Positions 1-64,000 of a stretch of 64,000 bases of DNA are shown piece by piece. Origin of the DNA: Pempheris klunzingeri (taxonomy: Eukaryota; Chordata; Actinopteri; Acropomatiformes; Pempheridae); NCBI RefSeq assembly GCF_042242105.1, contig NC_092013.1, positions 13,261,618 through 13,325,617 on the forward strand, given 5' to 3'. The translations under genes were made by a program, and so were the position numbers. Every line of letters starts with the position of its first letter. Within the stretch, counting starts at the first letter, position 1. The notes beneath the pieces were generated by a model. It worked only from the letters and a program-made list of their open reading frames with translations. It did not search any database and was not told the origin of the DNA.

Positions 1-2825
1 ATGCTGATCGGATTCGCCACACTACAGCTACACGGAGGAAAAGAACAGAATGAAAAAGAAACAGTGAATTGACTCAGAGTTTGCACCACTGAGTTTTGAT
101 CCAGTGCATGTTGGTAATCAAATCTATGATGAGGAGGATAGCCCCAAATTGAACCAATGACGGATATGCTGATTGGACCAGTGACTTTTAATACAAAAAT
201 AGAATTCAAAGCATTTGAGATGTAAAAATTCCCTCAGAGGAAACATGATTTTGATTCATATCATTGTGAGTTTTTACCCAGTTTCTGGTGCTGTCTCTAT
301 TACAAACATCATTCCAGCACACAGCAGGAATAAGACTTGACTTGAAATATTACACAACAATCGATAGGCTCTCTGGCACTGTTTAATGTAATTAATTAAT
401 AGTATTTAGACTGTGAGAGATATTCTGCCTCTGTGTCAGTTTAATACGTCCATTACAGTTTGGCTGACTGATGTGATTGTTGCATAAAGCAGTCAGCCAT
501 TGAATAAACCATTGATTTTTTCTTTTTTATGATGAAGTGCTCTGGCTATTGCAGCATGCATTTTTAAGACCACTACATTTGATTGGATGGATGACAAGAA
601 GACAAGTTAGTAGTATGTTTCCTCTTATATGCATGATGGCTGATTAATAAGCTGAAAAAGTTATAATGAAGATGTAGGCCTGGCCTGTACTGCAGTCTAT
701 TGTTTTTTTTTAAAAATCTTGTGTTATTACTCATTTCATAAGACAAATGGAATAAATCCAAATGAAAATTGAGGAGAACAGTTTTATAAAGCAGAGCAAA
801 ATGTCACTAACAAATTAAGGGAAACATTAACAGGCCTATTAAATAGCTCAACACATAAATAAACTACAAGACCACTGCCCCCCCTTTTTTTTTTTAAAAA
901 AAAAAGCTACAAATGTAGACTACTTTGCTGACAAATTGCCTGACAACGAATAAATAGCAACAAATAACAGCAGTAAACTAGGGCAAACAGTGCAGCAGAG
1001 ACAGTCGCAAAAAAGGGACCATGAATGCACCGTCTCTAAAACAAACGCATGGTCACGAGAGGCAGATACCAGCTGGGGGACCTGTGCTATATTTAACATC
1101 CGAAGCTTAAAACAACAAGGTCGCAGTGATTTAAAAAAAAACAACATATAAACAAATCTACAAATACAACAAATCTGATCAAAAAAAAATCAAACTGCAT
1201 CCCACTGAGAGACATTTGATAACCTGCTCTGCGTTAAGGCTGCAGGGCGTGAATGACATGCGAGGGGTTGAATGGAGATTAAAAAGGTTTTTGCCGGTGC
1301 AAAACGCCTGCAACAGTGGGAACCGGTGCGATTTTCTTGTCAGTGATCATGCAAGGAGGCTGGGGGAAGAAAAGACGGTGTAGGTGTGCGAGGCGTGCTG
1401 CAGCGCTCAAGGGTACGGCAGTCAAAGGAAGGCAGCATCCCCGGGTTAAACCGGGAGGCTGCAGACGTGCGACATGGAGGCGCACTGAAGAGCTTGGTAA
1501 GTTTTACAGCGGAAAGAAAAACTACACGATTGTCCATGCATTTAGTTGGATATATAACTGGAGAAAGAAATATATTTATATGACCTACCTAAATGGCGAT
1601 CTGTGGCTGTGATGTGCTCTCCTTCCCTCTGGGAGCGATGTGGTTGCTGAGCCCGTGCGCAGCGCTCAGACTTCTCCTGACGTCAAGAAAACCAGACGTC
1701 TGTGGACGTAGTGCAGCATAAAATCACTCTCTGTTCTCTTAACAACCTGATCTCATATCCACCTTATGGTCTTATGGTCGAGCCGCCGTCTGTTATTCTT
1801 TGTGCGTCTGCTTGTTATTTGCTGAGAGCGTCTTGCAGCCCGGTCGAGGAGGCTCTATGCTGGAGCAGATTATATGCACGGTGTGCGATTTGAGGGGGGA
1901 AAAGGCAGGCTTAACGTGTCACAGTGAATAATTTATTACACAGCACCGAGAAGGTACACAGGAGGTTCAGCATGAAATGGTTCACACTGAGAATATGCCG
2001 CAGAATGAAGGAGGACTGGTGCCTCAGACCAACAGGCCGAATGTACACTTGCATTAAAGACTCCCCATTGATCTTGAGACAACGCCCTGCTTCTCTCTCT
2101 CAGCATCAACACTGTCAAACTCAAAGGACCTTTCCCACAGTCCACCTGGACACACAGGCCCATCGGAGGTGTGTGAGGGGTTGGTGGAGGCCAGCTTAAT
2201 GATATGTATTATAAATTACAGGGTTTGGACAAACAATCTGCATATATGCAGATTTACTACATCTACAGAGTCTCCTTTCATAATATTTCTGTCTCTTTTT
2301 TTTTTTTTTAACAGTTGGAAGAACCAGCCTACTTCCAGAGTGCTTGAACTCTGCATCTGCACAAATGAAAAATCAAATCACATGAAGTCATGCACAGTAA
2401 CTCTGGAAGTTACAGGTGTAGCCCTGCAGCTGAAGGCTTGTTCAGCCAGAAGCAGTGACTATTCAGATTTAATTAAGTTAAATGCAAGTATCATGTTTTC
2501 ATACAAAAGTGATTCTCAACTTGAACACGAATGTTTAGATTCAGTGACTCAGTACGAACACTATCAACCCTGCAAATGCGGCCTGTATAAACTAAATATG
2601 CTTGAACCACATGTCAGCATGCAAAGATAACACTTGTCACACAGCTGTTTGGTCCTTATATTTGGACCATGGTCAAAGCCATGAATTGTTCTACTTTGCA
2701 GAAGTAAAAATGTCATCGTCAGATAGTGAACCACAATATCTGAGCTCTGACCTCTTTTCCTCTGAACACTTTGTAAACATATTTCTGAAAGTGCTACATA
2801 GATGAGGTTTGTTGTTGGGTGTTGT
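1..2825. other. Upstream intergenic region, no recognisable gene
   Basis: No reading frame here resembles a known protein or has a convincing exon chain. The left part is AT-rich with short homopolymer runs (for example T/A runs near 880-905). From about 1230 to 1720 the sequence is richer in G+C and CpG and contains a perfect cyclic-AMP response element palindrome (TGACGTCA) at 1678-1685, so a promoter for an unseen transcript is possible. A T-run followed by AACAG near 2300-2314 looks like a splice acceptor, but no exon with homology follows it. Confidence 0.5.
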
Positions 2826-2933
2826 TGAGCAATGGAGCAGGTGCACCCCCAATATTAGACCTGTGTCATATGTAGCACGAGAAATAAAAATTACATTTCC
2901 TGTCCTGACCTAAGCTGTTTTCTCATATAAACT
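2826..2933 (+). repeat. Dispersed repeat, copy A (short form)
   Basis: This 108-bp stretch matches 3597-3806 in the same orientation in two blocks. Block 1 is 2826-2860 against 3597-3631, containing GAGCAATGGAGCAG. Block 2 is 2862-2933 against 3735-3806, containing GCTGTTTTCTCATATAAACT. The two blocks are adjacent here but separated by about 103 bp in the other copy. The family is unidentified; decay from an older mobile element is an inference. Confidence 0.7.
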
Positions 2934-3260
2934 AGGTGAGGGCTACAGGAGGCAGGACGTAATGTAAAAGTACACTGTGGTTGTAATTCGGCATTTTTAA
3001 GTATTCAGCTGAAACAAAATGACTTTTATTCTATGAGAGTCTCCTCTCTCTCATTAGTGCTGCTTCACAGCGAAGCGTTCAGGCCCAGTCAGAACTAACA
3101 GCTACACCACTGTGGTCCAAACAAAATGTAGTTTAAAGTTCAACAAAGTCATTACATGAGATGAGGTCCTGATGGGTGAATCGGTCAAAATTATAACTTT
3201 TACCTGAGAGACTTGAGCTTGAGTCTGATGTTTATGTAAAGAGGCGATGTTGATAATTTA

Positions 3261-3265
<5 letters not shown>

Positions 3266-3312
<47 letters not shown>
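3266..3312. repeat. (CA)n microsatellite
   Basis: Uninterrupted AC/CA dinucleotide array of about 47 bp, lying between the two copies of the upstream dispersed repeat. Confidence 0.97.
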
Positions 3313-3314
<2 letters not shown>

Positions 3315-3596
3315 GTGTATGAGGGGTTTGGATTTGGCTAGTATGGTTTTCCAAACACAACTAAAGCTTGGTTTTGAGTCTAAATATTTCCAGATGATTT
3401 AAGTGGCTTTGCAGTTTGCCTAAGAATTGTGTGCATTACGTACACTTTGAGACAACATTTAATCGGAAGCTAAGAGCTGAAATTAGTACAGAACATAATG
3501 TAAAACTAATATTCTATTGTATCTATGGTATTCTATGGTATGGTACGGTAATCAGTGGAAATGCATATGGTATTCTATTGAATGGTCTTCAGCGCC

Positions 3597-3806
3597 TGAG
3601 CAATGGAGCAGCTGCACCCCCAGTATTAGACTAGTTGGAGCAAATGTGTGTTTTTGCATCTCCACTTATTGATCAAACAACATCGCTATTTCCAACATTT
3701 TAGCAAGTTTGGATCAAAATTAGTCACTCCAGGCTGTGTTATATATAGCATGTGAATTAGAAATTAAATTTCCTGTCCTTACCGAAGCTGTTTTCTCATA
3801 TAAACT
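3597..3806 (+). repeat. Dispersed repeat, copy B (long form)
   Basis: Second copy of the repeat at 2826-2933. The shared blocks are 3597-3631 and 3735-3806, with 103 bp between them (3632-3734) that the first copy lacks. Either this copy carries an insertion or the first copy carries a deletion. No terminal repeats or coding capacity were recognised. Confidence 0.7.
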
Positions 3807-3966
3807 CCTGGAGAATCAGGTCCGGACAGCCACAGTTCCCCTTTCACAAGTAGCACACAATCACACAGTCTATGCACTTAACAGGATATTGTGTCAGATG
3901 TGTTACAACCCAGTAAAATACCGTCTATGGGTGGCACCAACTATTGGGTGTGTTGCTCCTCCTAGA

Positions 3967-3982
3967 CTGCAGGGGGCAGCAG
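3967..3982 (+). promoter_or_regulatory. Candidate CTCF-like motif upstream of pbrm1
   Basis: CTGCAGGGGGCAGCAG resembles the core of the CTCF consensus (an AGGGGGC centre). It sits about 100 bp before the putative pbrm1 first exon. This is a motif match only. Confidence 0.3.
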
Positions 3983-4049
3983 TGCCTCCGGTGGCGCTTT
4001 TCCTTCTCTGCCCACAAACACAATACAACCTCAACTTCCGGACTGGAGT

Positions 4050-4487
4050 TTTCAAACAATACTAGCTAGCCAGCTAGCCGTTACACATTTTCGCTCAGGG
4101 AACTACGGCAAACTTTGCTGAGTTTTGGGTAAGATTTGTGTCTGAAAGTCAGTTTATGTCGTTTTGTATTCATCCCAGCTTGCATGTGGTTTCTGGTAAC
4201 TTTAAAATACGTAGCATGGCTGTGTTGTTAGGAAAGCGGCAAGCCGGCTAGGATAACATGCTAACAGCCGCTCGCCTGTTTGCTTTGTTTCATACATCCG
4301 AGCGATGCTAACGCTAACCAGCTGAGTTTGCTCTTGTTCCGGTTTTATTCATGTTTTGAATTGTGCGACGGATGACTAGCGTTTACTTTAACTTAAAGTA
4401 AGCAAAACAGTTTTTGTAAGTTTAAACTCTTGTATTTTTGTTTGTATTTGTAGCTAGCGGGCTAGCTTGCTGTTAAACCAGCCAGCG
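4050..4487 (+). promoter_or_regulatory. pbrm1: pbrm1 promoter/5'UTR region with a probable UTR intron
   Basis: A likely non-coding first exon ends at 4128, before a consensus donor (GG|GTAAGA at 4129). The exon holding the start codon follows an acceptor (TTTGTAG, ending at 4453), so the UTR intron would be 4129-4453. The region is rich in GCTAGC and GCTAAC motifs (about 4063-4078, 4310-4320 and 4451-4467), a pattern seen again before stau1. No TATA box is evident. The transcription start is inferred, not observed. Confidence 0.5.
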
Positions 4488-7400
4488 ATGTCAGCCAAGA
4501 GGAGAAGAGCCACTTCTCCCTCCAGCAGCATCAGTGGAGGGGGTGACCTCGATGATACCAACTCCTCCACTCCTGGAAGTGGCAGAAAAAGAAGAAGGAT
4601 CTCCAATGTTCCTCCTGTAGATACGGTGAATACTCTGATTTATTATTTATAGAAAATATGATTGTATTTATTACATGTTCATTAGCTTCTCTTATTTCAT
4701 ATTGCATTAGTAATCACTTCAAATGTTAAGGATGCTGATCACTTGTTCCCTTTAGATTGCTGTATGCCATGAGCTGTTCAATGCTGTCAGGGACCACAGG
4801 GATGAACAAGGGAGGCAACTATGTGAAGTTTTTCTAAGGGTACCAAAGAGAAGGTATTGTAACATTTGAGGTCTGAGTAAAGCTTGAAATTGGTAGTACT
4901 GTAAACTTTGTGGGTGGGCCTGTCCAAGATACTTACAGTGAACGTGTCTACCAACTGTCATAAACTGTACATGTCGCGCTGAGATTAGACCGTCCGCCTG
5001 GTGGGTGGGTTGTCTTCAGACATAAAGGGATTACAGTGATGTCTGATCTCTCTTGTTCTTCTTCAGGAATCAGCCTGATTATTATGAGGTGGTGTCCCAG
5101 CCAATTGATATGACAAAAATTCAGTATAAACTGAAATCAGAAGATTATAGTGACGTGGAGCAGCTTACCGCTGATTTCCAGCTCATGTTCAACAATGCCA
5201 AATCATTCTACAAGGTAGGGAGAAAAAAAAGCACTGCCACAGTCATTGAAATTTAGTGTAATAGAAAAACTTTGTTGAGCCATATTTTCAAAATTCATTA
5301 CCTTTTAAGTGTGGTCTCCTTATTTTCATGATAATTCTGTGTTTCTTTTCATGTTCAATGATTCAGAGTGACAGTGAGGAGTACCAGGCTGCATGCAAGC
5401 TATGGCAGGTATATCTGCAAACAAAGACAGAGTTCATACAACCTGGGGATGGAGATGAGGATGATGAAGATGGAGATGATGTGATGGATAATCCAGGGAT
5501 GTCAACTGAAGACGAGGTAAGTTCTTTTGCTCATTAGATGCATTGTTGATGTGCCTGATAGTATGACTTTACATGAGGGAGGCTTGTGTGTAATGTAATT
5601 GAAGAGTCATTTTACTGAATGAAACATGTATTCTCTGTGTTTTTAAATGCCGGAGGTGTTTTTGTATCAAATGGATTAATGTTCTCTTGAAAGAATTGTG
5701 TTAGTTGTAAGGGTCATCATGTAACAGAAGATCTTTTTTTTTATCTTTTAGACTTCAACTGGCAGTTTAAAAGAGGTGCTGGAGCAACTTCTGGAGGCTG
5801 TGGTGTCACACACTGATCCCTCAGGGCGTCTGGTCAGTGAACTGTTCCAGAAATTGCCTTCCAAAGTGGTAAGTCCTTGTAGTCTTTAGACTTCAAATGG
5901 TGCCCCTGAAGTTGTTACACATTTTTGACACGTCTGTTTGCTTTTCCTAGCATTACCCAGACTACTATGCCATTATAAAGGAGCCAATAGATCTGAGAAC
6001 GATTGCTCAAAGAATACAGGTAGTTAATTCACTTGTCCACTGATTGCTTTGTTGTGCAACAATCTTCTTAAAATTCATAGATTTTAAAATGTCATGATGT
6101 TTTACTGTAACCACTGCTTATTTGTCATGTGTTATTACTTGCATAGATTGGATACTATAAAAGTGTCAATGCTATGGCCAAGGACATCGACCTGATGGCC
6201 AAAAATGCCAAAACATACAATGAACCAGGATCTCAGGTTTTTAAGGTAATCTCCATATCTTGTTTTTCTTTTGTTTTATAAAAGTGTAATATTACAACTC
6301 TTAACAATTGTTCTCTTTTTGTGCAGGATGCTAACACCATTAAGAAAGTCTTCATCCAGCGGAAGACTGAACTTGAACATGCTGAACCCACTAAATCTAG
6401 CCTGCGCATCAGGTATCAAACAACAGTTGCATAGTTTTTTGTGTATTATTTTTGTCTCGCACACAATTGCAAAATTATTTCCTGACAGTGAACAGTTTTT
6501 TTTTTTCAAGCTCTACATGGTGTATGTCTCATGTCTTTACTGTTACTATTCAGAAATCGCAGGTCTGGCCAGGGGGATCGTCTTTCTGGCGTCAGCGTTG
6601 CTCTTCACTACGGCTCAGAGAGTGAGGACGACCCAGTGCTCTCTGGTACGTATCAGTGCTTTAGGCAGCAGAGAAATGTGTTGAGAAAAAAAAAAAGAGT
6701 TTATCATGGTAATGTTTGCAGGCTCTGTGTGCTACGATGAGGGAGAATCGGAGGCTGAGAGTCAGAGTTCGAGTATGGAGATGAGCAATCCGATCTTCCA
6801 GCTGTATGAAGCTGTAAGGGGCGCCAGGAACAGCCAGGGCCAGGTCTTCTCTGAACCTTTCCAGCACCTGCCCTCTCGCAGAGAATATCCTGACTATTAT
6901 CAGCAGATCAAACAACCCATCGCCCTGCAGCAGATCAGGTAACGAATGATCATTTAGAAGATTCAGCTAATGTGAGGTCGAGAGGCAGAATGGCAGAAAG
7001 TTAGTGATGGGTTTTATTGGTTGACATGGTTAATTGCACCCACCTATTTGTTTATTTCTAAGGGCAAAGATGAAGGCCGGCGAGTATGAAACTGTGGAAC
7101 AGATGGATGCTGACCTCACTCTGATGTTTGAAAATGCAAAGCGCTACAACATGCCTAACTCAAGCATTTACAAACGGGCCTTTAGGCTTCAGCAAATCAT
7201 GCAGGTAAGGACATCTGCTATTTTTCTATATCTGGTCATGCTGGAAGATGTTTTCACTCTAATTAGGCTAAGAAGCAAAGAAATTAGCTGTAATTGGAAA
7301 CAGATCATCAAGCTCACTGGGTGTAATTGTCCTCTTTGGTATCTACATATCTCTTAATCTGACTGTTTTTGTATAGGCAAAAAAGAGGGAACTTCTGAGG

Positions 7401-10400
7401 AGAGACGATGAGGATGGAGACAGCATTCTGTCATCTGATGCAGGGAGCGTCAAGAGGAAAAGGTATACAGAGTTTTCTCTCCCCTTTCAGATTGTTTTCT
7501 TGAATGATATATCCATTGCTATTTCTCCGAAACATGTGGAACAAGGATCTGTAGCCCTGTTTTGTGTCTCAGTGTTGCCGTCCAAGCTTATTCACATTCC
7601 ACTTCGATTCTTTTTAAGCCACAAGAAAAATGTCAAAAAGAACCGAATGAAGGCCTTATACGCCGCAGTGACTGAGGCCAGGGAGGTGGGCACCAATCGC
7701 CGTCTCTGTGATCTGTTTATGGTCAAACCATCCAAGAAGGACTACCCTGACTATTACAACGTCATCCTCGAGCCGATGGACCTGAAGACCATTGAGCACA
7801 ACATCCGCATTGAACGCTACAGCACAGAAGAGGCTCTGATGGACGACATGAAGCTGATGTTCCGTAACGCCCGGCATTACAATGAAGAGGGATCTCAGGT
7901 AGACAGTACAGAAAATGTAAAATATGCAACATCAATCTTTGCTTTTATTGAATGCAAAACAATTTTGGCATGAGCTACATTTTTCTAATCCTGATCATTT
8001 TGGGGATTAATGTAGGTGTATAATGATGCTGATATTCTGGAGAAGATACTGAAGGACAAGCGCAGGGAGTTGGGACCTCCGACTGAAGAAGATGATTTAG
8101 GATCTCCTAAACTGAAACTAAGTATGTTTGTAGTTTTCTTCTTAAGGTTATTTCCAGTTTCACTGGCGCTCTAATTGATTATGGTTCCATTAAATTTTAG
8201 CACACATTTCTCTTCCTCAGCTCCATCTTTACTGTTAGCTAACTTCTAGCGTTTGAATCAACAAAATCTATAGACTTGCCAGGAAAGTGTGAATTGAAGC
8301 ACTGGCCCTTGACGAATTGAGTCGAATCCTTGATTGTCATATTTTTCACATTTTTAGGTCATAGAAATGTATTTTTTTAATATTTCTTTAATCTTAATTT
8401 GACTTGGAGTTGGAACACCATCATAATGATAATTATGTTTGCTTATCATCATTTTTTTTCTAATCTTGCAACGTTATAAAATGAATCTGCATTTACAAAG
8501 AGAGCTCTTCAGGAGGAGAAGACCTGTTGACCTGATCATTATCTTTCCTTTAGCAACAAAACTTTGTCTATGTCAATCTGCCATCTACCCAATACAAAGC
8601 CAACTGTTAAAATAGTGGTTTGCTGAGAGATTACATCTTTGCAGAGTATTTTTTTGTTGCAGTTGGTGCCATGTTGTGGTTTTGCATTTGTGTCTCTTTT
8701 TGACTCTAAGTATAATCATTTCATTCAGGAAAGAGTGGTGTTTCTCCAAAGAAGTCCAAATACCTCACTCCTCTCCAGCAGAAGTTAAATGAGCTCTACG
8801 ATGCCGTGCGAAACTTCACTGATCGTAGAGGTCGGCGTCTAAGCACAATCTTCCTCCGTCTGCCGTCTCGCGCCGAGTTGCCTGACTACTATGCTACCAT
8901 CAAGAGACCCATCGATATGGAGCGTCTGAGAAGCCATATGGCGGCCGGCCGTTACCAAGACGTAGAAGCCCTGATGGAGGACTTTGCTCTCATGTTCAAC
9001 AATGCCTGCATGTACAATGAGCCCGAGTCTCTGATCTATCGGGATGCTCTAGTGTTGCATAGGGTGCTGCTGGAGACACGCAAGCAGCAGGAGGGAGGCG
9101 AGGACTCGGGGCCTCCTGCTGTTGCACCTCTGGTGCGAGAGCTGATCAGGAACCTGTTTGTGTCCGTGCTGGGCCACCAGGATGAAGAGGGCCGCTGCTA
9201 CAGCGACTCGCTGGCTGAAATTCCTGCTGTGGATCCAGCTGCCCCGGAGAAGCCACCACTTAACTTCGATGTCATCAGGATGAACGTGGACCGTGGCCGG
9301 TACAGGAGGCTAGATGTTTTTCAGGAACACATGTTTGAAGTGCTGGAGAAGGCAAGAAGACTACACAGGTACATCAACTTACTTTGGAAAGGCTGCCATG
9401 GGGTTATCTGAGGCTAAAGAAACAAAAGCAGTCAGGCAATTCATTTGCCTTACACTGTAACAGCAAATAGAAAAGGGTGTTGAAATGAACTGCTAAAATA
9501 CTTACAAGCTCACTGATACCCATAATCCACAATCTTCAGCCCTAAATGTACGTATTTTTGTTTAAAGAATTATGGATCGCCTACTTCTTGCAGTGTCTAT
9601 GAAATGTAATATGCACATTAGTAACTTCACTAGCTCTTCGTCCTTTATTTGTAATGTTTTCAAACACAATAGGATGTGTTGTTATGATGTCCAGTTGGTG
9701 GGTTGGGTCTACACCTCTCACAAATGTAGGTATAATTATTCAAGTTGTAGTAAACTATTCAGAAATTAACTCAAATTTCATGCTTGTGGACCAACACACT
9801 GGTTCTTCAGCTAAAGCTGTAATATTCTCTGTTACTTAATTCATCCTGAATCTGAGGCCTCTTCACAACAAACTAACAGCTAAAACAGGCAGCTACACGC
9901 TGTTCAAACGTGTTTGTGTAATGCCTTTTTTTTTTTCTTTTTTTGCATTTGCAGGACTGACTCAGAGATATTTGAGGATGCAGTGGAACTACAACAGTTT
10001 TTCATCAAGATCAGGGATGAGCTATGCAAGAACGGAGAGATTCTGCTGTCCACTGCACTCAACTACACGTTGAAACACCTGCACAGTGACGTGGAGCAGG
10101 AAAAGAGGGAAAAAATTCCCAAAGAGATTGAGGAGGACAAGCAAAAGGAGGAGGAAGAAGAGAAGGAAAACAAAGGTGTGTCTCAACCTTTGGCATGATA
10201 CACAGGTATGACGAATATGCTCAAATGTTGACGTGGTATTAATTCAAGATCATTATATATTTCTCACCTAAAAAAAGGTGAGAAAGCCGTGGACCTGCCA
10301 GGAGAGGTATTTCATTCAGAGTCTGAAAAGGACCGCGTGTACAGTCAGGACTGCAGCTTTGAAAACAGCACCTACCACGTGGGGGACTTTGTCTATGTGG

Positions 10401-13400
10401 AGCCGTCAGAAGCGAAGCTGAAGCTGCACATTGTCTGCATTGAACGCCTGTGGGAGGATGAAGCAGGTAATTATCACTTTTTAGGAAGCTTAAAAAAAAA
10501 TCCGTTCACAGCTGCAATTCATATCAGTAGTAGTGTTTTTTTGTTACACACCCCATGCAAAATCAACAGGCAAATTTATTTTAAGAAAACACTGTAAACT
10601 GCATATAGATAATAGTTATTCTTTTGTTTTAACTAGTAAATGCAAATTTCAGTTTTCTTGTATGGAATATTCGCTGATATGTCCTTGTTTTGGGCCACGT
10701 GTGAAGGTGAGAAGTGGCTCTATGGCTGCTGGTTCTACAGACCAAGTGAAACCTTCCACCTGGCAACACGCAAGTTCCTGGAAAAAGAGGTCTTCAAGAG
10801 CGACTACTACAACAAAGTGTCTATCAGTAAAGTGCTGGGCAAGTGTGTGGTCATGTTTGTGAAGGTGAGACCCCCTACAGAACCACATGTAGGAAATTCT
10901 TTATTCGATTTGACCTGTTTTTTTATATATATACTTTTTGCTGGGTTTTTTTTGTAGGATTATTTCAAAATGCAGCCTGAGGGCTATAGACCCGAGGATG
11001 TGTACATCTGCGAGTCCCGCTACGCTGCCAGGACCAAGTCATTCAAGAAGATCAAGATATGGGCCATGCCCTCGAACTCTGTGAAGTTGGTTGCTCGGGA
11101 GGTGCCGCTGCCTGTCGTCCGTGTGGCTTCCATGTTTGCAAAGCCTGACCAGGACAAACCGACAATTTCATATGCAGTCAGTGGCAGTTTTGTGGACAAG
11201 GTGGGGTTAAACTTCCTTTTCTACCGTTGGGACAGCACATAATTATTTGTAGAGTTGTTTTTTTTTCCCTGTTTTATGAGCATCTTTTAATCCTGTGTGC
11301 AAACTGGGTCACGGTAGAAGCAAATGGAAAGGCACAACAAAGAAAATAGATACAGATAATGGAGTGATACCAGACCATGACAGTGAGCAACCTTTGTCAT
11401 AATCCCGAAAGGCATCCAGAATGAAGACATTAGTCCTCGTCTAAATGGAAGAAGAACATAAAATGTAGACTATATTGTCACCAAATAAGATCACTGTTGG
11501 TTGGCCTCGACTGCAGGGGACTAATTAACTCACAGACTGGTAGCAGACATGTCTTGGCAAAGAGCAGGGTAGCAGAGGAGCAGTTTATTTGTTGAAAATG
11601 TGCTTGTCACAGTATAAACAAACACAAGTCTAATGTGTGGCCATTTTTTATGCAATCAGGAGAGAGAGGATGTCCCCATGGAGATGAGCGGAGCCGAACC
11701 CGGCTGTCAGCACTATGAACAGCTACGCTACAACAACGTGTGGTTCAAAGTGGGAGACTGTGTTTACATCCAGTCACATGGTCTGTCAAAGCCCCGGGTT
11801 GCCAGGTGGGTGAAAGTGTAGGAAGGCTTCTTGTTGAAATGGGGCCTGATGTGCCATTGGTGCTGCATCAGTATTACTTATTTATTAACTATTGGTCACT
11901 TGGCTCCTTTGGTTTGGCTGAAGGATTGAGAAGCTGTGGGTGCAGAATGGAACAACTTACTTCTTCGGACCCATCTTCATTCATCCGGAGGAGACGGAGC
12001 ACGAACCCACAAAGATGTTCTACAAGAGAGAAGTGTTTCTGAGCCACCTGGAGGAGACGTTGCCTACGAACTGTGTTATAGGTACTGCTTTGATAACTTC
12101 CCAGAACGTGTGTTTCCACATCACACTGAGCCAGTACAGTAAGTCATCCATCAACATCATTATTAACAAACATGCTTCATCCTTTCTGTCTGCTCTCCAG
12201 GGAAATGTATGGTGTCCTCCTTTAAAGACTACCTGTCGTGCAGACCCACCGAGGTTTCAGAGGACGATATCCTGCTGTGCGAGAGCCGCTACATTGACAC
12301 AGAGAAGCAGATGAAAAAGTTCAAGGGTCTGAAACGCTTCTCATACTCTTCCAAAGTGGTGGAGGATGAGATCTTCTATTTCAGGTTGGTCAGTCAAGCA
12401 GAGCAACAATTTTGGTTCAAGGCTACACAATTTCTTGCCCCATGTGAACTTTTGCTTGTTTTCTCTTGTGCTCTTGTGTCTTTCGTAGGAAACTGATAGT
12501 GCCACAGAAGGAGCCGTCACCCTTTTTGAACAAGAAGATAGATGAGCTTGAGGTTAAACTAGCAGATATGGAGGATGCAGATGATGATATGGAAGATATG
12601 GACGACGAGGAGGAGGCTCCAGAGACGCCTTCTATGCCTCAAATGCAAACCCCACATGCCAGTGATATGGACATCATGCCATACACGCCTTCTCAGGTAC
12701 CCTTTCACCTCCCAAAAACCCTTAAGCCAAAAAGTCTAAGTACTAATATTAAAATCAGCAGCCACCCAGTTTGTTTTTTAACCTGCGTCTTTGTTTTTTC
12801 ATAAAGTCGACTCCTAAGGTGAAGGGCTTATCAAAGAAGGAAGGCGCCAAGAGGAAGATGAACATGAGTGGCTATATCTTGTTCAGCAGTGAGATGCGAG
12901 CAGTGATCAAAGCCCGACACCCAGACTACTCCTTCGGGGAGCTGAGTCGACTGGTGGGCACTGAGTGGAGGAACCTCGAGGCTTCCAAGAAAGCAGAGTA
13001 TGAAGGTGAGAAGAGGCGATTCTCATGGAAGAAGTTCCCTGCTGTGAACTGTGAAGTAAAGACATAAAATGATTTGTTTGTTTCAGAGCGTGCTGCCAAA
13101 ATAGTGGAGCAACAAGATCGTGAGAGACCACCCCAGAAGCAAGCGTCCCCTAGAGCAGGTACCCCTGTAGGGGCACTGATGGGGGTGGTGCCGTCGCCTA
13201 GCACTATGGGAATGATAAACCAGACCATGACACCTGTGTCAGGTAACCCCTCGCAGAGGTAGCACGAGTGTTTGACAACAAGGCAGCAGGGAAATGAGGC
13301 TGGACTGTTAAAAACCGTAATCCTCTAATTGTCTTGTCATTTGAAAATTATTTGTCTCAAAACCACATTCTTAAAGCAACAGTTTTCTTCTTTTGCTGCT

Positions 13401-15823
13401 GTTTCATATTGTTTCATGTGTATAGTTTATATTGTCTCTAGCTTCATATCTGAAATTGCATGACATTGACTGCATGATTGTTTTTTGTTGTTTTTTTGTT
13501 TTTTTTTAACCATGAATAGCTTTTTAAAAATTTCATTTAACTTTCATGCTTGTTTTGCCTGCTAACCTTCTTAGACCCATTTGTATTATGTGCCCCTTCC
13601 ACACAATGGCCCTTTTACATCACTAGGTCTGGTTACTTGGGTAAAGCAGTGGTGTATTTTTTTTTTTTTTGCTATATACACAAATGGTCTCTCACACAGC
13701 CAAATTCAGTGTCATAGCTCCAATCATATTGCATGACCATCTGGGATAGAAATGCTTGTTTTTGACAGCACAGTTGGAGAGTTAAAAAAAAAAAAAAAAG
13801 TAAACCACAGAAGGTGGCCATTCTGTATTTTCAGAATCTACTACTATTGATTTAAATCATATAAAGCATCACAGTTTCATCAGATATATACAGTTAGCTA
13901 TGTAAAACCATAATTATGTAAGAAAATTGTAACATCCTGTACACTTCATACTGAGATATTGCTACTTCTATTCCCACCAGAGTTCCCACCAAAGTTGTAG
14001 TTGCACATTTCCAGACATCTACCGCGTACTGAGCAAACAGAAAATTACCAGAGCACTTAAGGCTTAAGGGCTTAAGGCGCATGTGTGAAAGGGGCAACTG
14101 TGTGCATTCGTAGTGCATGTTGTTTTAGTCACCTGCATGTCATTTATGCATGGATATGTTGTTTTCTCCTCGCCCTCTTCCCCAAGGCATGATGGGAGCT
14201 TACGGCCCACCTTACATGCCCATGCAGGGCCCCCATGAGGGCTTGCTGAGTGTGGCCCCAATGCCACCTCACTCTGTGGGGGGGCCCCACCTGCCTCCTC
14301 ACCATCTCCAGCAAGGCATGCCTGGGTACCCTGGCATGCCGCATCAGGGTAAGGGCCACTGTCCTAGCCACACCTGCTCCGTCACATCCAGTCGTGTCTC
14401 TCCTGCTGGAGGGGTTTACCTGGCCCACGGGCCGCACAGCCTGATGTACTCACCGAGCAGTCAAGGCTCTCTGGTCTCCAACAACGCCTCTCAAAGTGCA
14501 CTCACATGCCACACCTAAAATATATAACATCTGCATACACATTCACAGATTATTAATGCATGTGAAAACAAACCAAATAACTAACATTAAACTGATGTTC
14601 AAAAACTAACTTCCATAACTCATTGTAAAACATTGTTTTAGATCCTAACATGAAGCAGACCCACATGAGTTTACCAGAGTTACTGAATCCACAAAAGCAA
14701 AATGTTGTCATTTAACAGGTATGATGGCCCCTGGTATGAATGGCATGGCAGGAAGTCCAGCACCAGGAAACTACATGCAACAGGTGAGCCCCTTTTCAGA
14801 AGAGAAAAAGAGGTTGCATGCTATTTAATTTTGTCATCAATATTGATATGAAATTATATAATATAAAGTCGTTCCTGGTATTCTGCTTCATTCGTACAGT
14901 CACTGTATGTAGATTATTTAAATTTTAAAACAAAGGTTTAAAACATGTTCCTTTTATAATACACCATTCCACATACTTTCTGCATGAGTAGTAAGTATAT
15001 TGTCATTGTTTGATTTTCAGCCTGGGATGTTCAGCCCAGGAGCGCATGCTCCTCCGCCATATCCAGGACAGGGACAGTTGGGCCAGCCTTCACACCTGCA
15101 GCCCACCACGCCCATGTTTGTGGCTCCACCACCAAAGACCCAGAGGGTGCTCCACTCAGAGGCCTACCTCAAGTACATTGAGGGCTTGAATTCAGATTCT
15201 AACACCGTCAGCAAGTGGGACCAAACGCTCAAAGGTGGTGTTCATTAAGTCATCTTTTTATTTGGGGTGTGTCTGCGTGTGTGTAGAGGTGTTCTTGTGG
15301 ACACAATATTGACGGTACAGAAACATCAAGTTATACCACAGATTTTCTGACTGGTATAATTTCCAGATGACCTTTTTTGTCTCCGTTCTAAAATGCTGAA
15401 TTCATTATATTAGAAACTTTTTAACATAAAGACAACTATGGTGATGTAGAAATGTTCGTTACTGGAAATGTGACTCTATAAAGATAAATGAACAACCGTA
15501 CATAAGATAAGTAGGTCTGTTAATATAGATAGATTATAGTGATATGATAGTGATTTTCATGGCACAACGATCAGTTCATGTGTGCTTCATCTTGTTTTTG
15601 TGAAGTAGAGATTTGTTATTTGTTAATAAGTGATCTAAAACCCCGTGTTTCTATAACAGCTCAAAGACGTGATGCTCACCTGACCAAAGAGCAGGAGAGC
15701 CGGCTGCCAGCTCATTGGCTTAAGAGCAAAGGAGCCCACACCACCATGGCGGATGCACTGTGGCGCCTGCGTGACCTGATGCTGAGAGACTCTCTGAACA
15801 TCTGTCAGGCACACAACCTGTAA
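4488..15823 (+). CDS. pbrm1: Polybromo-1 (BAF180), PBAF chromatin-remodelling subunit
   Basis: Reads acetylated histones for the PBAF (SWI/SNF) remodeller in the nucleus. Coding exons: 4488-4625, 4756-4853, 5067-5214, 5367-5516, 5752-5868, 5951-6019, 6147-6245, 6327-6412, 6554-6645, 6722-6938, 7063-7204, 7377-7462, 7619-7898, 8016-8121, 8729-9368, 9955-10175, 10278-10466, 10707-10864, 10958-11200, 11660-11805, 11924-12081, 12201-12384, 12489-12696, 12807-13005, 13087-13242, 14187-14348, 14719-14783, 15021-15234, 15660-15823. Their lengths sum to 4,935 nt (1,644 aa plus stop), close to the human protein. The start [14 protein letters not shown] matches the vertebrate N-terminus. Six bromodomains occupy roughly residues 47-160, 185-290, 360-450, 500-600, 625-735 and 745-850. 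The first five keep the acetyl-lysine-contacting Asn (for example [24 protein letters not shown]); the sixth lacks it, as in human. Two BAH domains (about 930-1045 and 1130-1250), an HMG box (about 1340-1392, [13 protein letters not shown]) and a Pro/Met/Gly-rich tail follow. The acceptor at 10278 is weak; an in-frame alternative at 10320 would remove 14 codons. Confidence 0.97.
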
Positions 15824-16062
15824 CCTGATGGACACTAACCACTGTAACCAGCTCACTCACTGCTCTTATCCTCAAGCCTTGGAGTTTAGAAAGGAATATA
15901 GACCATAGAAGCAATATTTTATAGTGAATCATGATCAATTTTATATTTATTAGCTAAGACAATGAGCTTGATAGTTATTTGTGTGTGCATTTGCATTTTT
16001 TTAGACAACCAGATTAATTGTGCTGCAAAACCGGTGTTTTTTTGGCTTATTGATACCACCAA

Positions 16063-16192
16063 AATAAAATTCAGAATATCCTGTTAACAGTGTGTCTTTA
16101 AACTTTGTTTTGCTAAAGTTTGTGTCCCCAACAAGCGTTAGTTTTGTGCTTGTGCTTGGCTAGTTGCAGTTATATATTAAGAAAAGAATAAA
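16063..16192 (+). terminator. pbrm1: pbrm1 poly(A) signals
   Basis: Two canonical AATAAA hexamers follow the pbrm1 stop, at 16063-16068 and 16187-16192. They lie 240 and 364 bp downstream of the stop, so a 3'UTR of roughly 260-390 nt is implied. The cleavage site was not seen directly. Confidence 0.6.
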
Positions 16193-16389
16193 GCCTCTTC
16201 ACCAGCCACCAAATCCTGCATTATTTTGGAAGTACTTCCTGCCTGTCGATGTCACTTCCTGCAGAGAGAATCTAGATAGAGCCATTCTCTTTAGTGTTTG
16301 CCCTGTTCTCCCAATGTCCATCTCCTCACCGCCCGTATTTTGATTAAAAATAGCACAGACTGACTCTTGAAACTGGCCATTAATAGAAG

Positions 16390-18133
16390 CAAACGACAAT
16401 AAATCAGCGTGTACTATGGAGTAACTAAAAACCGAACAAAAGGAACGAAGAGGTGAGGTTTATTTCGTGCAGTGACTTATTGAGGGTCGGGGTTAGCTAG
16501 CTAGCAAATTCACCGGCTGTTCCCTGAGTCCCTGGGAATTAACGACACGTTTAATTAAAACATAAGCTGCTGTCAGGTGCTGTTGTTGATGTGCTGTGAG
16601 TGCAGCTTCCTTGAGACATTATTGCTACAGTAATTCTACGTGTTCAAGTTCATTTTTAGCAGAGGTTGTCCCATGATGTCCATCCCTGCCTCTTTAGCTA
16701 GTAAGCTAGCGCTAGTTGGCTAACGTGGTTCCTCCGGGAAGCACCGGGTAGCTCTGGAAAGCTACCAAGCGGCCTGATTTAATGCAGAGCCAGTTAATGT
16801 CCTACTGACAATAACACTTGCTACTTAAACCTTTTCACACACGATCAAAGCACTAGGATTTATACGAGTCCAGTGACGTGACAGGCGTTTTCCTGTATGT
16901 ACTTTTGCACGCCTTTAAAGCGCCGTGTTTGCACCCTTAGCTTCTCCTGCCGGCCAACCTTACAAAACTAGTACGTTTTAAGATGACATTTTACTATTAG
17001 CTTAGTAAGTAGTGTGCAGCAAACAGTTATGAGCACGGGGTACATGTTAAAATCAGCTGTTAAATCACAGTTAGCGGTGGCTCCAAGGGCCCCTACAGCA
17101 CCCAGACTGCAGGCGAGGCGACACCTCTGAACCGTGAACACCTTGAATGAGAACAAAGTAATTAGGATTATTGTTTGGATTAACAGCGTCCTTAATGGAC
17201 AACCAGGGTAACGCAAAATGCTGCTGAGGAAGCCAAGCTAATGTTGGTTTGCCACCCATCTGCTTGCATTGTTTGGCTGTGACTGATGAAAGCAATACAG
17301 CTGTCTATTTAAAGTTGACATGTGGGGTGGTGCCCAGTGTTGGGACCCAACACAGATCACTACCTGTAGGATCTGTTTGCTAAGAAAAACATACAGTATT
17401 TTGACACCTTCATGACTGTCAATGCTTAGTTGTTCTGAACTGCTGCCAAATGAATGATTTCATAGTGAAACTTAAAACTCGTTGATCAACTGTGTCACTA
17501 TTACCACAGGTGGAATATCTTCTAGAAATGTTGTCTTCACGGTCAGTTTTTGCACAAAGGCTAAGCATGTTAGCAGTTGTGACCAATGACTGCAGTGCAG
17601 AAAGCTGAACAGAAAGATTCATCTTATTGTTCATTTCCCACGCCCTGCTACTTTCTGTGGTAAAGTAACAAAACCACTTTCTATGTAGCCTTCCTCATTT
17701 GGACTGCAGTGTCCTTCTACTGTAGCCACACAACCTAGAATATCACATCAGTTGACTAATGTAGCTCAAATGTTATCCTGTAACGGAGAATACAGTCTAA
17801 CACTGTATTGATGTTACATGGTGTTATTTTCGACCTGTGAAGCTCAGTGGTTAGCGGTGTTGTCTCACAGCAAGAAGGTGCTGGTGTCCTCCAACAATCC
17901 AAACATGTGCAGGTTGAATTGGACACGAAATTGTTCAAAGATGTGAATGTGGTTGTCTTTGTTTGTCAGGCATGTGAAAGGCACCCTGTCAGGGGGATTA
18001 CTCCTTGTCCTGGGGCCTCCAGCATCTGTGGCAGGGTCTTCTTTTCTCAGATGAATTGACATAATGGTGTAATGTTCTTCATATGCTGAAATGGGCATAT
18101 CTAACTTGCTTGTCTTATATCCTCGCTTTCCAG
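16390..18133 (+). promoter_or_regulatory. stau1: stau1 promoter / 5'UTR interval
   Basis: The gap between the pbrm1 poly(A) signals and the first stau1 coding exon is under 2 kb. It includes a stretch at about 16430-16760 with GCTAGC palindromes (16496-16506 and 16697-16706) and GC-richer sequence, the likely promoter with a non-coding first exon. No exact start site or first-exon donor can be fixed. The right part of the interval contains a degenerate repeat (17837-18025). Spacing suggests stau1 is transcribed independently but close behind pbrm1. Confidence 0.4.
17837..18025 (+). repeat. Degenerate teleost dispersed repeat (same family as 44219-44511, opposite strand)
   Basis: The motif order CTCAGTGGTTAGCG, CTCACAGCAAGAAGGT, TCCAACAATCCAAACATG, GTCCTGGGGCCTCCAGC follows a very common fish interspersed repeat. 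The head is reminiscent of a tRNA-derived promoter (GTGGTTAGC). The copy is heavily decayed with internal deletions. The complementary orientation of the family is found at 44219-44511. The family assignment is from memory and its class is left open. Confidence 0.55.
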
Positions 18134-18255
18134 GTAGCGCTTACACTCAGACCTCCTCAATAAACAGTTCCTCCCACTTTGGCATTCACCATCGCTGCAC
18201 TACATAGTTCTTATCTTGACCTCAGCCTACATTTGACTAAGCTAGATCAGCAAGG

Positions 18256-21200
18256 ATGTCCCAGCTCCAGTTTCAGTGTCCGGCTAGCCCCATGCCTGCT
18301 ACCTCTGCCCCACTGCAGTTGGGGCAGCCACAGCCTGGCTACAGCATCCCTTGTGCCTCAGGCACCCTGCCCTCGGAGAGCGCTAGCCAGCCTGTCCGGA
18401 GCTCCGCTCTCCCAGCGGGCTCAGCCACTCCCTACAATACCACCACAGGTTTGTTTTATTCATTTTTTTCATCGCTGTCATTAATTTTTTTCATGTATAG
18501 TAAAATACTACTTTTTGTTTAGCCACTTACTTTAGAATATCATGTTTTTCTTTCTTTTTGATTTTCTTTTAAGGCTTGAAAAAGCATACATTGGGTATTT
18601 GTTAGATTAACATTTTGTATTTCACACCCATATTCTCTATATTGTACTGTCGATGTACGTCACAGCCACTGCAGTTGAAATATTTATGATGTTATGCTTC
18701 TCGTACGCTGCATGTTGTTCTCCGACTCTTTGTGTATTTGTTGTCGGACTTTGGGACTAAGAACAACCTTTAGTTGATGATCAGATTTATTTGCTTAGCT
18801 GTGGATATTTTGGATCAAATTTTTGCTTTTTCACAGTATCTAACATGGCAAACCCTAAAGAGAAGACACCCATGTGTTTGGTGAATGAGTTAGCCCGTTT
18901 CAACAAGATCCAACCTGAGTATAAGCTGCTTTGTGAGCAAGGACCAGCTCACTCCAAGGTACTTTGAAAGTAGTTTTTTCAGACAAACCATTCATGTAAC
19001 ATTATCTATGCTGTTGTCGCCCTTTGTCACAAATTCATGCAGGTGATGTAGAACCTATTGTATTTCCTCTCTTTCCTGCCTTGGTCAGATTTTCTCAGTT
19101 AGGCTCACACTGGGAGATCAGCACTGGGAGGCAGAGGGGACCAGCATCAAGAAAGCCCAGCATTCCGCTGCTGCATCTGCCCTCGCTGAGACAACACTTC
19201 CCAAGCCCACCGTGAGGACGCCCCGCAACACAGGCAAGAACCCAGGTGGGCTCTTCCCACTGGCTCTGTCACAGTCTCTTACTAATGCCTGATGCCGCTT
19301 TGGCGAGACTTTGCTGATATATAGTTTTATCTTTGGTTTCCTTTGTGTTGCCCTTGCAGTAGATGGCATGACACATACCATGGAGTTAAATGCACTATGT
19401 ATGAAGCTTGGTAAAAAGCCTATGTATAAACCCATTGACCCCTACCCGGGCATGAGACCACCAAACTTCAACTACAATGTCCGGGCTCCAGGACCTTATC
19501 AGCGCTCTATGCAACAGTGAGTTTACTTTATGTGGACATTAGGGGAAAAAATCTTCCAGTTTGTGTAGATTTTGAATAACTTCTTGAAGGCTGTTTTTTC
19601 TAGATGGAAGAAACCGTTGTATTTGACTTTTTTTGTGCCCAGGTACTACTACCCATTTCCTCCAGTGGGACCAATGTTATACCACATGGAGCTTTCCATC
19701 GGAGGACAGCAGTTTATTGGGAAGGGACGCACACGGCAGCTAGCCAAACATGACGCTGCTGCCAAAGCCCTGAAAGTGCTGCACAAGGAGCCAATATTGC
19801 AACAGTTGCCTGTGGTGAGAAAAGAAGTGCACACTCAGCATGAAACAGAGCTAGAAAGTCTTTGCGCAATTGTATTCAGTCTTATTGCTCTTATTTCATT
19901 AATATACTTTCTGCCCTTGACAGATGAATGGCGAGCCCGAGGAGGAGAACCTCAACAAATCCGAAATCAGTCAAGTGTTTGAAATTGCACTTAAACGCAA
20001 CTTACCTGTCAATTTTGAGGTGATTTATACTGTTATTTTTTATAAATATGTAGATATATATGTGTGTGTGTGTGTGATATATAAAAAGATATATGAGCCC
20101 AGTTTCTTATCCACATCAGTAGGAACACAAATGCTCCACATCATGATTTTCCACTGTTGTATTCCAGGTTTTAAAGGAAGAAGGGCCTCCCCACATGAAG
20201 AGTTTTGTAGTGTGTGTAACTGTGGGGGAGTTCACTGGTGAGGGCGAAGGAAAGAGTAAAAAGATTGCCAAGAAGCTGGCGGCAGCAGCGGTGCTAGGGG
20301 AGCTGAAGAGGTTACCTCATATACCCAGTGTGGAAAAGACGCTGCCACGCATCAAAAAGAAAACCAAATCCATCATCAAGGTAATGTATCCATTGAGGAG
20401 GAATAAGAATAATGTGAACAGACCCCAAGACTCTTCATTAAGTGACGCTTAACCTTTCACGCCAACAGCTGCAGACCAGTCCAGAATACGGTCAGGGTAT
20501 GAATCCCATCAGCCGCCTGGCTCAGATCCAGCAGGCCAAGAAGGAGAAGGAACCGGAGTACAGCATGGTGACAGAGAGAGGTCTACCTCGGCGCAGGGAG
20601 TTCGTTATGCAGGTGATTTGACAGCAACTGAGGCAGCATGACTTGTCCAACATCTGTTATTGTTAATTCTTCACCCACTCAGATGTTTGGTTGCTGTGTG
20701 TTTTCTGGTACAGGTGACGGTGTGCGGCCAGACTGCAGAGGGAATGGGACCTAGTAAGAAGGTGGCCAAGAGAAACGCAGCAGAGAAAATGCTGGAGCTC
20801 TTGGGATATAAAGTGCCTCAGCCTCAGCCCCCTAAACCGGCACTCAAAACTGATGAAAAGGTGCTGCTACACCTTCATCAAGCAAGTCTTGTAAACATGG
20901 CCAACTATAGTTAACCTTCATCCTTCATATACATATATTGTTTTTTTTTTAATATTTAGACCCCAGTGAAAAAACCTGGTGATGGGCGCAAAGTGACCTT
21001 CTTTGAACCTGGCTCTGTAGAGGAGGTGACATTGGGTAAGTGTCAATATATCTACTAGACTCCTGTATTTGGTCATATTGTTTCATTTATTATATTGTTT
21101 TTTTTGCGTGCTAAGGGGCCTTTGCAAATGTCTTGAAATCTTGAAGGTTCCAAGGAGGAGGACTTCCGCCTGCCTTACCTGAGCCACCAGCAGCTGCCTG

Positions 21201-23118
21201 CAGGTATCTTGCCCATGGTCCCTGAGGTGGCTCAAGCAGTCGGGATGTGCCAAGGATCCCAGGCCAAGGACTACAGTAGAGCTATGCCCAACCCAGGCAA
21301 GGCCACAATCACTGCCATGATTGCCAACGAGCTGCTTTACGCAGGGGCGTCCCTGACTGCTGAGACTATCCTGAAGAACAAAAATAACTTGAACCAACTG
21401 CCCCACGGACCCCTCACCAGGCCTTCAGAACAGCTCAGCTATCTTGCATCCGTGCAGGGCCTGCAGGTAACCTGCCAGCATATTCTCCTTTGTACTAGTG
21501 TGCATTTTGGACTCAAAAATTGTAAAAATTAAGTGAAATATTTTCATTGCTTGCAGGTGGAGTACAAAGATTTCCCCAAAAACAATAAGAATGAGTTTGT
21601 GTCACTGATTAACTGCTCCTCCCAGCCACCGCTCATCAGTCACGGCATTGGGAAAGATGTAGAATCTTGTCACGATATGGTGAGTTTTGCAATTTATCCC
21701 TGCGGTTTAATAATTGTCTTTAACAGCTTCATGTTATCTGCCAAAACTTACAATGCGAGGAATCACATTATGTGAGAAGAAAAAAACATGCCATCCAAAA
21801 ATCCACCAGTAATGTAGCAGCAACTTTGGTGACAAGATGAAATGAAGATGAAAGAAATCACAGAATAAGTATTGTCACTCACAATAACTTCATTCAATGT
21901 TAACAAAGCAGGGAGGGATATTTTACATGTTTTATGAGTGTTCTTGGCTGTATTTTTAGCTGCCAAATGTGTATTGTTCACCTTGTTTCCATAATAGTCT
22001 GCACCCCTCTATGAGCAGCTGTGGGACCAGACAAACAAGCTTTCTAGAATGTTTTTTTTCCAAAAATATAGATATGTTTCCTAACTGAACATCAAGAACA
22101 TACCATGAAATGGATTAATGATAAATCTTAGGAGGGTGAGTGTAGCCATGAACACGTGACCAAAAAGAGACCATGCACCATTATAATTACACAGTGGGCA
22201 CCCATTTGTTTCCAAAATGTAAGTTATTTTTTGAAGAATTATGAAGAATATACCTGCTACCAAGACAATGTAGCTCTACTTCCCAGGGTGGTACTCAAAT
22301 TTAGTAGTTTTTGCCTCTTGAAAATATTCACTGCTGTAACCTATTCTGTTCTTCACCTCTCTAGGCTGCACTGAATATACTCAAGTTGCTCTCAGAGTTG
22401 GACCAGCAGTCAAATGAAAGGACGGGAAATGGACCAGTCTCTCGGTAAGCTGTGACATCCACCGCCTCTCCTCTTGTAGCGTTGTAGTGTTTACACTTTC
22501 ATTCCACTAATAACGAAAACGACAAATCAGTCAGAATAGAAATGCTGTATGAAAACACTTCATTCAGCATAAAATGGCTTTTGTTGTTTCACACTCACCG
22601 ATGCTCTCCCAACAATTTTTCAAGTGGTGCATGTTTCCCAGGGTACCTTAGGAGATAATTTATTACATTTTGTAACATAAGTGGAACTTTCAGCTTTTGC
22701 TTAACTACTCTGGTTGTATTATACAACTGTTAGAAACGGTTGTCTGAGTGCTAATTGCATGGCTCTACTGCTGTAGCTGAGTACTTTCAAGCACTCATCA
22801 GGCTTTTATTTTTTCAAAAGCCTGCCCATGTCAAGGGTTGGATTTGGTGTTTTGCATGTCTTTTCCTGATTGTTTCTTATGTAAACAGCATATCGGATCT
22901 TTTTATTCAGTGCAAATGTAAATACTTGAAAGGAGTACATTCCGGCTGAATAAACACTGGTGCATGCAATGAAGGAATATTTGGGGGTTAACGTTTAACA
23001 GTGACGATATATTTCATTTATTTTCCACAGGTGTGGCAAGCAGGAAATGGAAGGTGACTTGCACCTCAAACAGGCTAACTCAAGCACATTGGCACAGACC
23101 CTGGATGGCACTGTTTAG
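18256..23118 (+). CDS. stau1: Double-stranded RNA-binding protein Staufen-1, with dsRBD1
   Basis: Binds structured mRNAs for localisation, translation control and Staufen-mediated decay in the cytoplasm. Coding exons: 18256-18448 (the exon itself starts near 18134), 18837-18958, 19089-19245, 19360-19516, 19643-19814, 19924-20019, 20168-20380, 20469-20612, 20714-20860, 20960-21035, 21147-21466, 21557-21679, 22365-22444, 23031-23118. Total 2,088 nt, 695 aa. The N-terminus (MSQLQFQ..., ending in SALPAGSAT) parallels the long human STAU1 isoform. dsRBD1 lies at about residues 74-143, split dsRBD2 165-258, dsRBD3 278-345, dsRBD4 381-448 and the dsRBD5-like end 585-655. A Staufen-swapping motif ([15 protein letters not shown]) lies in the 320-nt exon. 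STAU1 rather than STAU2 is shown by [15 protein letters not shown] and [19 protein letters not shown]. Compared with human STAU1 it gains dsRBD1 and a C-terminal extension of about 20 residues. Confidence 0.96.
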
Positions 23119-23512
23119 ATGATCAGGTTTGGTTGTCTGTAAAAGCACTAGAGAAAACTCAGACACTGTGTTCTTGGTCAGTTTTTGAAGGCCACAGGAA
23201 GCTTTGGGCACTGTAGGCTCTGAACCATCACTGTTCATATTCATTGATCCAAAATGGTCACAGTTAAACAAGATTGATCGGAAAAGATGGCGTCTTCCCC
23301 TTGATGTTGTTTAATTGTACACAGTATTTATTTTGTCGAGTTGTAGAAAAAGTAGCTGCATCCTAGTCAATGAATTGGGGGTTTACTTGATGGAAAAAAT
23401 GATTATGCGGTTAACTGTGAACTGTTTTGTTTTGCCTAGAACTCGTTTCCTCTCTGTTCTACTAACACTTGTTTTTAAGTCTTTTATGTTTTATCCCCCG
23501 CGGAGGTAGTTC

Positions 23513-23992
23513 ATTAAAAAGATCTTGTAAAGGTTCGGACCTCATCTTTGTCTAGGGTGCAGCTGGCGAACCTCTGTTGATTTTCCTAGAGTGCTTTATA
23601 TCAACAACCAGTGTTATCGACATTACCATGTAGGGCCGGGAAGAATCTCTGACTAAATGTACCGTGTGATGTAATGTGACGTTGTCTCTGCTGTGTGTGG
23701 CAGAGACGTTTCCCTGTTACGTCAGTTTCCCTGATACTCCCCTTTCCTCTCTTATGTCAACCTCCCTTTCTCTCGCCGCTCCCCATGGTAATTAAACGTG
23801 CTTACGTGCACAAAACAAAGACTTCTGTTAACTTGTCTTTTTCTTTACCAGTGGTGGAATATATAACTGAGAAGCTTTAGGTTATCTGGGGCTGTACGAA
23901 TATTCAGTATTATCATTTATTAACTTTCACTGCTATCATATTGTGTCAACTTTTGCTAAATTACTGTTTTCCAAATCAATTATTCCAATAAA
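23513..23992 (+). terminator. stau1: stau1 candidate poly(A) signals
   Basis: ATTAAA at 23513-23518 and AATAAA at 23987-23992 follow the stau1 stop (ending 23118). Another AATAAA is at 24533-24538. The first implies a 3'UTR of about 0.4 kb; which one is used cannot be told from sequence. Confidence 0.45.
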
Positions 23993-25576
23993 TTTAAGAA
24001 AAAACTAACAAAGTTAGTCATTAAAGTTGTGTTTTCAGTCTGGTAACAGCAAGTGCAGTTAAAGAATTCAGTCGATAGTAGTGAAAGTCATGAACACTGG
24101 ATTAGTCGCATGTGTTAATGTAACCTGTAGGTCCCTTTTGCTCAGGTTGGCAGTTTGAATCCGGCCCTGGAAAGGCGGACTCCGCCACTGACAACGAAAG
24201 CTATTGAGAGGTAATTCCAGACCGTAAAACAAATTGAATCAAAAATGGGGGTTTCATTTCATTAAAATTGAAAGGATATAAACTAGGAAGTGTTTTACAC
24301 ATTTTCTGTTGTAGTCAAACACTTGATTGCATTTAGCATCTATTTGATTATTTAACATATTGTTTTGTACACATTTAGCCATATCATGATATTAATCAAT
24401 ATTAGGAAAAGTCCTAGATATTGTTTAAATACTGCTCACCCCTGGGGTCCAGTGAAGGTCCGACGATCGTCTGAATTTGATTCTGCTTATCAAAATCTGG
24501 TTGTGACTTTTGTGATAATATTTGAGTTTTAAAATAAACACGAAAGGGTCTAAATTTGAATCAGAATGTAACAAAGCTACTAATTGTATCACCATTGTTG
24601 TATAATGAGGTATTCAATAGTCTCTATGCAAAGTTTGCCTGTTTTCATTTTTATCTCCGAAGTTGGAGCTCACTCTGGGACATTAGGAGTACGAGTAGAG
24701 ACGTTTCAAACGGTACATTCTTACATTATGCTGTAGGACATGATTCATCATTAGTCATACTTGCATGAAAATATTTTTGGCCAGTGATTATGTTTATGTA
24801 CCATTTTCACTGCTGTCTTATGAGATTAGCCACACTTCACCGCAGGGAGAGTGCAATAGGTCCAGATGGGCCCTGAAAGGTCCTCGCGGTTTGTTTGTTT
24901 TTAGCATCAGTGAGTGAAAATGAAAACGTTCCTCGAATAAATTATCGGAAATTATACTTAAAGCATTTCCAATTCAGAACTAGTTCTAATTACCCAAATC
25001 TGAGTGATGGCATCATTACATTTATTACATTACATTTATTAACAACACAACGCAGCATCACATCAGCCAGTGTGTTTTCTATTTGTCAATCATTTTATTT
25101 TATATTATAGTGATAATAACAATAATAATACACGATACAGCACAATGTTCTTGTAAGTTACAGATATTAAAGTCTTCCTTTCCCCTTTTGGTCAGTCCAG
25201 GATTCAGTCACCTTGTAATTTCACAGGTTTAAGGTGAAAATGGTTACAAGAGGCTTTAAAGTTGAATCTGAACATTACCGAAATGTTTTTGGGGTGCTGA
25301 TGACCACTTGGCTGAGTCGTCATCGAATACACGCTTCTGAATGATCAGTCTCAAAATCTAAAGCCCCCTCCGTTTGGCCTCCTCACTGCTTCTTACCATC
25401 CACATGTTATTGAACCCCGGCTGTAGCTGTTTGGTCCACTGTTTTGCAGGCAGGCAGAAGGATTTTTTTTTGTCTTTTGTTGCATCATTTGATAGATCAT
25501 AAACCCTTTGAACGACATTTGATTTTAATTTAAAGGATCTGACTCCCAAAGCTGTCTAAACTGTACTTGGGTGTGA
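23993..25576. other. Convergent intergenic/3'UTR interval between stau1 and the RDH10-like gene
   Basis: No exon-like sequence is visible. The interval separates two genes transcribed toward each other and must hold both 3' ends. A minus-strand AATAAA (TTTATT at 25094-25099) lies about 480 bp beyond the stop of the dehydrogenase gene and is a candidate poly(A) signal for it. The rest is AT-rich unique-looking sequence. Confidence 0.5.
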
Positions 25577-28013
25577 TTATGCAGCCTTAACGAGGCTATT
25601 AGACGCTTGTCTCTTCCTGCTGTCAATGAAGGGGTACATGCACTTGTCAGACCCCATGAAACGATACGTGACCACGTTGGATTCCCATGGCAACAATCTG
25701 AAAGAAGAATGAAGAAGCGCTTAAAGATTAACTCATGGCCTTTGATTAATTTGAAGGTGTGGCTTTGTGCTTACGCTCTGGAGATGACGGGCAGGTAGGT
25801 GAGGCGAGGGATGCACACTAATGGTTGGTCTACCAGGATGGCATTCATGGCCTGCTCAACACAGTACTGGGGCTCCAGGGGGCATAAGAGCAGTTCCACT
25901 TCCTCCCTATTAGTGGCACCAAAGGACAAATGGGCTGTCACTTACGAGTAAATATGCAGCGTTTTGACAGGGAACCCGTGCTCAAGCATAAGCAGCCACT
26001 CTAACAGAATGCTTACCCAGGTCAGCGCTCCCTTATTCATGTTCCTACAGTAGTATACAGGAATTTAGAATATGAACAGATTACCCCACTATCATATTTC
26101 AGCATTTTTCATTAATAAAAAAAACACAAACATCACCTCACAGAATGATGAATATTGTGTGAATAATGAATATTGGATGTGTTAGGTAAACGGGTTATAA
26201 TCAAAACATCAGCAGTTTCACATTTTGTTATATTCAAGAAGTACAGTTTAATGATGGGATGTGATTCTAAAGCCAATAATAACAGTGTGTGAGTATTTCA
26301 TTGACGTACCGTATCTTGCAGCCTTCAAACATGCCCGTGTCGACGATATAAGGGCACACAAGAGTGGTCTTCACGCCTTCAACGCCCTCAGCCAGCAGCT
26401 CGTGGGCCAAAGACTCGTGGAAGCCCACAGCAGCAAACTTACTGGCGCAGTAATCCTGTCTCGGAACAAAAATCAAAATTTGTTTACTGTGTCTCACTGA
26501 ATATTTGCAAGATTATTTGCAATTTGGCAGACCTGCGCAGACTGCTGTTTTCATGTGTTTGAGTTTGTATCTTCATTTGTGTGAAAGACTGTGACTATAA
26601 AGCTGTCGTATCTTAGTGTTGCAGAGATTTTTTTTCTCCCTCCTTGGTTCACCTCAACGCAAGCTGTGCTGAAGAGGCCGAGGACGCTGGCGATGGTCAC
26701 GATGTGTCCATGATTCTGGGCCTTCATCTGAGGGAGGAAGGCCTTCACTGTCTGAGGCACACACACACACACACACACACCACACACACATGTAGTTATG
26801 TTGCACCAGGTTATTACGAGGCAATAAAACGTGCAGTGTTCATATGACTTGTAGTGACTTAAATGTTGCTCAATGTGAAGGAAGCTTATGTTGCACGAGC
26901 AGCTTCATATTAAGAGGATTTTTGTGGGAATCCTGCAGTCCTCAGTGTGAAGGGGATAAAGCTATTAACGCCATACATTTTACATGTCATGTGTCACACT
27001 ATGCACAATAACCTGCTCTGTATGGCAGCTGATGCTGATGAGATTATATACATTGTGAAATTGAAAACCTTCTCTAAATATCAGTCAGAGCTCAATCATT
27101 GTCTGCGTACTTAAAAAGTGTGCACATTTAACTGATTTCACTATGAAAGTTTTTTCTGTTCATGCACAATTTAAAGAACTCAATATTTGGCCGTCATTTA
27201 CAGCAAGAGTTACTGATCGGGGCATATGACCATGACTTATTCCTGTACCGTACTAAGAAAAGGAGTTATTGTTCTAGCTTAGAGGATTAATATGACAGTT
27301 ACAGTTCACAGGTTTTATCTTAAGTACCTGTGCTGATTAAGTGCCACCAGCCACAGACATACAGTATAGACTGTCTGTGACATCTATACTTTATCTATAG
27401 CTGGCCTCCAACTAATAGGAGATTTTATAGAAGTCAAGGGGAGCTGGATTTCCTGTCTTGTCTTAAGAATGTTTACCTACACCTCTGAGAGGCTTCAACA
27501 CTTCAGGTGTGATGGTTGAAATGTCATCAACACATTTCATATTGAGTAAAGAGTTCTCACCCAGAACAGGGCGTGACAGTTGACCTTCATGGTCCTCTCC
27601 ATTAGCTCATCAGGACAGTCTAGCATGCGCTCCCCAGCCACCACCCCAGCATTGTTCACCAGCATAGTAACGTCCCGGCCCAGGTCTTTTCGCACAAGGT
27701 CTGCGTTGCGATACACGTCCTCCCTGTTGGTCACATCCACGGTGTAGGTGTACGCCTTACCCCCCATCTCATGCACCAGCTTGGCTGTCTGCTCATTGGT
27801 GCTGCTGTCGATGTCCCACAGCACCACTTCTGCCCCATGCTTGGTGAATTCCTGAGCAAAGAGACGTCCCAGGCCGCCGCCTGATCCGGTAATCAGCACC
27901 AGCTCGCCATCAATGGGCTTGGTGCGTGGGCGCATGACGAGCCGCACAGAATTTCGCAGGATGAAGTAAATCACATCCAGCAGCATCATCTGGAGGTCCA
28001 TTAGAAAAATCAT
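25577..28013 (-). CDS. RDH10-like retinol dehydrogenase (SDR16C-type short-chain dehydrogenase/reductase)
   Basis: Predicted membrane-associated NAD(P)-dependent oxidoreductase. The closest family known to me is RDH10, which oxidises retinol to retinal. Minus-strand coding exons: 28013-27561, 26751-26653, 26455-26310, 25906-25775, 25697-25577. Total 951 nt, 316 aa. A hydrophobic N-terminal segment (about residues 7-27) would anchor it in the membrane. The cofactor motif TGSGGGLG is at 42-49 and NNAG at 120-123. The catalytic tetrad is Asn145, Ser173, Tyr186 and Lys190 (DYCASK), all intact. RDH10 signatures include [26 protein letters not shown] and DKCMYPFI. Human RDH10 carries an insertion of about 25 residues after the second beta strand, which this protein lacks, as SDR16C5 does. 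It is therefore a relative or ohnologue rather than clearly RDH10 itself. The start is the first ATG of the open exon; internal Met5 is also possible. Substrate is inferred. Confidence 0.9.
26758..26790. repeat. (CA)n microsatellite at a splice acceptor
   Basis: A CA array with a single interruption near 26780. Read on the minus strand it is a (TG)n tract that ends directly before CCTCAG, the acceptor of exon 2 of the RDH10-like gene (exon starts at 26751). It takes the place of a normal polypyrimidine tract. Confidence 0.95.
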
Positions 28014-31000
28014 GTTGCTCTACTTTACTGCTGATGGTCGTGAATATTATAACAAGTGTCTCAGTAACCTACAATTGATTAGACTTTACACCGGTCACCA
28101 GTAAAGGTGTGCTTTCCTACTGCCTGTCTAAGTGCTAGATTGTGTGAGAGCAGAGGATGCAGACAGCCAAGCTGGTGTTTCCCTCCTTCTGTGACCCTCA
28201 ACCTCCAGCCATGGTTTATTTAAACACTTTCCTCCCGGATTAGAGGAAATACCTTGAGCTCCTAATAAAACCGTGTTTGTTGAAAGCGATGAATGTATGC
28301 ATTTTCACCATTACTGTGGAAAATAACATGTGCCAGACGGCATTACACAGAGTTAAAGATGCTTGAAGCTTCAGGGTCTTTGTAGATCATTATTCAAAGT
28401 TCACAGCTTGCTCACCATGTGCACGTGTAACTCTTGCATAGCATGTACACAGATGTACATACAACACCTCTGAATATTACTACATATAACTATACGAACT
28501 GCTTGCAGGTTTATGGAGATTATATCTTTAAAATATCTGCTTTTTATTTGTGTAATCATTTGAGTTTATCTCTATGGTCTCTCAGTATAAACAAAAGGCA
28601 GAGGATGAGGCGGAATGATACTGTACGTGCTTACGTTGAGGTAAAGAGATGAATCATCACGCCTGACTTGAAATGAGACAAATTGGTGATTTTTCACCAT
28701 GCGTTTCTATCATGTAATTATAGTCATAATTATCCCCTACAGTATCCAAAAATTATCATGTCAGTGGCTTTTACAGGCGGCAGCGTGATAAAGAATTAGG
28801 AAGCAAATTCATCCCTAATTGTGGAAGGATCTCAATGCAGCGTATTCCTGATGTGAAACTAGAAAGATTCTACATATTGATAAATTCCAGGCACAGCTGT
28901 ACCAGTGTCAAGCATACCAGAAAATAATGAAGAGGACTAATGAGTGTTTTATATATTTCTAAGTAATACAGAAGTAAGACAGTGAGAATGAGGAGCTACA
29001 AATTACGTACAAATACTCCAAACCTTACAGATCCCGAAATATCTTGTACATGTGCGTGAGGACAGTGCAGTGGCTCAGAGGTTGTAGTTGAGCAGTGAGT
29101 TAAAGGTTTTGGATCAGTGTTCAGTGAAGAAACGCTATTCAAGGACATGGTTCCAGGTTCTGCTCTATAGAATAGTCCACTGCATATTAAACGAGAACAT
29201 AAGGAGATTATGTGTGTGTAAACTGTAAATCTCTGCATTGTTTCTTATGTCCCGAGAACGCTGCCTGTTGTGTATCAAGTTCTTGTTCTCTGTAGGTGAA
29301 CACTGCCAGCCTTGTTTACTCCCTATATTGGTATGTGGGTCATATTTAGAGAATCATACAAGTGACTCTGTGTATTTGTAGATGACAATGAACCTGCAGA
29401 GACTCAAAACAGCTTGAGAGGGCAAATCTGTCACAATAATCATCTGCTATTATTGTCAGTTATGTTATTGTTGCATCTTATGAGTAATGTAAAGATCATC
29501 TGTTTTTATATGCTGTCTACTCAAAGGAAACGTTAGATACAATGACAACATTTTAACCCAGTGGGGGCTTTATATCTCAGATAAATATTTCTATTTCTAA
29601 AATACAGAGTACATTTACAGAAATGGGTCAAGGCTGTAAGAAGGAGGTTAGTCTAAATACTGCCAAGAATTTTGGCCTACTGTGATTTGTTGAGCAACAC
29701 TTGGAAACGGCAGCAAAGATCACATCATAGTGAGTGCTTTGAATGTAGTGGTAATACCTGAATTCTGGCATGCAGATCAAGTGATGTGGATCCAGTGTGG
29801 AGCTGTGTTTGATTGATTGCCTGCCAGTTTCCTCCGTTGGATGTGCCATAAAAATAATACAAGTTAGGCTGTAGCGTAGTGTTGGGTTCAACCCTGGGCA
29901 TCTATCTGCCTTTTGTGAACTGAGTTTCTTGAATCTGTGTAACTTTTCACCTTTTTTGAACATAAAAAAACTTTTCTTTTCTCGCTAAAAAGATCTGTTG
30001 AAATGAGAAATGTAAGAACATGAGAGAGGCTGTGGGTACTCGTATGGACTGTGGCTGCATCCACTTAGTGCTGACTGCAGTAAATGAACACGGCCCTCAT
30101 CTCTGCAAGCTACACAGTTTTGTAGACACACATGGGATACACGTCTTTATGTGTGTGGCAGTGCATATATGTCTCCCTCTGCCATACAGCATGATTGTTA
30201 GTCTTGATATTGTGGTGTTTCGAGCAGCATTATCATTCTCTGAGCTCCACCCATCTCCCCCTCTTTCTGTTCCTGTCATGTCCCTCTACACACACAGTAG
30301 AAGGCTACTGGGAATCTTAGTTTGAGCAGAGGCCTGCACTGTCCGCACTGTTGTTCTTTTTGCATGAATAACCTCGGCCATAGGAGTTTCATTAATCCAC
30401 TCTTTTCACATGTTGAGGCACACATGGGCCTGGGAAGCTGGCAGCTTCACCAGCAGATTGAGTGAGAGAGAGAAAAAGGCAGTGAAAGAATTTAAGCAAA
30501 CAGACATTTATTTTACTGTATTTTTGCAAGTGAAGGTGGATTGTGACACATTCTGTCTTTTCGTTTCCCTTTGTTTTTCTCCACATTTTACCGATAATTT
30601 CAACAGAAAGTGTAATACACCATGCAAATGCGGCTCAGTGCAGGGTCTGTATCTTACTTTTTATTCTGTTTCTGCTCCTCAGCACCCACAATCAGGGGTG
30701 CAGCTGTCTTTATCTCTTTTATATCATACTTCTTTTCTGTACAGAGCATTGTGGCGACATTACTACTGTAGTATTCACAGACAATTCACGGCGGGCTAAT
30801 GGTTAAAGTATTCTAAAGCAGGACAACCTTTATCAAAAAAATTAAAGTACAGAGAGGAGAGACTTCTGTCTTTTCAGTTTTCTGTCATGATGCTTGGACA
30901 AGATGAGGTAATAAATCAACTGTACAATAAAATCAAGAATTCTGATTTATACATTAGATCTAATAGTTAGATAATAGCCTAAATGATCTTACATTAGTGA

Positions 31001-31247
31001 CATTAAATGTGATTGGCCTACTGTCTGTTGCTCAGTCTAGCACCTTACTTTACCTACAGTGGTGAACTGTTCCTTTAAGAGATGCACAGTGTACACATGA
31101 ATCATTTCCAGCTCACCGGTCAGAGCTTCACCTCCCGTGCTGACCCGACTGACCACAGATCACAGGAGTTCATCTGTGGACTTTTAAGGACTTTAAAACA
31201 ATCCTCTGGAGGGTAACTCCAGGCGGGAGTTACTTGTTGAAGTCGTG
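28014..31247. other. Divergent intergenic region between the RDH10-like and SBSPON-like genes
   Basis: About 3.2 kb between two divergently transcribed coding starts. It must contain both promoters and 5'UTRs. No homologous exon, tRNA or classifiable mobile element is apparent. No reliable TATA box or start site was identified on either side. Confidence 0.5.
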
Positions 31248-34200
31248 ATGACAGTCTGGAGGCGCAGCTCAGTCCCTTTGGTGTGTCTCGGAGTGTCTTT
31301 ATTCCTCGTCGGTCCCTGTCAGTCGGGATGTCGGGAAACGCGTCAGTGTTGCACCGGCCGCGACCCGTCATGCATCAGCAAAGGATGGAGATCCGACCGG
31401 TCCTACGGCACCTGCTACTGCGACCAAGCCTGTGTGTCCACCCTGGACTGCTGCCACGACTATGAGACAGCCTGTCCCGGTGGGTTTGTGATGATGAGAA
31501 AAGTTTTTATCACAATTCAAACTCTAGGGGAATTGCTCTCATTACAGTCCAGTGTGATGCTATTAGTCAAGTTTGTGAGTTGAAGACTTGTTCCTCCCCT
31601 TTGATTATAAATGACACCATATGCATCAGGCAAAAACTTAAATAACAAAATTATAGAATTAACAAAATTCTCTTATTATTTGTATTAAAAGCCACATGTT
31701 TATGTATGTGAGGGCTCGGTGGCTTTAAACAAACCCAAACTGGCAAAGTGTCACAGTGATGTATTGTATCTACCTCAACTAACCCCCTCCAAACAAACCT
31801 AGTGAAGCCTGACATCCAGTTTCCTGTGCCTACAGTGTCATTGCAATTTTCTAATGTGCAATCTTAATCCACAGATGTATGACAACTGTTGCTGCTTATG
31901 CCCTGTCTCTGTCCCCTCAGCGGTGTCCTGCGTGGTGAGTGAGTGGACCGAGTGGTCGGGCTGTGCCGAGCCCTGCAGGGCCACAGTTCGCAGGCGGAGC
32001 AGGATGGTTCTGCAGGAACCGCTCAATGCAGGCAAACCCTGTCCCCATGTGGAGGAGCACGCTGGCTGTGCAGAGTACTGGTCGCAGCAAGGGCACTGTC
32101 ACAACTCACTGGGTGAGAAACGTCTACCTGGATCCCTCCACACACACACACACCCATGGGATCATCACTTTAGTGTCTGACATTCTTCAATAATCAGAGT
32201 TGTTGTTAGTACTTAATGCTATTATCCTACCCACCTGAAGACAGCTCATCCACTGAGTCATACAGTGTGTGTGTATATTAACACAATGTGTGGCCCTGAA
32301 AGTAATTACATGAAAAATATGACTTAAAGGGCCACTAAAGTAAACAGTTATTCTAAAGTGCGATTAGACCAGTTGATGTCTCAAATTAATAGCTGAGACC
32401 AGAGACTAGAATCTCTTAGACTTTGGCAATGTCAAAGATGAACACCCACATCTGATGAACAGAACAGAAGACAGATCATTATATATGTGATCCATCAGTA
32501 ATTAGATGTAATGTAATGTAACATTATTGGTGATTTCTAGGAGGATGTTCAGTGAAACAGCAAAACAAAAGAGTTTTTCATTGCTGCCTTGTTATTTTAG
32601 ATTCATCAACAGTATTAAACAGACAGTCAACATCTAGACTTACTGAATATAAAAGTTGTGATACTTGTGCAGCCTTTAATCATTTGATTAACAAGTATTT
32701 TAACATTCAGAAGATTCGACCTTGAATTCACAATAAAGAGTGTTTAAAAGCTCTGATGTCACTTTGTAAGGATTGTAAGTATTTGTACAAGTGCACTTAA
32801 TACAGCAATGTTATTATGAATTTATGTTTCACTTTCAAATAGTGTGGAGATACTGATGCAAGAGGTCTTCACAGATACTGCAGTAGTATATGTAGTGTGA
32901 AGTCTAAAAGAAGTCACATATCTTAAGATGTTTATGTTTCTTAAATGTAACATAAGTCAAACAAAATGTAAATTCAAGAGTGCATAAAATGAGCCGCCAG
33001 AGAATCCTACCTTTTAAATGTATAAAGCTCAGTGTTGCATCATATGGTCACATGTAATGTTCTCATCACGGATGATCCCTCCGCAGTCCCAGCGCTTATT
33101 ATCACGGGTGGCTATGGCAACGCCAGGAAGAAAAGAGACATCCCTGACGGCAGCGACATTATAGGGTAACGTGTTCAAAGAGTCGAGAAAAATGTGGAAT
33201 AACGCTCACTTTCTCCTTTGATCTGTTCTCACGTATCGTCGATATGTCTGCGTGTGTTTGTGTAAAACAGGTATTGTGTCCAGTTTCAGCTGACCTCTCT
33301 GACAAATGGATGCCAGCAGAGTGCGGGCCCACACACTCAGTGGATGCAGTACCTGAGGGAGGGGCACCATGTGTGTGTCGAGTGCCAGCCACCTGCTCTC
33401 GCTGCTGGACAGACTCACTGTGCCGGAGACGGAGAGGAAAATGAGGAAGACAGGCAAGTGTGAAACAAATAAAGATATGGCTCATCAGATTATTATCATG
33501 TTTCTTCCATTAAAACATTGTCACATCACATCTTACTGCTTGCTTTTTTCACTGTTGTAAAAATAAAAGTTTGACAGTTAACGTTCTTTGAATTTAGAAA
33601 GCCTCACAGATTTAAGCTTGTGTTGTTCAGTTAATGACCATAAGAGATAAAGTATTTGTTTTTAAAGCTCAACTAAGGGTTTAATCAACCATGAAATTAA
33701 CTTGAAGTTCATTTTTCTCATATGTAAAAAAAACTTCGCTACACTAATGAAGGTGACCTTTCCGTCTCACTCTATGGCAGAGCCAAGTAGTTAGTTCTGT
33801 TATTATCAGCTAAAAGCAATATACCACATGAAAGTAATTGCAACTATTCTTACTCATATTATTCTTACTTGATGATCAAAAAATTGGTGGCAATATTCAC
33901 ACAGAAAAAATGTTACAAAATATCACCATTTGTTTTGTTTGCTTACAAATGCTTATGCAGTCATTTGTTTGTTTGGTGCACTATGCACAGGAAATGTGAA
34001 CATAATGTAGTTTGGATATAATCTTCTGAACCCTACATTGTCGTCACCTCGCTCCAGTTGAACCGGAAATTTACCTGTTTTTGTTCATGGAACAGCACTT
34101 ACACATTATTGCAGCAGTGATTTACTATAGGAGGACAATAATCAGAGAAAAGTCAACAAAGACATGAAGAGACTAATGAAATTGTTATATTCTCTATCAG

Positions 34201-35014
34201 CTGCCAAAGAGTAATCTAGCTGTCTAGCTGCTGGTAGGCAGATTTTATTACTTTATTACTAGCTGTCTATCTTCCTTTCTTTTTGCTAAGCTAAGCTAAC
34301 CAGCAGCTAACTGTGGCGTCACATTTACTACACACACATCTTCTCCTCTAACTCTCAACAAGAAAGCAAATCATTGTTCCAAAATGTAGAACTACTTTTA
34401 AGGCACCACAAGTGTTGATATTTTCTGTAATTGCATTGTTAATAAAAAATAGATGCCACAGGGAACCTTTAATTCCAAGATATGTTAAACTTAAATTTAA
34501 CCATATCATATCCACAGGGGGCATGTTTTTGAGTGGGCTTATATTTCAATTTAAAGGGAGTATATTAGCAGATATATGTGCTTATCTGTACAGCCAACAA
34601 ATATTGTCAAATATTGTGCCCTGGCACTTGTGACACAATATCTGTGTCTGTATTTTGAGAGATGCAGTGATTAATAAAGTAACGATATGTAGATGAATTA
34701 TGATGGGACAGCATGGGTCACATTTCCAAGTCTTGTTTTTGTTTGTTTTTCATCCCAGACCACTGATCTACACCCCATCTCCCAAATGTGATTGGGAATA
34801 GTGAATACTTCCACTAGATGGCAATATTGTTTATCCCTTGGATTGAAAGAGAAATCTTGTGACCACTAACTGTTCCTCCCTCCCTCCTTCCTGCAGAAGA
34901 CAGTCTCTCCAGTGGCAGGCGGTGGGAAACCCTCGATGCAGGGGTGTGTGGAGGCGTGTAGGGAGGCTGGAGGCCTGCTCCTGCCCAACAGCCCACAGCT
35001 TCCTCTTCATCTAA
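31248..35014 (+). CDS. sbspon: Somatomedin-B and thrombospondin type-1 domain-containing protein (SBSPON-like)
   Basis: Secreted, probably extracellular-matrix protein of unknown biochemical role. Coding exons: 31248-31479, 31921-32112, 33087-33165, 33271-33453, 34897-35014. Total 804 nt, 267 aa, against about 264 in human. A signal peptide (residues 1 to about 26, hydrophobic LVCLGVSLFLVG) is followed by a somatomedin-B domain (27-77) with the ten-cysteine spacing of human SBSPON, including GTCYCDQAC and DCCHDY. A thrombospondin type-1 repeat follows (about 80-132, SEWTEWSGC). The C-terminal module has GPHTQWMQYLREG, VCVECQPP and a final CSCPTAHSFLFI that closely matches human. The last intron begins AG|GCAAGT, a GC-AG donor; the nearby GT would break the frame. 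I chose the ATG at 31248, which begins the signal peptide. By position beside stau1 and kcnb1 this may be an ohnologue of mammalian SBSPON rather than its direct orthologue. Confidence 0.92.
34201..34402 (+). repeat. Percomorph-type dispersed repeat inside the last SBSPON-like intron
   Basis: Contains GCTAAGCTAAGCTAACCAGC, then TCTAACTCTCAACAAGAAAGC and a terminal CCAAAATGTAGAACTACTTTTAAGG-like tail (ending about 34402). I recognise this series from many perciform genomes as a high-copy interspersed repeat. It is non-coding here. The class was not determined. Confidence 0.55.
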
Positions 35015-37802
35015 CCTTCTCCTTGCTTCTAATAGCTCCCCTCCTGTACATATTTACACAGATACATGTATTAAGAACAATCTCCCAGTATTATAAACCC
35101 GTTCAATTTGAGAGTGCTGGTCAATGCCTAATAGTGCATTTTTGGTTGTAATGACCAAATTTAATGTTCTCCAGAAGCACATGTAACTGCATATAAATAT
35201 TTTATTGATATGGCTGAATGTGTGCCAATGCAAATTCCTATTTCCTAGTCAGAATATAATAGGCTACATTTACTGCCCTTACTGCACAACACCAACTTTA
35301 ATAATACATATTCCTTTTTTTTTTGATTCACAAAAAGTGAGTGAATGATACATTTATAAAAATGAAAGTCAGCAATTCCTAATCAAAATGTAAAGTGATC
35401 TGATTTATTTCATTTTGAGTCATCCAAGGGAAATGTTGCTTTTCTTAAGAAATAGAAATATCTTGGGACATTGAGACACTTTTTTTTACATGACAAGTAC
35501 TGGCTCTGTGTGAATCACAACCAGTCACAACGGCAAGTTACAACATGCACTGAACAATAGAACATTTATACAGAAACAACAGCATAGAAATTCAACAGGT
35601 AAAAATGTTGTTGCTTTTTTTTTTTTTTTTTTTACAAAACAGACAGCCTCGGGACCTACAAACAACATTGTATAAGAGCTGGCTAAGTTTCGTTCAAATA
35701 TCTTTTTTTAATTCCCTGGAAACAGTGTACTTTACAAAGACTGATGGCTTAGGCAAGGTTGGGGTCAATTCCACTGAGAGCTTAAAACGTAGAAAAAATA
35801 TAGTTTATGTTTTAAATTTGTACTAGGTTTTAATTTGTCTCATGCTCTAATACTGGTTTCTTTTATAGTGTCATGTGTGATGTTTTACTCCATCAAGGCA
35901 TCCTGAATCGACCCCAACCCTGTAATACAGTGTTAGATTCAGAGGATGTGGAATTGGGCTACTTGCTAAAGCAGTGGTTCTCACTGGGTTTTGGAAACTA
36001 CCATATGTCCTTGAAAAGGGTCCTAACAAAAATGACAAAGACTTTTACCTCTTTACAGATAAATTTAGCAGCTAGTGTGACAACCAAATCCTATTTTAAG
36101 TTGCAACTAAATGCATTTACTGTACAGTTGGGTGTCTCATTATGGAAAATCTTGAGAAGCTGTGCTCTTCATCGTAATTTGTATCAATATATGAGAAATA
36201 AAACAATTCATTTGAGTGAATTTTCTTCATTAAGCATGATGGTTTAGTCCTTTGATTCACATCAGAATTTCTCCACAGGGATCTCAGTGAAATGAAAAGC
36301 TTTTTTTAGACTATTAGATTTCATTAATTTGAATGGCTCCCTTGGAGATGGAGAGGAGTTAACTACCCAATCAACATAAAAACATAAAAACATTGATGAC
36401 TTGTAAAAAAAAAAAAAAAATAGTACATCTCTTATATTATGGTGGTATCATGTCACAGTATCACAGTCTGGTTATCAAATCACAACATCATGCTTGATGT
36501 TTCTTTGCACTACCTTGTCTAAAAGCTTAAGGGTATCATGAGTATCAGGATTTCAATACTTGTGTTTGTATGTATGCATATGGGTGCGCATTTGTGTGAT
36601 ATTTGCCCATAATAAATGTTAGTTCTCTACAATAGTGCTTGCTGCCTATTTGTGGAATATTGATTGTCATCATTGTTGAGAGATCTTTCAGTGAAAAATG
36701 GTCCCTGACTACCGTAATATATAGAAAACCTAAATTATGGGATAGAAGCTCACGTGATGCTTCATGAGAGATTGCATGATCTGAATGCCCTTTATCTTTG
36801 TGTTGAAATAAAACTTAATTTACCAGTTTTTTCATGATGTAATAAACTCAGATGGACATGTCTGACTGAAATTTGGTTCTTCACAACTTCAAGAAACAGT
36901 TTAAACTCTTCATGATTTAGGTGTAACAAAGTTAAACAAAACTGAAATGTTTGGCATACATTGGCCTTGACTTCTCATGAGGCAAAGATAAATATGCAAT
37001 GAAGGAACTAACATCCAATCCATCTATGAAGCAAATGTTTCTCTTGTTGAGACTGATGTCATTTAAGCAAAGTCATTTTAAGCTAAATAAGATGGGCAAG
37101 CTTGCAAGTTTATCATGTGTGAAGTATTAAGGAACAAATTGATTAATGTCAATTAAAGGAGCAGACATTCATAGCGTGTTTTTGGGGGAGACTGTTACAA
37201 ATTATTTAAGCTTAATATCTGCAGTCAATTGTAGTGGCTCATTTCCAAAATAAAATCATTTTGTTTGGGAACACCTCTTTGCAGATGATACTTAAGTTTA
37301 TGTCTGAAATCCCTTTTTTGTGAACATAGCTTATAATATTAGCAGATACTTTTGTTTATATGCAACAAAGGACGATGAGAAATTTTACTTGAATAGAAAA
37401 AAGGATGTTGTGAGTCATAGTTTATTTCCGAGCTGACACTGTAAGGTTACATAAAAATGATTTGTCACTAGTTTAAACCACTCACGCTTGCCTAATTATG
37501 TGGTGCGTGCTAAATAAGATTCATAAAATGCCCTTCCCATCCCTCTGTGCACAGCTGTAAATGAAGCCGTTCTTCAAAGATTAAATGTGTGCTAATGTAA
37601 TCTTAATTTTTCATGTGATTAGAGATCTCTTGATATTACAATCTGTTTTACTGCTGCATGTTAGGATCAGAACTGCAGATAGAATATGGAGAAAACAAAA
37701 GCAGGGTTCCCCCGACATGCATACATTCATTTCGGAAACAGTTCATTCTTTTCCATTAAGCAGCAGCCCCGCTGCTCTAATGCCCTGGCTTTACAGCAGT
37801 CA

Positions 37803-37829
37803 TACACACACACACACACACACACACAG
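37803..37829. repeat. (CA)n microsatellite
   Basis: Short uninterrupted CA dinucleotide array in the intergenic region. Confidence 0.93.
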
Positions 37830-38978
37830 AGTTCCCTCTGCCTCTCACAGTCATTGCTATTCCTTTCACACCTCTGCTCCTCTCACTATGGGAGAGCAAT
37901 ATGAAATGGTTCAACTCTGTGATTATAACAGGAAATTAAATCAAGGTTTGTGATTAGACACATTACATCTTTTTATGTCGATCACCTTCTGTTGATTTTT
38001 GAATCAAATTTTACTCAACACATGCATTCATGATAGTACGAGGACCTTTTATTTGTAGGTTTTTCCAAATATATTTGTGTTTGCTTGATTAGTTTTCTTT
38101 GAGTATGTTTCGTTCTCAGTGAGGCTCTTCTTCACTTATCTCATTAACACTGGAGAAAGGTGGGATGACATAAGACATTATATTTTTACAAATTTTTACA
38201 GGCATTTCAGTGACATTGTACCTTTACACTTGGAATCAGATTTCAAGGGATTGACGGAGCAACAACAAACAGTAGTCTCTACACTAAGTCTGCTCATGTT
38301 AGCACGGATGCACAGTTCATTTCAATATATGTTTAAATTCACATTTATGAGGTTGAGATTACGATGAAGACCATGTCAGCACGTTTTTCCCTGTCTATGC
38401 AGTGTGAAGTGTATAGCCACTCTTGTAATATCTTGTTTTAACAGTGTTAAGTGACCACTTTAACAGTGGTAACTTTACATTATTTGTCACCGTGGTTTTT
38501 ATTCTATGTTACTGACAATTATTTTATGATTTTATTTTTTTGTTATTGTAGTTTTGCTACATGAAACAATTTGGGCTGCATGTTTGTATTAAAGGGGCTT
38601 ATATAAATGTTATTATACAAAAGTTGAGTTTATTTGCTATGTAAGGCCGTTTCTCTCTGCTAACAAAAACAAACAAATAGATGATAGAGAACGCAATTTG
38701 GGGGAATTGTAGTATTTATGGGATGCTACAAAGATTTTAAATGTAAACATAACAATCTACAAAGTCCTTACATTATAATGTTGCTTTTACATAGTACTTA
38801 TAAATATGCACATTGAGGAGTGGCTCTGATGAAATGTGACTATTGTGCAAACGTGTCACTTTATGGATACATGCCTGTGTGTCATCTTGTATATGTTGAG
38901 TATATGTAACATGCAACCAGACCTTCTCGCCCCAATTAACAAACTGTTGCTGAGCTGCAGCCTTTGAGGACAGCTGCT

Positions 38979-38992
38979 GTCACTATGGAAAC
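38979..38992 (+). promoter_or_regulatory. RFX X-box-like motif
   Basis: GTCACTATGGAAAC fits the RFX X-box pattern of two half-sites around an AT spacer. It lies downstream of kcnb1. Motif evidence only. Confidence 0.25.
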
Positions 38993-40415
38993 TAAATGTA
39001 TCCTGAAGATTGTCTTTCATACCTGCACGTATCTGAAATGGGTGTGTGTGCTCATGCAGGGTTTCATCAGGTCGGGCATTTACAACTGACTTATGGTTAA
39101 GTTTACCAGGTTGTGTATATTCAGTGCTATTTAAGTTTATTTTGACAATTTAAGGAACAAAGTAGAGATGGACCCACCCCCCACCCCCCCTCCCACTCTC
39201 AATATCAAATACATGCATATCCCATTATCTGAGAGTGTGCTCTCTTTGGCTGCTTTCATGTTGGTCAAAGGAAGGCCAATGCATGCTGAACATGTGTTAC
39301 TGAAATCTTAAGTTTATGTCAGTAATCATATGCTGTCAACATAAAAACTATATTAGAAGATTTTCATATATTTAATTTTAAAAGCATCGCATGTTTTTAT
39401 AAGTTGAACGGTTGGGTGCATGCATGCTTCTAAAATGTGCGCTTTATGCAGCAATCAAGCTTATTATTTCTGGCTGTTATGTTAGCCCATATCAAAAATT
39501 CTTGGTCCACTACTATCCTTTATGAATGATACTGAGGTGCTAAGACAATATTCACTGGTCAAGATTTGAAAGTATCATCCATTCTCACCATGACATGATA
39601 ACACAGGGGATAGCAAAATACTGTTCAAGAATGAGCGCTCATTATAATAGACGACAGGCTGAAGTCTCTGATAACTGCAGCCTCTTTGCCAACACAGTGA
39701 ACCTTATACAGGATTACTCTTCACATATGATTATGACACAGCAGACTAGCTTATCACATATTTCTATAAGGAACTTTCTCTTATCTATATAAAAATAAAT
39801 CAGGTAAGACAATCTCAAGAGTGTGTTTACATGAATCACCATTAGATCATCCATCAACATTCACTCTCACTCACACACATGCACACACACACACTTATAT
39901 GCAGACCCCTACAAATGTAAATGACTAAGGCCAGTTTGGGAATGGAGGGCACAAGTAAGTAGCTTATAGGCTTCTAGGTCCTCTCCTGTATCTCCAAGAC
40001 TACAAAATGAACTGGGACTCAGTAATGGGATAGTGGGCAGCTAGGATTTCTTTCCTGGATATTATCGAGATAACTCTGCTTCCACAGGGATCTCTGAACA
40101 CACCAGATGGCTACCCGGAAGTGCTCCTTTGTTTTGTGGATGTGTAATACCGCTAATAGGAATGAGTTGAAGGAGGGGCAGTGACATTCTCCAATTTAGA
40201 AGTGTTTTTCTCCCAGAGTATTCACCACATATGTTCATCCTGAGCTTAATGCTCAATAGCATGCTCAGGTAATTTGTCATTTGAAATGTTTCAGTGAGAC
40301 CCTTTGTCTCTCTGTCTTGCTTTGTTTCTGGCTTATAGTGTTTTTAGCCTATCCAGAGTCTCCATCACAAACACTCTGGCCCCAGTTTCCTGTTTATTTC
40401 TGCTTCACTTGTACC

Positions 40416-42338
40416 TCAGAGGCTTTTATCCAAAGTATTTTGACGCCCCCTCTCAACCTTTGGTCTTCGTGCCATGTCGGGACCTACGTGATTCTCATGA
40501 GCTACCCCACGAATCCCTTCAATGGGGAACAGACAGTTCTGGCCCAGGATTTTTTGAGCTGCTTCTAAATGGTTGGTACCTTTCTGGTAATTGATATTGA
40601 TGCTGCATTTGGGGCTTGAACCAGCCAAAAGGCGCTCTGAGGGACTGGTGTCAGAGACATCCCGGAGGTGCTCATCATCATCTGTATCGGCGTCGATGTA
40701 TTTGCTGATGGAGGAGTCGTGGAAGGTGAAGACAGTTGGGGCCAGGCCACTGCTCTCTGGGGACTTTGGTGGGGTTCTGCTGCTGGCAGTGGTGTAGACA
40801 GAAACTTCAGGGCTTAACAGAGAGTGGTCTGACAGGACTGAGCTGTCTGAGACTGGGGACGGGCCTGACTCTCCCTCGCTGCGGCAGCCTCCTTTGGAGA
40901 TGAGGTTTTTTGAGTTGCCCGAAAAGAAGAATTTCCGTGCATTCTCTGAGCATGAGGGCTTTGTGACCGACATAGGGGTCAGCATGGGCTCACGCTCCCC
41001 AGTGGTTTGATTGCCTGCCTTTGCATGCGTGTGCTGGGACAAAGTGGTTGCCAGACTGTGGGAGAACCTGTTGCTTTCATGAAGACCAAGGTCCATCCCT
41101 GGACTAAGCGGGAAACGGGGATTCTCCTGGAAGTCTGTGGCACAACTGATGTAGCTGTCAATGCTGGACAAGCTTTTCATATCGCCTACTCCCTCTCTGG
41201 TTCCCAGCACTGATGGCCCATGATCTTGGATGGCCCCCAGCTCTATCTCATCCCTCTGTTTTCCACCTCTGGAGCCCCTGTCTTTAGCATTGAGGTTTGG
41301 CTGGGATTGTGTCTTGGCCATCTGGTTGTACATCTCCTCTAGCTTCTGAACATTTAGCCTCTGGGGACTGTTGGCTCGGGCCTTGTTGGGAGAGCCTAAC
41401 TCTTGGGCGTTGAAGGAACGGTTTGAGCTTGTCTCTGATGCAGCCCTCTTGGGGGTCCATTTCCAACGGCTTGGAGAGAGGTGGTTGTCATGAGGCCTCT
41501 CACTCTTTTCTACCACCACATCCATCAGCTCTGCACTACGAGCAAATGCCTCTTTTAAGTTCATTGACACAATGCTTCCATTTCTCTTCGCCCTCTCTAG
41601 GGCCTCCCTTCGTTTAAGTGCTTTTTCCTGCCTCTTTTGTTCCTTGTAGAATTCAGAGAAGTTATTTACAATAATGGGAATAGGTAGGGCAATCACCAGT
41701 ACTCCAGCTATGCAGCATAAGCCCCCAACTATCTTTCCCAATAGAGTTTTGGGGTAGATATCTCCATAGCCTACTGTGGTCATGGTAATAGTAGCCCACC
41801 AGAAAGAAGCTGGAATGCTTTTAAATTTTGTATCCTCCTCATCCTTCTCAGCGAAGAACACCAGACTGGAGAAGATCATGATGCCCATGGCCAGGAAAAG
41901 GATGAGCAGACCCAGCTCATTGTAACTCCTCCTAAGAGTGAAGCCAAGAGACTGCAGACCTGTCGAGTGACGAGCCAGCTTCAGTATACGCAGAATACGC
42001 ATGATCCGAAAAATCTGGACCACACGGCGGACGTTCTGAAATTGCAGCACGCTCTTGTTGGATTCTGTCAGAAAGATGGTGACGTAGTAGGGCAAGATGG
42101 CCAACAGGTCAATAACGTTCAGTGGACCCTTAAAGAACTTCCACTTGTTGGGGGAAGAGAGAAAGCGAAGCAGGTACTCCATGGTAAACCAGGCAATACA
42201 TACAGCTTCCACGTGGGCCAGTTGTGGGTTGTCTGTGGACTGGCCAAATTCATCAGTGTCCTGCAGCTCTGGAAGGGTGTTCAGAGACAAGGCAATGGTG
42301 GATAGCACAATGAAGAGGATGGAGATGATGGCCAGGAT
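40416..42338 (-). CDS. kcnb1: Voltage-gated potassium channel Kv2.1, last coding exon (partial gene)
   Basis: Pore-forming subunit of delayed-rectifier K+ channels in the plasma membrane. This single exon (640 codons plus stop) begins at an acceptor (TCTTTCAG) in S1 with [20 protein letters not shown] and runs to the C-terminus. It contains S1-S6, the S4 voltage sensor ([17 protein letters not shown], about exon residues 104-120), the selectivity filter TVGYGD (188-193) and S6 with PIPIIV. In the long cytoplasmic tail the clustering/FFAT-like signal reads [13 protein letters not shown], with Tyr where human Kv2.1 has Phe. Tail matches such as [15 protein letters not shown] and [12 protein letters not shown] identify KCNB1 rather than KCNB2. 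The tail is otherwise shorter and diverged from human in its middle. The first coding exon (T1 tetramerisation domain and N-terminus) is absent from the window and should lie beyond 64000. Confidence 0.96.
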
Positions 42339-42867
42339 CTGAAAGACAAATTTATAAAAGTCATATTAGTAAGGATACCAAGATCAGGGAAATACATTTA
42401 TCAGTCAAAATCAGATATGAATAAAATCCTCAGTCTGATATGACAAAAATTACACCCTACACAAAATATACCCAGTATATTTGAAAAGGTTTTTGATTAC
42501 AGTATGAAAGTACTGACTGTAAGTTGATTACAGTATAATAACCTCACAGTCTAAAAAAATCTTCACTAACTGCCTGGCTAGTGTGTGATTGGCTGAGGGC
42601 TAATGGATTGGATTGATTGGATCACTTATTTATTCATGACTCACTTATCAGGCTGATGAGTGAGTTTGGTTGAGTGGAAAATGATGTTTAGCAACCAACA
42701 AACAAAAGCAAAAGCATCAAAGATCACAGTATATGTGAATCCAATGGCTTCAACTGTCAAATATTTAACAAATAAAGAAAACTCTTCATTTTAGGTGGAT
42801 GGTGATGATGGTGGTGATGATTGGAGTCACAATGTTTTCAAAGTAAAAAACATATTATTGGCTCTGT

Positions 42868-43155
42868 GAGGCTGATGTCAGCATGCTTACAAGCTCACAA
42901 AGACAATGCTTACATGCTGATGGATATAATGTTTACCATGTTTACACATTGTGTCATCATAAAAACAACAAAAGTATTGGCAAAGTGATATTTTGACATG
43001 ATGATGGCGCTAGATGACGTATCATTAAATCATCAAACTTATTACTGTTTTTCCTGAGACGGTAAAATGAGTGTCGGTACCAAATTTCATGACAATCAAT
43101 CAAATGGTTGTTGAGACATTTTACTCAAAACTACAAATGTGAACCTCATGGTGGC
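42868..43155 (+). repeat. Percomorph-type dispersed repeat
   Basis: Contains ATGTCAGCATGCTTAC, GACATGATGATGGCGCTAGA, GTACCAAATTTCATGACAAT, TTGTTGAGACATTTTACTCA and CCTCATGGTGGC in that order. This matches a high-copy non-coding repeat I recognise from many perciform genomes. It is degenerate here and its class was not determined. Confidence 0.65.
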
Positions 43156-44218
43156 ATATGTTTATATGCCAAGAACAAGTGTGCTCAAATAGAAGCTAGA
43201 TGGTAAATGAAAATAGGTTAGGGACTGCAGCTGCAGTTCTATAATAACAGACAGAGCCCTTGAAGAGGCTCTTGTCCACTTTCCTCTGCAATTAAATTTG
43301 CATGAAGTTGTTCAGATAATTAGATAAGCCTACTATTTTTACATAGTCCTGATCGTATTCATTATCATCCAAATCATTGATATGAGGATTGCCAGAATAA
43401 AATGGTAAGGTTCAGGGCTTCAGGGCTCTGTGTGTAATCATAGCACTAATGTTACAAAACATTATCCTTGTGCTATTTTACACAGGTTTTGCTCTTTACT
43501 GGTCTCTCTATATTTAAAGGGGAAAGGCCTAATACTGCCTACCACTCGCATCCCCTGCTGTGACACCACCATGACATAAAAATGAACTTGCAAGGAGCAG
43601 AATGTCCCCAGAATACACTGCACTAGATGATGCCTGATTCACAGTGCACAGTTTCAGAGAACTGGCAAGTCTGTCAGAAAGCAGCATCCTGGCACACACA
43701 CACACTACCACACTCACACTCCACCAATCATGCTAACAAGCAAATACATGGTGGTAGACTACACCTCTTTTAGCACCGTATGACAGCTCCTCTCTCAACC
43801 AGCATTCATAGTGTAAACAAAAAAATCGCTTCATTTTCTTTGAAGTATATTATTCTTGTAGCTTGAGTTTGTTTGATCTGAATAAACGACTACTCCTGTA
43901 CCACAGTGAGAAATACTAGAGTCAATATTACCCTGCCATCCAGTCTGTAATATCCGCTTAACACCATTTACAGCTCAGAACAAAACATGTTTTTTTGTGT
44001 ATATGTGATTAAGAACTGATGAGCTTGTGTGCAGTCAAAGTTGGGACTCTTTGTTTAAATCAATAAATTCATTAATGCCACATCACAAGCTAAAGGTCAG
44101 TTTAACACACCTCTCACTTCACTGAGGGGTATATAAACATGCAAATATTTTGGTTGTATTTGGTCAGGTTTTGACACACGTGTCACCAAATTACAGCTGA
44201 CAGACATGCACAGTATTT

Positions 44219-44511
44219 CATCCATCCATCCTTTGTCTATACAGCTTATCCTTAAGGGTTGTTGGGGGACTGGAACCAGTCACAGCTGACTTTGGATGAG
44301 AGGTGGGGTACACCTTGGACTAGTCGCCAGCCAATCACAGGGCTGACACATAAAGACATAAAGACCATTCACACTCACATTCACACCTACGGGCGATTTA
44401 GAGTCACCAACTAACCTAACCTACAAGTCTTTGGACTGTGGGAGGAAGCCGGAGTATCCGGAGAAAACCCACGCAAGCACGGAGAGAACATGCAAACTCC
44501 ACACAGAAAGG
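44219..44511 (-). repeat. Teleost dispersed repeat (conserved high-copy family)
   Basis: Runs from TCCATCCATCC through CAGCTTATCCTTAAGGGTTG, GTACACCTTGGACTAGTCGCC, TTCACACCTACGGGCGATTTA and TTTGGACTGTGGGAGGAAGC to GCAAACTCCACACAGAAAGG (ending 44511). This is one of the most abundant interspersed repeats of fish genomes and is well preserved here. The complementary orientation, with a tRNA-like head, is seen in decayed form at 17837-18025. The strand assignment assumes the tRNA-like end is the 5' end. Confidence 0.8.
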
Positions 44512-47500
44512 TTCAATGTAGTTTGTATTCTGCTGGACAGATGAAAATAAGATGTAGCAAAATACTTTAAGAGCTTGTATTTGTTTGTTTGAAATATTAA
44601 ATACATTTTTTAGAATGTCACTTCATTGTCAAATGCAACATGTTTTTTAATCCCCATGTTTAAAACATAGAATAAAACTGTACAGAGACTACTAAAAATG
44701 TCAATTTGTGCAGAATGTAGTTTTTTAAATCACAAATTACTTGTATTTCAATTAAGTACATTTTTTCACACCAGTATTTTATGTTTTATTCAAATGCATT
44801 TGAAGCGCAAGCATTTGTAATTTGTAACAAGGTACTTTTTGATTTATTTGTGCCTGTCTCATCTGAGGCAAGGTGAACAGAATTCAACTGTAAAATATTT
44901 TAAAATGTTGTGAACAACACAAGTATCTTACCAAGATAGATAGACACTGGCCACTCCTGTGAGCATTCATTTGATAATAAAAAGCTTCCAAAATCAAGGA
45001 GGCAGCATTATCCAAGTGTATATTGTGAATACTTATAATAATCTGACATATTATATTCTGTTTTATAATCACTCCAATGCTCCTAAATGTTTATTACACA
45101 AAACATTACATATTCTTATTTAGAATTTTTTGCAACTGTACCTCCATGCTGAGGTGATAAGGTGAAAGGGGAGTATCTGTTCCTTTCGTGAACCAAGGAA
45201 AGGATTACTTGGTGAACTATAATTTACACTTGTTATATTAACCCTGAATGACTCCAAGCAGCACAACTTAGAGGATGAGTAGGAGGTTGTAGCTGGAACA
45301 CAGAGCCTGTTTTGGCAAAAACCCACACGAATGAGGTTAGGATGTTATATGATGGAATAAATCAGAGAATAGTTAAATTGCAGCTTAGACCACAAATATA
45401 GTGTAGGCATATTCACCTGTTTGAAATTCGATCTAGAAGATTATGAAATTATTTGAGTATGGTTTAACTTGAATCACAAAACAGAGCAAAATAATAATTT
45501 CCTCCTCCTTTACTCTTGTTATGCTTGATTAAAACCTCATCCATGCACTGGATCTACTGGTTAAACTCAGTGTAAACAAACAGGCCAAAGGCCAGTGTCG
45601 AGCACATGATGCAGGGTTTCCCTGTATCGTCCAGAGGAAATGAAAGCAGAGCAGCAGAAACAGGGCAATAGCAACAGTTGTTAGGAGGTGACTGGCCACA
45701 CGGGCCTTTACAACTGCCTAATAATTCGGAGTCCACTCCCAAGAGTACAAGTGATGGCAACCTTATCTGCAACCAATCAGGACAGGAGGACACTGTTGCC
45801 ATAGCGTCACGGCAGACATGAATAATGACCATATCTGTTTATTTTCTCCCCTCAGTGCTCTTCCTCTCCTGTTCTGTAGAAAATCTATTTGAATCAAACA
45901 CTTCAAGAGCAGAGAGGTGCTGGGACCCGAGAGTGAAGGTGGAGCTGACGAATGCAGCAGGAAACTGAAGGTACGGAGACGGTGCAGCGCTGTCAGGAAT
46001 GGACAATTATAATGTTGTTACAAGAGAGGATCAATTGTGCAAAGAGGGTTTATTGTTTGAGTCAAGTTGTACCTATCTTTTGTTAAAAAAAAATTGCCTC
46101 TTAAAGTTCTCTCATTGAGCACCAGAATTTGTATGTAATGAGTCAGAAAAAGGATGGAGACATGCTGCTCACAAATCTGTAAACTTGAAGCAGTGGGAGA
46201 TTGTAATTGCAAAAGAGCAGGACAAAAAAAGGACAGAGGTAATAGGATTGAGAAGCTATAAAAAGGTCGCTAATGAAGGCTGCTGTGTAACATTATGGTT
46301 ATGAGATCAAGTTCCACTGGTAAACCCTGCACATTTCCCTATGGCCCATGTCCCTGTTGCCCTGCCTCCACACACTGTGCCCTCTCTCACTGCCTTGCTT
46401 GTCTTTATCTCTTTCTATCCTGGGTTGTTTAATGTCACAGGGTGCTAATTTCATCGAGCTATTGCACTGCAAATCTGAGATAAACCTTTGAGTGCACATA
46501 GAGGAGACAGCAAACAAACACATGTCTAGGAAAAGGTTGAATGGGGCTCCACACATGATTGCAATGGCATCAACGCAATTATAGGCTATTTATAGACTCA
46601 CACACGCAACAAAAATGATGTTAATAGCGACCATACCCTAAATGATGTCCTCTGCGTCATGCAAGTTCAGTTTGATGAATACTCTAGTATTGCAACCAGA
46701 TTATATGGACACAAAAAATGAAAGTGACTCCCAGTGAGTGCTCCTTGGTGGCCTACTAAAGGGAAGAAGGGAGGGAGATATTTATATCTAAAGGAGAGGA
46801 AAAGACAACATGTGTGCAAGGGACGGAGAGAGGGAGAGAGAGCGAGAGCAGATTGACAGGAAATCCCACTGTGACTCTAAACAAAGCCAGATCACACTGG
46901 TTTGTGTCTCTGGTGGCACATCGTCATGTGGTTCAGCAGACACAATAGCCTGCACAGACCCCCATCTTCTACAGGACAAGGTGACACCAGCCCTCATTAC
47001 GCTGTTTGAAAAGATATCCGGGACACAAGTGGGGTGAATGTCACCCTCAAAAACCACCCAAACGCACAGGCAGCCCTGTGACATTGTCCTCTGAGTTACA
47101 TTTGGAAGAATTCATATGGAGAGAAGAAGAGGGAGTAAACCTGACAGTGATTGTACAGAGACTTTTGGTTCATACACTATACATTTGCCAAAACAATTTC
47201 AGCTCTCCAGAGACACACACACTTGAGGGCTCAGGGAGAGGAAAAACATTCATAATTCATTTGCAATTATTCCTGGGCGTCTTACGGTAGCTGTACTTGT
47301 TGTTTGCTCTGCCACCAACTTGTTCAGATACGATGGCCTGGTTTTATGTTGGCTGTGTCCCAGCAGCTGTGATTAATTTTCTTTGTGCTACATTGGTTTT
47401 GTCAGGGTCGGACCCATTTATCTGTCTACTCAGTCCTCGTCCAAAGAAGATGGAACCTTGAACTTTGCACTTTTTTATATAGACTTTAAGACTATTATAA

Positions 47501-49313
47501 ATCAGATGTTAACCCTTAAATGGCCAATGTGAATGTGAACGCAGAACTAAAGAAAATTTGAGGTCACTGAGGCATCAGCTAATAAAATAAAAAAATATAA
47601 AGCAGAAACCACTGCTGGACTATTTTACAGCAGTTTTAATAGAGTTTTTGGCCATTTAGGGACAGAGAGAAAAAGACCAGTGAACATAACAGTGATGTAT
47701 TATCACCATGTAAAGTTGTTGTAGTTGTGAACATGTTAGGAAAACATTGTTAATATTACTATTACTATTAGTTGTATTAGTAGTATTATTACCTATTAGC
47801 TCTCATGACGAGTTGTGATTGTTACCCCATGTCCAGGTCACTCTTTTGTTTTTAGCATGAATTTGGTGTTCCTCTCCAAACTGTGAAAGAAATATTTTGG
47901 CTCTTTAGCTGCTAAATGCACAACTATGTTAAACAGCTAGTTGCTATCTTCGTTGGCAGGTTTGTACAGCGGGTCTACCAGAGATGGTGAAGGGAAACAA
48001 GATTGATGAGAGATGAAAGTGAACAAAACAGTAAACTTATGGGTAATAAAACCAAAACAAGAGCTAAAAGATGCTGAAAATGCTCTGTAGAGCTGACGAG
48101 AACTGCAGAGTCAGATAATAATTTTCGATGGGTTCATCGCTCCACTTTCACATCACATATAGTTGTCTGATTCATTGTCAGTATAAACATATTCATTAGC
48201 GCAGCTTTAACGCAAGACTATGTATACAGTGACCAGAGGTCCCAGTTTGTTTTCAGCACTTACATATCATTTATCATGTTCCTGTTCCCTCTAGTTATTA
48301 CCTAACCCAGTATAAACACAACTGCAACATGCATCTGAATTCAACGCTGATGGTCTGTATGTGAGTCCATCAATCAATGCGTTGTTGTGAAGGCTGTTGC
48401 TCCCCCATCCTGGTGAAAACACCTATGGTGGGTTCACACGTGTGTACATATAAGGCGTACTTAAGGGTCGTGGTTTGCGGTCTCCCAAACTATGCAACCT
48501 TAACACAGCAGCCACCACAGCCATGTGTCATGCTTATGGGCTAATAGTAAATACCAAAACATAATTTAGCAGTATCAGCGGTGGTGCTTAACATTAGCTA
48601 AAGTGGCAGTTGCTTTTAGCTAACGTTAGGAACCATCAGCTACTGGCCATACCAGAATAAGTAAGACTGTAGCAGCAAAAAACTCTCACGTGTCTTGTCA
48701 TGAGCAAGACCGTGGTTTATCACTTATTGTGTTATCTCCTCATTCAAAAATGACAACGCTTTAAAGGTCTATGCACACTTGATAATGTGTTAGTCATCTT
48801 GATTTGTGGTTGTATTTGATTTAGTTGTTTATTTGGTTCAGCCACCCTTGGTTAGGTGCAGTTCAGGCTAGTGTTCCTACGCTCTAATAAGTTTGGTGAC
48901 ATCCCAAGAGACAGTTCAGGAACTCCCAGGCTCTCAGTGCTGCAGCTGGCACCTTTCTCATTAGCAGCAACAGGAGCAACAGACATGCCGCTGTGCTTTA
49001 GCAGTGGAAGCTCCTATTCCTGTGAGTCCCAACACCACTGCCTGTTAACGCCGCCAGCACTCACCCAGGGAAACACATTAGACCTACCTAATAAGGCCAG
49101 GTAGTACTCTTAAACTTCCATTTAACACTTAAATAGGCATGGACTGAAAAGGTTTTAGTAAAGTTGCATTTATTTTCAGGTGGGTAAATCCAGGTCTTGC
49201 TTGATCACTAAGATCCCCTGACTAGCTGACTTGCTTTCCCATCGTCCCCTGAGCCACATGCGAGGCCACAGGGATACCATGCAACACTCTCCCAGCCTCG
49301 ACTGCCAGCCACT

Positions 49314-49327
49314 GTCACCATGACAAC
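49314..49327 (+). promoter_or_regulatory. RFX X-box-like motif
   Basis: GTCACCATGACAAC, an imperfect palindrome of RFX X-box type, inside the kcnb1 intron. Motif evidence only. Confidence 0.25.
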
Positions 49328-49936
49328 CCCCTCGAAGCTCGACAGGAGGTGGCTACGTGGACCTGCTTGTGAAAAGCAAGTCTGACAGAGTCTCCTTCTC
49401 TCCGTCTCTCCCTCCCTCCCTCTCTCTTTCCCTCTATCCCTGATTTGTACCTAATTCAAAGCTCACCCAGCTTTGAACCATCTGTACTGCTCCAGTCTCT
49501 GTTCTATCTCTAGGCTTTTCTCTTATTTGTGTCAGTTTGCTGTTTGCATTTCAGGTGCTGTGCTGCTGTCTTTACATGCTTTATACCACACCAGTGTCGG
49601 TCTGTGGCACTGTGGCGCTGTGTTTTCATGATTTTAATGTTTTCTAAAAAGTGAAATAAAGCTTAATCACAAATCTCCCCTCAGTATTTAAAACTGCAAG
49701 ACATCATCCTCTGGCATGGATGTTTAAACTGCATGCAACGCTTCTGTCGTCATATCATTGATTGGATTAGAAAGCATCACAGAACCACAGTATTGATCGT
49801 CATCCTCATCAAGATATTATTGTCAGCGACTGATAGTATGAGAGTAATAATATAAGCGTTAAATAATGTGAAATAATTCACACCCCTGATTCTGAATGTA
49901 GAAGGGTTCTGCCTCTCTGCCTGTGAAAGAGATGGG

Positions 49937-49950
49937 GTTTCCATGGAGAC
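49937..49950 (+). promoter_or_regulatory. RFX X-box-like motif
   Basis: GTTTCCATGGAGAC fits the X-box half-site/AT-spacer pattern, inside the kcnb1 intron. Motif evidence only. Confidence 0.25.
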
Positions 49951-50496
49951 GGGAGGAGACTGTGTCTTCCACATTTCCCCCAGCATGATATCTTGAAACA
50001 CACACACAAACACACACTCACATTTGCAGTGGCTCAGCTGTAGTCACTCCACCCTACATCACTTCTGCTTGTAACTTTGAACAGCAGAACCTCATTTATC
50101 TTAACCTCCCACATCTTGCCAGAATGAATAAGTTGTATCTTGTGGCTCTCCAAAGGAGCCACAGCCAGTGCAGCTCTCTACACAAATACACAGGCCTGTA
50201 GATTCAAGCTAGTGACCCATGACCGAGACCTTGCTTCCCTGCCGTTAAGGCTACTGCATTTCTCACCTCTTGTATGTGTCTTATTGATGATCAGTAGAAG
50301 GATTGATCTCTATAAATAATACTATTATATTCTATTTATGATTGTCATTGAGTTATTTGCTTAAATAATCTGCACATGCATTGCACAATACAATCCATTT
50401 CTCTTTTCTTCAGTGTTTTTCATATATTAGCAATATTCTGATGATAACTTAATTTACATAAATTCGGATGCATAGGTAGGAGTATTGAAATGATTG

Positions 50497-50751
50497 CCAA
50501 TATTCAATAATATCTACAAGCCTCTGTATGTTTTTTTATTTTTTTCCTTATTTATCCCCTTAAAACACGGTGTACTCACAGAAGAGTCTGAAACAAGCCA
50601 TTTTTGGATCAAACTTCTCCCAAACACATGCAGTGCTTGCATGCACAAAGTGCAGCACAACCCCATTCAGTAATCTACTAATGTGGGTAGGAAATCTATG
50701 CCTGGACCATCCATCTCCTGAATGAACCCCACCTCATCTCCTCTGCCTCTC
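50497..50751 (+). repeat. Left arm of a widely spaced inverted repeat
   Basis: This segment is closely similar to the reverse complement of 53874-54158. Shared landmarks include CAATATTCAATAATATCT, TTATTTATCCCCTTAAAACA, GAGTCTGAAACAAGCCATTT, GCACTTTGTGCATGCAAGCA (seen in complement) and ACCATCCATCTCCTGAATGA. The arms are about 3.1 kb apart with unrelated sequence between them and outside them. Two insertions of one unnamed repeat in opposite directions is the simplest reading. Confidence 0.85.
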
Positions 50752-51342
50752 AATTATTCATGCATTTCAGATGAAGAAGAGAATCCAGACTCAGCATCTA
50801 TATTTAAACTCTGACTGGTCCATGGTGGCTGTATAAATAGAAACAGTATAGGGCCTGGTCTGGCACACCAAAGGAGGCGGTTTTCATCAGGAATTTTAAC
50901 TCGAAGCATGCAGCAGTTATGTACAGGCATTTGCGGACTAAGAAAATATCATAGAGCAGTTAAAGATATATGGGTTTCCACTGTCCATTAGATGCCTAAG
51001 TGTCCACACTGCACAAAATAATTTGTTTTTAGCAATACTGAACAGTCACACGCTGAAAAGAAAAGTGTACATCACAAGGAACTTTTGCATTGCACAACAT
51101 ATAGAAACCACCACATATATAAAGAAGTAAGAAGCATCTGTCTAATAATATATGCACGATGCTGTTCACGCAGTCTTGCAGTCCATGGTAATTTATTTAT
51201 TTCAGAAATCAGAGAACATCATGGTATACTCAGTATACTGTGCAGACAGCAGCACAGAAGGAACATGTAAACATGAGAGAAGCATCGATTTGAAACACAA
51301 AGAGAGATGCAGACAGAGAAAGACACACACACATCCCCTCTG

Positions 51343-51383
51343 TACACACATACACACACACACACACACATGTACACACAGTC
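51343..51383. repeat. Interrupted (CA)n microsatellite
   Basis: CA-rich array with TA/TG interruptions (ACACATACACACAC...), inside the kcnb1 intron. Confidence 0.85.
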
Positions 51384-53873
51384 AATCAACAATGATGCCT
51401 GAATAGAGGGCAGCTGCAAGTCTCGGCATCACAGAAATGACAGTTGCCATGGTGATAGTGACAGTGAACTTTCAAACATTTTAGTGATGGCTGTGAAAGA
51501 GAGGAATGGTAAGAGCACAAAAACATTTGAAAACAGAGGAACAAAGATGAGATTTGAACGACCTAGACTTAACTATGTGAATGTCACATATTCTACTCAC
51601 AGAGCAAGGCCAGTACAAAGTGAGATTACTCTTAATCCTCAACTCAAACACATGCTTACTGCAGATATTCTGCTTACTGACAGCGTAAAATTACGCTGAG
51701 TCCATTTTTCACGGCTTGTGGGAGCTCAGATCAGTGGCCATTCAGTGAGTGCGGTTAATCCCTTTGAAAGTTATATTCAGATTAACATGTAAATCCTTGA
51801 AATTTTGGTAATTAGACAGCTATAAGCACATGGTGTTTGTTTCTTGAAAACATCCTGTTGTATTAGTCCTGAAATAATTCACTCACTCTGCTTTAAATAC
51901 CTGCCAGGTCAAAGAGAACATGTCTGAACGTACTGTATGACCCAAGGATGAGCACAATATACATGAATGCCATATAATTCAATTACTGCAGCATGTACAG
52001 GAGGCGCTGTGCTGTACTAATGTAATGTAATGTAAATGAATGTGCAAGAAGACAATTAACAAATCACCTAGCTCCACCCCCTTAGTTACTGTTGCTATGC
52101 CCTCGGGCTGAGCTTTCCATTGGGTTCTCACTCAGCATGTACAGTCTGAAAGCGATGATAATGGTGACAGATTTACAGCTTGAAATTCTTAGTTTGGCTC
52201 AAACCAATGATTGTACATGTCTATGATTTCAGTCAGATCTAGACAAAAGCAGTCTTCTCCATTCTAGCAAGGGACCGTCGCTGGAAACTAGCTACGTTCA
52301 GACAATCTTGTAAAATGGGTCTGAAACATACACTTGATGGCTGCATGCATGATACCGTGCTAAAAAAAAAAACTGTGTCTGAATTTACATGTCGCAGGCA
52401 AAAAAAAATTAGCATCCGCACCAGCTGATGATCCATACAGAAGACATGAAAATAAAAAAAAAACGCATTGTTCTTGCATTGGAGTGTAGAGTTGGTTAAT
52501 CCTAGTATTTTATGATTGATAAGAAAAATTTATGATCTGACTCTTATTTCATTGTAAAATATTTTTTGGCTGCCTATCTTGGACAAGCAAGACAGAGGTT
52601 GTAATATTGCTTTGCATTTTTAGTTTCACCTTTAACATTACAAGAGATAAGGCTTTTATGGGTGAAGACTGATATTGAAAACTTCCCCAGATCCAATAAG
52701 AGCAGGACAAAGCTGCGGTGTTACCCTAAACTCTGATATAGTAGGATCCAGGACCTCCTGGTTGCTAAGCTATGATTGGACAATTACTGTGATGACACAC
52801 ATGTGCAAGAGGTGTACGTACAGTATGGGAGTGCATGTGTTAGCATTTGGACTTGTGTGTTGAAACCTGAAAGTGGTCCCAGGCCAGGTGACAGTGCTCA
52901 TCAAGCTTAAAGGTTTCTCGCACAAGTGGGAAAGTGCTCTTTCTCTCTCTACTCTCACACGCAGTCATTGGGTTGATGAAGGCTTCTCCTTCACCTTAGT
53001 GAATTCTGTTTCCGCCTCTGGCTGTCACACTTTCCTCAATGTCACTCATTCACCTTACCGCACAGCCTCCAATGAGGACAGCTACAACAAGTGGAGCAGC
53101 TTCTGGGCCTGAGAGTGCTGATGTATAGACCCTGTCGTTCTGTGCACACATATAAACGTTGAGGATAGGATGTGGTACCCAGGGTGTTGCATATCACAGT
53201 AATGACATGGCGTCTCTGCAGGGCTACGGCCAGCAGGTACCTCATGGCCAGTTTTTTATGTTGTGCGTGTAAGAAATGGTTAGGATAGGAAATGAATGTT
53301 TAGTGCTGATATAAAACGTCATGATGTGCACCTCATCTTTTATGCCCATAATAAAAAAACATACATATATATATACTCTAATACAATATACTGATAAAAT
53401 ATTTTTAATGGAGTAATGCGTATGAGCTAACTCAAACAGGCAATTTGAGTTGTGCTGTTACACTTATAGTTGATGCAATATACAATATATCTAATGCACC
53501 CTCATGGTAGGCAGTCAACTGTATATCTCAACAAACAGTGCCTTGTCCACTGTTTTGCTCTGCTGTGCTCTTGCTGCATCCCATTTGCAAACTCTGCTGT
53601 TACACTGATGCAACCACTGCAGCTGCTGCTCATATAACATTTAATAAAACTCCATCTCCATCTGTGGGGCCATCTGAAGTTATTCTGGAGGAGAGTTTAT
53701 TACTGACACTCCCCAACATCTGCTGTGCTGAGCTTGGTTCAGGCTTGCGGGAGTAGAGGCTTGAACCTGGACACTAAATATCAAAGAAGGTTAAAAAAAA
53801 AACGTAGAAACTCACAGGAACAGAAACCAGTAATGAACTAAAATGAACTGACAAAGGATCTGGGCTGGTATAA

Positions 53874-54158
53874 CATGAGAGGGAGAGGAGATGAGGTGGG
53901 GTTCATTCAGGAGATGGATGGTCCAGGGATAGATTTCCTACCTACATTAGTAGATTACTGAATGGGTTTGTGCTGCACTTTGTGCATGCAAGCACTGCAT
54001 GTGTGTTGGGAGAGGTTTGATCCAAAAATGGCTTGTTTCAGACTCTTATGTGAGCTCATAGTAAACAGTGTTTTAAGGGGATAAATAAGGAGAAAGGAAG
54101 AAAAAAAAATGACGATGACAGATAGAGGCTTGCAGATATTATTGAATATTGAAGACAG
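53874..54158 (-). repeat. Right arm of a widely spaced inverted repeat
   Basis: Reverse-complement partner of 50497-50751. Landmarks on this strand are TCATTCAGGAGATGGATGGT, GAAATGGCTTGTTTCAGACTC-type sequence at about 54028-54046, TGTTTTAAGGGGATAAATAA and AGATATTATTGAATATTG. It has a few small insertions relative to the left arm. Similarity stops abruptly on both sides, as expected for inserted elements. Confidence 0.85.
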
Positions 54159-55462
54159 GTGGGCTAATGGGAAACAGGTGAAGACAAGTGCAAGAGCTGG
54201 AAAACACATAAATGCAGGAACTAAGTAACAGAAATGAGAAGAGAGCATACGACTACAAAATATTACAGGAAACAATGACTGAATAACAAGACGTAACGAC
54301 CAAAACATCACCTAGTATTTGTCCTCAGTATTTCCTAACGAGAATACAGCTAAACAGGAGGGGAAACAGAAGCAGATCATGACACTGAGTACATTGTCTG
54401 CATTCACATAAAATAAATCCATTCCACATGGGTTGACTTACTGAAGTGGGTATTTTCTACGTCATTGCACAGTGTGCAATAGACAAAGTGGGGAATGACA
54501 TGTGACAGAGGTCCCATGTCTGATCCATATGGATCTATCTCAGTGTGTGTTTTCACCAACTGAGCCACCGTGATGTGTTTGATTATCTGTATGAGCTTAT
54601 CATTTGGTGAACAGGAGAATTCTTAGTATTCCTGTGTTGACTCATACTCACAGACATGGCAGATGGTATTTATAGATTATAGTGTAATTGACAACAGTGA
54701 AACTAATTAAATGTAGATTTAGTCTTAGAAGTTAATTTATACCTTTGAAAACTAAAACAGGCAATTCCTTCTTCTGTCTTCTGTTTTAGATTTAATTGCT
54801 ACCTTTATGTCTGTGTTCACACTGGTGATGATTACTTTAATTACTTATAGGTTCTTCATCCTTTGAAACATGAGCACAGCTTTGGCAAAAGATGAGCTCG
54901 GTGCTTGTAGCTTGTGGCAGTGTGCTGACAGAGGAGAAAACTATTACTGCCATGACAACTTTCCAAAGTTGGGAATCTCTTTTCAGTTTGGATATTTTCC
55001 CCAGATTCCACACTGATGGTTCAGAAAGAGAAACATCTTTGCTCAGAGTCTTCAAAGTCCTCATTGTTGATCAAACAACAGTGTGTCCATCGATGTTTTA
55101 CAGTATCTGCCGTCACACAGTACACACAGTATATGATTCAGCAGTTGTGACAATCATTGATGAGTACTCTCCTTGAAGGTTAGTACTGATTCAGGGAAAA
55201 TGATACAGAGTTTCCATATTAATCACTCACTCACTGACTTACAGAGGATGCTTGTAGGTCTATGACTGACATTGCATTTCCCTGGACGGCATGACCTCTA
55301 TGTCCCTCCAACTGAAAGACTAAAACTACCATGTCGTCAATAAAATATACTAACTGCTACGCTGCCAAGCTTCTCCTTTTTCTTGGAGGACAGGACACAG
55401 ACCGTATAATATATATGCCTTCGTATTGAGTATTTTCAGGTTAATCGTTGTTTTTTCAGAAG

Positions 55463-55941
55463 CATTTTACAACGCAGTACACAATGCTGTGGTAGTTACT
55501 AAAGAATGAGTGAGCGATAGATCAGGAGTGTCCCAATAATGAATGAATCGTTAGTAGTTCCTGAAAAACTCTGAAGTGAATACCATATAGTAGACAATCA
55601 ACTAGAAAAGTTGAATGATATAAATACTGAGAAGAATTCCTGAGCTACTCAGCATGACATACCACTTTAATTGGGAGTCCATAAAAAGACTAAGTAATGA
55701 TTGATTGATTAATGGTTAATTAATGAGTCTTTACAAGACTAGATATTCAACTAATTGTTACCTAATGATTCATTAATATAGTAACTCCCAGTCTGTTCTC
55801 TGGTAGCTCATCATTATCTACTATACAGAGCTCAATTCAGAGTTTTTAAGGAACTACTCATTAACGATTCATTAATTATCGTCTCGCTTCTGATTCGTTC
55901 CTTAGTAACTACCACTACTTTGTGTACTGTATTGTAAAATG
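55463..55941. mobile_element. MITE-like element with very long terminal inverted repeats
   Basis: The first ~145 bp and the last ~145 bp are imperfect reverse complements. Both ends read CATTTTACAA... inward, followed by CAGTACACAA, GTGGTAGTTACTAA, AATGAATCGTTA, TAGTTCCT and AAAACTCTGAA, with the end of the right arm at TTGTAAAATG (55941). Total length is 479 bp with no coding capacity, so it is a non-autonomous DNA element. I could not see a clear target-site duplication, and the superfamily is unassigned. Confidence 0.8.
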
Positions 55942-56458
55942 TCAACATTTTTTCTTATGATACATTTGGCTGTGCAGATTGTTCAGATTGCCTCAGCAGT
56001 CTTTTCCTTTACAAAACCCTGAATATTTCATGATTATTTGAACTGTATATGAGTTTTCCCTTTTGAGCCGCTGTGTCCCAGGATGACTTTGTTGGAAAAA
56101 ATGTCTACACTAAGAAGACTCATGATGACAATTAACTTTGAGTTGTGGCTTCGATACGGAACTTTTGTTTTCTGCTCCCATGGCAGAAACAAAATACTAA
56201 CCACACACTTTTGTTGTTTTAGCCTCTGGGAAAGCGGGTAATTGTCCTACATATGAACCTCATTATTTAGAATTTAATCTGGTCCGAAGGCAAACACAAA
56301 CTCAAATGGCTCATGTTCTCCATAAAAGTTATTATCAAAGAAGTTTTCAGGTTATCCAGGTTCAACTCATTCTAACTTGTTCGTAGTTGTACAAATTAGT
56401 CAAGAGACTGATTGAATATAAGAAAACTTGAATGCGAACGTGTATCTATATATTATTA

Positions 56459-56698
56459 TACACTGTTGCCCATAAAGTTGGAATAAAATGTTTTTTACCT
56501 CTTCTCATGAAATGATTGTGACAATGTGATTTATTCTTGATAAATAAAGTGTATATCTTCTCAACTTTATTGATCAAACTCTTCCAAACATATCACAGTG
56601 AAACTTAAACCACAATTAACCTTTGCAAACTGTGTATTCAGGCTTTAACAAAATTGGGGGTATTGAACAATTATTCCAACTTTATGGGCAACAGTGTA
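56459..56698. mobile_element. Tc1/mariner-type MITE with near-perfect terminal inverted repeats
   Basis: The element opens with TACACTGTTGCCCATAAAGT and closes with the exact complement, ACTTTATGGGCAACAGTGTA; complementarity continues inward for about 28 bp in all. It is flanked by TA on both sides, the target preference of Tc1/mariner transposons. Length is about 240 bp with no transposase reading frame, so it is non-autonomous. I recognise this terminal sequence from other fish genomes. The good match between the ends suggests fairly recent insertion. Confidence 0.88.
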
Positions 56699-59518
56699 TA
56701 ATACCTATAATATTTTTTTTTCAATTTTGTGCATTTTCCAGGTTCTCAAGCTTAAATAAAATTAACTTGAATTGAATCTTCCTTGCATCTCAGTACCTCG
56801 AATGTGTTTACAGGCAGATTAATATAAGTTGTTTAGCCACTCGAGTATTTTATTACTAAGTTGACACATGCACTCTAACCATTCTTTTTTATATCCTTTT
56901 TATAATAATAATAACACAGAAAAACTTGCCAGTGATGGTTTTGGTATCATGTTAATATTTTGTCTTTGCATTAATTTGACCTTAGAAATTAATGAGAAAT
57001 TATTTATAAAATGGAAAAGTGAACGGGCCTTACATTACCATCATGTAAGGCCTGACAAACACAATCCTGTGACGCACAATGATTCCCATAAGAAACAGAA
57101 ATTTGAACAAAACTACGTCATACGCTGACAACCCAGAATCTGAAGTGTTCTTCCCACGGGCTAAAAATCATCATCTGCTAGATTCTACTTTCCTCTTAGT
57201 CACAATCCTACTTCTTCATTTTCTATTTCTCTAGCTCAGACTCAGCATCCATGTCTCACAGCATTTCTCTTTCATTTTTACAGACTCTAACTCTCCAGAT
57301 CTCTTGATCTATCCTTGTTTTTTTCTTCCTTACAGTCTTTGCTCCTCAGGCTTCCTCCTCTTGGGAAGAATGAAGTCTTGGTGTCTTTTGCTCAGAGCTC
57401 ACGAAACAGCTCAATTCCAAATTAAATGAACAAAGCAGCTGTCTTGCTTTGCAGTGGCAATGCACAGTTCCTGACCACTTTCACTTCCTTGTCATCCACT
57501 GCACAAACTCAAAGCCATTTCTATGTAATGAAGGTGTGTGTTGCTCATCAGTTACAAAATCACTTTAAATCTGAATGCTCTGCAATCACTTTGCACGAAC
57601 TTCAGAATTGCTGCTCTGATGACCACAGTTATGTAATTCACAACACACTTGTGAATTTTAGTGACCAAACACACAGAACATATCCACTGAAATAAATTCA
57701 GCAATAGCAAATAGAGCAAAACGAACAAATAGTCTTTACTAAACATATTCTGCAGCAGTGAAACCTGCCAAAGCTGTGCCCCAGTGGAAGCCTGAAAGGC
57801 TGAGATGACACTACAAATCCTGAACCATCCACTACAAAATGCATGATGTGACTTGTGAAATACTCACAAGCAGGACTCAACCATTAGAGAATCTGACATC
57901 TGCACATTTACAGTGAATGAGGATTAAAATGTGCAGCACAATGCTAAAACAGCTCCTAAATATTCCAAAAACTCTTCTTAAAACTTCTGTCCAACATTAA
58001 CTTAGCAAAAAGATGTTTGACAATCATAATTTTGATCATCTTCACTGTGGCTTGATCTTTCATGGTAATATGGCCTGCGCTCTTATGTTACATCACATAA
58101 TATACCCCTAACATATGAAATGATAATTACCACTGCCACTGGGGTTGTGCAATTAACCCATACCATCCTGTTTGTTTGTTTGTTTGTGACTGAATCAGCA
58201 TGAAATTTATTTTCTTCAGAAGAAGAAATATTGATTTTGGAAACCCCCAGGAGATTCTCTGTATTACCACCATCAGCCCAAATATTCAGCCCTCTGCTGA
58301 GTGTGTCTCCTGACCTGAAGCATAATGTTTATAATGTAACATACTATTATGCTGCCAACAGAAAGAAACCCACTGATACTGAGATTCTCATCACCTTTAC
58401 TGGTACCATCAGGCCAAACTTCTGCTACTGTTGTGTAATCTCCCCAACAGACTGTTGACTGTGACAGTACCAGACAAGTGGGGCGATTATCAGGCCTTGG
58501 TGGACATCTGCGATTTACAGTGTTTTCCCCATCAACTACTCACCCTAAAAGCATGAAGTATATAAAAAGGCAAATTCATGATTTCACTTGTCGTTCATGC
58601 TGACAAAAACCAAGAGGCTTTGAAGATAAAACAGCTGACCAGTGAACACTGCTGGTACTTAGATCTGGGTTAATGCAAGTGTAAGAACATTGAACTGTTA
58701 GGTATAAATAGCCTCAAAGCTGCACTAATGAATATTTACAAGTGAATGCTAATTTAGCTCTGTGTCTGCGTAAAGCGGCAACTGTTTTCTAACACGTTCA
58801 GCATATCAACTTTGTGAGGTGATAATACTTTAATCTTATGTTTAAATCTTGTTCCCCTCCAGTGACCAAACAATTTAATAATGCAAGTTTCTTGTATCAA
58901 CATGTGTAATCCAACAAATATATTCTTGTCAGTTTCATCAAAGTTAAGCTGTTTGGGTGCCACTCTGAGCATAGTCAAAACTTCTTCCACAAAGTTGATC
59001 CAATCTTCACCATATGTGAGCAAAAGCGTCTTTTGGATGCCTTTAACATGGCATGTAAACAAAATTTTGGTGCTCCAAACTGTTTGGCTGTGACTTGCAA
59101 ATGAATTTGCAATGAGGATGCAGGATAGGGAAGGGAGCCATCTCTCTGAATTATAACATCATGATCATAATTGCTCAGCAGATACACAAATCCTCAATGT
59201 GCTACCATCCATCTGGCCAAAAGTTAGGTCATTCTCTGGCTCACAACTTCCTTGGATACATTGGAAGAAAAATGTACTGAGTCTAATAGATCAAACAAAT
59301 TTAACAAAAATGTAGTCTTGTTTATTTCAGCTGGTAAAATCAACTGCCAAGAGTTAGAGTTTTGTCAAAAAGGTTCACTTTGAGCCTAAAAATGGCAGCT
59401 TGGCTTGTGCACTTTAGCCCTCTAGCCTTTGAATGTACAGGTTTACAGGCTATTGGGTATTTTATTGTCAGTCCTGCAGTTCTTCAGTAATACATTTTTG
59501 ACACATAGTAGTAATGTA

Positions 59519-59977
59519 CGGAGACCCTAAAGTCCCAAAAGGTGATATCTTGAGCAAACAAGTTATTTATCCTGTGTGCAAAGATAATATACCATACATT
59601 TGAATAATGACTTCAGATGCACACAGCCACCATATAATGGAGAGCACGCAGCTAAATAAATTTCATCTTCACCTTTGAATGTCATACAATGAAATGTACA
59701 TTGCTCTTGCATGCAGACATCGGACTGTCATCACTTGCTGCGTCTACTGAAAACACAACTTCCACGGTATTCAAAGCATTGGCCTATCACACCTTTACTA
59801 TGCAGATATTAACTTGTTCGCACACGATAATTAACTTAACTGCTTAACTGCACAAGATTTTAAAATATCACCTTTAAATAGCATTTAAATAACTTTAACA
59901 CAAAATTAGCTTGTGAGGATAATATAATAACTTGTTCACACATGATACAAAAAATATCACCTTTTGGGACTCTGCCG
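59519..59977. mobile_element. MITE-like element with terminal inverted repeats
   Basis: Left end CGGAGACCCTAAAGTCCC and right end GGGACTCTGCCG are complementary with a small gap. They are followed inward by a perfect complementary 18-mer (AGTCCCAAAAGGTGATAT) and by AACAAGTTAT on both sides. The right-hand end is partly duplicated inside the element (AACTTGTTCGCACACGATAA at about 59812 resembles about 59930-59949). Length is about 459 bp, non-coding. Superfamily unassigned. Confidence 0.7.
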
Positions 59978-60854
59978 CAATGTAAGTAATGCCATAAAAT
60001 ACATGCACCTAAAGAATGTTTTGCCTTAATCTCCTGAGGTTTTCAGTCTGTCTGAGTGTGTGTGTGTGTATGGAAGAGGGAGAAGAAGAAGCTGTGCACT
60101 ACTGTAGGTGTATGTGTGAGTTTGTATGTTTGCATGTACTGTCTTAATACTGGCTACAAAATTGATAGATAAGAGCTGTTAATCAATCCCTTTCCCTCTC
60201 CACGTCAATAAATCTATGTGTTAATCATACTACAGTTAAAACTGGAATATGGACCAAATAAGGTTTTGAGATTTTTTGTTTATTTTAACTTCAACCTTCA
60301 AAGGTTAATGGAGAGGGTTTTTTTTTTACTGCATTTGAATCTGACTTCAGGGCAAGTTAGAAGACGTATTACCACTCAGAGGCACTGCTTTTGACGAGGA
60401 GACATTGTGACAGGCAGAGAGAGCAACCAGCATGAAAGCAATCGCTGAGGCACACAATCTCCGAATACACATGATCCCAGCTTATATCTCTGCACCTCAC
60501 AAACCCAGACAACAAGGACAAATAACCTGGGAAGGTCTGATATGTTATTATCCCCTAATCCCCTATCAAGCACAAATTTATGACTCTTCAGTGTTGCATG
60601 GTCACTCTGCAGCTTCCTGCCAGAGAGTTACATGAGATGTTTGATCCTCACTGTGTTACTGCCCTCTTTGGCACAAGCTCATGAGCCACAAGCCCAGCAG
60701 TTGTGTTCACTGCTGCTGGTTATCATGTAAATTAACATGAAGCAGGAGCTGCAATGTGTTCTGTCAGTTAGGTTAACACTGAATGTTGAAAGGAGAAAAT
60801 GCACCTTTATGGGTCTTTGGATCACAACATCGTCAGGGTTGGCATCAGGGATAC

Positions 60855-61600
60855 CGACTACTTCGAATCTTATATATCTCATAGCAGAATTTTTTTATTA
60901 GTGGACGATGATGCCTTCTCTTCTGTGGCCCACCCTGACCTGTGGTGTTCCCCAAGGCTCCCCCCTTGGCCCTGTGTTCTGGCATGCTGCTACTGGGATA
61001 TTTCTTAAAAAAAACACAAAATTTAGTATCATTGTCATGCATATGACAAATGTGTGTCCCAATAAAAACAGTGACAGTAGTTGTCATCGGTTATTAACTT
61101 ATGTGTCAGAATTAAAGTGCTGGACGTCACAAAACTTTGTCAAGCTAAATGAAAGCAAATCTGAAATCGTCCTGTTTTGTCCTCCAAAGTCTACCCCAAT
61201 TTTACCAAAACATCTTGCTCCCTGTCATTGTGTAATACTTTAAAAGTGTCCTTTCATTTGAAAAACAAGTTACAAAAGTAATTTCATTATGTTTTTACAG
61301 TTGAGAAATCCCACAACAGCCTGTTCTCAAGAAAGCCATGAATGCCTTTAAGTCTTGGTCAGATTATTGTAATTCATCATATTCAGGGTTAAACTAAAAA
61401 ATCTCTGGCCTTGAGCTTGATCTAGAGAGGTGACGGCTCTAACACATACTTGATGACAAGATCTTATCAGCCGTGTATTAGCATCGCTTCACTGGTTACC
61501 AGTTAGCTTTAGAATTGTGATTTGCTCCGCTGGCTGCTCAAAACTAAAGGTGACTTTTGCATTCAGAGCCCTTCGCTCCTGGAAATTCCAGGCAGGGATT
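60855..61600 (+). mobile_element. Decayed non-LTR retrotransposon (LINE) reverse-transcriptase fragment
   Basis: Translations in shifting plus-strand frames give a reverse-transcriptase segment typical of fish L2/Rex1-like LINEs. YFESYISHSR comes first, then CGVPQGSPLGPV (the conserved GVPQGS-LGP box, about 60940-60975), then ELKCWTSQNFVKLNESKSEI (about 61107-61166), and later LHWLPVSFRI near 61489-61518. Frameshifts and stops break the frame, and the YADD catalytic box is not intact. The fragment lacks the endonuclease and 5' parts. Exact clade was not settled. Confidence 0.75.
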
Positions 61601-61612
61601 TAAAGGGGCCTT

Positions 61613-61672
61613 CCTCATTATCATTATTATTAATAATATTATTACTATTATTATTGTTATTATTATTACAAA
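61613..61672. repeat. (ATT)n-rich microsatellite
   Basis: About 60 bp of imperfect ATT/TTA trinucleotide repeats directly after the LINE fragment. Its position suggests it could be a degenerate 3' tail repeat of that element, but this is inference. Confidence 0.75.
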
Positions 61673-61939
61673 TATTGAGTGGGATCTATTTGTCATCTTA
61701 ATTACTGTAGTCAAAATCAAAAAATAACAACTTAAACAACAACAATTACCCTAGCACAACCTCCGTTAACTTAAATGGTGGATGATAAAAAACAAATATG
61801 ACATAGGGACTGAATTATTCATCAGTGTGCTCTGCAAATAATATATTATTCAATCTATCTTAAACTACTCTTTATTTTATTTTAGTGGTATTGTCTTCTT
61901 TTAAATACTCAAGGGATAGTTGTTCTAACTGCTATTGGT

Positions 61940-62640
61940 TTATACGCTGTTGGTTGCCAGACAGATTCCCATACACATAGAGCAAATGCTCCTCAGAGGA
62001 TGAATCCTTTTTGTGCACTCCATGAGCATTCCTCTAGGGCCAAATTTAGAACATCCCCTCATTGAATAAGCAGACTGAAGAGGGAGCTTTGACTGATACA
62101 AGTGTAATTGCATTACAGTAGTCCCAGTGGGGGGAAAAAAGCATATATAGGATACCAGAAAAAAAATTGACAATATTCTTGTGCATGACAGCGAGAGTTC
62201 AATATCTTTTAAAAGGCAGCCTATCTCACTGTTGAAATGGCTGGCGGAAATTGCTCGTCATATTAATATGACCTTAGAATTATCATCATCAAGTTTTAAA
62301 ATCTTTGGTCATTGGATGTGATTAATGCAGGTAACAATTAGTTAGACTACTGTAATTGTTGGACTGAACTGTATGTGCATCATCATGGCTTGTGGAGGGA
62401 AAGCATATAAACCGAAAACAACAGTGTGCCAAGAATTCACCCTTGGGGAACACCACAATTAACAATAAGAGTCGACTGTTACAACAGAAAAGGTTCTGTT
62501 ACATAACAGGTCGAAAACTGTACCCTTGTGCCCAAATTTCTACAGGGTGAGGGAGATCAGTGATGAATCTGTCAAAAGCAACACTAAAGTCTAAAACCTG
62601 ACTCAAAACTCTTAAAACAATTCAGGGCTGGATCTTCTCA
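61940..62640 (-). repeat. Degenerate teleost dispersed repeat, class uncertain
   Basis: Phrases such as GTAATTGCATTACAGTAGTC (about 62104), CCTTGGGGAACACCACAATT (about 62441), TCTGTCAAAAGCAACACTAA and TCTAAAACCTGACTCAAA (about 62568-62608) follow the order of a common fish interspersed repeat as I remember it. The copy is heavily mutated and no protein is preserved. Strand and boundaries are approximate. Confidence 0.4.
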
Positions 62641-64000
62641 AGGATACATAGGGTCGGGTGAATCTGTGCCTCTTTCCCAAATGAGGCTATCTAGCCTACC
62701 ATACACCAGAAAAGTTGGTGAGGACTGCCTGAATGTGCTGATCTCTGCAAAATGATTTAAGGGATTTGCCAAAAATGTGCTCAAAAGAAAGCTATATAAC
62801 ATCCTTTAAAATGGGACAGGAATCACTGGTCTTTCAGGAGATATTTAGCCCATGAATTGGGACACAGCATCCATGTTTTTATACGACTTCCTATATATCG
62901 TCTTCAGTTTGACTGGCTGTGACTTTACAGCTGTCAGGATTGGTGATCAATCCCAGTCTGGTTGCTTCATGTCTTGTGCTGCAGACTGAATTATGAGTAG
63001 GAATATAGCCAAACCACATTTATATGTCATCCCAAGTGTGACGTGAGAGGAGAATAATTGGAATTTGTTGCCTGCCATCTGATGCACAATACCCACTAAC
63101 AGAGCAGCAATTGGTAAGTCTCCAAATTGAGACGTATGAAGGACAAAAATGACAGCAACATTCATATTTGGCTTTAGTGTCTTCTGTAAATTGGTTGAAA
63201 CCAAAACCACACTGATACTAGATTCCATTTCTCTGCTAAGCATCAAACAGAATCTTAAAAATGTCAGTGAAAACTATCCCAGATGTGATTATCCACAGTT
63301 GGGCTACAGTATCTGAGTCCTTCAGTAATGGGTGTCAGAGGAGAGGGAAATATTTTTGATGACGGTCCTGAAATGAAATGAAATTTCCAAGTAATTTTAC
63401 TCAAAAATGTTATGTTATCTCTAATTATTACTTGGAAGCAAGATGTGCAAGATTCACATCATAACCTTTTCATTTTTTTACTTTGTAAGTGACAGTAAAC
63501 AAGGATTATTTACTTATGTGACATTTTTAGCATCTTAATCAATGTCTAATAGTTGGTATTATTTGGTATTATTAATGACAGAACCCACCCAAATCTAGGA
63601 TGAGTGCTACTGTAAGTGAAAAAGGGATTTTCTTGGCGTAAATCTGACTGTTAGGCACTGTTGTGCCAGCGGTCAGACATAATCTTATTTTATGGTGACT
63701 CAAATCTGATTTGAGTGAGACAGACAATGCTGTGGCTCACAAAAAATGTAAACAGAGACAGGGAAGCTTCAAATTGGGCCCAGAGTCTCTTGGAGAATAA
63801 TTAATGTGACATTTCCCTGACATTTAGTCGGAGGTATAGTGAAGGAGCCTGAAGAAGGGAGGAAGGAAGGATGCCGAGATATGAGCCAGTAAAGGAAAAG
63901 AGAGACAGGAAGGATAACAGGGCAGAAAAAACACAGGCGGCAACACTGAATTTTTCCATGAACATCTTGACAAATATTGCAGCCACTACTCACTTCCTTT
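62641..64000. other. Right end of window, no supported feature
   Basis: AT-rich intronic sequence. An open frame on the minus strand at 62947-63246 (99 codons) has no recognisable homology and no splice context, and is treated as chance. A purine-rich stretch occurs near 63838-63910. Nothing else can be supported. Confidence 0.45.

Follow-up and report, generated by a model that had tools for sequence, protein, structure and literature searches.

In the human genome KCNB2, SBSPON, RDH10 and STAU2 follow one another on 8q in this order and on alternating strands, and STAU1 and KCNB1 lie close together on 20q. The conversion of retinol to retinaldehyde is the first step toward retinoic acid; retinol dehydrogenase 10 (RDH10) is also designated SDR16C4. 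The production of retinoic acid in mouse and Xenopus embryos has RDH10 as a critical core component, according to one study (PMC4578954), in which the named zebrafish copies are rdh10a and rdh10b. In that study depletion of zebrafish Rdh10a had a modest effect, and other Rdh enzymes are put forward as a possible reason. Named fish copies are likewise given for tilapia, with rdh10a and a tandem rdh10-b on LG5, in a paper whose main text contains no occurrence of stau, kcnb or sbspon (PMC8073704). Among the matches listed, no paper dealt with a sister of RDH10 or SBSPON at the STAU1/KCNB1 locus.

The window, as we call the whole stretch of 64,000 nucleotides of Pempheris klunzingeri DNA analysed here, contains stau1, an RDH10-like gene, an SBSPON-like gene and the last coding exon of kcnb1 (Table 1), and the places and strands given for all four in an earlier note agreed with exon assembly or ORF positions. 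That note had regarded the arrangement as the sister of the STAU2/KCNB2 block. When rdh10 and sbspon were looked for beside stau2 and kcnb2 in the same genome, which among vertebrates was the one searched, they were found on C21, and the inferred sister block is thus present in this very fish. Order and orientation are the same for four of four genes, so that the window arrangement is not due to chance; C21 has rpl7 in addition, and RPL7 was not found in the window with a provisional query sequence. We consider it very probable that the window is the type-1 half and C21 the type-2 half of one block, and that the type-1 half was later duplicated again. According to this model an ancestral stau-rdh10-sbspon-kcnb block would have been copied by the whole-genome duplications of early vertebrates (2R), the type-1 (human 20q-like) half leading to the window and the type-2 (human 8q-like) half to C21, and this fish would have retained all four genes on both.

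Table 1. Location and structure of genes in the window and in the C21 block
Gene	Position	Strand	Structure
pbrm1 (polybromo; presumed) exons	5265..14518	+	unassembled; outer limits by eye from ORF list
stau1	18256..23118	+	14 coding exons; 695 aa; intact, splice-joined frame open
RDH10-like	25577..28013	-	5 coding exons (28013-27561, 26751-26653, 26455-26310, 25906-25775, 25697-25577); GT-AG introns; 316 aa; intact
SBSPON-like	31248..35014	+	5 coding exons (31248-31479, 31921-32112, 33087-33165, 33271-33453 with GC donor, 34897-35014); one GC-AG intron; 267 aa; intact
kcnb1 (Kv2.1) last coding exon	40416..42338	-	transmembrane core and C-terminal tail; within ORF 42365-40416; start near 42338 inferred from frame
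stau2	C21 10944169-10975475	+	
rdh10	C21 11035485-11026235	-	340 aa
rpl7	C21, between rdh10 and sbspon	+	
sbspon	C21 11053197-11055911	+	5 coding exons
kcnb2	C21 11069821-11067989	-	

The assignment of both end genes to the type-1 paralogues holds. One double-stranded RNA-binding domain of stau1 scored 111.3 bits against a STAU1 chain (6sdy) versus 94.5 bits against a STAU2 chain (1uhz), and a search of the genome with stau1 matched multiple exons only at the window locus and at one C21 locus that is 50–79% identical. The kcnb1 exon scored 794 bits against a Kv2.1 chain (9o10) and contains the Pfam domains Ion_trans and Kv2channel; a search of the window with a provisional Kv2.1 T1 domain sequence revealed no first coding exon. 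In the KCNB tree the window gene grouped with a second copy on C2, the chromosome of the window (97/97), and the C21 gene fell outside under midpoint rooting. The names stau2 and kcnb2 for the C21 and C15 genes were given by linkage and lower identity, the trees being built without STAU2 and KCNB2 references.

The RDH10-like protein shares with RDH10 an SDR domain (adh_short, 159 bits), cofactor and active-site motifs and a C-terminal DKCMYPFI stretch, and the three middle exons are equally long (99, 146 and 132 bp). Classical SDRs are marked by TGxxxGxG, an Asp for NAD, NNAG and a catalytic Ser-Tyr-Lys set, all of which are present (an 11-residue stretch at 42, D67 after VLW, NNAG at 120, and S173, Y186 and K190). 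In the ncbifam scan 217 families matched; the best 25 of the 217 are generic SDR models that stayed under their cut-offs. By contrast, the protein is shorter than that of C21 and lacks an RDH10 insert of approximately 25 residues, which is absent from both C2 copies and present in C21 rdh10, where it is interrupted by an intron, as well as in human RDH10 (provisional sequence). It also falls outside the RDH10 clade, and hence carries neither of the two marks of the RDH10 orthologue group. SDR16C5 (epidermal retinol dehydrogenase 2), a related short-chain dehydrogenase that is likewise without the insert, differs by its identity to the window protein (46.9% for a partial model of the fish C15 gene, 43.2% for the provisional human sequence) and, on C15, by an extra intron of its own after VYRVADQ. 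The window RDH protein had multi-exon matches at two C2 genes as well as on C21 and on C15. Two weaker RDH matches lie near C2:20.69 Mb.

In the RDH protein tree, whose human sequences, like those of the SBSPON tree, are provisional, the window gene grouped with the second C2 copy (100/99) and C21 rdh10 with human RDH10 (96/96), with SDR16C5 and DHRS3 outside. A fish-only clade was disfavoured by AU tests with DHRS3 in the set (p 0.027) and, under two models, without it (p 0.0477, which is borderline, and 0.0131); in the tree of the borderline test the branch joining C21 and human had 93/96 and was not starred. Site patterns agreed, with C21 and human sharing 102 columns, window and human 11, and window and C21 six. 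A recent fish copy of RDH10 is rejected by the tree, the AU tests (one borderline) and these patterns. Tree placement and the missing insert indicate that the RDH split is older than the split between fish and tetrapods, as expected of a 2R ohnologue.

The split might also be a tandem duplication that preceded 2R, the neighbours having been lost differently from the two blocks. The RDH10-like branches are long compared with RDH10 (stem 0.30, tips 0.34 and 0.27), and the difference in insert and intron would fit; this scenario, which requires an extra duplication and two losses and whose branch lengths are explained by a faster rate after 2R, is nevertheless very unlikely.

The SBSPON-like protein appears to have the family architecture of SBSPON, composed of somatomedin-B, TSP1 and SBSPON C-terminal regions. 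PF25031 (SBSPON_C) and PF19028 (TSP1_spondin) exceeded the Pfam cut-off, Somatomedin_B reached 22.3 bits, just below its cut-off of 23.1, and the cysteines of the somatomedin-B exon align with those of human SBSPON (provisional sequence); zero families matched in the ncbifam scan. The C21 SBSPON (RPE-spondin) aligns over the full length and is encoded by as many exons, but is 48.1% identical and is linked to kcnb2 instead of to kcnb1 and stau1. The earlier note had taken both middle genes for old ohnologues that gene trees would separate from RDH10 and SBSPON. This was borne out for the RDH gene, with the one borderline AU value, while the SBSPON quartet placed window and C21 together with a weak lean (67/72; AU p 0.28 for C21 with human) and gave no decision. 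Site patterns were 30 columns for C21 and human, 25 for window and human, and 16 for window and C21. The case for SBSPON-like as an old ohnologue comes from its position, the tree being compatible with an old or a fish-specific split.

Both genes could instead have arisen within fish as copies of rdh10 and sbspon that came to lie between stau1 and kcnb1 by insertion, and the lean of the SBSPON quartet and the fact that the type-1 pair is seen here only as fish copies would suit such an origin. We regard it as scarcely credible in view of the AU results and the distribution of the RDH10 insert and its intron. Moreover, C21 rdh10 is 81.4% identical to human RDH10 (provisional sequence) versus 54.9% to the window gene, the two fish SBSPON proteins are less similar to each other than either is to the human one (51.8% and 53.1%; human sequence provisional), and two independent insertions with matching order and orientation seem implausible.

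A new finding, absent from the earlier note, is a second type-1 block approximately 1.9 Mb from the window on the same chromosome (C2:11.41–11.44 Mb), with kcnb1b, RDH10-like b, cse1l and pbrm1b. Of the two type-1 blocks, stau1 was found only in that of the window and a cse1l piece only in the second, as if the type-1 block had been duplicated again with reciprocal loss. Most likely this would have happened in the teleost duplication, the window copy keeping pbrm1, stau1, RDH10-like, SBSPON-like and kcnb1, and the other copy kcnb1b, the second RDH10-like gene, cse1l and pbrm1b; the timing of each duplication is inferred. No SBSPON relic was seen in the second block, where the best score was 20.0 bits; 60 shuffles gave a median of 19.6 and reached at most 22.7. 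Pairs from the teleost duplication (3R) typically show a duplicated block and reciprocal gene loss, with the copies usually on two chromosomes. The location of both type-1 blocks on one chromosome is contrary to the prediction of a plain teleost genome duplication. Segmental duplication within the chromosome would account for this location and for the distance of 1.87 Mb between the RDH10-like copies. We consider it rather unlikely because four-fold sites are as saturated (58/96 differ) as in the comparison of type 1 with type 2 (50/84), RDH identity is 64.4%, 163/205 residues are identical in one pbrm1 exon stretch, and stau1 and cse1l were lost reciprocally, all of which an old segmental copy would still fit. 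Under the preferred 2R and teleost-duplication model, the window and the second block are a clear example of a block duplicated more than once, with reciprocal loss.

Neither an RDH10-like nor an SBSPON gene stands between STAU1 and KCNB1 in two published human 20q gene lists, the second of which has one blank entry before KCNB1. In a dromedary GWAS table, however, one SNP on chromosome 19 has the entry 'SBSPON ZNFX1, KCNB1', which speaks against loss of SBSPON from this locus in mammals. The proposed mammalian loss of both genes is doubtful. Chicken SBSPONL, on chromosome 15 near SUSD2, was ruled out as evidence for the STAU1/KCNB1 locus.

The RDH10-like protein may be an NAD-dependent short-chain dehydrogenase that oxidizes retinol to retinaldehyde as RDH10 does, presumably anchored in the membrane, and the SBSPON-like protein is presumably a secreted matrix protein. 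It seems likely that two RDH10-class enzymes arose from 2R at the origin of jawed vertebrates, that the insert-free one was kept here as two copies beside kcnb1, that the retinoic-acid supply of fish may derive in part from an enzyme class now missing from this locus in humans, and that the SBSPON-like neighbour may persist in some mammals. Such an old sister enzyme would bear on the modest effect of Rdh10a depletion in zebrafish, and the insert offers a simple marker for sorting RDH10-class genes in other vertebrates.

Upstream of stau1 lies a gene which, from its sequence, we take to be pbrm1; two of its ORFs contain bromodomains and a third a BAH domain (30.3 bits, cut-off 30.8). The stretch from 45.5 to 63.3 kb is probably a kcnb1 intron. 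Ten of its 13 ORFs of at least 90 aa were scanned against Pfam with 0/10 matched, and one further ORF has a weak reverse-transcriptase match.

The window, placed at C2:13261618-13325617 of the 646 Mb genome, very probably represents the type-1 half (like human 20q, STAU1/KCNB1) of a block doubled in the early vertebrate whole-genome duplications (2R), and is the sister of the type-2 half (like human 8q, STAU2/KCNB2) on chromosome C21. All four genes named in the earlier note were recovered on the strands it gave, and its assignment of both end genes to type 1 agrees with their sequences: one dsRNA-binding domain of stau1 scored 111.3 bits with the STAU1 chain versus 94.5 bits with the STAU2 chain, and the kcnb1 exon matched residues 188-843 of the 858 of Kv2.1, the matches listed (60 of 192) holding no Kv2.2 chain for comparison. 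The four genes common to the window and C21 have identical order and orientation. In the same fish rdh10 and sbspon are present beside stau2 and kcnb2, in keeping with the 2R origin proposed earlier. SBSPON is also called C8orf84. The neighbourhood on C21 matches that of human 8q, where a published list places C8orf84, TERF1, RPL7, RDH10 and KCNB2 within 250 kb of an 8q21.11 SNP (PMC3297573).

Features of the window, the second C2 block, C21 and related loci
Feature	Location	Strand	Remark
pbrm1 exons	window, upstream of stau1 (type-1 block: window 5265-42338)		not assembled
stau1	window	+	intact frame
RDH10-like gene	window	-	intact frame
SBSPON-like gene	window	+	intact frame
kcnb1	window	-	last exon only seen
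K_chan_RES (RF00485)	window 41661-41774	-	81.2 bits
PF00078 match	window 60902-61243	+	E 1.3e-4, below cut-off
second type-1 block	C2:11409997-11444159		~1.9 Mb from window block
kcnb1-like exon	second C2 block	+	
RDH10-like gene b	second C2 block	+	315 aa
cse1l	second C2 block	-	CAS_CSE1 and Cse1 domains
pbrm1-like gene	second C2 block	-	bromodomains; BAH below cut-off
stau2	C21:10944169-10975475	+	genome search
rdh10	C21:11035485-11026235	-	
rpl7	C21:11038256-11041898	+	query: human RPL7 (not a database entry)
sbspon	C21:11053197-11055911	+	
kcnb2 exon	C21:11069821-11067989	-	
kcnb2-like copy	C15:23537223-23538314		
SDR16C5-like gene	C15:24606113-24616784		
third SBSPON-like gene	C7:10838175-10849572		one somatomedin-B exon, one TSP1 exon

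In a tree with SDR16C5 (partial from fish C15, and human) and human DHRS3 as the outside group, the human sequences here and below not being database entries, C21 rdh10 grouped with human RDH10 (96/96) and the RDH10-like gene of the window with that of the second C2 block (100/99). The window gene thus falls outside the RDH10 clade and not within it as a recent copy. That the RDH10-like and SBSPON-like genes are instead fish-specific copies is highly improbable. Forcing the three fish RDH genes together cost 9.8 log units (AU p 0.027 with DHRS3), and a fish-only clade without DHRS3 gave p values of 0.0477 and 0.0131 under two models; the former, being borderline, counts toward fish-specific copies, as does the fact that stau2 and kcnb2 on C21 are named by their linkage and their lower identity with the window copies, not by alignment to STAU2 or KCNB2 references. 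Columns in which exactly two of three proteins agree paired C21 with human RDH10 102 times, the window with human 11 times and the window with C21 6 times. C21 rdh10 has six coding exons and the RDH10 insert, which contains an intron; in both C2 genes the first coding exon is uninterrupted and the insert is missing. As it is missing from SDR16C5 and DHRS3 too, the insert was more likely gained in RDH10 than lost elsewhere.

SBSPON identities were 48.1% (window-C21), 51.8% (window-human) and 53.1% (C21-human), and a quartet with the more distant C7 relative leaned weakly to window plus C21 (67/72). In the midpoint-rooted KCNB tree the window and second-block genes paired (97/97), Kv2.1 was next and the C21 gene lay outside.

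Between the two C2 blocks kcnb1, the RDH10-like gene and pbrm1 are doubled. For the second block, 30 of 98, 30 of 38 and 30 of 82 open reading frames of three stretches were listed. Searches for SBSPON found none in this block; stau1 was seen in the window block but not in the second, and the reverse holds for a 128-aa piece of cse1l. The human 20q order in two published lists is CSE1L, STAU1, DDX27, ZNFX1, KCNB1 (PMC3745408; PMC3635907). This is what a further duplication of a single ancestral block, with reciprocal loss, would leave. The two RDH10-like genes disagree at 58 of 96 four-fold sites, the window gene and C21 rdh10 at 50 of 84, so each split is old and its sites saturated. Both type-1 blocks lie on C2; a probable second kcnb2 lies on C15 and not C21, as a teleost duplication would give. 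C15 also carries an SDR16C5-like gene and may be the duplicate counterpart of C21.

Neither human list (PMC3745408; PMC3635907) shows an RDH10-like gene or SBSPON between STAU1 and KCNB1, the second having one blank entry directly before KCNB1. A dromedary GWAS table gives "SBSPON ZNFX1, KCNB1" at SNP Chr19_10589993, with PTGIS, SNAI1 and CSE1L nearby on that chromosome; it also shows ARFGEF1 where ARFGEF2 is expected, and CSE1L again on chromosome 14 with DDX27 (PMC10357240). This entry offers a lead, not proof, for an SBSPON-like gene surviving in a mammal. The open-access literature searched yielded no description of an RDH10/SBSPON sister pair at STAU1/KCNB1. Such fish genes presumably stand in public annotations under RDH10-like names.

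By analogy with RDH10, the window RDH10-like protein may oxidise retinol. It has a hydrophobic N-terminus (by eye) and the motifs TGSGGGLG, Asp67, NNAG at 120, Ser173, Tyr186 and Lys190, with roles known from SDR enzymes in general, Asp67 going with NAD preference. The SBSPON-like protein has the predicted parts of a secreted matrix protein; intron 4 of its gene is GC-AG (donor at window 33454), the rest GT-AG. The kcnb1 exon contains a predicted RNA editing signal (K_chan_RES), and the reverse-transcriptase match is probably a retrotransposon remnant inside a kcnb1 intron.
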